From contig CP092863.1 in the NCBI GenBank assembly GCA_030710605.1, positions 122,525,453-122,589,452 of the forward strand: 64,000 nucleotides of DNA, in the 5' to 3' direction. The translations under genes were made by a program, and so were the position numbers. A model generated the notes under the pieces. That model worked only from the letters and a program-made list of their open reading frames with translations, made no database searches and was not told where the DNA came from. Each line of letters starts with the position of its first letter. The stretch's first letter is position 1. This document shows positions 1-64,000 of the stretch, in pieces. The DNA comes from Cordylochernes scorpioides (Eukaryota; Arthropoda; Arachnida; Pseudoscorpiones; Chernetidae).

Positions 1-102
1 AATAATTCAATCATGTCAGTTATGGCGAGTATATGAGTGTATGTACCAATATATATATATATGGCACATATCCCTTTAAAATAAATATATATATTAAAAA
101 TA

Positions 103-405
103 AAAAAGGCATATCCTGACCAGGAGAACATGTGCTTTACAGAAGGCAGAGCGCCATCTGGAGGAACAGAAATCACCAAACATTGATTTAGCCTGTTCCC
201 TGATATTTGGCCAACCCAATTTCTTGATAAATCAAGAAAAACCATCCACGAACGCGTTTCGCGCTGTTGGCGCTCGTCAGCGTGGAGTAGGCAGTACAAC
301 TGCGACCAAAAATAATCTTTGGTCCCAGAGGCTTCTTGAGAAACAAAGAAATAGGTAGTTAAGGCCAAACTTGCGTAAATACGCTTAACATTTTAAGAAA
401 TGATA
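103..405 (-). repeat. Foldback family A, single arm with ribozyme
   Basis: One arm of dispersed family A. It opens with GGCATATCCTGACC, then ACATGTGCTTTACAGAAGG, then AGCGCCATCTGG, and runs through a TTTGGCCAACC block into a hammerhead on the minus strand. The same order recurs at 5795, 6144, 7350 (reverse) and 50205. The mirror arm is missing here. The 1-102 stretch before it is AT-rich with nothing recognisable. Confidence 0.85.
245..286 (-). ncRNA. Hammerhead ribozyme, family A
   Basis: On the minus strand stem I is TCCACG paired with CGTGGA. It is followed by core CTGACGA, a stem II of GCGC/GCGC closed by CAACA, then GAAA. Stem III lies in the palindrome ACGCGT, and the predicted cleavage is after GTT. 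All conserved core residues (C3, G5, A6, G8, A9, G12, A13, A14, U16.1) are present. The tiny stem III suggests activity as a dimer, as described for Penelope-element and retrozyme hammerheads. Activity is inferred. Confidence 0.85.
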
Positions 406-1033
406 GAAAAATATCTATATATGTGTGTGGAGAGGGTAAGAGGAACCAAGTGGGTTAAAAAGTATCGCAGGCAGTGGAATCCTGCGGCAATCATAAGATG
501 GCCATTAGAAAGGGCGGACTTAAAGCCTGAAGATTACCAAGAAACGCGGGGAAGAATATTTAAATGCGTTTAATTTATTTAATGAAAATCTCAGAAGAGA
601 GATCGTTTGAATTCGAAGTAAGTAAAATTTGCATAGTCTCATAGCGGATATATGTAACTAGGGCGTTATGCAGATATGTAAATTGAATGGCTACCACCAC
701 CTCTTCACACCATTGAACTCCATTATGGATCAAAACCAAGAGAGTATGTAAACACATTCCTATGTAAATAAATAATGTCGGGATTCTTTGTTGTTGTTTT
801 TGTCTGTTTCCAAAACTTTTTTTATTAGCAGTCTCTTTAATTAAAAGGAGAGAACAAGAATAAAAATGATAAAATATTCCCTTTCTAGATGTTTTTTTTT
901 TTTCAAAGGAGTAAAAAAACATATTTTTGTTGATTTCTTATTTCCTTTTCATTAAGACAAAAGAAATGCGAATCTGAGAGAAGGAGGAAACAAAAATGTG
1001 AGACATCTGATAATCAAAGTGAGGACTGAATTA
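406..1033. other. Unassigned AT-rich stretch
   Basis: Apart from microsatellite-like TATATG and poly-T, nothing is recognisable. A 115-codon minus-strand frame (575-922) is lysine/phenylalanine-rich and low in complexity, and it matches no family I know. Confidence 0.5.
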
Positions 1034-1765
1034 TACTCATGGACAAAAAGTGGAAAGTCGTTGATGTCGCCGGTCGTCTGTTTTTTTTTAGACAGAGGCT
1101 GTTTACACTTGGTTATCTCCTGTGTTCTTCAAGAAAGGTCACTGTAATATCTTTCACAATTATTGTCTCAATCCCGATATACATGCTAAAAGGTACAATT
1201 TCCTTAAGTTTTGTCTCCATGAGTGTATATTGGTTATCTCGTGTGTCTTCAATAAAGGTCACTGTAATATCTTTCAGAGTTATTGTCTCAATCCCGATAT
1301 ACATGCTAAAGGTACAACTTCCTTAAGTTTTGTCCATGAGTGTATATTGGTTATCTCGTAGTGTCTTCAATAAAGGTCACTGTAATATATTTCAGAGTTA
1401 TTGTCTCAATCCCGATATACATGCTGAAAGGTACAACTTCCTTAAGTTTTGTCCATGAGTGTATATTGGTTATCTCGTGTGTCTTCAATAAAGGTCACTG
1501 TAATATCTTTCAGAGTTATTGTCTCAATCCTGATATACATGCTGAAAGGTACAACTTCCTTAAGTTTTGTCCATGAGTGTATATTGGTTATCTCGTGTGT
1601 CTTCAATAAAGGTCACTGTAATATCTTTCAGAGTTATTGTCTCAATCCCGATATACATGCTAAAAGGTACAACTTCCTTAAGTTTTGCCCATGAGTGTAT
1701 ATTGGTTATCTCGTGTGTCTTCAATAAAGGTCACTGTAATATCTTTCAGAGTTATTCTCTCAATA
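1034..1765 (+). repeat. 118-bp satellite array 1
   Basis: A leader of about 80 bp (CTCATGGACAAA, then GTGGAAAGTC and a GTCGCCGGTCGTCTG block) is followed by about five to six tandem 118-bp units. Each unit contains GGTCACTGTAATATC and CTCAATCCCGATATACATGC, and ends CTTAAGTTTTGTCCATGAG. The unit end is the inverted complement of the leader start, so the array looks like a short terminal-inverted-repeat element whose right part was amplified. The last unit breaks off at 1765. Small frames in it are artefacts of the repeat. Confidence 0.9.
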
Positions 1766-2559
1766 CAAATTTGTAGCATTGCGCGAGCAAAATAGGCTTG
1801 AGGAAGAGTTAACATTCGAAAGCTTTCTGAATATTTAATAAATAAACACATTGCAATTCGTCTATTACTTACAAGTACCCTTAGATTAAATAATAGATCA
1901 TAATTATTTGTTCTTCCCCCCTATTTGATACATTGTAAATAACATTGCTGATTATTGCCACTATTACTGTTATTTCTGTATATACCTTCTTCTACTCGGA
2001 GAATCTGTATAAGACCAAAAGGTCTTAAAAGAGCTGTTTGTTGTTGTTTATAAATAGATAATATGGTCTTGAAAAAGTTGAATTATAATCATATCTAAGA
2101 GGAAGTGACGTATTCTCCGCAGACAAGCTAGCCACCCGATGTATGCAAATTCCTCCAGGTCAATATATGCAAATACGGAGAGGAGCGGTTATGCAATATT
2201 TCGATCTGCCGCTAATTTGGCGATGGAATACCTAATGAATGGCAACGGAATAGTTAAATGTGAACTTCGAGGTATATTACTGATAGTTAACGGTAAATAT
2301 ATATATTAGTTAAGAGCACACGAGATTATATGTAAATAATATATATATGGTGTGTTCATATTTACATATATATAGTTATGGTTTGGGAGGATGGCATTCA
2401 TATACAAAGAGAAGCACCGCTCCCTTTGAAAATATATTGTTATAATTCATTTTTGAAGAGAGAGGTATCGCTATTGGTATATATGTTGTTGTTATAAATC
2501 GAAATGATCAATAGCTATATATGCAAATAAAACCTTAAATTATTTAATTCAAATAATAT
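1766..2559. other. Intergenic; repeat scraps
   Basis: Holds a family F scrap (about 1798-1850, with GAGGAAGAG and CGAAAGCTTTC), a LINE 3'-end scrap (about 1930-2050, sharing CGGAGAATCTGTATAAGAC with 7980-8135), and a family M terminal scrap near 2385-2440 (CACCGCTCCCTTT). No coding region is supported. Confidence 0.5.
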
Positions 2560-2780
2560 ATTCATATTTATATGAAAAATAGACACTTCGGTCCAGTTGG
2601 AGTTTTTTTATTTTCTCAACGTTTCGACAAAAATCTTTTGTCTTTGTCAGGAGAAGTAAATAAAAATAAAACATTTGGCAAGGCGTTAAAAATTGTTCTG
2701 AGGTTTGCAAGGGCGTTCTGACGTGATTTTTCGAATTTAGTACAACATCTAAACCGCGAGTCAAAAACAAATATTAAACT
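2560..2780 (-). repeat. Foldback family D, single arm
   Basis: Shares ATGAAAAATAGACACTTCGG, TTTTCTCAACGTTTCGAC and the AATAAAACATTTGGCAAGG block with the full palindrome at 25190-25450. Only one arm is present. It carries a degenerate hammerhead (2613-2655). Confidence 0.75.
2613..2655 (-). ncRNA. Degenerate hammerhead, family D (G8 lost)
   Basis: On the minus strand stem I is TTCTC/GAGAA, stem II is GAC/GTC with a long loop, then GAAA and cleavage site GTT. All match the two intact D copies at 25249 and 25356. The core reads CTGACAA, so the catalytic G8 is A with no compensating change at C3. It is probably inactive. Confidence 0.65.
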
Positions 2781-2904
2781 TGTTAAAGACTATGATCTTG
2801 GAAATAAAATTATAATCAAAATAAATAAATAAAGTAATATACTAATAATAATCACAAAGATTACATATGAATTTATAAATTTTTAACTAATAATATAGCA
2901 ATAT

Positions 2905-3103
2905 ATTCAAAGAGACAAAGGTCGTCTCTCCCGTCAAAATAGACGTCAAAACTAGACGCCATCTATTGACCGTCACCGCAAACTAGCGGTCTCGGGTCGA
3001 TGACAAAGCCACAACACCAGCTTTGGCAAACTAGATGGCGGGAGAGGCGACCTTTGTCTCTTTGAATCAATATCCTCCCGGCAAAATTTGCATCTATAGC
3101 AAT
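2905..3103. repeat. Family C deletion derivative (foldback)
   Basis: Left arm holds GTCTCTCCCGTCAAAATAGA, CGCCATCTATTGACCG, CTAGCGGT and GACAAAGCCACAACACC. It turns directly into a short inverted arm GGGAGAGGCGACC and then CCTCCCGGCAAAATTTGC. The hammerhead-bearing centre seen at 33680 and 35830 is missing. GACAAAGGTC and GACCTTTGTC at the borders close the foldback. Confidence 0.75.
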
Positions 3104-3492
3104 ATATATAAATAAAAATTGCGTTAAGTTACATAAAAGTGTTGAAAACTGTATTAACTTTAACTGTGAGCTTTCACAGCCTCTCCTTCTTCACAACGAT
3201 CAAAATATTCACTTTTAATATAATATGTTTGCTGTTGAAGATCGATAGGTCGAAAGCTCGCTGTTCAAGTTAAGACGAAAAGAAAGTTATTACGCGCTCG
3301 CGCGCCTAATTGGGTTTAACTTTCTATATTGTCTCATTTCTTTTATGTAAATATATTCATCTTACGTTTCACTTTCAAACAAATTGTTTTTTATCATTAT
3401 TATCAATTATGATCATTTTTGTGAGATATAAAATATTGTTTCCCTTGCACTGTTCACTCATCTTCCATGTTACTATAGTAATATATTAGGAA
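3104..3492. other. Unassigned AT-rich stretch
   Basis: Contains a GAGCTTTCACAGCC / GTCGAAAGCTCGCTG segment near 3170-3300 of unknown nature. No repeat family or coding region could be assigned. Confidence 0.4.
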
Positions 3493-3625
3493 AGGAAAAA
3501 AAAGACATCTCCTTATCGTGTAACTGAAAGTTGCTGATGGCTTTGCGCCATCTATCAGAATAAATATCAATTATTCGTTTATTTTTAATTAGTCCAGAAA
3601 TTTGACCAAATACCCTTATAATACC
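3493..3625 (+). repeat. Foldback family B, truncated arm
   Basis: Matches the B arm (GACATCTCCTTATCGTG, AACTGAAAGTTGCTGATGG, GCGCCATCTATC). It stops before the hammerhead centre. Confidence 0.75.
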
Positions 3626-3759
3626 TTTAGTTATAAAGTTTCATCCTTTAATGGTAACTGGTTATGGACTGTTCTATGGCGACATGGACTCCAGTAAACA
3701 TCTACATCCCAAGGTAGAATTATATTACAATGGATTCAATTATGGTATCATTTTTTAAT

Positions 3760-4125
3760 AATTTGCTTTAACTCCGGCTTTGCCTGTCCCAAGCCCGGAT
3801 GAAAAAGGAGGAGGGGAAGCAGTAACAAGCTCACTAAAAAACCTGGGCTCAGATGGTCCGGCTGATAGTACCCTGTAACGGCTCCAGGGATACAGGATGA
3901 GCAGCGTTTGTACTCCATGTTAGAAGCAGCTGCACATGGCGTCTGTTCCTCATGTCAGAGGCGGCCATTTCTTTTGGAGCTAAGTCGGCCTACCACTGAG
4001 TAGTGCTCCCAGTCTTAATGACAAAGACATTCTACTTCACCCAGTCATGATGGTTGTCAAGCTCTACAAGTATGATACCATAATATGGTTGAGTGGAGAT
4101 AAGAAAGAAGAAAAGAAGATAATTT
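3760..4125 (+). repeat. Dispersed repeat J
   Basis: Contains AAGCCCGGATGAAAAAGG, a TAGTACCCTGTAACGG block, a TACTCCATGTTAGAAGC block, CCCAGTCATGATGGTTGTC, and a tail GTTGAGTGGAGATAAG followed by AAGAAG repeats. A second copy lies inverted at 31535-31960. The tail is homologous to the 71-bp satellite at 18216-19575. A purine-rich A/G tail suggests a retroposed element (SINE or LINE 3' end), but no promoter boxes or protein could be recognised. Confidence 0.65.
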
Positions 4126-4159
4126 GCTTTACATTTTTTAAACATTCTTGAAAAATCCA

Positions 4160-4245
4160 CTGATGGATACACGTCTATAATAGTTTCGAATTTTGATAAC
4201 AGATGGCGCGCTAATGCATCATAACTATAGCTGTATTTCTGTATG
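4160..4245 (-). repeat. Foldback family H, arm fragment
   Basis: Matches the H terminal arm: ACACGTCTATAATAGTTTCG, then AACAGATGGCGCGCTAATGC. The centre is absent. Confidence 0.65.
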
Positions 4246-4445
4246 AATATAAAACACTAGAGCTATAATATACTTGAAACAAACGCCTACCAATAGATAT
4301 TTAACTCTATTGTACTCTATCAAATTGATAAGATATTAGAGACTATTTTATCTACCAATTTTGCCAACGACAATTTATATAAGAAAATATGAAAAAATAA
4401 TAGAAAAAATAAAAAATAAGTGGGTCAGGTGTTGATATTAAAAAC

Positions 4446-4580
4446 AAAGTAGGCCTTATCTGACCAAGAGCACATGTGCTTTTCAGAAGGCAGAGCGCCA
4501 TCTGGTTTTAAAAGAGTTTTAAATGGCGCTCTGCCATCTAAAAAGCACATGTGCTCTTGGACAGGATATGCCTTTTTTTA
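4446..4580. repeat. Family A deletion foldback without ribozyme
   Basis: The two outer A arms (GCACATGTGCTTTTCAGAAG with GCGCCATCTGG, and its mirror) meet back to back. The 300-bp interior and its hammerhead are gone. Confidence 0.75.
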
Positions 4581-4589
4581 AATAAGAAA

Positions 4590-4860
4590 GTATATATAAA
4601 ATGAAAGGATTTAAAAGCAAGAATGTTTCTTCAAAATAAAAACTTCTACTGTCCTTACAGCGATGAAAAAATATATTGGGAGGGCTTGGCTCATCAGTGG
4701 TGTACCCTCCCAGCGGTTTCGCCAATTTAATCCACCAGACCGCTTCTCAGAGCTCTATTTCTGTAATGGACGATTCTGCTTATATACGCAGCACTGAAGG
4801 ATGGAATCTCAGAAATGGTTTTCAAGAAAATTATGGACATAGGCTTGTAGGATAGTAGAA
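4590..4860 (-). repeat. Foldback family H copy
   Basis: Contains CTTCTACTGTCCTTACAGCG, then the conserved block GGCTTGGCTCATCAGTGG, TACCCTCCCAGCGGTTTCG and the trailing CCGCTTCTCAGAGC region shared with 54680-54905. On the minus strand it reads TTGGC-GAAACC, a spacer, CTGATGA, GCCAA. This is hammerhead core pieces in permuted order with a paired stem II. Confidence 0.65.
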
Positions 4861-5312
4861 TTACATTCAGATACTTTTTTTTAAATTTTATTGTACTTAC
4901 ACATACAAACCCAAAACTTAGAACATTTAAAAACCATCCTCTTTATGATGAATGGAGTCACACACAACAGCCATCATAAATGGAAACAATCAATTTCCAT
5001 ATCTCATTAAATCCTATCAATCCTTCAATTTGACGATGTTCGAAAAAGAAAACTGATTAATAAAGAAACATTTATTTAAAGCCGAGAAAACCAAACCCGA
5101 AAAAAAAAGGTGCTCGTAATTACGTTGGCAAATGGTATGTCGAGATGGAGGCACATAATTTATTTTGGTTTTAATTAACTTTACTTAATTATACCCCCCA
5201 TATGGGATATAGAGAGAGGGAGGGAGAAGATTGCTTTCTTCCCTTTTACCAACTTACTCACACTTAGCTATCCTAGCTATTACCTATCTGCTACCTCCTT
5301 ATATATATATAT
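4861..5312. other. Unassigned stretch
   Basis: Mixed AT-rich sequence with no repeat family, RNA or coding signal that I can recognise. Confidence 0.4.
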
Positions 5313-5781
5313 TAAGAAAAAGGCATCTCCTTATCGTGCAACTGAAAATTGCTGATGGCTTGCGCCATCTATCGGAATAAATATCAACTACTCTCGTTGA
5401 TTTTTAATTATTCCAGAATTGGCCAAATATCCCCATTCTTGATTAATCAAGAAAAGCTAACCACAGACGCGTTTCGGGCTGTTGACCCTCATCAGCGTGG
5501 TGCAAGCTGTACCTCAACGACCAAAAATTGGTTATTAAGGCATCCTGAAAAATCATGAAATGGGTAGTTAAGGCCAGAATTCTGGCCAATTAGGACAGTT
5601 TAATTAGGTCAATTAGGCCAATTCTGGAATAAATAAAAATCAACGAGAATAGTTGATATTTATTCCGATAGATGGCGCAAGTCATCAGCAACTTTCATTT
5701 GCACGATAAGGAGATGCCTTTTTCTTAATTTATGCACCTTATCCCAGTACAATATCACATATGTACTATTTTTTCATATAA
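5313..5781. repeat. Foldback family B, both arms with ribozyme
   Basis: Both arms are present. The left arm starts AAAAAGGCATCTCCTTATCG, and its mirror ends CGATAAGGAGATGCC near 5720. A conserved tail follows, TTATGCACCTTATCCCAG and CAATATCACATATGTAC. The centre holds a hammerhead on the minus strand. The tail recurs at 30350-30398 and, reversed, at 55291, so it belongs to the element. Confidence 0.85.
5461..5500 (-). ncRNA. Hammerhead ribozyme, family B
   Basis: Minus strand: stem I CCACG with TGTGG (one G-T wobble), core CTGATGA, stem II GGGT/GCCC with a CAACA-type loop and one wobble, then GAAA, palindromic ACGCGT, and cleavage after GTC. All core residues are intact. Same design as 30159, 55472 and 60802. 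Confidence 0.85.
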
Positions 5782-5940
5782 ATATATATATATATTAAAA
5801 ATGGCATATCCTGACCAGGAGCACATGTGCTTTACAGAAGGCAGAGCGCCATCTGGTGGAACAGAAATCAACTAAACATTGATTTAGCCTGTTCCCTGAT
5901 ATTTGGCCAACTCAATTTCTTGATAAATCAAGAAAAGCCA

Positions 5941-5982
5941 TCCACGAACGCGTTTCGCGCTTTTGAGGCTCGTCAGCGTGGA
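5941..5982 (-). ncRNA. Hammerhead ribozyme, family A
   Basis: Minus strand: stem I TCCACG/CGTGGA, core CTGACGA, GAAA, ACGCGT and cleavage after GTT are intact. Stem II is weakened because GCCTC replaces GCGCC, so pairing with GCGC is only partial. Probably decaying. Confidence 0.75.
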
Positions 5983-6295
5983 GTAGGCTGAACCATTGCG
6001 ACCAAAAAAGATTTTTTGATCCCAATGGCTTCCTGAAAAACCAAGAAATGGGTATTTAAGGCCAAATTTGCGTAAATACGCTTAGCACATTAAAAAACGA
6101 AAGAAAAAATAAAAGATAAAAAGATCAGGTGTTGAAATCAATATTAAAAATGGCATATCCTGACCAGGAGCACATGTGCTTTACAGAAGGCAGAGCGCCA
6201 TCTGGTGGAACAGAAATCAACTAAACATTGATTTAGCCTGTTCCCTGATATTTGGCCAACCCAATTTCTTGATAAATCAAGAAAATACAATATAA

Positions 6296-6337
6296 CGCGG
6301 CTGATGATTGTAAAACGAAAATTAAAATTATACCGCG
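6296..6337 (+). ncRNA. Possible hammerhead-like motif in 289-bp unit
   Basis: CGCGG, CTGATGA, a nine-base spacer, GAAA, an AATT-rich segment, then TATA and CCGCG. Stem I (CGCGG/CCGCG) is perfect, and an ATA cleavage site sits in the right place. Stem II hardly pairs and stem III is poor, so catalysis is doubtful. Repeats at 6585-6626 and 6874-6915. Confidence 0.35.
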
Positions 6338-6457
6338 AATGTTTCTTTTAAAAATCGAAATTTATTTTCAAAGAGAAATAGCGACATTTCTAACTTTGAG
6401 GATGAGGTATGGAAAGGTGAAACATGAAGAGTAATGGAGAACGGAAAAATAAAAAGT

Positions 6458-6530
6458 GTCCAGGGGCGGGAATCGAACCCACACCCTTCTGCTTACCGGG
6501 CAGGTGCCTTGTCCACTCGGCTACCCTGGA
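6458..6530 (-). tRNA. tRNA-like gene in repeat unit (copy 1)
   Basis: Minus strand folds as a cloverleaf. Acceptor TCCAGGG pairs with CCCTGGA. The D arm is GCC/GGC with GAGTGGACAA. The T arm is GTGGG/CCCGC with loop TTCGATT. The variable loop is five bases. The anticodon loop reads CCGGTAA, giving anticodon GGT (Thr) but with C where U33 is expected, and the first anticodon-stem pair is C-A. It lies in a tandem repeat, so it is more likely a mobile tRNA-derived promoter than a translation tRNA. Confidence 0.6.
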
Positions 6531-6746
6531 CGTATTTTTCCGTTCATAACTTATATTTAAAGTAACATTTAAAATACAATATAACGCGGCTGATGATTGT
6601 AAAACGAAAATTAAAATTATACCGCGAATGTTTCTTTTAAAAATCGAAATTTATTTTCAAAGAGAAATAGCGACATTTCTAACTTTGAGGATGAGGTATG
6701 GAAAGGTGAAACATGAAGAGTAATGGAGAACGGAAAAATAAAAAGT

Positions 6747-6819
6747 GTCCAGGGGCGGGAATCGAACCCACACCCTTCTGCTTACCGGGCAGGTGCCTTG
6801 TCCACTCGGCTACCCTGGA
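6747..6819 (-). tRNA. tRNA-like gene in repeat unit (copy 2)
   Basis: Identical to copy 1 and displaced by exactly 289 bp. Same unusual C33 and the same intact T arm and acceptor. Confidence 0.6.
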
Positions 6820-7065
6820 CGTATTTTTCCGTTCATAACTTATATTTAAAGTAACATTTAAAATACAATATAACGCGGCTGATGATTGTAAAACGAAAAT
6901 TAAAATTATACCGCGAATTTTTATTTTTCCGTTCTCCATTACTCTTCATGTTTCACCTTTCCATACCTCATCCTCAAAGTTAGAAATGTCGCTATTTCTC
7001 TTTGAAAATAAATTTCGATTTTTAAAAGAAACATTCGCGGTATAATTTTAAATCAAGAAAAACCA

Positions 7066-7105
7066 TCCAGGAACGCGTTTCGCGCTTTTGGCGCTCGTCA
7101 GCGTG
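7066..7105 (-). ncRNA. Hammerhead ribozyme remnant, family A
   Basis: Core CTGACGA, stem II GCGC/GCGC with CAAAA loop, GAAA, ACGCGT and GTT are perfect. Stem I is damaged, with TCACG facing CCTGGA. Just downstream (7166-7201, plus strand) is a truncated inverted partner that lacks CTGAC. Confidence 0.7.
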
Positions 7106-7515
7106 AAGTAGGCTGAACCATTGCGACCAAAAAATATTTTTTGATCCCAATGGCTTCCTGAAAAACCGCGAGCGCCAAAAGCGCGAAACGCGTTCGTGGA
7201 TGGCTTTTCTTGATTTATCAAGAAATTGGGTTGGCCAAATATCAGGGAACAGGCTAAATCAATGTTTAGTTGATTTCTGTTCCACCAGATGGCGCTCTGC
7301 CTTCTGTAAAGCACATGTGCTCCTGGTCAGGATATGCCATTTTTAATATTGATTTCAATACCGGATCTTTTTATCTTTTATTTTTTCTTTCGTTTTTTAA
7401 TGTGCTAAGCGTATTTACGCAAATTTGGCCTTAAATACCCATTTCTTGGTTTTTCAGGAAGCCATTGGGATCAAAAAATATTTTTTGGTCGCAATGGTTC
7501 AGCCTACTCCACGCT

Positions 7516-7935
7516 GAAATTTCAGAGAAAATGGGTGAACTCACTTCATAGGCACCTCTCCCTTTTAAAAATGCATTAAAATAATGTATTTTGGTTCATC
7601 ATACAAAGCATAAAAGTCGTTATGAAGAATAAGCCATATCACCAGTTTTAAAAAATTTCAGACAAAGTGAGTGCAATCACTTTACAACGTGAAGTTGCGG
7701 GATTCATGTACACGAAGAGGCACCGCTCCCTTTAAAAAATGAATAAAAACAATGTATTTTGGTTCATCGCCATTATAAAATTGAGAAAAAAAGCCAACAA
7801 CCTGTATACCATGGTTATAGCAATGTCCCTGATCAATACAAGGGCAACTTTGATTTCAAAATATCCTAGGAGAAGAGTTATAAAATCGGTCGAATTTGAT
7901 ATATTTTTAAACGTTTCGTACTAGAATGATGAAAC
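7516..7935. repeat. Family M element
   Basis: Contains GGCACCTCTCCCTTTTAAAA, ATGTATTTTGGTTCATC, a CACCAGTTTTAAAA block, a second inverted-type end GGCACCGCTCCCTTT, and ACCTGTATACCATGGTT. The same modules occur at 39640-39905. A decayed hammerhead sits near 7806-7850 on the minus strand: TTGATCA replaces CTGATGA, and GAAAC is lost. Confidence 0.6.
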
Positions 7936-7979
7936 AAAGGGGAAGCTGCCTTTTCTATTACACTAAAGGACAAAACTTA

Positions 7980-8135
7980 AGAAACTTGTCCCTCTTAGAA
8001 TGTATATCACACACACACAAAGCCTTTATTAAGACATTAGTCTTATACAGATTCTCCGTACAAAGTGCAATAACAGGAAAAGAGCAGCACAGGAAACCAG
8101 TAGTTCCGCAACTATATACAATTATTTGTAATAAG
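7980..8135 (-). repeat. LINE-type 3' end with TG tail
   Basis: On the minus strand it reads CGGAGAATCTGTATAAGAC, AATAAAGGC, then a TGTGTG tail. That is a poly-A-signal-like motif followed by a microsatellite tail, as at the 3' end of the LINE at 33939. A cousin lies at about 1930-2050. No coding sequence remains. Confidence 0.5.
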
Positions 8136-8264
8136 GAAAAGTAAGATTTAATATGAAAGGTCGACACCATCGCCTCAAATCTTCAATTCCATAAGCGCGG
8201 AGCAGAAATAGAGACTAAGTTATTTAGTTCGCCATGAATATAGCATCCAGACGCAAAAAAGGAG

Positions 8265-8405
8265 GTTTACTCCAGCCTTAAAATGTATATCGGGATTATA
8301 TACAGTGGCCTTTATTGAAGACACACGAGAGAACCAAGGGTGAACAAAATTGTCAATTAAGACAATGATATAAACTCCCTATTCACTATAGAACAAACAG
8401 AAGTC
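8265..8405 (-). repeat. 118-bp family single copy, left part
   Basis: Reverse-orientation fragment with ATGTATATCGGGATT, ACAGTGGCCTTTATTGAAG and ACACACGAGAGAACC. Its leader part resumes at about 8835-8940 (CGTCGATATCAAGG, CACTTCCTTGAGTTTTGTC). The intervening foldback and LINE were inserted later. Confidence 0.65.
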
Positions 8406-8409
8406 AGGG

Positions 8410-8834
8410 AGAAGATATTCTTTTATAAGAGGAGGATTGTACAAGCCAAGGGGGGGAGAAGTCCGACCACACCTCCCTGCGGTCCCCCCTGGACCCTTGG
8501 AATATTCGACCAAATTCTGGTTCGTCTCCAAGGTGACTAACGTGGCAACGGCACCCATTTTCCAAGCAATGGCCGCAGCCTTGCAGAAAATTGACTTAGA
8601 CCCAAAGCAGCAGGTTTACATACCCAAGATAGTGGATATTGCTGCTGCTGTGATAGAGATACATGGAGACATCTGAGACTCTTCTTTGGACACGACAACA
8701 ACAACAACATTGTACAAGCTTTCGGACAAGACGGGCCAGGGTGTATTGCCCGAAAGAGCCGAAAGGACGTCTTACCCGAAAGCTTGTACAATCATCCTCT
8801 TATAAAAAAAATCTCTTTTCCCTGACTTGTGTTT
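8410..8834. repeat. Foldback (G-like) carrying a LINE tail
   Basis: Host arms are TTTTATAAGAGGAGGATTG with ACAAGCTTTCGG, and the mirror CCGAAAGCTTGTACAATC with CATCCTCTTATAAAA. The centre has several CGAAAG blocks but no CTGANGA. The LINE tail entered at ATTGTACAAGC, which is duplicated at 8437-8447 and 8709-8719. Confidence 0.6.
8448..8708 (+). pseudogene. 5'-truncated LINE, C-terminal fragment
   Basis: Encodes remains of a LINE C-terminus: PRGGEVRPHLPAVPP-type text, then AMAAALQKIDLDPKQQ, IVDIAAAVIEIHGDI and stop, followed by TTGGACACG and an ACAACA tail. Copies at 53790-54060 and 60481-60711 share this end. The 60-kb copy keeps the preceding C-x2-C...H...C zinc-finger-like motif (CNNCPGVELTSAHIFSCP), typical of LINE C-termini. 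The 11-bp target duplication shows a LINE-type insertion. Confidence 0.7.
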
Positions 8835-8924
8835 TTTCTTCTAAAATTGCCTTTGTCTCCTTCAAAAAAAATATAGAAAACCGTCGATATCAAGGCTTTC
8901 CACTTCCTTGAGTTTTGTCTATGA

Positions 8925-9205
8925 GTATACACCTATCCCCCGATTTATACGGTACTTGTTTTACACGTTTTCGCTTTTACACGGTTTTCCAAATAAGTTT
9001 TTTTTTTGTTTTTATCGCACTATACTTAATACTACTGTTATTGAACACATGCGCTGTGTACACATTTCACGAGGAATCCCGAGCTTATGTGCTGACTACA
9101 TATTTTAACCTGTCAACGCATTTTATTTTTATTTTTGTGTACACCTATCCCCCGATTTACACGTTTTTCTACCGTGTAAATCGGGGGATAGGTGTTTATA
9201 TGAAT
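8925..9205. repeat. Foldback with CACCTATCCCCCGATTTA arms
   Basis: CACCTATCCCCCGATTTA occurs at about 8930 and again at about 9142. It is followed by its inverted complement (TAAATCGGGGGATAGGTG) at about 9176-9193, giving a tight hairpin around ACACGGTAGAAAAACGTG-type sequence. Short frames across it have no recognisable product. Confidence 0.55.
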
Positions 9206-9838
9206 GGGAAGTATGGCGCTAGGGGAAGACAAGGAATCTACTCAGGAAAGGAGAAGAGAGAACAAGAGACGAGAGAGTATATATATATACATGAGAGATG
9301 GATGAGATAAATATCAAAAGAAATATCGGTTTTAATCCAACACACACACGCCTCTTTTGTTTTCTCCCCCCTCTCACTAATTAAGAGTTCATCGAAGAAA
9401 GCTAATTAAACGAGAGATCAATCAATCTCGAAAGAGAATATCGATAATTAACGAGGACAGGTCTGGTGGTGTCAGCGGGAGGGAAGGATGTTCATTGATC
9501 CTGTTTTGGAACAACGGAATCACAGCTCTCAAGGTAAAAAATAGAGAGAGAGAAACGCTACGTTTGTAATATCTATACCTTATATACATATATGATACAG
9601 GTTATGGTCAAATAGTCAAATTTAGAAATCCTGTCAAACCAGAATCCCTATAGGGATGAAATCTCGACAGACCAAAAATTCTGACAGAATCCCCGAGACA
9701 AATTAAATTAGAGAGAAAATAAAGAATTTCATTTCGTTTTTGGTGTAAAAAAAATAGTTTTATAAAATTTCTGCCTGCTCTAAACAGAGTAAAATGAAAT
9801 TTACTCAAATGCTGAAACTTGCTTAGATTTTTTTTACA
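9206..9838. other. Unassigned stretch
   Basis: AG-rich and TATATA-rich sequence, then a segment near 9605-9830 with loosely repeated CTGTCAAACC / CTGACAGAATCCC elements that may be related to the following minisatellite. No gene. Confidence 0.4.
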
Positions 9839-11090
9839 TTTGTTGGATTTTTGACCCTGTCGTAATTTTGGGTTGACGGGATTTTTTTTTTTCAGCTGCC
9901 GGGATTTTGGGATGTTGGGATTTTGACTGTTTTGATTTGGAGTTGTCGGGATTTTGGAATGTCGAGATTTTTTTCAGCTGTCGGGATTTTGGGATATCGG
10001 GATTTCGTCTGTCTGTATTTGCTTTTTTGGAATTTTGTGATGTCGGGATTTCGACTGTCTGTATTTGCCTTTGTTGGGATTTTGTGATGTCGGGATTTCG
10101 ACTGTCTGTATTTGACTTTGTTGGGATTTTGTGATGTCGGGATTTCGACTGTCTGTATTTGGGGTTTACGGGATTTTTGGATGTCGGGATTTCGACTGTC
10201 TTATTTGCCTTTGTTGGGATTTTCTGATTGCGGGATTTCAACTGTCTGGATTTGGAGTTTACGGGATTTTTGGATGTCGGGATTTCGACTGTCTGTATTT
10301 GCCTTTGTTGGGATTTTGTAATGTCGGGATTTCGACTGTCTGTATTTGGGGTTTACGGGATTTTCGATGTCGGGATTTCGACTGTCTTTATTTGCCTTTG
10401 TTGGGATTTTTGTATGTCGGAATTAAGAATGTCTGTATTTGACTTTGTTGGGATTTTTGGATGTCGGAATTTCGAATGTCTGTATTTGCCTTTGTTGGGA
10501 TTTTTGGATGTCGGAATTTCGAATGTCTGTATTTGTCTTTGTTTGGGATTTTGGGATGTCGGAATTTCGAATGTCTGTATTTTCCTTTGTTGGGATTTTG
10601 GGATATCGGAATTTCGAATGTCTGTATTTGCCTTTGTTGGGATTTTTGGATGTCGGAATTTCGACTGTCTATATTTGCCTTTGTTGGGATTTTGGGATGT
10701 CGGGATTTCGACTTTCTGTATTTGCCTTTGTTGGGATTTTTGGATGTCGGAATTTCGACTGTCTGTATTTGCCTTTGTTGGGATTTTTGGATGTCGGAAT
10801 TTCGACTGTCTGTATTTGCCTTTGTTGGGATTTTTGGATGTCGGAATTTCGACTGTCTGTATTTGCCTTTGTTGGGATTTCTGGATGTCGGAATTTCGAC
10901 TGTCTGTATTTACCTTTGTTGGAATTTTGGGATGTCGGAATTTCGACTCTCTGTATTTGCCTTTGTTGGGATTTTTGGATGTCGGAATTTCGACTGTCTG
11001 GATTTGACTTTGTTGGGATTTTGTGACATCGGGATTTCGACTGTCTGGATTTGGTGTTGTCTAGATTTTGGGATGTCGGAATTATGTCCG
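9839..11090 (+). repeat. 47-bp minisatellite
   Basis: About 25 units of TGTATTTGCCTTTGTTGGG, ATTTTTGGATGTCGG, AATTTCGACTGTC (46-47 bp). The edge units are more diverged and the centre (10440-11000) is nearly uniform. Long overlapping frames of up to 259 codons exist in several frames because the unit lacks stops. Their periodic CLCWDF / MSEFRLS peptide has no sign of selection and is not called a gene. Confidence 0.9.
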
Positions 11091-11379
11091 GAAACCAGAC
11101 GATAAAGTCACACACACTGGAGCTAGACTATAGGTCGGGATACCTGGAAAGTATCCTTGCGTCGAATTTGCCTAAGTTTAAAGACCGTATCTCAAGTTAT
11201 AACTTCTCAAAGATTTCGGAAAAGGGGATAAAAACACACAAATCAATCTCATAGATAGCTGTATAAGTGGGTATATTCAGAGTTCTGTGGAGAAAGATTT
11301 TCACATAACACATTACATATCCCAAACAAGCACGGAATATCAACGGAAAAATCGGGAACCACGCGACTCCCAGTTTGCA
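11091..11379. other. Unassigned stretch
   Basis: Moderately complex sequence after the minisatellite. No family or gene recognised. Confidence 0.35.
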
Positions 11380-11520
11380 GTGTGGTCTACATTTGTAAGT
11401 GCAAAGTCGAACTGTTTTTCACATGTGTAGACATGTGGTGCACTTACAATAAAAGCAGTCGCTAACTACCCACCATGATTATCATGGCCTGTACCACGTG
11501 TACTAGGGATAAGCAAAAAG
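11380..11520 (+). repeat. SINE S, 3' fragment
   Basis: Shares TGTAAGTGCAAAGTCGAACTG, ACATGTGGTGCACTTAC, AAAGCAGTCGCTAACTA, the palindrome CCATGATTATCATGG and GTACCACGTGTACTAGGG with copies at 37712, 53410 and 57855. The tRNA-like head is missing. Confidence 0.75.
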
Positions 11521-11734
11521 AAAAGTGTGGTTTAGGTGTTTACATGGTATTGAACAAAGTGGTGAAATCTCCTAGTGTTGTTTGTATTGCTGATTGAGTC
11601 ACTTTGTGATCACATGAACGCTAGGTTTCCTATGTTCAATCTTTCGTAAAGTTTATCAACTAAACCTGAATTTGATTCATTATCAAATTTTGTTCCCATA
11701 ACTTCGGCCAATCAGTCAAACTACAAAGGTCAGG

Positions 11735-12345
11735 TAGTCAAGTCTCAAGTCAGACGACACAAGTCAGACGATACAAGTCAGACGACACAAGTCAGACGAT
11801 CACAAGTAAGACGACACAAGTCAGAGGACACAATTCAGACAATTCAAGCCAAACGATACAATTTAGACAAACCAAGTCAGACGATACAAGTCAGACAATT
11901 CAAGTCAAACGATACAAGTCAGACAATTCAAGTCAAACGATACAAGCCTGACGACAAAAGTCAGACGACAAAAGTCAAACGACACAAGTCAGACGACACA
12001 CAAGTCAGACAACCCAACTCAGAAAACACAAGTCAGACGACAAAAGTCAAACGACACAAGTCAAACGACACAAGTCAGACGACACACAAGTCAGACAACC
12101 CAACTCAGAAAACACAAGTCAGACGACAAAAGTCAAACGACACAAGTCAGACGACACAGGTCAGACGACACACAAGTCAGACAACCCAACTCAAAAAACA
12201 CAAGTCAGACGACACAAGTCTGACGACACAAGTCAGACGATACAATTCAGACAATTTAAGTCAGACGACACACAAGTCAGACGACACACAAGTCAGACAA
12301 CACAAGTCAGACAACCCAAGTCGGACGACACAAGTCAGACGACAC
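11735..12345 (+). repeat. 14-bp minisatellite (CAAGTCAGACGACA)
   Basis: About 40 short units of CAAGTCAGACGACA with variants (GATACA, CAATTCA, AACCCAACTCAGAAAA). A longer compound of about 70 bp, CACACAAGTCAGACAACCC plus CAACTCAGAAAACA, repeats three times between about 11985 and 12205. Confidence 0.85.
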
Positions 12346-12471
12346 AAGACAGTCAGGCCCCAGGGAGCGTCCAGTAATAGCCCCGGTGACTAACGACCGT
12401 CCATTGTCACCAGAAACATCGTCGCTCTGATAAGACGTCGCCATCAGTTATCGGACCTTTTGTGTCGTCCC

Positions 12472-12680
12472 GCCTCTATGTACTTACCTTATTTACATGG
12501 TACCTTCCGGCTCTATGTACTTACCTTATTTACATGGTACCTTCTGGCTCTATGTACTTACTTTATTTACATGGTACCTTCTGGCTCTATGTACTTACTT
12601 TATTTACATGGTACCTTCTGGCTCTATGTACTTACCTTATTTACATAGTACCTTCTGGCTCTATGTACTTACCTTATTCT
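12472..12680 (+). repeat. 37-bp minisatellite
   Basis: About 5.5 units of TCTATGTACTTACC, TTATTTACATGGTACC, TTCTGGC. Overlapping small frames in three registers are repeat artefacts. Confidence 0.9.
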
Positions 12681-12792
12681 CAGGCAATATGCAAAATTGT
12701 GAGATATCCAAGAGCGAATGTTTATTTCTCAAAACAAACAGCTCCCTAATGTTCTTACTGCAATGAGAAAAATGTAATACATATGTAAATAT

Positions 12793-12905
12793 CGAAAAAA
12801 GGCATCTCCTGATTATGCAACTAAATTTTACTGATGGGTTGCGCCATCAGAATAAATATCAATTAATAAATTTATCATTTTTTCTTAATTTATCCAACTG
12901 ACTCC
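12793..12905 (+). repeat. Foldback family B, truncated arm
   Basis: GGCATCTCCTGATTATGCAAC with TACTGATGGGTTGCGCCATC matches the outer B arm. No centre and no mirror arm. Confidence 0.65.
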
Positions 12906-14369
12906 GGTATGAATTCACTTTTTTAGTTTTTTTTTCATATGTAAATATATACATTTGAATATATGCTCTAATATTCATATTTTTAAGTGACGATTTAAAA
13001 CTTCAAGTAAATCATAAAAACATATTTCGCTTTCCAAATCATAAGAATCATTTTAAAGAAACGATACCATATATATGTTATATTAAAATATTATTTTATT
13101 TAAAATTATATTTCATAGATTCAAATACTCTTTTAAATCGACCGCCAGTGGTCACGCTTCCCCTATAAAAACTCATTGTTGTTGTTTCCCGATGTCCGGC
13201 TCAAACCTTTTGTACATTATGTAAATAAGTTTTCATTTTTTTATTCTTACGCCAGGCAGTACTTTTACCAAACCATGCTTTTTTTATATACGTATATTCC
13301 TTTAGTTCAATTGAAGCAATTACTGATCAAGACTAATTTTATTATAATCTTTTCCATGACTGCATATCAAAATCAAGCAACAGCTAATAAATCTTCTTAT
13401 TTCCTAATAATCAAAATTCAAGCACAGAATCTATTTTTTTTTTTATAACTGTATGTATTTAAGGTACACTTTAGTGTAAAATTAGAACACTTTTACAAAG
13501 CTAAAAGAAAAAATAAATTTCTTTTGAACTATATATAGTGTAACATACATTTATATTATAAATAAAAATACATACTCAAAAGAAAAAACCAAATAACCAA
13601 GAATTGATGTTCACAATAAAAAAAAAAGATATTTTTAAAGGGCGCGGCAGGGCTAACTCTGAAACTCATCGAGCGAGCAACTTGTAAATGTTGGGCAGAC
13701 GAAAGAATTGGCTGAGGTCACGAATATGTTCGCAGACGACGACGACCATCAATCGGGCTAGCTTGATCTTCTGCATGCAACTAGAATAGATGCGAAGGCT
13801 CTCCACCTAATCGTCTGCCATTTTTTTTACACTCGTCTGCTTTCGAGCTTCTGGATTTTATCTAATCGTCTGGTAGAAAATAGGCCCTCTCAATAAAAAG
13901 TTTCCAAACCATCGTGTTCTATACACTTGCGGTCAAGGTTCTGAGGAAATATTTATTTGTCGATTATTTTTATTTATTAGAGAGAGGTCTCTCTTTTACA
14001 TTATTTATTTATTTATTTATTGTTACAAAAGCACGAAGTCCAAGGGACTATTGTGCTGTGCTAGTATTATTTACATATATATGATTAATTATTTACACGA
14101 CGGATTAGTAGTGTTTTGTAAATTATTGTACAAATAGTTCTAAACTCAAAAAAGTTCTCATAAGATAGAGTATATACACAAAGAGAATTTGGCAATGTTT
14201 CAAAGTATCTACATACAATTTGATTAGTCAGAAGGCAAGTTAAAAGAAGATGCTATGGTGGTACATTATAATCTCCAAATAAATAATAAAACAATTATTT
14301 TATACATTGTACATGTACATTGTTATAACTTTTGAAAATAAATAATCCATAAATAAATATTTAATTAAA
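12906..14369. other. Long stretch without assignable feature
   Basis: AT-rich with an (ATTT)n run near 14003. A less AT-rich island at about 13640-13880 contains repeated GTCTGC/GCAGAC and CTAATCGTCTG motifs whose nature is unknown. No gene or known element. Confidence 0.4.
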
Positions 14370-14403
14370 AAGGCATATATTGGATCAAAATATCATTTAT
14401 TTT

Positions 14404-14447
14404 TACCAATATTTCAGTTGGCTGAACGCCGCCAACATTTATCAAGA
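14404..14447 (-). ncRNA. Hammerhead-like RNA, family E (U3/A8)
   Basis: Minus strand: stem I TATC with GGTA (one wobble), core TTGATAA, stem II TGTTGGC-type pairing with GCCAAC, GAAA, then ATAT and a TU cleavage position before GGTA. The core is CTGATGA with C3 and G8 both changed, to U and A, which could still pair. An extra GCG lengthens the stem II loop. Confidence 0.5.
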
Positions 14448-14523
14448 TATTATAACATTTCAAAGTGTGTCAACAATTATGTGGCGCTGAGTTTGTTGTT
14501 GACACACATTAAATATGTTATAA

Positions 14524-14566
14524 TACCTTGATAAAGGTTGGCGTTCAGCCAACTGAAATATTGGTA
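14524..14566 (+). ncRNA. Hammerhead-like RNA, family E (U3/A8)
   Basis: Stem I TACC/GGTA, core TTGATAA, stem II AGGTTGGC with GCCAACT (one bulged G) closed by GTTCA, then GAAA and palindromic ATAT. The UH site is followed directly by GGTA. The geometry is that of a hammerhead with a U3-A8 pair replacing C3-G8. Whether it cleaves is unknown. Confidence 0.55.
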
Positions 14567-14650
14567 AAAATAAATGATATTTTTATCCAATATATGTCTT
14601 TTTAATTAAAGATTGTTATAACTATTGAACAATTCAGAACTATTAAATCT

Positions 14651-14862
14651 GTGTGAAAAAATAGTACAAATGTGAAATTGTACTGGGATAAGGTTATAAG
14701 ACCTCTTTTTTCTTTAATTATTAAATATTTGAAAAATTGTGAAAATGTGATATTGGATTCTGTAATAATTAAAAATCAACGAATAGTTGATATTTATTCC
14801 GATAGATGGCGCAAGCCATCAGCAACTTTCAGTTACACGATAAGGAGATGCCTTTTTTTATC
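14651..14862 (-). repeat. Foldback family B, one arm
   Basis: Carries the outer B tail (GTGAAAAAATAGTACAAATG, ATTGTACTGGGATAAGG) and an arm CGATAGATGGCGCAAGCC with CACGATAAGGAGATGCC. The hammerhead centre is missing. Confidence 0.75.
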
Positions 14863-14926
14863 TATGTTTTTATAATATTTTCGTTAATTTTTATTTCTCA
14901 AGTACTGTATATATACATGCTTATAA

Positions 14927-15196
14927 GTGAAAAAATAGTACAAATGTGTTATTGTACTGTGATAAGGTGCATAAATTATGAAAAAGGCATCTCCTTATCG
15001 TGCAACTGAAAGTTGCTGATGGCTTGCGCCATCTATCGGAATAAATATAAACTATTCTCGTTGATTTCTAATTATTCCAGAATTGGCCAAATACCCATTC
15101 TTGATCAACGAGAATAGTTGATATTTATTCCGATAGATGGCGCAAGCCATCAGCAAATTTCAGTTGCACGATAAGGAGATGCCTTTTTCTTAATTA
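14927..15196. repeat. Foldback family B, both arms, centre deleted
   Basis: Left and right arms are complete (GGCATCTCCTTATCG ... CGATAAGGAGATGCC). The centre jumps from ATACCCATTCTTGAT straight to CAACGAGAATAGTTG, removing the hammerhead. Confidence 0.8.
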
Positions 15197-15274
15197 ATAT
15201 AAGTGTAAAAGCAAGGAAGAATTTATATTATGAATATATGGAAATTTTTCTGGAAAAGTAATTTGGTCCATAAA

Positions 15275-15402
15275 AAAAGAGGTTTCCTCTCCCGTCAAAA
15301 TAGACACTAAAACTTTATCTATTGACGTCGCCGCAAACTAGCGGAGGTCGGTGACAAAGCCACAACACCAGCTTTGTAAAACAGATAAGCATTCACCTCA
15401 AT
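15275..15402 (+). repeat. Family C arm fragment
   Basis: CTCTCCCGTCAAAATAGAC, ATTGACGTCGCCGC, CTAGCGG, GACAAAGCCACAACACC and a GATAAGCATTCACCT end match the C arm. It stops just before the hammerhead position. Confidence 0.7.
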
Positions 15403-15650
15403 GAATATATATTTACATATTGTCGTTCCTTGAAGACAGTCTTCCACCAACATTCAAATCATCTCTGTCCTAAATGTAAAGTTCCTAGATGTATGAGTTT
15501 AGCATTGATGGTTTGTGTCCATTCCTTGTTTCTTTATCTCGTATATCTGTTTATATCAACTACCTGCACATGTGAAATTTCTTTGTCAATTAGTCAGTAG
15601 TGTTGTTGATAAGAAGAGATATCGATTGTTTTTGCATTTAATTTATATAC
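15403..15650. other. Unassigned stretch
   Basis: No repeat or gene recognised. Confidence 0.35.
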
Positions 15651-15972
15651 ACTCATGGAACAAAACTTAAGGAAGTGGAAAGTCTTTGATGTCGATGGTC
15701 GTCTATTTTTTTTTAAGGAGACAGAGGCTGTTCACACTTGGTTATCTCGTGAGTCTTCAATAAAGGTCACTGTAACATCTTTCAGTTATTGTCTCAATCC
15801 CGATATACATGCTGAAAGGTACAACTTCCTTAAGTTTAGTCCATGAGTGTATATTGGTTATCTCGTGTGTATTCAATAAAGGTCACTGTAATATATTTCA
15901 GAGTTATTGTCTCAATCCCGATATACATGCTAAAAAGGTACAACTTCCTTAAATCATGTCTCCATGAGTGTA
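15651..15972 (+). repeat. 118-bp family, short copy
   Basis: Leader CACTCATGGAACAAAAC with GTGGAAAGTC, then about two 118-bp units ending GTCTCCATGAGTG. Start and end are inverted complements. This shows the basic terminal-inverted-repeat element before large-scale amplification. Confidence 0.8.
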
Positions 15973-16471
15973 AAAGATCATAAGATCCGACTCAGGAGAA
16001 AAAGCACTAATGATCATCCTTTGATGCAGCAACACGGAGCCTCGCATCTGACTTCTGAGAGATTAACTTGAGGAAAAAAGATCAAAGAACAATTTTCCGA
16101 CATATTGTGTGCATTTATTTTATCTAAATAAACCTTTTAATTTAATCCAAAATATGGGCCAAAAATTGGCGTCTCTCTCATTTAAAAAAAAAAATGCATC
16201 AAAACAATGCATTTCAAAGGGAGAGGTGCTACACTTCTGATACATGAATACCATCTTCCCGTAACTTAATGTTGTATAAATATTTATGTCGTAATATATA
16301 TATTGTATACTTGAGACATCTACTGCTGGAATGCCCACTCTTCTTCACCGCTAGACAACAGACAATGTTGTAGATCTATATCAATTTGTAAATACCAGAG
16401 AGAATTATTAACTATTTTTGTAAATATATTTATGATTATCTTTCTAACCTGTAAGGTTCAGGTTCCTAATA
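15973..16471. other. Intergenic; family M scrap
   Basis: About 16180-16260 has AATGCATCAAAACAATGCATT and AAAGGGAGAGGTGC, as in family M ends. The remainder is unassigned. Confidence 0.4.
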
Positions 16472-17067
16472 CAGTGGTACCTCGACATACGAGCGCCCCA
16501 ACATACGAGTTTTTCGAGATACGAGCCGACGAGCAAGTGATTTTTTGCTTTTAGTTACGAGCGAAATTCGAGATACGAGTTCGGTTCGGTAGTGTTGAAG
16601 ATATTAATCTGTGATTTTAAATGTTTCTTTTTGACCAGTACTTTTGTTTTGTTTTTGCTTTTCCTAAAATGTTTCTTTCTTCTTCTTCATTATTATATTT
16701 TTCTATATGCAAAGCTTTGTTTTTTGAGACTTGAATAAACAAATTCAAGTTTATTATGTTTTTTCTAAACGGCCTACAGGTGAAAGCGAGAAAAATGTAG
16801 CGAAAAAGGCAAAGACCTTTGAGGATATCTAATTTATTTCTTTACATTCTCTTTTTTGTTTTTGTGCAATAAATATTTGATATTTATAAATACGTTTTAT
16901 TATTTAAAACCACGTAACAAAAATAACTGGGGTGACATTTTGGAGGTTGGAACGGATTAATGGTAGTTCAATTGTTTTGTATGGGGAAATTTGTTTCGAG
17001 ATACGAGTAATTCAAGATACGAGCAAGGTTGCGGAACGAATTAAACTCGTATGTCGAGGTACCACTG
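16472..17067. mobile_element. Non-autonomous Tigger/pogo-type DNA transposon
   Basis: A 596-bp element flanked by TA on both sides. Terminal inverted repeats CAGTGGTACCTCGACATACG / CGTATGTCGAGGTACCACTG are perfect. Subterminal repeats of TCGAGATACGAG occur at both ends. A TA target and CAGTGGTACCTCG-like termini are typical of Tc1/mariner superfamily pogo/Tigger elements. There is no transposase frame, so it depends on a partner. Confidence 0.85.
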
Positions 17068-17309
17068 TATATATTAATGTTTCTCTTTTTTTATTTTTGA
17101 TTACTTTTTCTTGTATAATATGTTTATAACTGTTTCTGTTTTAAAAAATGTAAATCAACGCAATTATCCCTAGCCGGGATATCGCGTTTTGTGTGTTGAA
17201 ATATTGTTGCATATAAAATATAGTGTATATGGAAACAGCAAGAAACATCACAATATGTAAATTTAAAATAGAGTCAATAAAATATACCACCAGAAAAGAC
17301 AGGGCGGCA

Positions 17310-17411
17310 CCCAGAATCCCGCAATGGGAACTTTTTTTCTGAAATGTTCTCAATGGGTCTCCGATTATTTCAGGAATCCACAACCAAACCCATCAGTAAA
17401 TGCAAATAACC
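17310..17411 (+). repeat. SINE S fragment
   Basis: AGAATCCCGCAATGGGAAC, then TCAATGGGTCTCCGATTATT, AGGAATCCACAACC and GCAAATAACCAAAACG align with SINE S at 37740-37840. The SINE is split at 17412 by the tRNA/rRNA insert, and later pieces follow at about 17591-17600 and 17746-17880. Confidence 0.65.
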
Positions 17412-17426
17412 AAAACGCGGCTATGG

Positions 17427-17503
17427 CGTTATCGGAATTAACCAGACAAATCGCGCTACCAATTAAGAACGGCCATGCACCACCAACCACCGAATCAAGA
17501 AAA
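17427..17503 (-). rRNA. 18S rRNA fragment (partial, retroinserted)
   Basis: Minus strand contains TTTCTTGATTCGGTGG, GGTGCATGGCCGTTCTTA, GCGATTTGTCTGG and TTAATTCCGATAACG, a highly conserved stretch of eukaryotic 18S rRNA. TTGATTCGGTGG rather than the vertebrate CGATTCCGTGG points to an arthropod-type source. A few substitutions (AATTGGTAGC) show that it is not under constraint. It is an isolated fragment, not an rDNA unit. Confidence 0.85.
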
Positions 17504-17505
17504 AG

Positions 17506-17577
17506 GTCCCACGCCGGGAATCGAACCCGGGCCTCCTGGGTGAGAGCCAGGTATCCTAGCCACTAGACCACGTGGAA
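17506..17577 (-). tRNA. tRNA-Glu (CTC), probably a retropseudogene
   Basis: Acceptor TTCCACG pairs with CGTGGGA (one G-T). The D arm carries the A-box TGGTCTAGTGGC. The anticodon loop has CTC flanked by CT and AC, with a paired stem CCTGG/CCAGG. The T arm is CCGGGTTCGATTCCCGG. All cloverleaf elements of tRNA-Glu are present. It is fused at its 3' end to 18S rRNA and sits inside a target duplication, so it is likely a copy rather than a founder gene. It could still be transcribed by Pol III. Confidence 0.85.
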
Positions 17578-17599
17578 GATGAAAACGCGGGGCTATGGC

Positions 17600-17745
17600 A
17601 CACTTATAAGCCACTGATGAGCCAGGCCCTCCCATTAATTTTTCCATTGCAGTAAGGACAGTAGAAATTGTTTAATTTCAAAAAGAATCATACGCGTTTA
17701 AAATAGTTTCGAATTTTGATAACAGATGGCGCGCATCACACTTAT
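17600..17745 (-). repeat. Foldback family H, partial
   Basis: CCACTGATGAGCCAGGC, TTTTCCATTGCAGTAAGG, ACAGTAGAAATTG and ACAGATGGCGCGCATC match H. CACACTTATAAG is present on both sides (ending at 17600 and starting at about 17746), suggesting a duplicated target of about 12 bp. Confidence 0.7.
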
Positions 17746-18215
17746 AAGTACCAAAATTTGATCGAATTTCTATATGGGTAGACAATGCAGTGTCCTTTAG
17801 AATATAAAAAGCATTATCTAACTAACTACCATGATTATCATGGATTACACCAATGATACTTGTCGTTAGATAACATCAACAACAAACAAATAAAAATATA
17901 TTTTTAAAAAATAAGCCTTTTTAATACTTCAGGATAAATTATTTCTAGAATTTTGTACCTAGCTGCTGAAGAGATTTACTCAACCCTTGGTCTAAACGTT
18001 GATTTAAAATAAAAAAAGAAAGAAGAAGATAAAAAATCGAATGACGTGGAAGGAATGTGGAAAGGAAGACAAATGGTAGAGACACTCGCCCACCTCTCTA
18101 ATTGATTCCAAGTTTTTCACAGAACCATTTTTTTCTCACACTTCACAAAATTTCCACGTCGGAAAAAATGGCGTAGGAAATACCTAGGACATAACACACG
18201 CGCCAGAATATTTAC
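17746..18215. other. SINE S remnant and unassigned sequence
   Basis: About 17815-17880 keeps ACTACCATGATTATCATGG, the SINE S palindrome. The rest is unassigned. Confidence 0.4.
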
Positions 18216-19575
18216 ATATGTTACTACAGACACCATCACCACTTGATACCCTTATATGTTTGAGTGGAGATAAGGAAGAAGAATACATATGTTACTACAG
18301 ACACCATCACAACTTGATACCCTTATATGTTTGAGTGGAGATAAGGAAGAAGAATACATATGTTACTACAGACACCTTCACAACTTGATACCCTTATATG
18401 TTTGAGTGGAGATAAGGAAGAAGAATACATATGTTACTACAGACACCTTCACAACTTGATACCCTTATATGTTTGAGTGGAGATAAGGAAGAAGAATACA
18501 TATGTTACTACAGACACCATCACCACTTGATACCCTTATATGTTTGAGTGGAGATAAGGAAGAAGAATACATATGTTACTACAGACACCTTCACAACTTG
18601 ATACCCTTATATGTTTGAGTGGAGATAAGGAAGAAGAATACATATGTTACTACAGACACCTTCACAACTTGATACCCTTATATGTTTGAGTGGAGATAAG
18701 GAAGAAGAATACATATGTTACTACAGACACCTTCACAACTTGATACCCTTATATGTGTGAGTGGAGATAAGGAAGAAGAATACATATGTTACTACAGACA
18801 CCTTCACAACTTGATACCCTTATATGTTTGAGTGGAGATAAGGAAGAAGAATACATATGTTACTACAGACACCATCACCACTTGATACCCTTATATGTTT
18901 GAGTGGAGATAAGGAAGAAGAATACATATGTTACTACAGACACCTTCACAACTTGATACCCTTATATGTTTGAGTGGAGATAAGGAAGAAGAATACATAT
19001 GTTACTACAGACACCATCACAACTTGATACCCTTATATGTTTGAGTGGAGATAAGGAAGAAGAATACATATGTTACTACAGACACCTTCACAACTTGATA
19101 CCCTTATATGTTTGAGTGGAGATAAGGAAGAAGAATACATATGTTACTACAGACACCTTCACAACTTGATACCCTTATATGTTTGAGTGGAGATAAGGAA
19201 GAAGAATACATATGTTACTACAGACACCTTCACAACTTGATACCCTTATATGTTTGAGTGGAGATAAGGAAGAAGAATACATTTGTTACTACATACACCA
19301 TCACAACTTGATACCCTTATATGTTTGAGTGGAGATAAGGAAGAAGAATACATATGTTACTACAGACACCTTCACAACTTGATACCCTTATATGTTTGAG
19401 TGGAGATAAGGAAGAAGAATACATTTGTTACTACATACACCATCACAACTTGATACCCTTATATGTTTGAGTGGAGATAAGGAAGAAGAATACATATGTT
19501 ACTACAGACACCATCACAACTTGATACCCTTATATGTTTGAGTGGAGATAAGGAAGAAGAATACATATGTTACTG
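18216..19575 (+). repeat. 71-bp satellite
   Basis: About 19 nearly identical units made of ACATATGTTACTACAGACAC, CATCACAACTTGATACCC, TTATATGTTTGAGTGGAG and ATAAGGAAGAAGAAT. Units differ mainly at CATCAC/CTTCAC. The second half matches the 3' tail of dispersed repeat J, so the satellite appears to have arisen from a J tail plus its flank. No stem-loop or ribozyme core seen. Confidence 0.95.
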
Positions 19576-19804
19576 ACATTGTTAAGATAAAACATCAGGC
19601 TTTCGAGAGGATATCTTTCTCATATTTAAAATAATATGTAAATAGGATTTCTCTTTAAATTTCGGGTCTGAAAGCCTTTTCTACATGAAAACACGATAAA
19701 ATAAACTATAAATCGTCAATAGAACACAGAATATAATTATATACTCACATAGAATCTTATTTACATAACTCCGCATGAAATATGTAAAGTAACTTTGCAT
19801 ATTT
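19576..19804. other. Unassigned stretch
   Basis: AT-rich, nothing assignable. Confidence 0.35.
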
Positions 19805-19934
19805 GATTCTTTAGGTAATAAAAAAAGCATATATTGGATTTAATAAAAAGATTTAGTTACAAAATTTTTGTTTGGATGAACGCCAACCTTTTTCAAGGTA
19901 TTATAACATATTAATATTTTTTTGTTGACACACA

Positions 19935-20121
19935 TTAATATTGCCACATGGAAAATTAGGGAAGACAAAAATTTCAGGAGGAAACAATAATTTATTTCAG
20001 GCAAGGACAAACTATGAGTGATAAACAAAAGATAAGCAAAAGAGGGAAGTTTACAGAGTATAGCAAAATATAAACATAAAAAATAATAATCTGCTAAAAT
20101 AATAAATGCTTTGTTACAATA
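19935..20121 (-). repeat. Repeat K (nested in E)
   Basis: About 187 bp beginning ATTGCCACATGG and ending GCTTTGTTACAAT. It contains GGGAAGACAAAAATTTCAGG and AAGCAAAAGAGGG. Other copies: 27058-27247, 54909-55090 and 58443-58626. Ends share ATTG/CAAT. Class unknown, possibly a MITE. Confidence 0.7.
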
Positions 20122-20130
20122 TGTTAAATC

Positions 20131-20171
20131 ACCTTGATAAAGGTTGGCGTTCAGCCAACTGAAATATTGGT
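20131..20171 (+). ncRNA. Hammerhead-like RNA, family E (U3/A8)
   Basis: Stem I ACC/GGT, core TTGATAA, stem II AGGTTGGC with GCCAACT closed by GTTCA, then GAAA and ATAT. Same layout as 14524-14566. Confidence 0.5.
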
Positions 20172-20215
20172 AAAATAAATGATATTTTGATCCAATATAT
20201 GTCTTTTTAATTAAA

Positions 20216-20607
20216 TATATATGTACAAATATAGAGGCAAATATATATTTCTATAAAATATAAGAGGCAGAGTATTTATCTATATAAAATATAATAGATA
20301 TAATGATCACTATATAGAAATCTGAGACAATTCGCCTATGCAACAGGAATCGCTGAATATATTGTAGCAGTCATTGTTTAGGTTATTTTTGGTACGGTGA
20401 GTGGGCGTCTCATTTCACGGAGGTTTCTTGGAGTTGATTTCTCTATTTGGAGACATTGGAGTAATGGGCTTAGGTGAAGAGCATATTGTGTCTGTAAAAT
20501 TATAAAATGTATGTGAAATTCTATTATTAAAACCATTATTTAAAGTAAAATATTTGACTTTAAGGACCAGTAAATAATCGCTCTATCACTATTTCAATAC
20601 AACATAC
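20216..20607. other. Unassigned stretch
   Basis: No repeat family or gene identified. Confidence 0.35.
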
Positions 20608-22110
20608 TTTCACGGACAAAACTTAAGAAAGTGGAAAGTCTTTGATATCGCCGGTCGTCTGTTGTTTATTTTTAAGGAGACAGAGGGTGTTCACACTTGG
20701 TTATCTTGTATGTCTTCAATAAAGGTCACTGTAATATCTTTCAGAGTTATTGTCTCAATCCCGATATACATGCTAAAAGGTACAATTTCCTTAAGTTTTG
20801 TCCATAAGTGTATATTGGTTATCTCTTGTGTCTTCAATAAAGGTCACTGTAATATCTTTCAGAGTTAATGTCTCAATCCCGATATACATGCTGAAAGATA
20901 CAACTTCCTTAAGTTTTGTCCATGAGTGTATATTGGTTATCTCTTGTGTCTTCAATAAAGGTCACTGTAATATCTTTCAGAGTTATTGTCTTAATCCCGA
21001 TATACATGCTGAAAGGTACAACTTCCTTTAGTTTTGTCCATGAGTGTATATTGGTTATTTCGTGTGTCTTCAATAAAGGTCACTGTAATATCTTTCAGAT
21101 TTATTGTCTTAATCCCGATATACATGCTGAAAGGTACAACTTCCTTAAGTTTTGTCCATGAGTGTATATTGGTTATCTCGGGTGTCTTCAATAAAGGTCA
21201 CTGTAATATCTTTCAGAGTTATTGTCTCAATCCCGATATACATGCTGAAAGGTACAACTTCCTTAAGTTTTGTCCATGAGTGTATATTGGTTATCTCGTG
21301 TGTCTTCAATAAAGGTCACTGTAATATATTTCAGAGTTATTGTCTCAATCCCGATATACATGCTAAAAGGTACAACTTCCTTAAGTTTTGTCCATGAGTG
21401 TATATTGGTTATCTCATGTGTCTTCAATAAAGGTCACTGTAATATCTTTCAGAGTTATTGTCTCAATCCCGATATACATGCTGAAAGATACAACTTCCTT
21501 AGGTTTTGTCCATGAGTGTGTATTGGTTATCTCGTATGTCTTCAATAAAGGTCACTGTAATATCTTTCAGAGTTATTGTCTCAATCCCGATATACATGCT
21601 GAAAGATACAACTTCCTTAAGTTTTGTCCATGAGTGTATATTGGTTATCTCGTGTGCCTTCAATAAAGGTCACTGTAATATATTTCAGAGTTATTGTCTC
21701 AATCCCGATATACATGCTAAAAGGTACAACTTCCTTAAGTTTTGTCCATGAGTGTATATTGGTTATCTCATGTGTCTTCAATAAAGGTCACTGTAATATC
21801 TTTCAGAGTTATTGTCTCAATCCCGATATACATGCTGAAAGATACAACTTCCTTAGGTTTTGTCCATGAGTGTATATTGGTTATCTCGTATGTCTTCAAT
21901 AAAGGTCACTGTAATATCTTTCAGAGTTATTGTCTCAATCCCGATATACATGCTGAAAGATACAACTTCCTTAAGTTTTGTCCATGAGTGTATATTGGTT
22001 ATCTCGTGTGTCTTCAATAAAGGTCACTGTAATATATTTCAGAGTTATTGTCTCAATCCCGTAATACATGCTAAAAGGTACAACTTCCTTAAGTTTTGTC
22101 CATGAGTGTA
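20608..22110 (+). repeat. 118-bp satellite array 3, with higher-order structure
   Basis: Leader CACGGACAAAACTTAAG with GTGGAAAGTC and CGCCGGTCGTCTG, then about 12 units of 118 bp. From about 21270 to 22105 variant units recur in a three-unit order (ATATATTTC type, then CTTAGGTTTTG type, then CGTATG type), a 354-bp higher-order repeat. Each unit keeps CCATGAGTG at its border. Confidence 0.95.
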
Positions 22111-23764
22111 GTCTATTCATTGCTATATTTCCTTGCTGTGTTTTAGCTATCAATGTGTGTCATGGACGGAGGATATTTATCATCACTAGTAAAGTTATTT
22201 TTCTATGATGATAAAGTAATTTAAACGCATATTTAAAGGGAGAGGTGCCTCTTTTGGTACTCCCTATATATATGGAGAGGGCCTAGCTCATCAGTGGTGA
22301 ATCCTACCAGCGAAACCTCTCCAAAGGACACAAAGTATATATTCAACAAAATATAAATATGTGATAGTAATATTTGCATAGTTTTGTTTAATAATTCACT
22401 CTTGGGGACCTTCAAAATCCTTCGAAATGCCACTCCAATCTGAAGACATTACTTCAGAAGAATTATTATTTACTTATCATTTGTTTTTTTTTAATTTGCA
22501 AAATATATAATAAACGCATTTAAATATCACGTTACTACATACCTATGTACATATCTACGACAATATTTATAAGCCCAGTTTACCTAATGTTTTTATGTGG
22601 GAATAATAGATTATGCAATTTGTGGGTGGCCAGCGATGTAGCGCCCCTAGCGGCCATCTATCGCAACTGTATTGATCACGTGGAAGATATGGCCATTTAT
22701 TAATCCATTAGTATCTTGAAGCGGACATCTGGTGCGCGAGAACTCTTTGCTCCCGGAATCTTGATTTAATCTTTACCGAGCCATTTAACTGGCCAATGGT
22801 CAAAAACTTTTTTTTCCTCTTATAAGTCTGTGAGTTTAGACTCTGTGAAAATTTATTATATATTTTTTTTTTTAATATAGAGAAATTGTTTTGTGGAGAA
22901 CAAAAACTTTTTTTATGTTAAAAAAAGTAATTTTAAGTAAGTTGAGGGTTTTTATAAATTGTTTTTTTATCCATAATTCAATCTTAGAATGTTTTTATGA
23001 TATAAAACAATCATCATTAACACACAGATATACTAATGGTAAATAAAGTAAAGAAACCGATATGGAAATGAGCATTGGGATATATGCAGACAAAACTTAC
23101 TCTAGGTTAGTAATAATATGTTTTATTTAAATATTTAAAAAGTAATTTTTGTAAAAAAAAATGGTATTTTAAAAAGAGATATGTTCTGTTAGAGAGAGAA
23201 TGAGAGAGAGAGTTTCTAGGGTTATTTAATCACAAGAGGCAAACACCAAAGTATCGAATTACAGAATTCCATGTGTGTTAGAGAAGAAAATATAATTCGT
23301 ATTTATTATTGAATGTATACATTTGCATAGTGCTTACCTATTTACACATGGCTGCACTGCGCCAGAACCCCATTCAGTATTTACACATTTGATTTATAGT
23401 AGACAAGTTTTCCCTTTTAAACTTACGGTGTTAGGAAAACTAGGCAGCATTTTTGTATATGCAAATATTTTTAAAAGTAATTTTCAGTCAATATTTAAAA
23501 ATACAATATAAATATTCTTTTTTATTTTTAAGAAGTTGATTTAAAAAACGAAATATGTATATCATTCGAAATATGTTTTCCCTTTGTTCTGCTCAAACAT
23601 GGATTTTAACAAAACTATTTTGTGACTATGGAATCTTAGAATAATTGTACATAAGTAGAAACATAATTCATCAATCGGGAAAGTGCAACAAGTTTCTTTA
23701 TTAGTTTAAAACGGAAAGGCGTCAGCTCATCATCAGGCCAATTGTTTTGCAAATATCTACAACA
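22111..23764. other. Mostly unassigned; H and M scraps
   Basis: About 22215-22260 holds an M end (AAAGGGAGAGGTGCCTC). About 22275-22325 is an H core (CTAGCTCATCAGTGGTG, CCAGCGAAACC). Near 22640 a CCCCTAGCGGCCATCTATC motif appears. The rest is AT-rich without assignable features. Confidence 0.4.
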
Positions 23765-24004
23765 TCTATATATATAAAAATGAATGTTTGTTGGTCCGTC
23801 CGTAAGTGATAATCTTCTACATCGCTCAACCGATCGTGATGAAACTTTGGGAAGTTGTTTAGTATACTACCGGGATGGTTTCTGGCTAATTACTCTTTAG
23901 AAATAACCTTTCGTTGCATTTTTATTTACAATAAAACGTAAATTCACTCGCAATCAGCGCCCCCTCGCGGAAGGCGTATGGCCTGAAATAGCCTCGCATG
24001 AACG

Positions 24005-24095
24005 TATTTGTAACGTCAAGCTTAGCCTATAGGTTAGGTACACAGCTTCGTACCCCCACAACCTAGGTTCGAGGCTCAGCGTGGGTGTTTTTTTT
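24005..24095 (+). repeat. tRNA-related segment inside Helitron
   Basis: TAGCCTATAGGTTAGG resembles a Pol III A-box, and GGTTCGAGGCT resembles a B-box. GCGTGGGTG and a long T-run follow. The anticodon stem does not pair, so it is not a functional tRNA. The B-box half recurs at about 24208-24240. Confidence 0.4.
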
Positions 24096-24672
24096 TTTCA
24101 TTTCTTTTATATTATTGTAGCAAATTATTAAAAATATTATTTTATTTAAAATGTAGGCTTTTTAAAATAAAAATTAACATAAACAAATTTTAAATAATAT
24201 TTCTAACAAACCTAGGTTCGAGGCTCAGCGTGGGTGTCTTTTTTTATTTTCATTTCTTTTATATTATTGTAGCAAAGTCTTTTTTTACAGCATTATTATA
24301 TTTTAATTGGTTTATTTTAAATATGTTTGTTATGAAGGCTCTATGTAATACTATTTAGAGCACATTTTACATTTTAAACACCTAAGCACCCCTCTTTTTA
24401 ATATTGTAGCAAAGTATTAAAAGCATTATTTTATTTTAGATGTTTGCCATGAAACTTTGGGAAGTTGTCTGGCGAATTATTTTAAAATAATATTTATAAC
24501 AATAATTATAGCAAATTTTAAGACATATTTTTAAATTCTGTGTTTGTGCATATATAAATATTTTACAAAAATTGTGAGAACGTTCTATTAGAATATCTCA
24601 AAAACAAAAAACAATACATATAAACAAGTTCACTGACATTTATTAATGCAGTGATTATAAAGGGCTATATTA

Positions 24673-24862
24673 TCTATATATATAAAAATCACTTTCAAAT
24701 TTTAACGTAACGTTCCATTCTCAATCCCGTAGGGCTTTAGATCGGCTAAAACATTTTTATCTTTATAAGTGAATATTAACTTTACTGTACTGAATATTTT
24801 AGTATAATATTAATTTAACATATTACAACTTAGCCACAGCAACGCGTGGCCGGGTTCGCTAG
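24673..24862 (+). mobile_element. Short Helitron sharing the same 3' end
   Basis: A second 5' terminus TCTATATATATAAAAATC follows an A at 24672 and would share the CTAG end at 24862, giving a 190-bp element. Either a nested copy or a newly formed internal 5' end. Confidence 0.6.
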
Positions 24863-24904
<42 letters not shown>

Positions 24905-24905
24905 C
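24863..24905 (+). repeat. (TA)n(GA)n microsatellite
   Basis: A TATATA run continues into a GAGAGA run at the Helitron 3' edge. Confidence 0.9.
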
Positions 24906-25248
24906 GTAGAAGGAAATTTACATATTTAATAGGTTTGGCTAATATCTAAAATGCGTTAAATATATATTCTTAAAAACTGATTTATTTATACCAATTAAAA
25001 CACATGACCGAACTGAAAAAGAACATATATATATTCCGAAAGCTCATCCTTTATACTTGAAAAATAAAAATAAATAAATTGCGTATTTTATCGATGTCCT
25101 CAAATATTTTTTTAAAAAGCACTAAAATCTAAAGTTACATTTTTAATTAATACTTTATTTTCATTAGTATTCAAATAAATACACAGAATCATTCATATTT
25201 ACTCGTATATGAAAAATAGACACCTCGGGCAGTTTTTAGGTTTTTATT

Positions 25249-25291
25249 TTCTCAACGTTTCGACAAAAATCTTATGTCTTCATCAGGAGAA
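25249..25291 (-). ncRNA. Hammerhead ribozyme, family D
   Basis: Minus strand: stem I TTCTC/GAGAA, core CTGATGA, stem II AGAC/GTC with an ATAAGATTTTT loop, then GAAA, ACGT palindrome and cleavage after GTT. Core intact. Confidence 0.8.
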
Positions 25292-25355
25292 GTAAATAAA
25301 AATAAAGCATTTGGCAAGGCGTTAAAAATTGCCAAATTGCTTTATTTTTATTTAT

Positions 25356-25398
25356 TTCTCCTGACGAAGACATAAGATTTTTGTCGAAACGTTGAGAA
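25356..25398 (+). ncRNA. Hammerhead ribozyme, family D
   Basis: Plus-strand partner of the previous entry. Stem I TTCTC/GAGAA, core CTGACGA (variable position 7 differs), GAC/GTC stem II, GAAA, ACGT, GTT. Two inverted ribozymes 65 nt apart means that either transcript strand carries one. Confidence 0.8.
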
Positions 25399-25450
25399 AA
25401 TAAAAACCACAAAACTGGCCGAAGTATCTATTTTTCATATAAATATGAAT

Positions 25451-28400
25451 GCCAGCCAGGCAGCCTCTATCTTTACGAGAATCATTTATATATATTCTGG
25501 AAGAAAAATATATAAAAATATATATTTGATAATGTGAGCTATAATTTGAACACATCCCTAATTTCTCTTCAGCTATCGCTTTAAAAACAATCTAAATATA
25601 TTATATATAAAATTTAAAATGTTCGATTTTTTTAATATTTATTAGCATAATATAATGGATTTTATATAAGAAAGATACTCCATATATATATTAAATAACT
25701 GGATATTAATATATACATCAAATGTTCTTTAAATTCTTTAAAGTTTTAAAATATTTGACCAAGACGGCGTAAAGAATGACATTTTAATAACCTCGCCAAA
25801 AGATTTTTTAAAAAGTTGAATATTAATATTTTATTTTTAAATTGTGAGTTTTATAAAGAGAGATTTACTTTTGATATATGTAGATTATATGGCTGCTTTT
25901 ATTTAAATATTCAGGGTGATGGAGAGCGTTAGGAATTTTTAAATCTTTTTTCTAATAAATTCCAAGTATCCACAGAGCAATTAATTCAATAAAATATTTT
26001 TTTTTACATACGATATACTACACGTCAGAAGAAATAATAACGAAAAGAAGATTTTTATAGATGTTCTAGATTTTAAAGAATTTACATTTATATAAGTCAT
26101 GTCATAAAAATGTTTGATTAATTCGGTAAAAGTTGGTAAAATGCCAAAACTTTATTTTTTTTTTTTTAAGTTTTTTTTTTTTTGGCGGGAATTTTTATCT
26201 GTCATCGTCTGGGATTTTTTTTTCGTCTGTGGTGACATTGGATCTCCAATCTAGACAGCCAAAATTGACTTTAAACGGTTTACTAAGAACCCTAGAGAAA
26301 TCAATTTTTTTTTAAACTTTGGTTTCAAACTTGCAAAATATAAAAAAGTGTCCGTTTATGTGAATTTTTGATATTTTACACTATGACAAGTAATATATTA
26401 TGAAAATATTTTAATTATATTTATTTTTATTTAATATATTCTATAAATAGTATTATTTGGCTATACATATTTGGGTATTTAGAAAATATGCATATATTGG
26501 ATTTATAAATATTTTATTATTCCGATATTTGGTTATATTTTCTCTCTTTTATTATTTATAAACCAAATTTTTATTATTTAAATTATATTCAAATATAAAC
26601 CATCAAATAATTATCAAGTATTTTTTTTATTATATTGAAATTTTCAGTTTGATTTAAAAATAAAATGAATTCAAATCAATTTTGTCCTTTTCGAAAATTC
26701 TCAAAGTAAATATACAAAATATAACATATCTCAATTAAAAATATAATTATATATTACATAATAATATAATTAGAATAATAATTTATACCAATTTATTATA
26801 CCGTCTTAAAACAGCATTTCATTTTAATATAAATTGAAACGCTCTGAAATAATTCATTAACAATGTGAAACATAAATATTCTCTAAGTGCCTATCAAATG
26901 ATAAATATAATTAAAATGTTGGTCTATATATATATAATTTTTCATGATGTTACCATTTTAATTCGAATATAATAATTAACTTTATAGAGAGATTTATTTA
27001 TTTTCATCAATTCGTTTATTAATATTGTCACATGGTGTTTATTAATTTTATTTATATAACATAGTATTTATTAATTTTATTATTTTTTATTAACAGAGTG
27101 GTCATTTTTTTATGTTTATATCTTGCGACTCTGTAAATTTCCCTCGTGGCTTATCTTTTGTTTACAATTCATAGTTTGGCCTTCCCTGAAATAAATTTTG
27201 TTTCCTCCTGAAGTTTTTGTCTTCCCTAATTTTCCACGTGGCAATATATTTTGCATACCAACCCTTTGTACATATTTTCCATCTATATATCAATTGTGTT
27301 GATATATTTTTTCTCTTTTCATATAACTAACTTGCATACTAATTCTTGTACATATTTCAAATATTTTTCTTTCTTTTCTTACAATGTTTTGTTTATCTTT
27401 AACGTGCAAGTGTCCTTAGTGGGACATAGCGCTCTAAGTCGAAATAATATTTTTAAAATTACATATTATAGCGAGAGATAAATTATACAAAATAAAATCG
27501 TGTAATATTTTTTATTATTCCAATCTCATGGAATGTACATATATCGTCAAAATATTTGTAAAATTAAATTCTATATTTTATATATTAAAATGTTTTGCAT
27601 ATATTTTTGAAATTTTAAACGTTTATATATAATCGCTGCATTTTAAAAAAATGTTTAATATAACATTCATCAATTTAAATTTTAAACAAACTTTAAGAGT
27701 TAAAAATATTTTAAATAATATAAAAGACAAACTAGATTATTATAAAATGTATTTTTTAAATAATTTAGAATAGGTTATATGTAAATAAATGTTAATTTCT
27801 TTTGATATTTTTATATTAAGAATCAAATGACATATTTAAAATATCTCAAGAAAAAAGAAAAAGAAATAGGGTTATCGAAATCCAATACTCACAAATGGCG
27901 TTTTCAAGCACTTTTTTAAATAAATGAAAACTTATTCTAGAAAAAAGTTTTTTTAAATAACATATTTCAAATATCTGATAACATTATTACTCTTTTTTAT
28001 TTTGTGGGAAATGTAAAAATTGGAATTTTATGGAATGTTTTTTTTTTTTACTATTTGAACGCTGCGCATTGTATTTTTATGAAACATACGATAATAAAAA
28101 AAGAATGCCTTTAGAACGCATAAGTAGTAAGTGTTGCAAAATAGTTTTAAATTATACTTTTATTTTTAAGTTTATTAAATAATAAGTTTTTTAAAAAAAA
28201 TATTTTAATAATTTGTTAATTTTTAATATATTAAAAATAAAATGTTTTATATTAAATATTATTTAGAATGTTTTAAAACTATGGTGGATATTTGAACTTT
28301 TTTTTAGTATTTAACTGGAGAATTTGAATATATATTAGAAAGAAATATTAAATATAAATAAATAGAATTTAAGTTAATATATACTAACATAAATATGAAC

Positions 28401-30014
28401 TATGATCCTGTAATGCGTTATTTATAATATCGTATCAAAAAATTAATTTTATTTTGAATGTCAATGAGTTTTATGAAATAAAATGATATAAAAAGTATAT
28501 AAATAAATACTAAAAGTTTCAATAGTAAAAAATCAATTTTAATCAAAAATATTATTTAGCATAAAATAATCATTACTTAGTTTTTCTCATAATGTTATAT
28601 TTTACCTATTGAATGTTGTTATTTAACATTAAATGTGGTTTTATAATTTTAAAAATCGAAATTCTACTGTGCAATGTCGTTAAACAAAAAGAATTTGCTA
28701 ATAAATCTTAAAATATTCGCTATTAAAGTTTAGAAAAGTGTCTTATATAGAGAGGTATAAAGTCTATAAATGCACTAAAAGAATTTTTTTTCAATATCAA
28801 AATTGTCCTTATCACTATCAAAAATGTACTTATTTAAATCAAACAATTTCATTTTTAATCGATATTTTCTATTTTATTTGAATTTTGAACTTTAATATGC
28901 TTTATTTTCGATTTTTTAATTGAGACGCACCTTTATTTTAAATGAAATTAGTTTATTTTATTAGTTTTTTATTTTGTTATATAAGTTTATTTTTTATTTT
29001 TATATATAAAAAGTATATTTATTATTTCAATATAAGTACATTTTTTATTCTAATAAGGACATATTTTATTTGTGTGTATATTTTAAAGGTATTTCACTCT
29101 TAAAAACCACGTTTGAAAGTTTGAAACTATATACATATATACCTTCATTGATGATTATTTTGATATCAAATTAATGAATTCCTTTCGTATCCATCACATT
29201 TAAATAAATTTGTTTTTTTACATCCCAAAACATATTCATTGCCCATGTAACAAGACCCTAAATAGAATTACCACAAAAAATAATTATTTTCTTACAAACT
29301 ATAGAAAAAATAAAAATGTGGAGAAAAGGGTTGAAAAAAATCGAATATTAATGAGCTTTAAAAAAAAAAGCCAAAAGACGAATAGTGGTGCTGATTCTAC
29401 TTTAGATTTTTTTATAGTTCTTTCTTTAAAGACTATGCAGTCGAAACTATTAAAGGTTTTTTTTTTTTTAAAGAGGTCAACTTTTTTTCTAATTTCTTGT
29501 TTTGACTTTGCAAGTGTTCGAAATGAAACCCAATAAAATTTTTTTTTCCATGTTGAACTCATTAAACAAGAAAGATTTTCGAATTGAGTAACGTAAATTT
29601 TCTACTAAAACTTATTTTGAATAATATCTTATGATGCATTAGCGCGCGCCATCTGTTATCGGAAATATAAACTATTTTTAACGCGTATGATTTTTTTATC
29701 AATTTATATATTTAAGAAAAAAGGTGATGGTTTTTTTTTATATTTTTTTGTGTGTAATTTATATATTTAAATAAAAAAATAATAAATATAGGAATATCAA
29801 TCAATTATTTTATTTCCAAAGCGCTATATCACGCAAGGGATACTTGCGTCAAACAAGGAGAAAAGTTTATTTACATAAGTTATTTACCTTATTCAGCACA
29901 TGAAAATATTAGAGATCCAGATTTTGTAGAAAGTTTAGAATGTATTTACAAACTATAAATATAACTAAATGTATATATACAAAATATTGGAATATATAAA
30001 AACATAACTATATA
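25451..30014. other. AT-rich desert
   Basis: Over 4.5 kb of very AT-rich sequence without a supported gene. Assignable pieces are repeat K (27058-27247) and an H arm (about 29633-29700). Frames such as 29210-29536 are lysine/phenylalanine-rich and overlap on both strands, so they are not credible. Confidence 0.6.
27058..27247 (+). repeat. Repeat K
   Basis: ATAGTATTTATTAATTTT, TTAACAGAG, TTCCCTCGTGGCTTATC, TCCTGAAGTTTTTGTC and TTTTCCACGTGGCAATA match the other K copies. Confidence 0.7.
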
Positions 30015-30398
30015 TTAAGGAAAAAGGCATCTCCTTATCGTGCAACTGAAAGTTGCTGATGATTTGCGCCATCTATCGGAATAAATATAAACTATTCTCG
30101 TTGATTTCTAATTATTCCAGAATTGGCCAAATACCCGTTCTTGATTAATCAGCTTGCACCACGCTGATGAGGGCCAATAGCCCGAAACGCGTCCGTGTTT
30201 AGCTTTTCTTGATTAATCAAGAATGGGTATTTGGCCATTTCTGGAATAATTAGAAATCAACGAGAATAGTTGATATTTATTCCGATAGATGGCGCAAGCC
30301 ATCAGCAACTTTCAGTTGCACGATAAGGAGATGCCTTTTTTCTTAATTTATGCACCTTATCCCAGTACAATATCACATTTGTACTATTTTTTCATAAC
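30015..30398. repeat. Foldback family B, both arms with ribozyme
   Basis: Arms GGCATCTCCTTATCG and CGATAAGGAGATGCC. The centre holds a plus-strand hammerhead. The conserved tail TTATGCACCTTATCCCAG and ATTTGTACTATTTTTTC follows. Confidence 0.85.
30159..30198 (+). ncRNA. Hammerhead ribozyme, family B
   Basis: Stem I CACG/CGTG (outermost pair lost), core CTGATGA, stem II GGGC/GCCC closed by CAATA, GAAA, ACGCGT, cleavage after GTC. Core intact. Confidence 0.85.
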
Positions 30399-30411
30399 TA
30401 TATATATTTAT

Positions 30412-30505
30412 TTTTATGAAAAATAGACGCTTTTTTTATTTCTAACTGGCCGAAGTGTCTTTCATATAAATATGAATGCTGGCCAGGCAGCCTCTATCTT
30501 TGCGA
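30412..30505. repeat. Family D, centre-deleted
   Basis: ATGAAAAATAGACGC is followed by AACTGGCCGAAGTGTC and ATATAAATATGAATGC, joining the two outer arms without the ribozymes. Confidence 0.65.
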
Positions 30506-30584
30506 TATATATTTTTAAATATTAATAAAAGAATATAAAAAAATTAAAACTATTTTAGAGGCGTAGTTAACTGAGGATATTTTA

Positions 30585-30897
30585 TCATCCCAGTAAGAGC
30601 AGTAAAAATATTTATTTTTAAAAGAAACATGCGCATCAAAAATAGTTACAATTTCTCATAACAGATGGCGCTCTAATGCATCATATATTCATTATCACTA
30701 TTTTAAAGGCGTAAGATTCTTTTTGATATTAAACAATTTCTACTGCCCTTACTGCAATGGAAAAATTAATGAGAGGGCCTTCATAATTTTTCCATTGCAG
30801 TAAGGGCAGTAGAAATTGTTTAATATCAAAAAGAATCTTACGCCTTTAAAATAGTTTTGAATTTTGATAACAGATGGCGCGCTAGTGCATTCATTAT
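30585..30897. repeat. Foldback family H, tandem pair
   Basis: An H arm (AGTAAGAGCAGTAAAAA ... ACAGATGGCGCTCTAATGC) is followed by a palindromic copy centred at about 30780 (AATTTCTACTGCCC ... GGGCAGTAGAAATTG). The permuted core is reduced to GAGAGGGCCTTC. Confidence 0.65.
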
Positions 30898-31164
30898 CAC
30901 GGTTTGCATATTTAGACAATTAAAATAATTTTATTGACATATTGTCAATACATGCAAAGTACACAGTCTTCACTATTTAAAAAAAAGATAATATACATTA
31001 TATATACTATGTACAATGAATATGGCGCCTCTGCTAGCGCTGTAGAGTTTGGTGGAGAATCGCCAGTGGGTCTCCAGCGACACCACGTATTTCGCGATCT
31101 ACGAAGAATACGTTTGCATATTTAGATATATTACATAAAGATATAAGATGTCGTAACTATTTTT

Positions 31165-31435
31165 TTTATTAATTGCATAAGGAAGCTTTCGGAAAAGTTC
31201 TTCCTCCTGAGGAAGGGATTTCACGAAAGCTACTTTATGCAATTAATAAAAAAGTTGCGGTGTCTTATAATTAATCATATATTCATACTACATAAATGTA
31301 TAAGATACTGCAACTCTTTTTATTAATTGTGTAAAGTAGCTTTCGGGAAGGTTTTTCCTCCTGAGGAAGAGCGTGCACGAAAGCTTCTTTATGCAATTAA
31401 TATAAAAAGAATTGCGGTGTCTTATACCTTTATGT
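31165..31435. repeat. Foldback family F, two copies
   Basis: Two modules of about 130 bp, each with AAGGAAGCTTTCGG or AAGTAGCTTTCGGG, TTCCTCCTGAGGAAG, CACGAAAGCT and ATGCAATTAATA. CTGAGGA followed by GAAA recalls a hammerhead, but stem I and stem II do not pair. Confidence 0.55.
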
Positions 31436-31534
31436 AATATTAATATATGATCAATTATAAGTTATTAAGTGAATTTATATTTATATATTTTAATTAAAGT
31501 TTCGGAATTCGTTAGTATTACAAAATCACAAAAT

Positions 31535-31960
31535 AATCCCATCATCTTCTTCTTTCTTATTTTCACTCAATCATATCAGGGTATCAAGCTTGTAGAGCTT
31601 GTTGATGTTGTCTGCTGGGAATAGGTAGAGTATATAAATGAATAAGCCAATACAGTCAATAATGTGATTTTTGACAACCATCATGACTGGGTGAAGTAGA
31701 ATGCGTCTACTTTTGTCATTAAGACTGGGAGCACTACTCATTAGCAAGCAACTGACTTAGCTCTGATATGAAATGTCTGACATGAAGAACAGACACCATG
31801 TACAGCCACTCCTAACATGGAGTACATCCTGTATCCCTGGAGCCCTTACAGGGTACTATCAGCTGAGCCCAGGTTTGTTAGCAAACTTGTTACTGCTCCC
31901 CTTCCTTCTTTTTCACCCGGGCTTGGGACCGGCAAAGGTGGAGTTAGTAATATCATGAAT
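31535..31960 (-). repeat. Dispersed repeat J, inverted copy
   Basis: Reverse copy of 3760-4125: CTTCTTCTTTCTTATTTTC tail, ATGACTGGGTGAAGTAG, TAACATGGAGTACATCC, AGGGTACTATCAGC and CACCCGGGCTTGGG. It carries an additional internal segment (31600-31670) absent from the first copy. Confidence 0.65.
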
Positions 31961-33646
31961 AGGCTAACTTCGAAAACAGCTGTAGCTGGGAATTAGCATA
32001 AAACGCATTGCGATTCTGATGCATTTTAGAAATGATTGTTTTCAACAGTTTTTAGGCTTATAACTCAAAGAAGATTCGAGCTAGAAACCTAAAATTTGTA
32101 TTTCTTCTTCTTATGTCATGAATAATCGCTCCAAAAACCAAACCTTAACATCCAGCCGTTTCCGAGTTAAAACCGTACATATCACCAGTCATCATATTTA
32201 CATATGCTAAAAATCATATTTACATATGCTAAAAACAAAATAGGCATATCCTGACCGCTCACGTGAGCTTTTTAAATGGCAGAGAGCGCCATCTAGTGGA
32301 AAAGAAATCAACTAAAGGTTGATTTAACTTGTTCCCTGATATTTGGCCAACCCATATTTACATATATATTGTACATATATGTTTACATATATATATTTGC
32401 ATATATATAATAGTTTTTAATCCCTCATTACAAATAAGAAAAATAAAAAGAACAAAACATTACTATACTCCTCTATAAGATTCCAATTTAAGCCTATTTA
32501 TAGAATATATCAATATGCAATTAATTTTAATTATTTGAGATATATTCCAGCGCGCCATCTATATGCAAAAAAGTTAACCAATATTTCAATTATAATTTTA
32601 ATATATATTTTTATAATCATATAAAAAGATTTAAAAAATTTCCCGATATATTACCCATCTTCGAATAAATTACAAAGTTATTGGAATACAGAAAATTTAC
32701 ATTAAAAAATAATTATATATTCATAGATAAATTGAAATATGATTTTATTAATTAATAATCTTATACACGCTTTTATATATTATAAAATTCTCAATGTTTA
32801 TTTTTTTATATTATTTTTTTTTTGTTTATCAAAATAAAAGAATGATCGTTGATATGGCTAAATGTTAATTATATATTATGATGATAATAATATCCAGAAA
32901 AAATACGCTTGGCAACAGTGGATCTAGAAAAGGATAAACAAGAAGCTAAGAAGATTATCTATGATTTATGTCTCTTCATCAGATTAAGAATGGCAGCCAT
33001 CTTGGCTAGACTTTCAGATCAAACCTTACCTGGTATTGAACCAATATGTAACAATATAAAGTTGCGCGGAAGGATGATATTGATGTATCAAAAAAAGACA
33101 CAAAATGATGGAACAAAAGATTTGAAAATGTTTGAAACGATTTAAATTATGCAGTAGAAATATGCAATGTTTTTTTACTAGGGTGATAAACAGTGCATCG
33201 TTCTTAATTGCATAATTAAAGGGAGAGGTGTTTCACAAACCATGGATTTTTTTTTATTCGTAATTTATTTTTTGAAATTTGGTCGTTGCATATATATAGA
33301 TATATATATTATATAATCTAAAATACAATTATTATTATTTTTTAAACATATATTTTATTTTCATTCATTGACTGTTTTACATATTTGACCATCGATGCAG
33401 AACATACCACTTTAATTATAATTGTTGTAAATATGTATAGTTAACCCTACCTTTTCTAATAAAAATCACGAATATAGAATTCATTTTATAAATTTATATT
33501 ACTGTGATAAAAATAATTTTATGTGTAATTTACTTCAAGTAATTCAAAATAAAATCTACTTGAAAGGTAAATAATTATCTTTACTTTTTAGGACTGCACC
33601 TCTTTTCAACAACAAAACACAAAAAAATAATTCTATCTCAATATAT

Positions 33647-33679
<33 letters not shown>
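31961..33679. other. Intergenic; scraps of A and M
   Basis: About 32238-32355 is a family A outer arm (GGCATATCCTGACC, GAGCGCCATCTAG, TTTGGCCAACCC). About 33205-33245 is an M end (AAAGGGAGAGGTG). A 78-codon frame at 32909 starts at TTG, is unmatched, and is not called. An (AT)n run is at 33639-33680. Confidence 0.45.
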
Positions 33680-33680
<1 letters not shown>

Positions 33681-33813
33681 GGAAGCAATGGTCGCCTCTC
33701 CCGTCAAAATAAACGTCAGAATCTGACGCCATCCATTGACCGTCGCCGCAACTAGCGGCATCGGGTCGGTGACAAAGCCACAACACCAACTTTGGCAAAC
33801 TGATAAGCGTCCA

Positions 33814-33857
33814 CCTAGAGACCATGGTTTCGGGCTAATGGCCCTCGTCAGTCTAGG
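33814..33857 (-). ncRNA. Hammerhead ribozyme, family C
   Basis: Minus strand: stem I CCTAGA/TCTAGG, core CTGACGA, stem II GGGC/GCCC closed by CATTA, GAAA, palindrome ACCATGGT, cleavage after GTC. All core residues present; 44 nt. Confidence 0.9.
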
Positions 33858-33938
33858 GCGGACTTTATTCCATGAGATCCACACGGGATCTAATGGAATC
33901 CTCACAATCTACCAAAGAGGTGTGGATCTCATGGAATA

Positions 33939-35596
33939 CACACACACACAAGCCTTTTTATTGGGGCATCCAGCCCTATACATGATTCCCCTCTACAGGA
34001 TTTAGCAAAGGAAGATATTTCTAAAGTAAAAACTAGAATACAGGAAGTAATAAGGAAAAAGAAAAGCGAGAAGAAAGAAAAAAAAAATAAATAAAACCAT
34101 ATATACAAAAAATAAACATACAGAGCAAAAGGAACCATACATGATTAAAAATTTAAATTAAAGTACCAATGTTTAAAATATGTCAAGGTTAGGATATCAT
34201 TGAGAGGGCTAGTGTTGAATCAGCCGCATTCAATCTTCGTTTTCTTCCTCCAAGCAAACCACGACATTCGGCGCTTCCATTGTTCTCCAACGGACATTGA
34301 CTGCGGCCTTGTAGAATTTATATAAACCGAGGGAGAGACCCTGATCAACCATCAGTGTGTTCATCCAGCTGCAAATTTGTTGGCAGTCAGGTTGAGACCA
34401 GGGTAAGTCACCCAAAATTTCTTTCCTCTGTTTCTCTAAGCAAGAGCATCCAAATATTATATGCATAATTTCGTCTTGGATTCTGTTTTTACACAGATCG
34501 CAAGTTAGAGTCAAATCAATTTTCCAGCGATTTGAACGATTTTCTGGGAAGATCGTCCAAAGGAGTCTCAGTTGTGCAAAAATTCTTTTAATTGCTAGAG
34601 GAATAGTTGTGAATAAATATCGTTCTGCTGTTATTGAATTTTTTAGGTATTTGAAGTGACTGTAATGTGAAGTATTTAGGATTTTCGCCATGTCGTTTTG
34701 GATGCTTTGTTCGGTTGCTATTCGAATAATACCAGGGATTTCAGTCATTATTGCAGCGTAATCCGGACAACCCTTCAGGAACGAAAAACCGTTTGAGTCT
34801 AAAATGGTTGACAGGTTTTCGACAAAGGTTAAACCAGCCCTTTGATTGCTGTGTAATGTCCAGAGGTGTGACAAACATGCCCGGGGCAACCTACTCTCTT
34901 CCATTTTCATAATCCTCACCCAAAATCTCAGGACCTGTTTAATAATGATAACTTCCTGTGATACTCGTCCACACTCCATTCTTAGCATAAAGCCCGGAGT
35001 ATACTTTGGTAAATTTAGGTAGCGTCTTAAGAAAATATTCTGAACCTGATCAACTACCTTTACTTGGTTGAGTGCCCAGCAGGGTGCGGCGTATAGCATG
35101 TGAGGTAAGACCGTCGAATCAAGTAATCTCAATGCCGCATTTATAGAGTTCATCTTGGATTTTGTCAGAACCTGCCACACAGCGCCAATTGCTGCCAGGG
35201 CTTTGCCCTTGTAGTGTGACGCTACCTTGTTTAGTGAATGTGCACTTGTAAGCGGATATCCCAAGTATAGATATTTCGTAGTAACAGACAGTTGCCTCTC
35301 ACCCCAGAACCATTTGTCATTTTGTGCTAATCGACCGCCGTTTCTGAAAACTACAATTTTTGACTTATTTTCATTCAGGGTTAATAAATTTGTTTCAAAA
35401 TATTTTCTTAGCATATTGATTTTTATTTGAAGGTTATTTTTGGATTCTCCAATCAAGACAATATCATCTGCGTATAGTAGAATATGAACATATCCATAAT
35501 TTGGGAGATATATTCCCGGTAAATCTGAATTATTGTAGAGACCGATTAAATCATTTATAAAAAGTATAAATAAATAAGGTGACATCGGCTCCCCTT
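33939..35596 (-). mobile_element. 5'-truncated LINE (non-LTR retrotransposon)
   Basis: 1658-bp insertion on the minus strand, flanked by a 13-bp target duplication. It starts abruptly inside the reverse transcriptase. It ends with a 3' UTR, AATAAAAAGGC and a TGTGTG tail adjoining the duplicated target. 5' truncation and tail are the hallmarks of target-primed reverse transcription. Confidence 0.85.
34230..35596 (-). pseudogene. LINE reverse transcriptase, C-terminal part
   Basis: An open frame of about 455 codons (ATG at 35585, but the frame is open to the truncation point) covers the second half of a non-LTR reverse transcriptase. It has SPYLFILFINDL near the start, then the catalytic YADDIVLIGE about 40 residues in, followed by thumb and connection regions. 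Near the end is a zinc-knuckle-like C-x2-C ... H-x5-C cluster (CDLCKNRIQDEIMHIIFGC). The N-terminal endonuclease and fingers domain are missing, so it cannot move on its own. The frame has no internal stop, implying a fairly recent insertion. This is LINE type, not Penelope type, so it is not the source of the flanking ribozyme element. Confidence 0.85.
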
Positions 35597-35617
35597 ATCT
35601 CATGGAATAAAGTTCGC

Positions 35618-35661
35618 CCTAGACTGACGAGGGCCATTAGCCCGAAACCATGGTCTCTAGG
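35618..35661 (+). ncRNA. Hammerhead ribozyme, family C
   Basis: Mirror copy of 33814-33857, identical in all elements: CCTAGA/TCTAGG, CTGACGA, GGGC/GCCC, GAAA, ACCATGGT, GTC. Predicted cleavage between 35655 and 35656. Confidence 0.9.
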
Positions 35662-35835
35662 TGGACGCTTATCAGTTTGCCAAAGTTGGTGTTGTGGCTT
35701 TGTCACCGACCCGATGCCGCTAGTTGCGGCGACGGTCAATGGATGGCGTCAGATTCTGACGTTTATTTTGAGGGGAGAGGCGACCATTGCTTCCATGGAT
35801 TAATTTCCTCCCGGCAAATTTTCCATCTATATATA

Positions 35836-37140
35836 CAGGGTGTACCAGGTAAATTGGGACTAACTTTGACAGTCCATAAAACAAAAACTACTTGAGATTA
35901 AAAATTTGTTTTTTTTTCATTACGTAGCCATATTCATGTAAAATGCAACAGTACATGTGTGCACAGTGTAGTGATGAAGAGTAACCGAGAATTTGAAAAT
36001 CGAGCTGCCATCATCGTTGCTCTGCGCGCCGGAAGGAGCCCCAAAGAGATAGTGGATTTTCTTAAGTTGCCCAAAACCACTATTTATCGTGTCAAGAAGC
36101 AGTTTGATGAGGCCGACAGTAACAAAGAGGGGATAGCTACAAGGAAAAAGCACTCGAGTCGATCGGACAGGGTAAGAGGCGAAGAATTTGTCAAAAATGT
36201 CAAGGAGAAGATTGATGGAAACCCTGGGAAGAGCATGAGGGCCATAGCCAAGGAAATGGACGTTGGCTCTATGACAATTGTCAGAACTATCCATGAGGAC
36301 CTTGGTCTCAAGTCTTATGCCCTTCGGAAAGGTCAGTTGCTGACTGAGAATATGAAGAATAACAGAAAAGGAAAGGCTACTGCCCTCCTCAACAACCTGA
36401 AACACGACTCTTTTGGCATGCTAAGGTTCTTCTCTGACGAAAATAACTTTGACGTGGACCAAAAGGTAAATCCCAGGAATGATCGCTGGATCTGTAAAGA
36501 CCCCTCAGAGATACCTGTCGTGATGCACACGAAATTTCCTGCCTCCGTAATGGTCCTTGGCGTTATCAGCAGTGAAGGTGATGTCATGCCTCCCCATTTC
36601 TTTGAGAAGGGCCTTAGGATGAACGCTGACACCTACATCAATGTTCTGGAGACCGTTGTGAAGCCTTGGATGGACATGGTGGCCGCAGGAAGGAAGTATG
36701 TCTTCCAACAGGACTCAGCTCCAGCCCATAAGGCAAAAAAAGACACAATCGTGGCTGACACTTAACGTCCCTAGTCACTGGGGTCCTGATATTTGGCCCC
36801 CTAATTCTCCAGATTGCAATCCCCTCGACTACTATGTATGGGGCGCTGTTGAGAGAGATGTCAACAAAGCTCCTCATACCACCATCCAGTCTGTCAAGAA
36901 AGCAGTTCTAACGGTGATGACCCAAATGGACAAGGTCATCGTCGCCAAGGCCTGTGCTTCATTCCGCACTCGCCTCGAGACTGTTGTAGCTAATAATGGA
37001 AACTACATTGAATAAATAAAAACTATATCCTTTTATCTACTACTGTGTCAAATTTCATTCGGATATTTTAATTTTTACTTGCAAAAAAATTTCAGTTAAA
37101 ATACCATTGTTGAAATTCCCAATTTACCTGGTACACCCTG
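35836..37140 (+). mobile_element. mariner (DD37D) DNA transposon
   Basis: 1305 bp with perfect 24-bp terminal inverted repeats (CAGGGTGTACCAGGTAAATT ... its complement) and TA on both sides. Complete except for a single-base frameshift in its transposase. It lies just outside the right arm of the C foldback (ATCTATATATA). Confidence 0.92.
35974..37015 (+). pseudogene. mariner transposase, one frameshift
   Basis: About 346 codons, the usual mariner length. ATG at 35974 is chosen because the upstream in-frame start is GTG. The N-terminus has two helix-turn-helix units: AGRSPKEIVDFLKLPKTTIY (about 20-40) and MRAIAKEMDVGSMTIVRTI (about 90-110). The DDD triad is FSDENNF, then FQQDSAPAH and CNPLDYYVWG. 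With the frame shift at about 36735-36745 allowed for, 37 residues separate the last two D, as in the maT-type (DD37D) clade. The shift is an A7 run where six would keep frame, and the first frame then stops at 36765. No expected activity unless the extra A is an assembly error. Confidence 0.88.
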
Positions 37141-37164
37141 TATATCTGAAATCAGAATATAAAC

Positions 37165-37395
37165 GTTTATGGAGATAAGAATCTTTATTTTGATCATCTC
37201 AAACTTTCGGGCTTGTCTGCCCTTCCACAGGAGAACAATACATTAAGAATATAACGCCGCCAGTTTTAGCATCAGGCGGCGTTATATTCTTAATGTATTG
37301 TTCTCCTGTGGAAGGGCAGACAAGCCCGAAAGTTTGATCGATCAAAATAAAGATTCTTATCTCCATAAACGTTTATATTCTGATTTCAGATATCC
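37165..37395. repeat. Foldback family G
   Basis: Near-perfect palindrome: ATAAACGTTTATGGAGATAAG ... AACTTTCGGGCTTGTCTGC ... AATACATTAAGAATATAACG and its mirror, turning at about 37262. Each arm has CTGTGGA, GGGC/GCCC and GAAAG in hammerhead spacing. However, A6 of the core is U and stem I does not pair. Confidence 0.7.
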
Positions 37396-37436
37396 AAAGG
37401 AGATTTAAATTGTTTCATATATATATATATATAAAG

Positions 37437-37702
37437 AAAAAAGAAATTTCCTGATCGTGAAACTAAAAGTAGCTGATGGCTTGCGCCATCTATCGGAATA
37501 AATATCAACTTATCGTTGATTTTTTTTAATTATTCCAGAATTGGCCAAATACCGTTTATTGATTAATCAACGATTAGTTTATATTTATTCCGATAGATGG
37601 CGCAAGCCATCAGCAACTTTTAGTTGCATAATCAGGAAATGCCTTTTTCTTAATTTATCTACCTGATCCAAGTACAAATTCACTTTTGTACTGTTTTTCA
37701 TA
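37437..37702. repeat. Foldback family B, both arms, centre deleted
   Basis: Outer arms differ from other B copies in parallel (TTTCCTGATCGTG and GCATAATCAGGAAATGCC), so the two arms evolved together. It lacks the ribozyme. Confidence 0.75.
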
Positions 37703-37711
37703 TATACAAGT

Positions 37712-37975
37712 TTTCGAAAATCACGACCCGGGATCGAATCCCGCATTGGACACTTTTTTTCTAATAAAAATAATGCTCCAATGGCCCCCGATTCTTGCCA
37801 AAGTCCAACCCCACAAGTAAGTGCAAGTAACAAAACGGGGCTCTGGTACACCTACCTGTAAGTACAAAGTCGAACTGCTTTCTACATGTATAGATATGTG
37901 GTGTACTTCGGTAAAAGCAGTCGCTAACTATGATTATCATGGCCTGTACCACGTGTACTAGGGATAATAATAATA
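37712..37975 (+). repeat. SINE S with tRNA-derived head
   Basis: Begins with a tRNA 3' half (GACCCGGGATCGAATCCCGC, a T-arm with B-box). The body follows: CCAATGGCCCCCGATTCTTG, CAAGTAAGTGCAAGTAAC, GGTACACCTACCTGTAAG, AAAGCAGTCGCTAAC, TATGATTATCATGG and TACCACGTGTACTAGGG. It ends in TAATAATAAT. The 5' part of the tRNA head is missing. Confidence 0.75.
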
Positions 37976-38084
37976 AAAATATATTTATGAAAATATTTAT
38001 TAAGGAGAGATTTATTTTTAAAGGAAAATATTTATAAATTAAGATAAAGTTGAGGGAATATGTTGCTATAGTTGTGATTCCCCC

Positions 38085-38677
38085 AATTACATATCACCCT
38101 ATATTTCCATATCACCCCATATTTCCATATCACCCTATATTTCCATAATACCCTGTATTTCCATATCACCCCATATTTCCATATCACCCTATATTTCCAT
38201 ATTACCCTTTATTTCCATATCACCCTATATTTCCATATCACCCCATATTTCCATATCACCCTATATTTCCATATCACCCCATATTTCCATATCACCTCAT
38301 ATTTCCATATCACCCCATATTTCCATATCACCCTATATTTCCATATTACCCTATATTTCCATATCACCCTATATTTCCATATCACCCTATATTTCCATAT
38401 CACCCCATATTTCCATATCACCCCATATTTCCATACCATATCACCCCATATTTCCATATCACCCCATATTTCCATATCACCCTATATTTCCATATTACCC
38501 TATATTTCCATATCACCCTATATTTCCATATCACCCCATATTTCCATATCACCCCATATTTCCATATCACCCCATATTTCCATATCACCCCATATTTCCA
38601 TATTACCCTATATTTCCATATCACCCCATATTTCCATATCACCCCATATTTCCATATCACCCTATATTTCCATATCT
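38085..38677 (-). repeat. 18-bp minisatellite
   Basis: About 32 units of ATATCACCCCATATTTCC (CCC or CTA variants). On the minus strand it reads as an open WKYGVI repeat in one frame only because 18 is divisible by three. Not a gene. Confidence 0.95.
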
Positions 38678-39185
38678 GATCCGTAACCATCTCTATTCCT
38701 CAAGATTAAAATTTAATTTTCTATAATTTTAACAAAATCTTCTTTCTTTAAAATAATTATTGAGAATAAAATTTGAAAAACTTTTTTCACCGGTCAAATT
38801 GATTCTCAGTCTATGAGGGGAAAATTTAATTTATTTTGTTTCCAAAAATTTTAATTTAGAACGGGAAGTTTTGTGCCAATTATGTTACTGATACATATGC
38901 TAGGTTGTAGGCTATGCAACTTTTATAAAATATAATATACTATTTTCTCTCTCTCTCACTCTTTATAATATATTAGAAATATATATAAAAAAATAAATCA
39001 TTAATGTAATTTTTATACACTAAATATCTATATAAATGAAGATTTTTTTTTATATCGCGTTTTCTCAATATTTGACCTACATATTTTAATTTAACAATTG
39101 CAGAGTACACGCTATATCCACAATTCGGATATTTGCGTGTGAAATATATACATTTAAATCGTTTTGAAAATAGAGCAATCCATAC
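38678..39185. other. Unassigned AT-rich stretch
   Basis: No repeat family or gene recognised. Confidence 0.4.
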
Positions 39186-39402
39186 TTAATTCATTAGATA
39201 ATAAAAGGCATATATTGGATTTAATAAAATATTTATTTTGCCAATATTTCGGCTGGCTGAACGCCAACCTTTATAGAGGCATTACATTTTTGTATACAAA
39301 ATGTAATGCCTCTATAAAGGTTGGCGTTCAGCCAGCCGAAATATTGGCAAATTAAATATTGTATTAAATCCAATATATGCCTTTTATTATCTAATACATT
39401 TA
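39186..39402. repeat. Foldback family E, compact palindrome
   Basis: Arms AAAGGCATATATTGGATTT and mirror, inner GCTGGCTGAACGCCAACC and mirror, turning at about 39294. In this copy stem I is TGCC/GGCA and stem II is GGTTGGC/GCCAGCC. Both are fully paired, but the core reads TCTATAA. Confidence 0.8.
39308..39348 (+). ncRNA. Hammerhead-like RNA, family E variant
   Basis: Stem I TGCC/GGCA replaces the TACC/GGTA of the 14.5-kb copy, a compensated change. Stem II GGTTGGC/GCCAGCC is perfect. GAAA and ATAT are retained. Core TCTATAA has lost U4 and G5, so cleavage is unlikely. A mirror lies at about 39247-39288 on the minus strand. Confidence 0.45.
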
Positions 39403-39639
39403 AATGAAAAACAAAAAAGAAAAAGTAGTTTAAAGAGATATATACATATTTACATATCAGTATGCAAATTGATTACATTGGTAGTCACTTATTTAGTTAA
39501 GTACATTCTGCAGAATTTGTTGAATCTTTGGTGTATGTCCTTAGTGTAGACTAGATGTTGCATATTTGTTATGGGAAGTTGATTTAGTTCCCTAAGGTCA
39601 GCGGGCAGTCAGTTAGTAAGTGTCTGGGGTTCTGTTCTT

Positions 39640-39905
39640 CGCCTCTACATATCTATGTTATGGTAAATTCGACCGATTTCAAAACCACTATCGTAAGATG
39701 TTATAAAATCGAAGCCGTCCCTGTACTGATGAGGGCCAAAAGCCTGAAACCATGGTATACAGGTTGTTGACTTTTTGTTTGAATTTGTCAAAACTGGTGT
39801 TGTGGTTCATTCTTTATCACCATCAGAAACCAAAACGCATTGTTTTAATGCATTTTAACTGGAAAGGTGCCCCTTTGGATACATTATTGGTTAATGTAGT
39901 TTATA
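39640..39905 (+). repeat. Family M element with ribozyme
   Basis: ATTCGACCGATTTCAAAACC, ATGTTATAAAATCGAAGCC, a hammerhead, then AAACTGGTGTTGTGG, TTGTTTTAATGCATTTTAA and AAAGGTGCCCCTTT. AACTGGTGTTGTGG also occurs in the C arm, linking M and C. Confidence 0.7.
39720..39763 (+). ncRNA. Hammerhead ribozyme, family M
   Basis: Stem I CCTGTA/TACAGG, core CTGATGA, stem II GGGCC with GCCT (one wobble) around AAAA, GAAA, palindrome ACCATGGT, cleavage after GTA. All core residues present; predicted cleavage between 39757 and 39758. Confidence 0.88.
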
Positions 39906-40019
39906 TTCGTGTTATTGAAAAGAAAATGTGTGTATATAGGTTATTTTTCTTTAATAACATTTTTTTCAATTTAATAATAACTATTACGTTTTAATAACAA
40001 CGTTTTTTTAAATTTTAAT

Positions 40020-40200
40020 ACAACATTTTCTAGAATGACATTTGAAAATTATCCCGCATGTGTTTCTTTTGAACAAAAAATCGAAATTTTATTTTAAGGA
40101 GAAATAACTATTATTTCTAACCTTAGAGATGAAGTATGAAAGGATGAATTGTGAAGAGTAATGATAAACGGAAAAATAAAGTGTCCGGGGATGGGAATTT
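40020..40200. repeat. Decayed relative of the 289-bp tRNA repeat
   Basis: GTGTTTCTTTTGAACAAAAAA, GAAATTTTATTTTAAGGAGAAAT, GATGAAGTATGAAAGG, GTGAAGAGTAATGATAAACGG and AAGTGTCCGGGGATGGGAA align with 6320-6475. The tRNA is cut after its acceptor and T-stem beginning, and the CTGATGA is lost. Confidence 0.6.
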
Positions 40201-40744
40201 CGATTTTATTTGAAAGTTTAATAGTAATATTAATTTTTCCTCATATATTGTTATAAATAATTTCGCTTTAATTGAAGTATTTCTACCATTTATTTTGTCA
40301 TTAAGTTTAAAATGTTGTTATTAAAGTGTAATATGTCTTAAAAGTACAAAATCTATATAAAGTCGTTTGCCCATATTTTAAATAGAAAGGAAGAATTGTA
40401 ACATAATCTAGTTTTACAATGAATAACGGCCAAAATATATTAAACGCTAAAAAATAGGGTTAGAGGAACAAGTGAATGGGAACAAAAATAGCCAAAAGAT
40501 CGTTAAGCAGCCGAGCTCTATCGCCACAAGGAATCTGACCCACCACATCCTCTCTGTCTAACGAACTTCTTTCTTAACCCTAAAATAGCACAAAAGATCG
40601 TCTGTTTTTAAAATATCTTGAAATATAGACGCGATTATTTCTAAATATTTTGTCTTTTACATCTTCTTGTAAGTATAACGCATGATTCTGTCACGATATT
40701 CTATATGTTTGAAATTTGTGAGCAATCCATATACTCATTTATGT

Positions 40745-40936
40745 TTTAAAATGCTTATTTTGTATCAAATATATTTTATTTTCCAATATTTCGTGTGGCA
40801 ACACGCCAATATAAATATATAGTTATAATTTCATAAACTAATCCAGCTTTAAATAGCGTAATTTTTAATGACATATTATATCTATATTATTTTAGTTAAA
40901 ATTTAAAAATTAAAATGATTAATAAAAATATATATC
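40745..40936. repeat. Family E left half, split by Gypsy
   Basis: TATTTTCCAATATTTCGTG, TGGCAACACGCCAATATAA is an E arm. Its partner arm (ATCGAAATATTGGCAAATAA, TACAATATATGCC) lies at 48945-49005 beyond the Gypsy element. Stem II here is GTGT/ACAC. Confidence 0.65.
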
Positions 40937-41711
40937 TGTGATGATTTAAGACCATGGAATTGTTGTAAATAGTCTAGATATCTACTACCACATGTTCCAC
41001 CCCATGACTGTATATAACTTCTTATGTACTGCACATAGAAAACCTCAACTAACATCAATCTGTACCGCGTAAGAATCTAATAAAGTATCGCAACTGTACA
41101 GATAGAAGGAATGGAGTCTAACAGGAGAAAATTAAGGTTAAAACTAATCAGGCTTAGGACAGAAGTCGAAGCAAGGCCTAGCAAAAGAGGCTTAAAACCA
41201 GCCCAACTATAAATAATTTACAAGTCAATACTTCCTGACAGGACAGGGCGTATCTGATAACGCAGAAGTTATAAAAGTCGAGTAACGCCCCGTACTTCCT
41301 GGCCAAGACCGGACGTATCTTCCATCAAAGGAAGCCGCAGGGCCAATTAGAGAAGAATCACCTAAATAGGTCAACCAATAGAAAAAGGCCACGTGGCATG
41401 GTCCCGCCAATTGGGAAAGAATCACCTAAATAGGTCAGCCAATTAGAAAGAAGCAAGGTCGTGGTGTTAAATCGAGGACCTAGAATTGTTAGTCTGCGCT
41501 TGGATTCCAACGGTAACACTTGTTCTAAAGATCCCTCTCTCCCCTCGTCCCATTCCTTCTTGACGTCAGACGCTTCTTAGTGGAATCTCTGTTTGTTTAT
41601 TTCACCTTTGGCCCAGCTGTGTCGCCTTCCACCACGACTGCACGGTAGAGTTGACATCGAGGTTCGTCTAGCATCAGGTAACACTGGTCCCAGAGGTCCC
41701 AAGATATCACA
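40937..41711 (+). repeat. Gypsy 5' LTR
   Basis: Begins TGTGAT and ends ATCACA, a 6-bp terminal inverted repeat. A TATAAAAG box lies at 41270-41277, a plausible start for U3-driven transcription. Two internal copies of AATCACCTAAATAGGTCA occur at about 41367 and 41421. No clear tRNA primer-binding site follows directly (GACTCCCCCGTACC). Confidence 0.93.
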
Positions 41712-41792
41712 GACTCCCCCGTACCGAAGAGTCGACAGGATAGTGGACGCCAAGGTACAAGTAAGCAAATAGACCACTGTCTGTACAGAAAG

Positions 41793-42920
41793 ATGGAACA
41801 GGGAAGAGAGGAGAATCCAAAGGAACCAATGGAGTCCGATCCCGACTCCGAAAGTGGCGGAAGCACCACTTTTCCAAAGAAAGAAAACACTCTCGGTAGA
41901 ACGGAGGAAATCGCCCCCGGCCAGGAAGACGTCACACCCCCGCCGCCGGTGTCAGATGTCCTGGGGAATTTAGCCAGGACGATATATCAGCTCTCCTCGG
42001 CGACAGGACTATCGCGGGATGTGGAGCTACCGCGTTACGATGGTTCGTACGAGGCGCAGAGCTTCTTCGACAACTACGACGCCCAAGCTGATCTGGCCCA
42101 ACTACACTACACCGACAGACTGAGAAGGCTTCCCAACCTCCTACAAGGTAAGGCCCTGCACTACTTCCGCAGCCTAAAATTAGACAAATTATATTACGTT
42201 GACGCAAGGCAGGCCCTGATAGACCTCTTTCCTGAAACCACAAACGCGTCATTTGCTCAATTCTTGGCCATTAAGTTGACAGATCGCTCCTCGTTAGAGG
42301 AATATTATCAAAAAAAGACGGTGTGTGGCCTACAGCTGAACCTTCCCCACAAAATCCTTTTAGAATCCCTGACTGATGGGTTACCCGTCGCTGATCAGCG
42401 CATTGTCGCTGCCGTGCAACCGAACACCCTCCAAGCGTGGTATAGTGTAGTATCGCGCGTAAGAGGAACCCACAGTGCGTCGCAAGTGTGCCAACAGACG
42501 ACCAGAACAACGCCCAACCCTTCCTTCGCACCGTCACCGAGGTACAGTGCTCGGCGACCATGGTCAGCGCGACCCAACTACTCTGCCAATCCACCCCCTT
42601 CATCCTGCAGGTATTGTGGCGCCATGCACTGGCACGCCCAGTGCCCCAAACGGCCTGCACAGAGCCGTCCAAGACCGGTGTACCGAGCCACAACTTATCC
42701 GCAGCACGACAGAACTGTGTTGTCCTCTCCCGCACCCTTCCAAGTTAACAACACGCGAGCGCATGTTACCCGCTCCCCTGATCCTCTCTACACCACGAGC
42801 CCAGCGCAAGCAGTGAACCCTAGCTGTCCCATAGGTACCTCGACCACGGCACCAAAACAGGCCTGTTCCGACGCCCAAGACAGCACAACAGTAGGTTCCT
42901 CCTCACATAACTTTCGTTGA
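41793..42920 (+). CDS. gag: Gypsy Gag polyprotein
   Basis: 375 codons. Starts at the first ATG after the 5' LTR (MEQGREENPKEPMESDPDSE), an acidic N-terminus. A capsid-like region follows with a retrotransposon-gag signature (QSFFDNYDAQADLAQLHYTD, about 90-110; LQGKALHYFRSLKL, about 117-130; LIDLFPETTNASFAQFLAIK). The C-terminus is Pro/Ser/Arg-rich and has one zinc knuckle, CRYCGAMHWHAQC (about 274-286), spacing C-x2-C-x3-H-x4-C, which binds RNA. Pol begins directly after the stop in another frame, so expression of Pol probably needs ribosomal frameshifting. Frame intact. Confidence 0.9.
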   Translation: MEQGREENPKEPMESDPDSESGGSTTFPKKENTLGRTEEIAPGQEDVTPPPPVSDVLGNLARTIYQLSSATGLSRDVELPRYDGSYEAQSFFDNYDAQADLAQLHYTDRLRRLPNLLQGKALHYFRSLKLDKLYYVDARQALIDLFPETTNASFAQFLAIKLTDRSSLEEYYQKKTVCGLQLNLPHKILLESLTDGLPVADQRIVAAVQPNTLQAWYSVVSRVRGTHSASQVCQQTTRTTPNPSFAPSPRYSARRPWSARPNYSANPPPSSCRYCGAMHWHAQCPKRPAQSRPRPVYRATTYPQHDRTVLSSPAPFQVNNTRAHVTRSPDPLYTTSPAQAVNPSCPIGTSTTAPKQACSDAQDSTTVGSSSHNFR

Positions 42921-45900
42921 ACAATTGCTCGTTCGAGCTGAACTGCCCAATAATGTAAACCTTCCTCTACTACTTGATACAGGAGCATCTATCGATATAA
43001 TTAGTCGGAATACTTTTAAAATAATAGAAACCAATTTGCAAAAGAAAATACCTGTTCACCCATTTAACTTAACTATTAATGCCATAGCTAGCAATATTTT
43101 CACCATAGGTTATATCTTTTTAAACGTAAAAATAGGTAACATAACGCAGAACCTAAAATTCCATATTATAGATGCCCCCTTGCCTTTTGGCATATTATCC
43201 CTTAACTCCATAAAAAGATTTCTACTAATTATAAACTGTCCTCAGCTACTCCTGTATCAAGATAATGTACCTCTACCAACTACCTTATACAAATTCACCT
43301 CGTGCAAGCAACACGTGTCCCATGGACAGGTTAATACAACTGTCCCATTTACTAAATCTTCCCCTCCTGGAACGGGTTGCTCACACGTGGTGAACTCCAA
43401 CACTCTTATTTGGCCTCAATGTAATGTTCCTGATCCTATTTTCAACGCCTCTATGTCTTCCTCTTGCATATCTTTGGACACAAGTAACCTAGGTCACTGT
43501 CCCTATAATTTACACAAGGTACTGCATCAATTTACACCCGTTTTCGCCACCAATAAATACGACGTCCCTAAGCTTAAAATACCTCCCGTAAAAATCAATA
43601 CTACTTCGGACAAGGTAATTGCCTTACGTCCTTATCGCGTACCCCTAAATGACCAACTTGAAATACAAACACAAATCGAACACATGCTTGAACACGGTAT
43701 AATTACAACCTCAGTATCTCCCTATGCCAGTCCTATTACGCTTGTCACCAAGCGTGACAAATCAAAACGCTTTTGTGTTGACTATCGTAGGATTAATGAA
43801 ATCATCGCACCAGACGTCCATCCTCTCCCCTTGATAGAGAATATACTCGACAAACTCTCACGCGCCAAATATTTCTCCTCAGCCGACATATCTTCTGCCT
43901 ACTGGCAGGTCGAAATAGATCCCAGTTCCCGTCACCTTTTAGCTTTCGTGACATTAGACGGGCAATACGAATTTTGTAGGCTTCCTTTTGGGATGCGCAA
44001 CTCACCACAGATTTTTGAACGTGCAATAAACCAAATATTCCAAAAAATATAAGTTAAACTTCATAGCCCACTATTTCGATGATTTTATTATCTTTTCGGA
44101 TACCTTAGAAGAGCATATTCAACACGTAGAAAAATTCCTGGAGATCTGCCAACAGGAAAATATTAAACTAAACTATAAAAAATGTGAATTTTTGAAGACA
44201 TCAATAGAATTTCTAGGATACACTGTTAAGAACGGAACTTACACACCGCAGACCCGTAACCTCGATATTATTAACGCTATCAAACCTCCCTTCAACCAAA
44301 AAACATTACAGTCCTTTTTAGGAGCCGTCAACGTATATAACAAGTTTATACCAAATTATGCCCGTCTCAGAACCCCACTCAACAATTTACTTAAAAAGGA
44401 CACTAAATGGCAATGGGACGACAAATGTCAACAGGCATTCACGGCTCTCAAGGAGAGCTTAACACGTAAGCCCGTATTACATCTGTATCAGGATGGCTTA
44501 CCCTGCCGCTTGTACTGTGACGCCTCCACCCAGGGAATCGCAGGAATTCTCAAACAAGTACATCCGGATGGAAAAACTCATCCCACACAGTATTACAGTA
44601 GAGCACTACGTCCTCACGAACGCAACTATACCATTTCAGAGTTAGAATGCTTAGCGATCGTAGAAAGCATCGAAAAATTCCGCATCTATCTATCCGGTAC
44701 CAAATTCACTGTCTACTCCGACCACCAAGCCCTACAATGGCTTAAAACTATTAAAAACCCGTCAGGACGACTTTTTAGGTGGAGTTTAAGACTATCCACT
44801 TACGACTATGAAATACAGTACCTCAAGGGAACCCAGCAACACGAGGCCGATTTGCTTTCTCGCAATCCATTTTGTGGATTTATCAGTGCCCGTACTATTA
44901 AGAAACACCAACCGAATATCACAGATACCAGTGTCGCTGTAGACGTCAACGGTCTACACACCATACGGCGTAAAGGTGTAAATCGAATAATAATACCCGA
45001 AGCTCTTCAACACTCGCTTATGAACCAGGTTCACAGCGAATACAACCATCCCGGTATCTCCCAAATGACTCGCCTAATCTCTACTCAGTATTACTGGAAA
45101 GGTATGGCCAAGTCCATACAAAAATTTGTAAATTCCTGTCATACCTGCCAAATCATCAAAAGACCCAAAGGTAAACCTTATGGCACCTTAGGACAAATTC
45201 CCCCACCACAACAGCCATTCGATTTAATATCAATAGATACAATAGCCGGATTTTCGAAATACGGACACTCCAAGACGTATCTCCATGTTATAGTGGATCA
45301 CTTGACCAGATACGCTTGGGCATTCCATCGAAATCTACAAGTACCTTAACGTACATCCAAACCCTAAAAAAGGTACTACAACAAGGGTCTCCAAAACGTC
45401 TACTTTCGGATAGAGCGCCCGCATTCACCTCCGAAAAATTCCGCAAATTTCTGCTATCTCGCGGGATACAACCACTGCTTACCACCAGTAACAATCCGCA
45501 AGTTAACGGATTGATAGAACGATTGAACGCCACCATCACTGGAAAACTAAGGTTACTCTATCTCGAAAACCCGAAGACATCTTGGACCAAACTAATTAAA
45601 CAAGTTGTCCAAATCTATAACCAATCCCCGCACACCGTCACAGGTTTCCCACCGATCTTCTTGATGTTTAATAGCATCCCACCAGAACTAAAAAATCATT
45701 ACAACCCGTTCCCCGACGTACAGAAGGCTAGGCAACTCGCCTCCAGCAGAACACAGCTTAAGCATGAAAGGGACAAACAAAGATATGATAAAGGTCATCA
45801 AGCCCCGCATTTCGAGATTGGTGACCTAGTCCTCGTAAAAAATTATAAACATCCCGATACGGGAAAATTGGCACCATACTTCACAGGTCCGTTTACAATT

Positions 45901-46182
45901 ATAGAAATAATATCCCCAAACGTAGTCCGAATTAACAGACCCAATCGACCCCTAAATAAAGAAGATGATACAGTTCATGTGAACAAATTTAAATACTATA
46001 CAGAAGATATCTTATTCCTCGCGCCCCAGCCTCTAATTCCAACACCTCGCGTAACACCTGATGTCCACTTGATAGAATTCGGCCATTTATGTCCCACAAT
46101 ATTTGACGCGCAGAAATCCCGTCTTATACCCCCGACTTGCTCAGCGCCTTTTCTGCACCTTAATGCAGAGATCTTCCAATAA
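42921..46182 (+). pseudogene. pol: Gypsy Pol polyprotein with two 1-nt frameshifts
   Basis: The first open segment (about 42925-44052) holds the aspartic protease (LLLDTGASIDII near residue 15) and the fingers and palm of the reverse transcriptase (DYRRINEIIAPDVHPLP, FSSADISSAYWQVEID, LPFGMRNSPQIF). The frame breaks at an A6 run near 44042-44047, and the catalytic YFDDF follows in the new frame at about 44073. The second segment (to 45349) has RNase H (LYCDAS, ELECLAIVESIEKF, VYSDHQALQWL) and the integrase zinc finger (H...H...C-x2-C: HPGISQ ... CHTCQ) and first catalytic D (ISIDTIAG). A second break at about 45330 leads to the third segment with LLSDRAPAF, NPQVNGLIERLNA (D and E of the DDE triad) and a GPF-type C-terminus (PYFTGPFTIIEI). 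Both breaks are one-base homopolymer differences (an A run, a C run). Confidence 0.9.
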
Positions 46183-48118
46183 GTTGGAAGAAGCAAGCAG
46201 CCCCACAAAGGGCCTCGGACCCAAATAAATATGCCCGCCACCGCCGGAATCGCATTAAAAATAGCTTCGCTCCCCCCTCTTCCGCTGTACACGAGCAAAC
46301 AAACAGCCGACATCTTGTTACGGCCCGTCACCAGGTCTAGATTCTCTCGCCCTCAATTAACTTGTCAACTTAACATCGACACTTAGATCCAAGGACAACA
46401 TTTTACTTACAAAAATCACACACACCCACATAAGTTTAAAAAAACGACAACATTAGGACTCGATGAGTTTCACAGTTGGAAACAATGTGATCCACGAGTC
46501 ACGTCAAACATAAAACAAATTCGATAAGTTAGAAAAACTTAGGCCAACAAGACCAAAGATATCAATCGAGGACAATTTAAAGCTCTCTCTACCCATCCTA
46601 AAAAAAAAACAGGAACATTACGTTTGGCCTACAACTTTCCATTCTTTCACGATATATAATTTCTATATATAATCTTACTTGCTCTTCTTTCTCGATGAAC
46701 ATTTTTTAAAATTTTTTTCATTTTAATATCCTTTATATAATCATTATATAGCTCTTATAATTGTTTTTTTTTACGTCAACCAATTAGTTTAGATTATTGT
46801 CTTTTTTTTATTTTTCTTTACCAAAACTTATTTACTTTTGCTTTATGACTCTATTTTATAATCAACTTTATATTTTATCTTTCATATCATATCTAATAAT
46901 CTCAAGTTTATATTTCATGTTTATATCACTAATTTGCATTTATCATTTTATATTTTCTCTCACTTTATAAATTAGATGTTATTTACATTGTTTCATCTTC
47001 CGCTACCATGTCAATGCTATCGAGTATATTACTGCTCATTTTTAATTTTCATTTAATATTTTCACTTTCTATTACCCCTTATATACTGCTGTAGTGTGTT
47101 AATCTTTGTATCATATCATCACTATTTTTACTTTTTTTTTAAAGATTACTTTGCATTTAACTTCGCAATTCTATTTTCGATTTTTCAAATCCTTTAACGC
47201 TATATGCAAAGCCTTAATTTCGCAATTTCATATCTCAATGATATATTCTTTTATAATCAAACTAAAAATCATGATCTAAAAACAGGGCAATCTTCAATAA
47301 CCTCTTAAACAACCACTTTAAAGGTTACTTCTAAGAATTACTAACATTCCTTTTCCGCAGGAACTTTTAACTCCTTCGCAGGCTAGACTTGACCTCCTTT
47401 GATTTCGTAATTAACAATCTTGACACACCGTCCCCCAGATTTACCTTATCCCAACTTCTGGCTTGGATACGTGCAAATTGTATTTTTTTTATTATTCCAG
47501 GGCACTCTCATGCCACACGCTGGCACTTTTTTTTTTATTTTACTCTTTTTCTCGCTAAGCCCCTGACGACTCTAATTAAAACTTTGATTTCTGGTCACTG
47601 ATCTACGCCCTCATTTATCCTGCATGCGTACGTCTTAACGACTAATTAATAAAACCCATAACAATCACCCTTATCTTACTTTTCGATTGTGGTACTGTAA
47701 CTTTATTCGGTCCTTAAATTTACATGTGAAACATGGCCTAGGTTCTCCGCGCCGTGCACATTAAATGGTTTGGGACTTGAGTCAAAGTGACATTGCCTCA
47801 ACCAAGTAATAACTAACCCCTCAACCCTTTCTAACGCCCATCACGAAGAGATCATGATTTTCCCATCAAATCATTTTTATTTTTACCTATCATCATTATA
47901 TGCTCTCTATTAATTCTTTTATTCCTATTTTTGTTTTACTTGTATGTTTAATATTAGTTGTTTATGCTTTATTACCTCTTATGGATATACAGAAATCAAC
48001 ACCATGTTATATACCAACTCATTTCAATTAATTTTTAAAAATTACTTCCTTAATAACAGTCTTCCTATTCCGCTCTCTTAAATCCCTCCATATGAACCCT
48101 CTCACATCCGGGGCCATC
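46183..48118 (+). other. Gypsy 3' non-coding region
   Basis: 1.9 kb of AT-rich sequence between pol and the 3' LTR. I found no envelope-like frame, signal peptide or membrane segment. Just before the 3' LTR is CATCCGGGGCCATC, a weak candidate for a polypurine tract. Confidence 0.7.
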
Positions 48119-48893
48119 TGTGATGATTTAAGACCATGGAATTGTTGTAAATAGTCTAGATATCTACTACCACATGTTCCACCCCATGACTGAATATAAC
48201 TTCTTATGTACTGCACATAGAAAACCTCAACTAACATCAATCTGTACCGCGTAAGAATCTAATAAAGTATCGCAACTGTACAGATAGAAGGAATGGAGTC
48301 TAACAGGAGAAAATTAAGGTTAAAACTAATCAGGCTTAGGACAGAAGTCGAAGCAAGGCCTAGCAAAAGAGGCTTAAAACCAGCCCAACTATAAATAATT
48401 TACAAGTCAATACTTCCTGACAGGACAGGGCGTATCTGATAACGCAGAAGTTATAAAAGTCGAGTAACGCCCCGTACTTCCTGGCCAAGACCGGACGTAT
48501 CTTCCATCAAAGGAAGCCGCAGGGCCAATTAGAGAAGAATCACCTAAATAGGTCAACCAATAGAAAAAGGCCACGTGGCATGGTCCCGCCAATTGGGAAA
48601 GAATCACCTAAATAGGTCAGCCAATTAGAAAGAAGCAAGGTCGTGGTGTTAAATCGAGGACCTAGAATTGTTAGTCTGCGCTTGGATTCCAACGGTAACA
48701 CTTGTTCTAAAGATCCCTCTCTCCCCTCGTCCCATTCCTTCTTGACGTCAGACGCTTCTTAGTGGAATCTCTGTTTGTTTATTTCACCTTTGGCCCAGCT
48801 GTGTCGCCTTCCACCACGACTGCACGGTAGAGTTGACATCGAGGTTCGTCTAGCATCAGGTAACACTGGTCCCAGAGGTCCCAAGATATCACA
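48119..48893 (+). repeat. Gypsy 3' LTR
   Basis: Same length as the 5' LTR, ending GATATCACA. It is followed by TATATATAC and then the displaced right arm of family E (48945-49005). Confidence 0.93.
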
Positions 48894-49005
48894 TATATAT
48901 ACTTAATTTTTTAATTATAAAATCTATATTTTTATACTGTATATTGAATCGAAATATTGGCAAATAAATATTTCATTCAATACAATATATGCCTTTTTAT
49001 TATCT

Positions 49006-50204
49006 AATATTTTTATATATTCCCAATAATTTGCCTATAGAAATATACATTATTTATTCATTATGACATAATTTACCGAAAAAAATAAATATTCATTTAT
49101 TAATTCATTTATTAAAATATTAAGTTCAGTTAAGTATTTAAGACAAAAAAATGTAATTTAACATAATTACAACTGGTAATAGATTAAATCCATTAATTAT
49201 TTTTTACCTGTGTTTAAATACATTTTAATCGTGTTTCACAATTTAATAAATTTGTATCTTAATACAATATCCAATATCTGTTTTTAAAAAAATAACTTGA
49301 TGATTAAAATTATTTGTATAATTTGCAAAAACAAATTTTAGTTTTTTTTTTCATTATTTAATTTTTAAAGAGATATATATAAAATTGTACGTAACAATTT
49401 ACATTTTAAAATAAATTTATTCTATTTCAATAATTTTTAAAAAGCGTTTAAAATGAATATGATCCTTTTTTTTTTAATATTCAAAATGTTTTGAGATATT
49501 TAAAATGATAATTGAGTTTAAAATAATCTTACATATATTTTTCTTTATAAATGATAATTTGTTTTTAATTTGACAAATAATCAACCCCCCTGTGAGCTTC
49601 ATTAGAATATTTAATTTAATTAACGGATTTTTCACAAATATAAACATGGTTTTCAGAAATATAAATAATATTTGCAAAACTATGAATATACAGTTTGCGG
49701 AAAAAGTGTATACCGAAATATAAATAATAGAAAAATATATATTTATGTTTTATTTGATAAACCTTTTAAAATTTTCAATTAAAACATTTGACATCATGAT
49801 ACTTTTCATTATTTTCTAGATTTCAAAATTTATTTGTTTGGATTATATTAAAATATAGAGATAAAAGCGGTACAGTTTGGCTTCAATTTCAGACGACATA
49901 GTTGCCAAAAAAAAACGCGTGTTTTTTATCAATACCATTACCAACCTATACTGTAAAGTTCTGAATACAAAATTTAAAATATTATTAAAGAATTAACATC
50001 TATCCAATCACTACCTAAAAAATAGAAATTCATACTCCCATTTCTTACCTATCAAATCTGCAGAAGCTTTCTCGATCTTTCAGGCTATAACATGCCCTTC
50101 AACAACGTAGACCTAGAATTATTACTTCTAACCAATTATAAGACGCCGCGAATTTAAATACAAGTTTATATATATATACCCCTGAAAAAAACGAAAGAAA
50201 ACAA
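49006..50204. other. Unassigned AT-rich stretch
   Basis: Very AT-rich. No repeat family, RNA gene or credible frame. Confidence 0.5.
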
Positions 50205-50520
50205 TAAAAGATAAAAAGATCAGGTGTTGAAATCAAAAATAAAAATGGCATATCCTGACCAGGAGCACATGTGCTTTACGGAAGGCAGAGCGCCATCTGG
50301 TGGAACAGAAATGAACTAAACATAGATTTAGCCTGTTCCCTGATATTTAGCCAACCCAATTTCTGATGGCTTTTCTTGATTTATACAAAAATTGGGTTGG
50401 CCAAATATCAGGGAAGAGGCTAAATCAATGTTTAGTTGATTTCTGTTCCACCAGATGGCGCTCTGCCTTCTGTAAAACACATGTGCTCCTGGTCAGGATA
50501 TGCCATTTTTATTTTTTATA
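50205..50520. repeat. Family A foldback, centre deleted
   Basis: Both arms with AGCGCCATCTGGTGG (50289-50303) and its mirror CCACCAGATGGCGCT (50448-50462). They meet at CCAATTTCTGATGGCTTTTC. The ribozyme is removed. Confidence 0.8.
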
Positions 50521-51852
50521 TATACCCCTATAAAAAACTCTGTATTAAGAGATAGAAATGAATTTCATTAATAGAAAAAAATTATTTTATTAAAAAATAC
50601 CATGTGTAATATTTTTTTAAAATATGATGTTTCCATTATTCAATTCAATTTCACATTACATTTGCATATAGTCTTTCAAATATTATTTTTTCTTATTATT
50701 TTATTTATCATTTACAATTCTTGTTTAAAATATATGGTGCTAATATATATTCAATAAATAAATATCTTTATCACATTCCACACTAAAAAAATACGAAATT
50801 TGCATATCAAACGAATATATAATCATTTCAAATATTAAGTTTTTTTTTCGCTTGTGTACAAATAATATCTTTTACTTTTTTTGCGTTCTTTTGTAAAGAT
50901 ATTAAACAAACTAATATATATATATTTTTTATTGAAATTTTTTTTTTCTTTCGGGGAGTAGAAAGTTAAAAAGACGAAAGTTTTTTTTTTCTTATTCTTT
51001 TCTTAAATGGCATCAGAAGCTTAAGGCATTTGGCTGCATTTGTCCGTCTTCGAAAAAAAAAAAAGAAATCAAAGTCAACAATAAATAAGATAAGGCTTCG
51101 TTTGGGAAGCTAAAAGCAGATAAGGATGAAAGATTTCAAGAGAATGGTATACAACACTATCTTAGAACGCTAATAAAATATACCAGGAGTCTTTTTTTTA
51201 AGCCTTTTTTTTTACTTTGATTTGTAAAGCATTTTCACAATGGATAACAAGAAGTCTTTGTATTTTTTATCGTCTGCGAAGAAATAAAAAAAAGGCGGGC
51301 TTTCGTTAATAAAGATGCAATTATTTGACTTTTGAAGAAGATCTTCTCTCTGTAGCACCACCTTATTATTCTTTTAATTAGGGTTTTTAATTAAAAAATT
51401 TTACATTTCACCTCTTTTTAATATCCTTTGTAATAGTGTGAAACTTTAGTAAATTGAATTTAAGGCATAATTGCTTTGTAAATAGCCATGTGTGTGCTCT
51501 TCTTTTTTTTTTTACTCAGTGAAAAAAAAAAAAGTAAGCTTTTTGACCACGAAAATTATTGATTGTTTTTAATTGTTAATCCCTTTTAATTAAAATCCTT
51601 TTTACTGTAATTAATTATACGCATTATTTTTTAGTAATAGAGATAAAGTGTTGAAATTTTATAATTAACTAATTAATTTTAATATATTAAAATATTGGGG
51701 GAAATATATATATATTACACAATGATGATGTGTTTATTGGTATTTTATCTTTTTTTTTATATTGAAATCATATCGTTCGTTATTATTTTAACCAGACTAT
51801 TGGCTCGTTCCATACCACACGAAAAATTGAGTATATATGAACCACAAATTGG
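50521..51852. other. Unassigned AT-rich stretch
   Basis: Poly-T and poly-A rich with no supported feature. Several short GTCTTCGAAAAAAA / GTCTGCGAAG motifs near 51045 and 51273 are unexplained. Confidence 0.45.
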
Positions 51853-53354
51853 ACTCATTGACAAAACTTAAGGAAGTTGTACCTTTCAGCATGTATATCG
51901 GGATTGAGACAATAACTCTGAAAGATATTACAGTGACCTTTGTTGAAGACACACGAGATAACCAATATACACTCATGGACAAAACTTAAGGAAGTTGTAC
52001 CTTTCAGCATGTATATCGGGATTGAGACAATAACTCTGAAAGATATTACAGTGACCTTTATTGAAGACACACGAGATAACCAATATACACTCATGGACAA
52101 AACTTAAGGAAGTTGTACCTTTCAGCATGTATATCGGTATTGAGACAATAACTCTGAAAGATATTACAGTGACCTTTATTGAAGACACACGAGCTAACCA
52201 ATATACACTCATGGACAAAACTTAAGGAAGTTGTACCTTTCAGCATGTATATCGGGATTGAGACAATAACTCTGAAAGATATTACAGTGACCTTTATTGA
52301 AGACACACGAGATAACCAATATACACTCATGGACAAAACTTAAGGAAGTTGTACCTTTCAGCATGTATATCGGTATTGAGACAATAACTCTGAAAGATAT
52401 TACAGTGACCTTTATTGAAGACATACGAGATAACCAATATACACTCATGGACAAAACTTAAGGAAGTTGTATCTTTCAGCATGTATATCGGGATTGAGAC
52501 AATAACTCTGAAAGATATTACAGTGACCTTTATTGAAGACACACGAGATAACCAATATACACTCATGGACAAAACTTAAGGAAGTTGTACCTTTCAGCAT
52601 GTATATTGGGATTGAGACAATAACTCTGAAAGATATTACAGTGACCTTTATTGAAGACACACGAGATAACCAATATACACTCATGGACAAAACTTAAGGA
52701 AGTTGTACCTTTCAGCATGTATATCGGGATTGAGACAATAACTCTGAAATATATTACATTGACCTTTATTGAAGACATGCGAGATAACCAATATACACTC
52801 ATGGACAAAACTTAAGGAAGTTGTACCTTTTAACATGTATATCGGGATTCTGGCAATAACTCTGAAAGATATTACAGTGACCTTTATTGAAGACACACGA
52901 GATAACCAATATACACTCATGGACAAAACTTAAGGAAGTTGTACCTTTCAGCATGTATATCGGGATTGAGACAATAACTCTGAAAGATATTACAGTGACC
53001 TTTATTGAAGACACACGAGATAACCAATATACACTCATGGACAAAACTTAAGGAAGTTGTACCTTTCAGCATGTATATCGGGATTGAGACAATAACTCTG
53101 AAAGATATTACAGTGACCTTTATTGAAGACATGCGAGATAACCAATATACACTCATGGTGACAAAACTTAAGGAAGTTGTACCTTTTAACATGTATATTG
53201 GAATTCTGGCAATAACTCTGAAAGATATTACAGTGACCTTTATTGAAGACACACGAGATAACCAAGTGTGAACAAAATTGATTCTTTCTCCTTAAAAAAA
53301 TAGACGACCGACGATATCAAGGACTTTACATTTTCTTAAGTTTTGTCCATGAGC
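51853..53354 (-). repeat. 118-bp satellite array 4
   Basis: About 12 units on the minus strand with the leader at the right end (AGACGACCGACGATATCAAGG, TTTTGTCCATGAGCG). Units with ATTCTGGCAATAACTC (52849, 53207) stand out as a variant type at two places about 355 bp apart. Confidence 0.95.
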
Positions 53355-53409
53355 GTTATATAACTTTCTTATTTTCTAAACTTTTTAAAAACAGATAATT
53401 TCAGTGTTG

Positions 53410-53590
53410 ATACTTATCCCCAGTACGACATGATAATCATGGAAATTTAGCGACTGCCTTTACTGTAAGTACACCACATGTCTACACATGTTGAAAGCAG
53501 TTCGACCTTTACACTTACAAGTGTACCAGAGCACTATTTGGTAATTTAAACTCACTGGTGAGGTTGGACTTTTGCAAGAATCGGGGATCA
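53410..53590 (-). repeat. SINE S, headless
   Basis: Reverse copy: ATGATAATCATGG, AGCGACTGCC, GTACACCACATGTCTACAC, CAGTTCGACC, GAGGTTGGACTTTTGC, AAGAATCGGGG. The tRNA head region is missing. Confidence 0.75.
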
Positions 53591-53599
53591 TTGAAGCAT

Positions 53600-53775
53600 T
53601 TTTTAGGAAACCGAAATATTGGCAAATAAATCGTTTATTCAATCCAATATATACCTTTTTATTAACTATTATTATATATTTAGGATTTTTTTTTAAATCG
53701 ACGAATAGTTGCTATTTATTCCGATAGATGGTGCATGCCATCAATCAACTTTTAGTTGCACAATGAAGATATGTT
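53600..53775. repeat. Family E and family B scraps
   Basis: CCGAAATATTGGCAAATAAAT with ATCCAATATATACC is an E arm. AATAGTTGCTATTTATTCC, GATAGATGGTGCATGCC is a B arm. Confidence 0.65.
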
Positions 53776-53789
53776 TTGAGAGATATGTT

Positions 53790-54060
53790 GTTGTTGTTGT
53801 TGTCGTGTCCAAAGAAGAGTCTCAGATGTCTCCATGCATCTCCATCACAGCAGCAGCAATGTTAACTATCTTGGGTGTGTAAAGCTGCTGCTCTGGGTCT
53901 AAGTCAATTTTCTGCAAGGCTGCGGCCATTGCTGGGCATGAGAATATGTTGGAAAATGGGTGCCGTTGCCATGTTAGTCACCTTGGACCAGAATTTGGTC
54001 GAATATTCCAAGGGTCCAAGGGGGGACCGCAGGAAGGTGTGGAGGATGAATTTGTAAATG
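53790..54060 (-). pseudogene. 5'-truncated LINE, C-terminal fragment
   Basis: Minus-strand copy of the LINE end at 8448-8708 (GTTGTTGTTG tail at left, CCAAAGAAGAGTCTCAGATG, then coding remains of AMAAALQKIDLDPEQQ). Both this copy and 8.4 kb contain the extra GGACCCTTGGAATATTCGACC segment. The copy at 60.5 kb does not. Confidence 0.7.
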
Positions 54061-54429
54061 TAAAAAATGTGAGATAAAAAGATATTCCCCGGATCCTGGA
54101 ATCCACAACCTGTAGGTTTCAACACCCCTGTTACCATGCCGTATCATCACGTGATATGAGCGCATGTGGTTGGATAAAGATAACAGAACATCTGGTGGTC
54201 TCCTTTTAGAATGTTATCACAAACAAATAATCGAAGTTTGACAAAAAAAAATTCATATCTAAAGGTAAAATGATATTTCAAAAATTGAAGAAATAGATGA
54301 CTTTTCATTGTCAGGGCCTCAATCTAAATTGCAGGTTGATTATTCCTTCTGCTCGACTATATCTATTACATTCTACGTTTGAAAGTATTAAACATGGTAC
54401 ATTTACACAAAGCAATAACGCGCCATCTA
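54061..54429. other. Unassigned stretch
   Basis: No recognised feature. Confidence 0.35.
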
Positions 54430-54570
54430 TACATATAAAATGAAAGGATTTAAAAGTACGAATGTTTCTTTTATGCATAATACAAACTTCTACTGTCCTT
54501 ACTGCGATGAAGTTTGTATTATGTATAAAAGAAACATTCGTGCTTTTAAATCCTTTCATTTTATATGATA
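54430..54570. repeat. Family H foldback, centre deleted
   Basis: ATGAAAGGATTTAAAAG, ACGAATGTTTCTTTTATGC, then ACTGTCCTTACTGCGATG and the mirror GCATAAAAGAAACATTCG. No permuted ribozyme core. Confidence 0.65.
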
Positions 54571-54679
54571 CATTTACGTTTCCTTACCATGGGACTTCTT
54601 GTATATTTCTTGTATAGAATTTGTAATAATCATATTTGTAAATGTTTTTCTCTCTTTTATGCTATTTATATTATCAAAT

Positions 54680-54905
54680 ATTATCTTCACAGACCTTACT
54701 ACAATGATAAAAAAATATTATATTAGATGAGAGGGCTTGGCTCATCAGTAGTGAACCCTCTCAGCGGTTTCGCCAAATTAATCTCTAGACCGCTCTACTA
54801 TTGTATTGGATTGGTTTTCTTGTACCCTGTATTTACTATGGAAGGCAGCTTAGGGGTGTTTAGTGAACCTATGGACATGAGCTTATAGGTCTGTAGAGGT
54901 ACATA
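54680..54905 (-). repeat. Foldback family H with conserved core
   Basis: GACCTTACTACAATGATAAA, GAGAGGGCTTGGCTCATCAG, AGTGAACCCTCTCAGCGG, TTTCGCCAAATTAATC, then CTAGACCGCTCTAC and a trailing CCTATGGACATGAGCTTATAGG shared with 4830-4855. Confidence 0.65.
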
Positions 54906-54908
54906 TAT

Positions 54909-55090
54909 ATTGTAACAAAGTATTTATTATTTTATTAACAGAGTATTATTTTTTATGTTTATATTTTGTTATACTCTGTACACTTCCCTCTTTTGCTTAT
55001 CTTTTGTTTATCCTGCATAGTTTGTTCTTGACTGAAATAAATTCTTGTCTTATCCTGAAGTTGGTTTTCCCTAATTTTCCACGTGGCAAT
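54909..55090 (+). repeat. Repeat K
   Basis: Starts ATTGTAACAAAGTATTTATT and ends TTTTCCACGTGGCAAT, with TTAACAGAG and CTTCCCTCTTTTGCTTATC inside. The best-preserved copy; about 182 bp. Confidence 0.75.
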
Positions 55091-55290
55091 ATAGTTAAAA
55101 GTATATATACATGTTTTATTTTTTCCTTGTAAACATCTCTTGTTTATTTCTTGGTCTATTCACATTGAGAATTAGCGTGGGAAATGCGACGGCTTTTTTC
55201 ACTTATCTTCCCTATAGCTGCCACCTTCTAAATTGATAATTAGAAATATTTTAAAGCTATTTTTTTCTTTTTTAAATATATATATATATA

Positions 55291-55658
55291 TGTGAAAAAT
55301 AGCACAAATGTAACATTGTACTGGGATAAGGTGCATAAATTAGAAAAAGGCATCTCCTTATCGTGCAACTGAAAGTTGCTGATGGCTGGCGCCATCTATC
55401 GGAATAAATATCAACTATTCTCGTTGATTTTTAATTATTCCAGAATTGGCCAAATAGCAGTACAGCTTGCACCACGCTGATGAGGGCCAACAGCCCGAAA
55501 CGCGTCCGTGGTTAGCTTTTCTTGATTAATCAAGAATGGGTATTTGGCCAATTCTGGAATAATTAAATATCAACGAGAATAGTTGATATTTATTCCGATA
55601 GATGGCGCCAGCCATCAGCAACTTTCAGTTGCACGATAAGGAGATGCCTTTTTCTTAA
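55291..55658. repeat. Foldback family B, both arms with ribozyme
   Basis: Here the conserved tail (TGTGAAAAATAGCAC, AACATTGTACTGGGATAAGG) is on the left. Arms GGCATCTCCTTATCG and mirror. Both arms share the private change GATGGCTGGCGCC / GGCGCCAGCCATC, showing arm-to-arm copying. Confidence 0.85.
55472..55511 (+). ncRNA. Hammerhead ribozyme, family B
   Basis: Stem I CCACG/CGTGG, core CTGATGA, stem II GGGC/GCCC closed by CAACA, GAAA, ACGCGT, cleavage after GTC between 55506 and 55507. The most perfect B copy. Confidence 0.9.
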
Positions 55659-55684
55659 TATATATATATATACAATTGAAACTT

Positions 55685-55815
55685 ATTTCTACAGCCTTTC
55701 TCATAAAATGATTAAATATTGAAAGTGGGAGAGTATGGCTCATCAGTGGTGAACCCTCTCTCTTTCAATTTTCAATATTTGCATTATATAAAGGCTGTAG
55801 AAATAGGTTTCAATT
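55685..55815. repeat. Family H, small palindrome
   Basis: TTTCTACAGCCTTTCTC, GAGAGTATGGCTCATCAGTGG, TGAACCCTCTC and GCTGTAGAAATAGG. It retains CTGATGA on the minus strand but not the GAAAC part. Confidence 0.6.
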
Positions 55816-55854
55816 CTATGTATTTTATAAGAAAAATGTGTAGCGCTAAAAATA

Positions 55855-57796
55855 TACACTCATGGACAAAACTTAAGGAAGTTGTACCTTTTAGCATGCA
55901 TATCGGGATTGAGACAATAACTCTGAAAGATATTACAGTGACCTTTATTGAAGACACACGAGATAACCAATATACACTCATGGACAAAACTTAAGAAAGT
56001 TGTACCTTTTAGCATGCATATCGGGATTGAGACAATAACTCTGAAAGATATTACAGTGACCTTTATTGAAGACACACGAGATAACCAATATACACTCATG
56101 GACAAAACTTAAGAAAGTTGTACCTTTTAGCATGCATATCGGGATTGAGACAATAACTCTGAAAGATATTACAGTGACCTTTATTGAAGACACACGAGAT
56201 AACCAATATACACTCATGGACAAAACTTAAGGAAGTTGTACCTTTCAACATGTATATCGGGATTGAGACAATAACTCTGAAAGATATCACAGTGACCTTT
56301 ATTGTAGACACACGAGATAACCAATATACACTCATGGACAAAACTTAAGGAAGTTGTACCTTTTAGCATGCATATCGGGATTGAGACAATAACTCTGAAA
56401 GATATTACAGTGACCTTTATTGAAGACACACGAGATAACCAATATACACTCATGGACAAAACTTAAGGAAGTTGTACCTTTCAACATGTATATCGGGATT
56501 GAGACAATAACTCTGAAAGATATCACAGTGACCTTTATTGTAGACACACGAGATAACCAATATACACTCATGGACAAAACTTAAGGAAGTTGTACCTTTT
56601 AGCATGTATATCGGGATTGAGACAATAACTCTGAAAGATATTACAGTGACCTTTATTGAAGACACACGAGATAACCAATATACACTCATGGACAAAACAT
56701 AAGGAAGTTGTACCTTCCAGCATGTATATCGGAATTGAGACAATAACTCTGAAAGATATCACAGTGACCTTTATTGAAGACACACGAGATAACCAATATA
56801 CACTCATGGACAAAACTTAAGGAAGTTGTACCTTTCAGCATGTATATCGGGATTGAGACAATAACTCTGAAAGATATCACAGTGACCTTTATTGAAGACA
56901 CACGAGATAACCAATATACACTCATGGACAAAACTTAAGGAAGTTGTACCTTTCAGCATGTATATCGGGATTGAGACAATAACTCTGAAAGATATTACAG
57001 TGACCTTTATTGAAGACACACGAGATAACCAATATACACTCATGGACAAAACTTAAGGAAGTTGTACCTTTCAGCATGTATATCGGGATTCAGACAATAA
57101 CTCTGAAAGATATTACAGTGACCTTTATTGAAGACACACGAGATAACCAATATACACTCATGGACAAAACTTAAGGAAGTTGTACCTTTCAGCATGTATA
57201 TCGGGATTGAGACAATAACTCTGAAATATATTACAGTGACCTTTATTGAAGACACACGAGATAACCAATATATACTCATGGACAAAACTTAAGGAAGTTG
57301 TACCTTTTAGCATGTATATCAGGATTGAGACAATAACTCTGAAAGATATTACAGTGACCTTTATTGAAGGACACACGAGATAACCAATATACACTCATGG
57401 ACAAAACTTAAGGAAGTTGTACCTTTCAGCATGTATATCGGGATTGAGACAATAACTCTGAAAGATATTACAGTGACCTTTATTGAAGACACACGAGATA
57501 ACCAATATACACTCATGGACAAAACTTAAGGAAGTTGTACCTTTTAGCATGTATATCAGGATTGAGACAATAACTCTGAAAGATATTACAGTGACCTTTA
57601 TTGAAGACACACGAGATAACCAATATACACTCATGGACAAAACTTAAGGAAGTTGTACCTTTTAGCATGTATATCAGGATTGAGACAATAACTCTGAAAG
57701 ATATTACAGTGACCTTTATTGAAGACACACGAGATAACAAAGTGTGAACAACCTCTGTATCCTTAAAAAAAATAATAATAATTGACGATCGGCGAA
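55855..57796 (-). repeat. 118-bp satellite array 5
   Basis: About 16 units on the minus strand with the leader at the right end (AACCTCTGTATCC, ATTGACGATCGGCG). Between about 56096 and 56568 two variant units alternate (TTTTAGCATGCATATC and ATATCACAG/TTGTAGAC types), a 236-bp higher-order repeat. Confidence 0.95.
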
Positions 57797-57854
57797 GAAT
57801 TGAAATATGAGAGATTATTTTTATTATTTTATCATTATCCCTATAAAACACATA

Positions 57855-58160
57855 ACACCCACAAGGTACAGGCCATGATAATCATGGTTGATAGAAGTTG
57901 GCAACTGCCTTTTACTCTAAGTACACCACATGTCTATACATGTGAAAAGAAGTTCGACATCTGCACTTAAAAATGTATCAGAGCCATGTTAGGTTATACT
58001 TACACTCGCTGGTGAGGTTGGACTTTTTCAAGAATCGAGAGCCATTGGTGCATTTTGTTTTTAAATTAGGAAAAAAATACCCAATGCGGGATTCGAACCT
58101 GGGTTGTAGCGATTGAAAACCAACGGTTTAGAGATCATCCTTCCACTGATCTGATTCATA
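57855..58160 (-). repeat. SINE S with tRNA-Glu-like head
   Basis: Minus strand starts with a tRNA-like head (GATCAGTGGAAGGATG as A-box region, TTTTCAA loop giving TTC, CCAGGTTCGAATCCCGC as T-arm with B-box, then CATTGGGTA). The body is shared with the other copies. Total about 300 bp. The D arm and anticodon stem are imperfect, as expected for an old SINE. Confidence 0.75.
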
Positions 58161-58182
58161 CATTTTGTCCCGTACATATGTC

Positions 58183-58305
58183 TAAAGAGACAAAAGTAGC
58201 CTCTCCCGTCAAAATAGACGTCAAAACTAGACGCCATCTATTGTCTCTTTAGATCAATGTCCTCTCTTCAGACCAATGTCCAAAATTTCCATCTATAGTA
58301 CATAT
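58183..58305. repeat. Family C deletion derivative
   Basis: AAAGAGACAAAAGTAGCC, CTCTCCCGTCAAAATAGACG, GACGCCATCTATTG then GTCTCTTTAGATCAATG. It lacks the rest of the arm and the ribozyme. Confidence 0.65.
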
Positions 58306-58442
58306 GTGTTATCAATAATTATTGATTGAAATTGTATTGAAACATTGATTATAAATACACAAGTTCTATCCAATATTCTCCCTGGAAAAAAAAAAAAGAT
58401 AAAAATAAGTAAAAATGTGAAATTGAGAAAAATATGAATAGT

Positions 58443-58626
58443 ATTCAAGCAATGTATTTACTATTTTATTAACAGAGTATCATTTTTTATGTTTATATTT
58501 TGTTATACTCTGTAAACTTCCCTCATTGCTTATCTTTTTTTTTATCATTCATAGTTTGTTCTTGTCTTAGATAAATTGCTGTGTCATCCTGAAGTTTGTC
58601 TTTCCTAATTTTTCCACGTGGCAATA
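58443..58626 (+). repeat. Repeat K
   Basis: ATTTACTATTTTATTAACAG, ACTTCCCTCATTGCTTATC, TCCTGAAGTTTGTC and TTTTTCCACGTGGCAAT. Confidence 0.7.
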
Positions 58627-58779
58627 TATTTCAAAATACTCCATTTCCGTATCTATATATAACTTCATCGTTCCCCCCATGTTTCATAACATTTATAAAA
58701 ATTGTCTTTCGGGATACTCTTCAATACCTTTTTCGATTCTGCAATGTTGTTTTCTCTAGTGTCAAAATCCTTCATTTCA

Positions 58780-58990
58780 AACCCATTTTAATATTTGGGA
58801 ATAGGAAAAAGTCATTGGAAGCTAAGTCTGGAGAATAAGTAGGTTGATGAAGTATTGAGATGCCGTTCTTGGCTGAAAGATCCAGCACAGCTGTAGCAGT
58901 ATGTGGCCGAGCGTTGTCGTGATGGAAAAACCAATTTTTGGAATCCCACATTTTTCCTTTGTTCTTAAAGCGAATTGATTTGCATAGACA
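58780..58990 (-). pseudogene. mariner transposase fragment (DD34D)
   Basis: Minus strand encodes WFFHHDNARPHTATAVLDL, then ISILHQPTYSPDLASNDFF and PNIKMGL. This is the second catalytic D (HHD) and, 34 residues on, the third D (SND), the classic mariner DD34D pattern. N- and C-terminal parts and the inverted repeats are not found, so it is a dead piece. It belongs to a different mariner clade from the element at 35836. Confidence 0.8.
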
Positions 58991-59034
58991 TCTCAGAATG
59001 TTTAAATAAACATTATGATTCTTTTTAAAAATAA

Positions 59035-59262
59035 ACAATTTCTACTGCCCTTACTGCAATGCAAAAATTAATGGGAGGGCCTGATTTAATGGTAGATTAA
59101 ACTGACGAAGCCGCTGGGAGGGTTCACCACTGATGAGCCAAGCCCTCCCTTTAAATTTTCCATTGCAGTAAGGACAGTAGAAATTATTTATTTTTTAAAA
59201 AGAATCATACGCGTCTATAATAGTTTCGAATTTTGATAACAGATGGCGCGCTAATGTATCAT
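59035..59262 (+). repeat. Foldback family H with conserved core
   Basis: AATTTCTACTGCCCTTACTGC and its mirror GCAGTAAGGACAGTAG flank a core GCCGCTGGGAGGGTTCACC, ACTGATGAGCCAAGCCC. In this copy GAAAC is changed (GACGAAGCC). The end is ACAGATGGCGCGCTAATG. Confidence 0.65.
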
Positions 59263-59542
59263 ATTCGTGGTGTACAATACTTTTTATGTCGAAGAATGAC
59301 ACAAGTAAAACCTTGGTATTGACATGAAAATACGAGATTTCTTCGTTCTTTTAGCTTATCTTTTCCTTTCCACTCCTTTGAATTTGGCCGCTGCCTTGTT
59401 CACTACGTTCTCCTGATCTGTCACCAATAGAAAACGTCTTGGTCAATGGTTGTCTAGCGACTAGCTTGTCACTACACGTCATTCACTACTGTCGAGGAAC
59501 AGTGACATCGTGTTAAAGCTACTTGGTAAACTCTATCTGTAC

Positions 59543-59753
59543 TTGTGAAAAAATAGTACAAATGTAATATTGTACTGGGATAAGGTGCATAAATTAAGAA
59601 AAAGGCATCTACTTATCGTGCAACTGAAAGTTGCTGATGGCTTGCGCCATCTATCGGAATAAATGTCAACGAGAATAGTTGATATTTATTCCGATAGATG
59701 GCGCAAGCCATCAGCAACTTTAAATTGCACGATAAGTAGATGCCTTTTTCTTA
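59543..59753. repeat. Foldback family B, both arms, centre deleted
   Basis: Arms read GGCATCTACTTATCG and CGATAAGTAGATGCC. The same private change appears in both arms relative to CTCC/GGAG. It lacks the ribozyme. Confidence 0.8.
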
Positions 59754-60054
59754 AAATAATGTATCTGTACTTGTTATCCAATCTCTGTTTGGACACCCGC
59801 TTCGTTGACCAATTAAAGGAACTAACTGGCTTGACGGTCACCGAGATGTTACATTGAGCTTAAGACAGAGATGGCTGGTGTCATGTTTGGGATGTAATAT
59901 GTACAGTACAACGTTCAATCGCGAATATAATTATTTATCTATCTCTGTTTAACCCAATGCCCAGTCGTATAAGTTATATTATTGTTGACCCAGATAGTTC
60001 TTTTGAATTCTCATTATCCAAACCTCAAACTCTCTTAAAACCTTTATAAAATAA

Positions 60055-60355
60055 ATGAAGCTTCCAGGGTTAAGTTTTTTGTGCAACTTTTTATTATTTT
60101 CAAGCTTTCGGACTTGTCAGTTCTTCAACAGGATTATCACGTTAACAACTTAATAATAAATATTATATTTTATATACACATTATTATTTACATATTTTAA
60201 ATACTTATATTATTGAGAGAAAAATGTATTACATTATTTCTGTTTGAAATAAAGGTTCCTCCCTGATTTATATTATCATAAAATAAATAAAGCTTCCAGG
60301 GTTAAGTTTCTTGTGCAACTTTTTATTTTCAAGCTTTCGGACTTGTCAGTCTTAA
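60055..60355 (-). repeat. Foldback family G, two arms of one orientation
   Basis: AGCTTCCAGGGTTAAGTTT, TTGTGCAACTTTTTATT, CAAGCTTTCGGACTTGTCAG occurs at 60058-60125 and 60287-60350. The first continues TTCTTCAACAGG, giving CTGTTGA...GAAAG on the minus strand with A6 replaced by U, as in the 37-kb G copy. Confidence 0.6.
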
Positions 60356-60480
60356 AACTTTAATCACTTGTTATTCATAGTATAATATATCACAGTCCAG
60401 TAAATATCATTTTATGAAAAAGGTATCTCCTTATCGTGCAACAGAAAGTTGCTGATGGCTTGCACCATCTATCGGAATAA

Positions 60481-60711
60481 TTATATATATAATAATAAAA
60501 TCGGAAAAATAAAACAGTGCAACAACTGTCCTGGTGTGGAACTAACATCTGCTCACATATTCTCATGCCCAGCAATGGCCGCAGCCTTGCAGAAAATTGA
60601 CTTAGACCCAGAGCAGCAGCTTTACACACCCAAGATAGTGGATATTGCTGCTGCTGTGATAGAGATGCATGGAGACATCTGAGGCTCTTCTTTGGACACG
60701 ACAACAACAAA
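60481..60711 (+). pseudogene. 5'-truncated LINE, C-terminal fragment
   Basis: Encodes CNNCPGVELTSAHIFSCP (a C-x2-C...H...C motif), AMAAALQKIDLDPEQQ and IVDIAAAVIEMHGDI, stop, then GAGGCTCTTCTTTGGACACG and an ACAACAACAA tail. The 10-bp target duplication is clean, so this is a recent insertion into B. Confidence 0.75.
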
Positions 60712-60801
60712 ATCGGAATAAATATCAACTATTCTCGTTGAATTTTAATTATCCCAGAATTAGACAAAAATACCCATTCTTGATTAATCAAGAAAAGCTA
60801 A

Positions 60802-60841
60802 CCACTTACTCGTTTCGGGCTGTTGGCCCTCATCAGCGTGG
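60802..60841 (-). ncRNA. Hammerhead ribozyme, family B variant
   Basis: Minus strand: stem I CCACG with AGTGG, core CTGATGA, stem II GGGC/GCCC closed by CAACA, GAAA. The stem III palindrome is altered to ACGAGT, and the site is GTA. The core is intact, but the innermost stem I pair and the stem III symmetry are lost. Confidence 0.75.
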
Positions 60842-60915
60842 TGCAAGCTGTACCTCAACGACCAAAAAAAAAACTGGTCATTCAAGCATCCTGAAAAATC
60901 ATGGAACGGGTAGTT

Positions 60916-61369
60916 ATATTATTTTGTTATTTTCATTTATTCCTAATGTATCAGTTTTAATAGTCAGTAATGTATATAATTTTTTTCTGGGCGATTATAA
61001 AAGCGAGTTAGCAAGTATCGGGCATTTGGCTATATTAGAATTACATTATTTTTCTCAATAAAAAGAATGATAAGATAGAGTTAAGACTTATCATCCACTC
61101 TCGCCCAATCAGAAATAGATTATCAAGTCTGGTGTTGTTTCACCCAATGGTCACGGGGACCGATAGTGATACAACAATGATATGGCTGAAACAATGGGAG
61201 AAGAGATAGCGCTGACAGTATATAGAGAGGACATTATCGGATGTCACTACACTCTTCCTCCTTTTACCAGCTCAGCACGTAAGTTCTCTTCAATATCATC
61301 ATATAATTTAGTGCCATCTATCGGTGAAATTTGTAAATATTTTAAACCCTACTTTCTTTTTAAATACAA
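60916..61369. other. Unassigned stretch
   Basis: Moderate complexity. GTGCCATCTATCGGTGAAAT at 61311 resembles the B arm motif. No gene supported. Confidence 0.35.
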
Positions 61370-61920
61370 TAGGACATCTCTGTAAAGGACAACTCCTAAT
61401 TTTAAAGACAAATTGTTCTTTAGGGAGAGATGTCCTCTTACTGGAGAGATGCTACAGTAGAACTACCTCTCTGTAAAGGGCAACACCTAATTTTAGAGAC
61501 AAATTGTTCTTTAGGGAGAGATGTCCTCTTACTGGAGAGTTGCTACAGTAGAACTACCTCTCTGTAAAGGACAATACCTAATTTCAGAGCCAAAATGTTA
61601 TTTAGGGAGAGATGTTCTCTTACTGGAGAGTTGCTACAGTAGAACTACCTCTCTGTAAAGGACTAACACCTAATTTCAGAGCCAAAATATCCTTTAGGGA
61701 GAGATGTCCTCTTATTGGAGAGATGCTACAGTAGAACTACCTCTCTGTAAAGGACAACACCTAATTATAAAGCCAAATTGTTCTTTAGGAAGAGGTGTCT
61801 TCTTTCCGGAGAGTTGCTTAATAGTAAAAATGGTAATTTTGTAAAGTAAAACTGTCCTCTATAGAGAGGTGTCCTCTAGCGTGAGTGTCCTCTTGTGGAG
61901 GTTCTACTTTAGATAGAATT
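61370..61920. repeat. MITE with 91-bp internal tandem repeats
   Basis: Four to five units of AGTAGAACTACCTCTCTG, TAAAGGACAACACCTAATTT, ATTGTTCTTTAGGGAGAG, ATGTCCTCTTACTGG. The right edge GTGTCCTCTTGTGGAGG, TTCTACT is the inverse of AGTAGAAC...CTC at unit starts, suggesting a terminal-inverted-repeat element enlarged by tandem duplication, as in the 118-bp family. Confidence 0.75.
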
Positions 61921-61954
61921 AAAAGTTATTTTTAACATACTTTTTTACTGCAGT

Positions 61955-62065
61955 AGATACATATTGAAAGAGAGAGGGTATGGCTTTTCAGTTGTATAAA
62001 TGGCGAAACTGCTGAGAGGGTTCGCCACTGATGAGCCATGCCCTTTTCTTTTAATATTTATCTAT
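61955..62065 (+). repeat. Family H core in hairpin
   Basis: GGGTATGGCTTTTCAG ... ATGGCGAAACTGCTGAGAGG, GTTCGCCACTGATGAGCCATG. On the plus strand GGC-GAAAC, spacer with GGTTCGCC, CTGATGA and GCC stand in permuted hammerhead order. Confidence 0.6.
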
Positions 62066-62099
62066 TGCGGCAGTGAATCTAGATAGCAATAGCGGGTAC

Positions 62100-62900
62100 C
62101 ATTTTCCTCTTATTATTCCCAGTGCATCTGCTGGTATCATTCTTTATTCTTCCCAGTGCATCTGCTGGTACCATTTATTCCTTTATTCTTCCCAGTGCAT
62201 CTGTTGGTAACATTCTTTATTCTTCCCAGTGAATTTTCTGGTACCATTTATTCTTTATGCTTTCCAGTGTATTTTCCGGTACCATTTACCCCCTTATTCT
62301 TCCCAGTGTATTTTCTGATACAATTTACCCTTTTATTTTTCCAAGTGCATTTTCTGGTATCATTTACTCCTTTCATTTTTCCAAGTGCATTTTCTGGTAT
62401 CATTTACTCCTTTCATTTTTCCAAGTGCATTTTCTGGTATCATTTACTCCTTTCATTCTTCTCAGTGCATATGCTGGTGCCATCTATCTATTTATTATTC
62501 CTAGTGCATATGCGGGTATCATTTATCCTTTATTTCCAAAGCATCTGCTGTTACCATTTACCCCTTTTATTCTTCCTAGTGCATTTGCTGTTACCATTTA
62601 CCCCTTTTATTCTTCCTAGTGCATTTGCTGTTACCATTTACCCCTTTTATTCTTCCTAGTGCATTTGCTGGTACCATTTATTCTTTATTCTTCCCAGTGC
62701 ATTTACTGGTACCATTTATTTCTTTAGTCTTCCCAGTGCATCTGCTGGTGTACCATTTATTATTCTTCCCAGTGTATTTACTGGTACCTTTTATTTCTGT
62801 TTTCTTTCCAGTGCAGTTTCTGACACAATTTACCCCTTTATCCTTCCCAGTGCATTTGCTGGTATACCATTCTTTATTCTTCCCCAGTCTATTATTGTAC
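62100..62900 (+). repeat. 39-bp minisatellite upstream of cathepsin exon
   Basis: About 20 units of CAGTGCATCTGCTGGTACC, ATTTATTCC, TTTATTCTTCC with many variants. It ends about 70 bp before the start codon. Frames over it (167 and 120 codons, hydrophobic) are repeat artefacts. Confidence 0.85.
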
Positions 62901-62971
62901 CATTCTCCCCAGTGACTTAGTATACCCATACATCTACCCCCTAACTGTATATGTGACTTGGTGGTCACAGC

Positions 62972-63070
62972 ATGAAGTTCCTCGCCGCCATCTTGCTTCT
63001 GGCAGTTGCGGCCACCCAGGCTAGACCTTCCTTCGACCAGGATTTCGGTCGCCACTGGAAGGCCTTCAAG
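62972..63070 (+). CDS. Cathepsin L-like protease, exon 1
   Basis: ATG at 62972 opens 33 codons, MKFLAAILLLAVAATQA then RPSFDQDFGRHWKAFK. It ends exactly before GTATGATG, a good splice donor, phase 0. Residues 1-17 form a signal peptide (K, hydrophobic core, small residues before the cut). The following W-x2-FK resembles the start of the I29 propeptide that keeps C1A cathepsins inactive in the secretory path or lysosome. GC-rich codons contrast with the surrounding AT-rich DNA. No later exon lies in the remaining 930 bp. Another secreted I29-type protein is possible. Confidence 0.6.
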
Positions 63071-63239
63071 GTATGATGCGTCAAAACAGATAATTATATA
63101 AAAATTCAGCAATACATTCACACTCCTTTTTTTATCAGGGTTTTCATTTTCGAAAATATTATTAAAAAATGTTTCTCACGAACTTACTGTTATGATTGAC
63201 TTCAATGCTTTCTTTCGAATTAATCATCAAAATATACTT
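63071..63239 (+). other. Start of cathepsin intron 1
   Basis: GTATGATG donor followed by AT-rich sequence. The intron would contain the H copy and the Helitron that follow, and continues past the window. Confidence 0.5.
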
Positions 63240-63400
63240 CAATAAGCCTTACTGCTGTGATAGAAAATATTAGATGAGAGAGCTTGGCTCATCAATGGTG
63301 AACCCTCTCAGCAGTTTCGCCAAAGAATCTATTGTATCGGGTTGAATGGAAGAGAGCCATTTAGGAACAAATTTGAACCGAAAGGTCATTTAATGCTAAG
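63240..63400 (-). repeat. Foldback family H with conserved core
   Basis: GCCTTACTGCTGTGATAGAAA, GAGAGCTTGGCTCATCAATGG, TGAACCCTCTCAGCAG, TTTCGCCAAAGAATC. Core changed in one place (CATCAATGG). Confidence 0.6.
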
Positions 63401-63462
63401 ATGTACGTGAAATTTGAAGCAAGTTTTAGCGCATATTCTTTTTTTACAAATTAAACAATATA

Positions 63463-63836
63463 TCTACATATAAAAAAATGAATGTTTGTATGTTTGTTTG
63501 TATGTCCAGTATACAAATTCGCAGTAGTTCACTAATTCAAACCAAAATTTCCATACCTAGGTAAAAAAAATACGGGGAAGACGATAGGCTATTTTAAAAA
63601 TATATAAATCAATTATTAAAAAACTATATATTCAAATTATTCTACTTAGCTCGCGAGCAGCGCCTCTAGCGGTGAAGATGGGAGGTAATAACAGCTGACC
63701 TAATGTACATGTAAAGTTTGAGCGGGACGTTTCACAAGAGTGACATCCACGGCGCCAATTTATAATTGTAACGAATAGTGTTTGAATAAAACATTTAATC
63801 GGGTAAACCCGGGCGTTGCCCGGGTCATTCGTCTAG
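63463..63836 (+). mobile_element. Non-autonomous Helitron
   Basis: 374 bp: TCTACATATAAAAAAATG after an A, and a strong hairpin ACCCGGGC-GTT-GCCCGGGT, then CATTCGTCTAG before a T. Textbook Helitron ends. It contains AGCGCCTCTAGCGG. Confidence 0.85.
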
Positions 63837-64000
63837 TATTATATATATTCACACTATATCTAGATATTGAATCATATATATGGATTCAGTAGAGTCTCCC
63901 ATATATATATGGTTAACCATGGTTTCTCCTGGAGGTAGTCTTTTATAAGAGACTACGTTTCGGTTGAAGGAGATTCCTCATGACGTTGCCTTTGAGATGA
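63837..64000. other. Window edge; possible degenerate ribozyme arm
   Basis: AGAGACTACGTTTCGGTTG, AAGGAGATTCCTCATGACG has the CGTTTCG ... CTCAT order of the other arms. On the minus strand it would read ATGAGGA ... CGAAACGTAGTC, with A instead of C3. It may be the first arm of another foldback cut by the window edge. Confidence 0.35.

Follow-up and report, generated by a model that had tools for sequence, protein, structure and literature searches.

Hammerhead-bearing foldbacks of the pseudoscorpion Cordylochernes scorpioides as probable retrozyme insertions made by Penelope-type machinery

Cervera and de la Pena (2020, PMC7229834) have described animal non-LTR retrozymes as tandem multimers of 170-400-nt units with a GC content below 50%, a type I hammerhead with a weak palindromic helix III and highly self-paired RNA, in genomes where Penelope-like elements (PLEs) co-exist. 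The repeats are reported as head-to-tail; head-to-head arrays with one tail do not feature in the part of that account drawn on here, which leaves open the machinery that mobilises retrozymes. The same part covers the satellite hammerheads of newt and axolotl (HHR_Amex1/2, PMC7229834), which have a helix III of 1-2 pairs capped by a palindromic tetraloop and likely act as dimers, and gives no inverted arrays for them. Reviews go no further than naming PLEs as likely candidates for retrozyme mobilisation, because both carry type I hammerheads and co-occur.

PLEs encode a reverse transcriptase (RT) and a GIY-YIG endonuclease. Pen2a of Adineta (PMC3846280) and PAc of Anolis (PMC11167929) are presented, in the sections used here, as head-to-head inverted repeats with one tail of ~26-40 nt, AT-rich targets, 8-12-bp duplications and a hammerhead that precedes the start sites; for PLEs, the former source gives inverted pLTRs that have a single tail and duplications of 8-10 bp. 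According to the latter, both strands of an AT-rich target are cut and extended, the tail corresponds to the sequence separating two RT start sites, insertion of PAc in vitro is independent of hammerhead cleavage, and the finishing stage of insertion is left for validation. The tail signature has been described as unique to PLEs.

We analysed a 64-kb window (the whole stretch of DNA studied) of the C. scorpioides genome and followed its repeats through the assembly. The foldbacks that carry hammerheads are most likely insertions of non-autonomous animal retrozymes by PLE machinery. They share with animal retrozymes every feature listed above except the exclusively head-to-tail order. With PLEs they have the order, the single tail, the AT-rich targets, the short duplications and the upstream hammerhead in common, and differ in encoding no recognised protein. 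The newt and axolotl hammerheads resemble theirs in helix III, its cap and the likely action as dimers, but have other sequences and another host.

Table 1 Insertions of the hammerhead families and associated features in the window.
Feature	Coordinates	Strand	Details
Family C left arm, unit 75-319	33679..33923	-	hammerhead 33813-33856; outer end CTTCCAT against (TA)n, tailless
5'-truncated LINE fragment, captured	33924..35596	-	between both retrozyme arms; RT ORF 34230-35594 (RVT_1); 3' end AATAAA...(TG)n
Family C right arm, unit 120-319	35597..35796	+	hammerhead 35619-35662
Family C tail, 34 nt, unit 1-34	35797..35830	+	sole tail of the family C insertion
Family A head-to-head insertion	55292..55662	.	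hammerhead 55472-55513(+); tail 55295-55342(-); arm 55342-55456(-); arm 55460-55659(+)
Family A head-to-head insertion	30010..30397	.	hammerhead 30159-30200(+); arm 30014-30151(-); arm 30150-30347(+); tail 30341 to ~30397(+)
Family A head-to-head insertion	5307..5787	.	hammerhead 5459-5500(-) in minus arm; arm 5311-5545(-); arm 5612-5729(+); tail to 5778(+)
Family A single arm	60412..60891	-	hammerhead 60800-60841; interrupted from 60484 to 60712 by other sequence
Family A head-to-head, without hammerhead	14928..15198	.	left tail
Family A head-to-head, without hammerhead	37438..37702	.	right tail
Family A head-to-head, without hammerhead	59537..59757	.	left tail; duplication TATCTGTACTTGT; arms mirror-symmetric about 7-nt centre
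Family B head-to-head, without hammerhead	4386..4582	.	left tail
Family B head-to-head, without hammerhead	50184..50515	.	left tail; duplication ATATATACCCCT
Family B composite	5792..7517	.	one complete minus-strand unit plus partial units; hammerheads 5940-5981(-), 7065-7106(-); partial one 7166-7201(+); encloses 289-bp tRNA-bearing repeat (6286-7051)
Family B single arm	101..411	-	hammerhead 244-285(-)
C-related (C') head-to-head, without hammerhead	2896..3100	.	right tail; duplication ATAGCAATATAT
Family D single copy	39651..39900 (limits approximate)	+	hammerhead 39721-39764; distant homologue of C
Family M palindrome	25206..25441	.	two PLE-like degenerate hammerhead cores (25286-, 25361+)

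The initial annotation had placed hammerhead cores at 12 positions, and the motif CTGANGA...GAAA is present at all of them, seven on the minus strand (280, 5495, 5976, 7101, 25286, 33851 and 60836) and five on the plus strand (25361, 30164, 35624, 39726 and 55477). The exact geometry that it ascribed to families A, B, C, D and M alike holds in part: with a 5-bp stem I, a stem II of ≥4 bp, a palindromic stem III closed by A-U and a UH site as the strict requirement, six of the 12 cores pass (280, 5495, 33851, 35624, 39726 and 55477), whereas 200 shuffled versions of the window, with dinucleotides preserved, gave no match. Four cores are near-intact (30164, 5976, 7101 and 60836), and the two of family M fail, having an additional A ahead of stem II. 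Family M was also not recovered by a covariance model made from the other ten cores and two relatives, which those ten match by construction. The Rfam models, a check proposed beforehand, brought none of the 12 copies to the gathering score: there were five HH9 matches at 20.7-26.5 bits (E 0.024-1.8) against the required 52.

The annotation was right that the stems pair although the families differ. In 11 distinct rows, which had been chosen as hammerhead-like, 94.5% of cells pair and 18 are double-change cells compared with 5.6, values that none of 500 shuffles equalled; further pair types are no more numerous than expected by chance (213/500 shuffles). From family to family, stems I and II show covariation. 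Judged by geometry and covariation, the hammerheads of the window are real type I hammerheads, presumably active in cleavage, and the proposed cleavage sites 55506/55507 and 35655/35656 agree with the predicted geometry. Of the "at least five" families claimed, fewer than five are independent, and a count of five was rejected: A and B are homologues of one another, as are C and D, and M is doubtful. The statement that each family forms a foldback needs an exception for D, a lone copy without one. The observations on ribozyme cores are confirmed in part.

The inverted packaging of the hammerheads stands, but their carrier is a retrozyme unit of 319 bp (family C), 338 bp or 350 bp and not a foldback element; the foldback would be two cDNA arms inserted together. 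Arms range from a fraction of one monomer to eight, with the monomers head-to-tail within an arm, and the two arms of an insertion meet head to head. For family C, 45 genome matches resolve to 21 loci, selected as the top matches to a window copy; 19 have two arms, head-to-head in every case, and two (L051 and L053) have one arm only. The window insertion and L039 are one segmental duplication, which leaves 18 independent two-armed loci. For families A and B the evidence comes from the window and from seven small loci (L060-L064, L066 and L067). In 17 of 18 groups monomers are more similar within one array than between arrays (for example 1.000 vs 0.982 in L031), with an excess below 0.5 points in L039, L045, L048 and the window and a value lower than between arrays in L049.

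The family C unit has a GC content of 49%. Its RNA is predicted to be highly self-paired: the circular MFE is -125.8, compared with -89.7 (sd 5.3) for 100 mononucleotide shuffles, and is also low for the antisense strand (-107.7). Open frames of 115-131 aa cross family C units in both orientations; three such frames matched no Pfam family, nor did four short frames of the fetched loci, and the units are too short for an RT plus GIY-YIG ORF and no RT was seen in them. Short units within the 170-400-nt range, tandem multimers and a type I hammerhead are features of animal non-LTR retrozymes that are found here.

The outer ends of the insertions fall at one RNA position and adjoin (TA)n or duplications of 7-13 bp; a tail of 34-50 nt is added, usually on exactly one end. 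All ten complete head-to-head insertions of the window (A, B, C and C') have exactly one tail, as have 17 of the 19 family C arrays in which both ends could be read, the exceptions being L040a with two tails and L040b without any. The family C window insertion enters both counts, and it and L039 are both among the 17. The family C count omits L017 (right end non-canonical), L046b (cut by the locus end) and the one-armed L051 and L053; the window count omits 101-411, 5792-7517, 14654-14857, 15286-15398, 25206-25441, 39651-39900, 58150-58260 and 60412-60891, where an end or arm is missing or not assessed. Four of the ten window insertions bear a hammerhead, and the remaining six have the same 3' ends and shorter arms; many foldbacks of the hammerhead families have arms too short for a ribozyme. 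A small, less selected set of eight regions, six of them independent as L060-L062 are one duplication, comprises four head-to-head and two one-armed cases, judged within the 1.2 kb fetched and with second arms sought at ≥82% identity (a diverged second arm below that identity in L066 or L067 could escape). There the tail is present in two of the four head-to-head regions, a weaker result than in the other sets.

PLEs of the same genome have the same kind of ends. Four insertions of two PLE families (L056-L059), fetched because they were head-to-head, all show exactly one tail, of 26-27 nt, and 10-12-bp duplications. A domain scan of L056, L058 and L059 found both RVT_1 and GIY-YIG in the latter two, with GIY-YIG just below the cut-off in L056, and hammerhead-like cores lie 92-100 nt upstream of the 3' ends of L057-L059. 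The retrozyme insertions thus carry the PLE-type signature of inverted arms, one tail, AT-rich target and short duplications. Since the PLE tail signature sits in the inverted packaging, that packaging is the informative part of the initial annotation, whose interpretation is partly supported: hammerheads in several families, inverted packaging and kinship with animal retrozymes and PLEs hold, as set out above. A stem common to the ends of PLEs and retrozymes is no more than suggestive: p is 0.05-0.12 per case, with limits picked once the data were in view, and 39 of 319 pseudo-ends of the family C unit have such a stem too. No PLE is assigned as the retrozyme partner, because the 3' end of L056, the one PLE end compared, shares no sequence with the retrozymes beyond short chance-level matches.

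Because the insertion ends match those of Penelope-type retroelements, PLE machinery may copy the retrozymes. A genomic array would be transcribed and its hammerheads would cut the transcript into 319-, 338- or 350-nt units, which, by analogy with the known retrozyme pathway, would be closed into circles. A PLE RT/GIY-YIG protein acting in trans would nick both strands of an AT-rich target, and each nicked strand would prime reverse transcription of retrozyme RNA in circular or multimeric form, beginning at either of two internal sites that lie close together, of which one leaves a tail and the other none. The enzyme may run through several units and so yield tandem monomers; the two cDNAs would stop independently and be joined into a head-to-head insert between target duplications of 7-13 bp. 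In its most specific form, to which we give slightly less than an even chance, this is double target-primed rolling reverse transcription: both cDNAs are primed on the same ribozyme-made circle, one starting in a loop and the other past a stem, and retrozymes would be to PLEs as SINEs are to LINEs, carrying only the circle-making ribozyme and the PLE two-start-site module. The inverted one-tail arrays, a variant of known retrozymes, bear on the open question of their machinery as a mark that points to PLEs, and predict a defined biochemical test. They also record the finishing of insertion, with two cDNAs and mostly independent stops.

A single cDNA that primes itself (snap-back) could also explain how the arms came to lie head to head; this has been suggested for Penelope of Adineta, where head-to-head order and palindromes are reported (PMC3846280). 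In PLE L056 the centre is a nearly perfect palindrome, and among eight window arrays of families A and B with both inner ends known, two are symmetric within 5 nt (59537-59757 and 4386-4582); because of these two we weighted self-priming slightly up and the PLE reading, with its most specific form, slightly down. Self-priming predicts equal inner coordinates, which are seen, to within 5 nt, in none of 17 family C arrays (L017, L027, L039 and the window composite left out), and it accounts neither for arms of one insertion that differ in monomer number nor, on its own, for the single tail; we regard it as unlikely. For the most part the inner ends are independent of each other, and they show no relation to where the ribozyme cleaves: 3 of 34 lie within 15 nt of the cleavage site (3.3 expected). 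Eleven of the 17 joints share an overlap of 1 nt or more, a count not set against chance, which does not establish joining by microhomology. Inner ends that differ in all 17 arrays also weigh against MITE-like or foldback DNA transposons with captured hammerheads, whose terminal inverted repeats a transposase would move by cut-and-paste: such elements would account for short target duplications and for inverted arms that measure tens to 200 bp, but equivalent repeats whose inner and outer ends are both fixed are not found, the ends being distinguished by the usually single tail, the arms varying from part of a monomer to eight and the duplications from 7 to 13 bp. We rejected this identity as highly improbable.

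The hammerhead-like cores and insertion ends of L057-L059 might suggest that the units are mere pLTR remnants, solo or tandem, of truncated autonomous PLE cDNAs and not independent retrozymes. The multimers, however, have no recognised gene between their units, the retrozyme hammerhead model matches nothing in the four PLE loci, and a non-exhaustive search saw no PLE with these pLTRs, which makes remnants an improbable source. The LINE RNA captured between the family C arms would fit mobilisation by a LINE of that kind, but the LINE terminates in (TG)n instead of at the retrozyme site, PLEs only are credited with the tail signature, and the second composite (L039) reflects the same event as the first; this origin appears very remote. 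A LINE with a hammerhead 3' end of its own, as the window composite had seemed to indicate, was likewise rejected, since the LINE is captured and its second copy belongs to the segmental duplication.

The assembly of C. scorpioides comprises 2.62 Gb, and the axolotl genome ~32 Gb. Exact A/B/C-type cores number 43,765 in the assembly, or 16.7 per Mb, with none for a reversed-pattern control. Counts given elsewhere are ~5000 hammerheads in a mussel, >6000 in a coral and 126,247 in axolotl (PMC7229834); in this comparison, which is rough since search methods differ, the pseudoscorpion genome looks hammerhead-rich. If our reading is correct, the genome of this single arachnid would have come to house >43,000 ribozyme copies of such retrozymes.

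Hammerhead ribozyme (HHR) cores are present at all 12 window positions claimed in the initial annotation; the exact geometry it described held under a strict test for six of them and failed for the rest, with 0 matches in 200 shuffled windows. The five HH9 matches seen in the Rfam check scored 20.7-26.5 bits, none reaching the gathering threshold of 52. We aligned 12 HHRs (11 distinct) from families A, B, C and D and two diverged relatives elsewhere in the genome (L041, L055): pairing is kept in 94.5% of cells over the ten pairs, a share that falls to 15-40% in slid controls, and double-change cells number 18 vs 5.6 in shuffles. Further pair types are no more numerous than chance would give (213/500 shuffles). 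A covariance model built from this alignment recovers a partial copy besides the ten window HHRs that went into it, returns zero matches in four Penelope-like element (PLE) loci, and misses family M, whose standing as an HHR family is doubtful. Helix III of the window HHRs consists of A-U with CGCG, or of two pairs and a tetraloop, the form that part of PMC7229834 describes for amphibian retrozymes, so dimers may be required. The exact pattern CTGAYGAGSGCCAWHAGCSCGAAAC, which takes in families A, B and C and leaves D, M and PLE cores outside, occurs 21,831 + 21,934 times genome-wide (reversed control 0) and 7 times in the window. Judged by sequence, the window hammerheads are real ribozymes, rightly spotted at the outset.

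In the 2.62-Gb, 24-contig assembly, family C arm matches lie at 319-bp steps on the same strand. The family C monomer is 319 nt long; its HHR core begins at 147, and the predicted cut follows 178. The repeat period is 338 bp in family A and 350 bp in family B, and all three are retrozyme sizes. Computed as a circle, the family C unit folds with strong self-pairing (z -6.8 vs 100 mononucleotide shuffles), and its antisense has a low energy as well (-107.7). Open frames of 115-131 aa span the units in both orientations, and three frames across them matched no Pfam family. The HHR-bearing foldbacks of families A, B and C in the initial annotation are read here, on sequence grounds, as retrozyme insertions that bear a PLE signature.

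The search for family C arms gave at least 45 matches at 21 loci, with 40 of 935 candidates scored. Two arms (runs of monomers) were found at 19 of the 21 loci, and in all 19 the minus arm precedes the plus arm, a head-to-head order. The shortest arms hold less than one unit, the longest (L040b) eight full units plus a partial one. Among 100 listed rows of the pattern, inspected by eye, close opposite-strand pairs of one family are head-to-head in seven cases and tail-to-tail in none; the plus-then-minus neighbours there (1433708/1434158 and 7020238/7021084) each come from differing families. A less selected set, the surroundings of the first nine listed rows (8 regions, 6 independent loci), contains four head-to-head loci and two that are one-armed within 1.2 kb.

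The outer ends of family C arrays lie at unit 319 (CTTCCAT) or a few nt away and mostly adjoin (TA)n. Other targets can show short duplications, for example at L043, L044 and L048 (sequences in the table); the family C arrays L045 and L047 show none. Usually unit 1-34 is added at one outer end. Among the 19 family C arrays whose two ends could be read, 17 have exactly one such tail, a count that includes both L039 and the window array (one event, duplicated). The exceptions, L040a with two tails and L040b with none, are neighbours: a small array tailed at both ends lies 1.4 kb from the untailed one. Each of the ten complete insertions in the window, which belong to A, B, C and C' (a C-related insertion at 2896-3100), has exactly one tail; by eye, six of them show duplications of 7-13 bp, three lie within (TA)n, and 37438 (family A) shows none. 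Among the four head-to-head loci of the less selected set, L063 and L065 have one tail each, and L060 and L064 lack it, perhaps through loss from older copies.

Retrozymes, PLE hammerheads, PLE tails and inverted pLTRs are already known, and passages of PMC7229834 and PMC7761336 propose PLEs as retrozyme partners from common HHRs, tandem copies and co-occurrence. Tailed head-to-head retrozyme arrays did not come up in our search of open-licence papers. PLE reverse transcriptase (RT) was met by chance in L001 (113 scored matches among 36,991 candidates), some copies in tandem and some head-to-head. Four PLE loci (L056-L059) were chosen deliberately as head-to-head, so their orientation is no test; all four have a single 26-27-nt tail and 10-12-bp duplications. 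Of the three loci scanned with Pfam (L056, L058, L059), L059 and, narrowly, L058 (22.7 vs 22.6) have RVT_1 and GIY-YIG above the cut-off, and GIY-YIG in L056 scores just under it (22.1). Hammerhead-like cores in L057-L059 start 92-100 nt upstream of the end, that of PLE family 1 being non-canonical (CTGTAGA). The hammerhead-like core of family M contains an additional A ahead of stem II, as in PLE family 2 (L059), so the family may be a PLE remnant. Parts of PMC11167929 report that purified Anolis PLE protein cuts and extends both strands of AT-rich DNA, and that the Anolis PLE tail is the stretch separating two RT start sites. In L049, a PLE RT fragment (RVT_1) lies ~400 bp from a family C array, beside a second frame that resembles GIY-YIG by eye and has no Pfam match.

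Most features of the arms would be explained by priming twice on one RNA source. The inner ends of paired arms are more than 5 nt apart in all 17 family C arrays tabulated, and differ by at least 22 nt in six of the eight window A and B arrays with both known. A snap-back origin fits the window arrays 59537 (family A), which is mirror-symmetric, and 4386 (family B), nearly so, as well. In 11 of 17 family C arrays, by raw count, the joint has an overlap of 1 nt or more. Only 3 of 34 inner ends come to 15 nt or less from the HHR cleavage site (3.3 expected), which argues for a template that seldom ended there, either circular or multimeric and uncut. Monomer identity is higher within than between arrays in 17 of 18 groups (1.000 vs 0.982 in L031 and L052, 1.000 vs 0.980 in L042); the excess is below 0.5 points in L039, L045, L048 and the window, and L049 is lower. 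Later conversion inside an array could have increased this likeness.

Read on the minus strand, the window family C insertion has a LINE 3' end carrying (TG)n, then an antisense snippet of 17 nt, then unit 75; at the other arm the LINE breaks off within its RT. Parts of its RT frame share 83-100% identity with parts of several Cordylochernes scorpioides proteins, which makes that pseudoscorpion (taxid 51811) very probably the host. L039, 127 kb away, holds the same event through segmental duplication, with flanks 97-99% identical and one extra monomer. The 3' end of a LINE RNA was captured between family C arms. The 289-bp repeat between family B arms is a possible second case of RNA or repeat capture.

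Positions of features in the window and at other loci
Feature	Position	Remark
Target duplication	L043	TTGTAGAT
Target duplication	L044	ATATAAAAG
Target duplication	L048	AATCATATAT
Family M	25206-25441, 2569-2673	
Partial HHR copy	7166-7201	
Array tailed at both ends	L040:816-1153	family C
PLE RT fragment	L049:1340-2509	
Captured LINE	33924-35596	also in L039
LINE RT frame	34230-35594	
289-bp tandem unit, inverted partial copy	6286-7051	enclosed by family B arms
Intact-looking tRNA	6458-6530, 6747-6819	in the 289-bp unit
Twister-like ribozymes, short type P1	31896-31950 (-), 3765-3819 (+)	in copies of one repeat
MicroRNA-match sites	4464-4560, 14995-15174, 37461-37625, 50323-50428, 59615-59733	within head-to-head retrozyme insertions
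Inverted repeats outside families A-D, M	14356-14614, 30697-30855, 31161-31408, 37139-37396, 39188-39400, 54432-54567	
Helix-turn-helix frames	35902-37015	Pfam HTH matches only
Ty3/gypsy-like frames	41682-46182	RT, RNase H, integrase zinc domains

The twister-like pair scores 39.3 and 37.1 bits (gathering 67.2) and is perhaps the truncated twister that part of a 2020 review places at RTE retrotransposon 5' ends (PMC7761336). Sub-threshold Rfam microRNA matches (MIR391, MIR5998, MIR1919, mir-219 and others) lie inside retrozyme insertions and so are probably not miRNA genes. The further inverted repeats in the table (arms of 57-103 bp), drawn from the 25 of 54 pairs listed, match none of families A-D and M. 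The helix-turn-helix frames presumably resemble a Tc1/mariner-type transposase.
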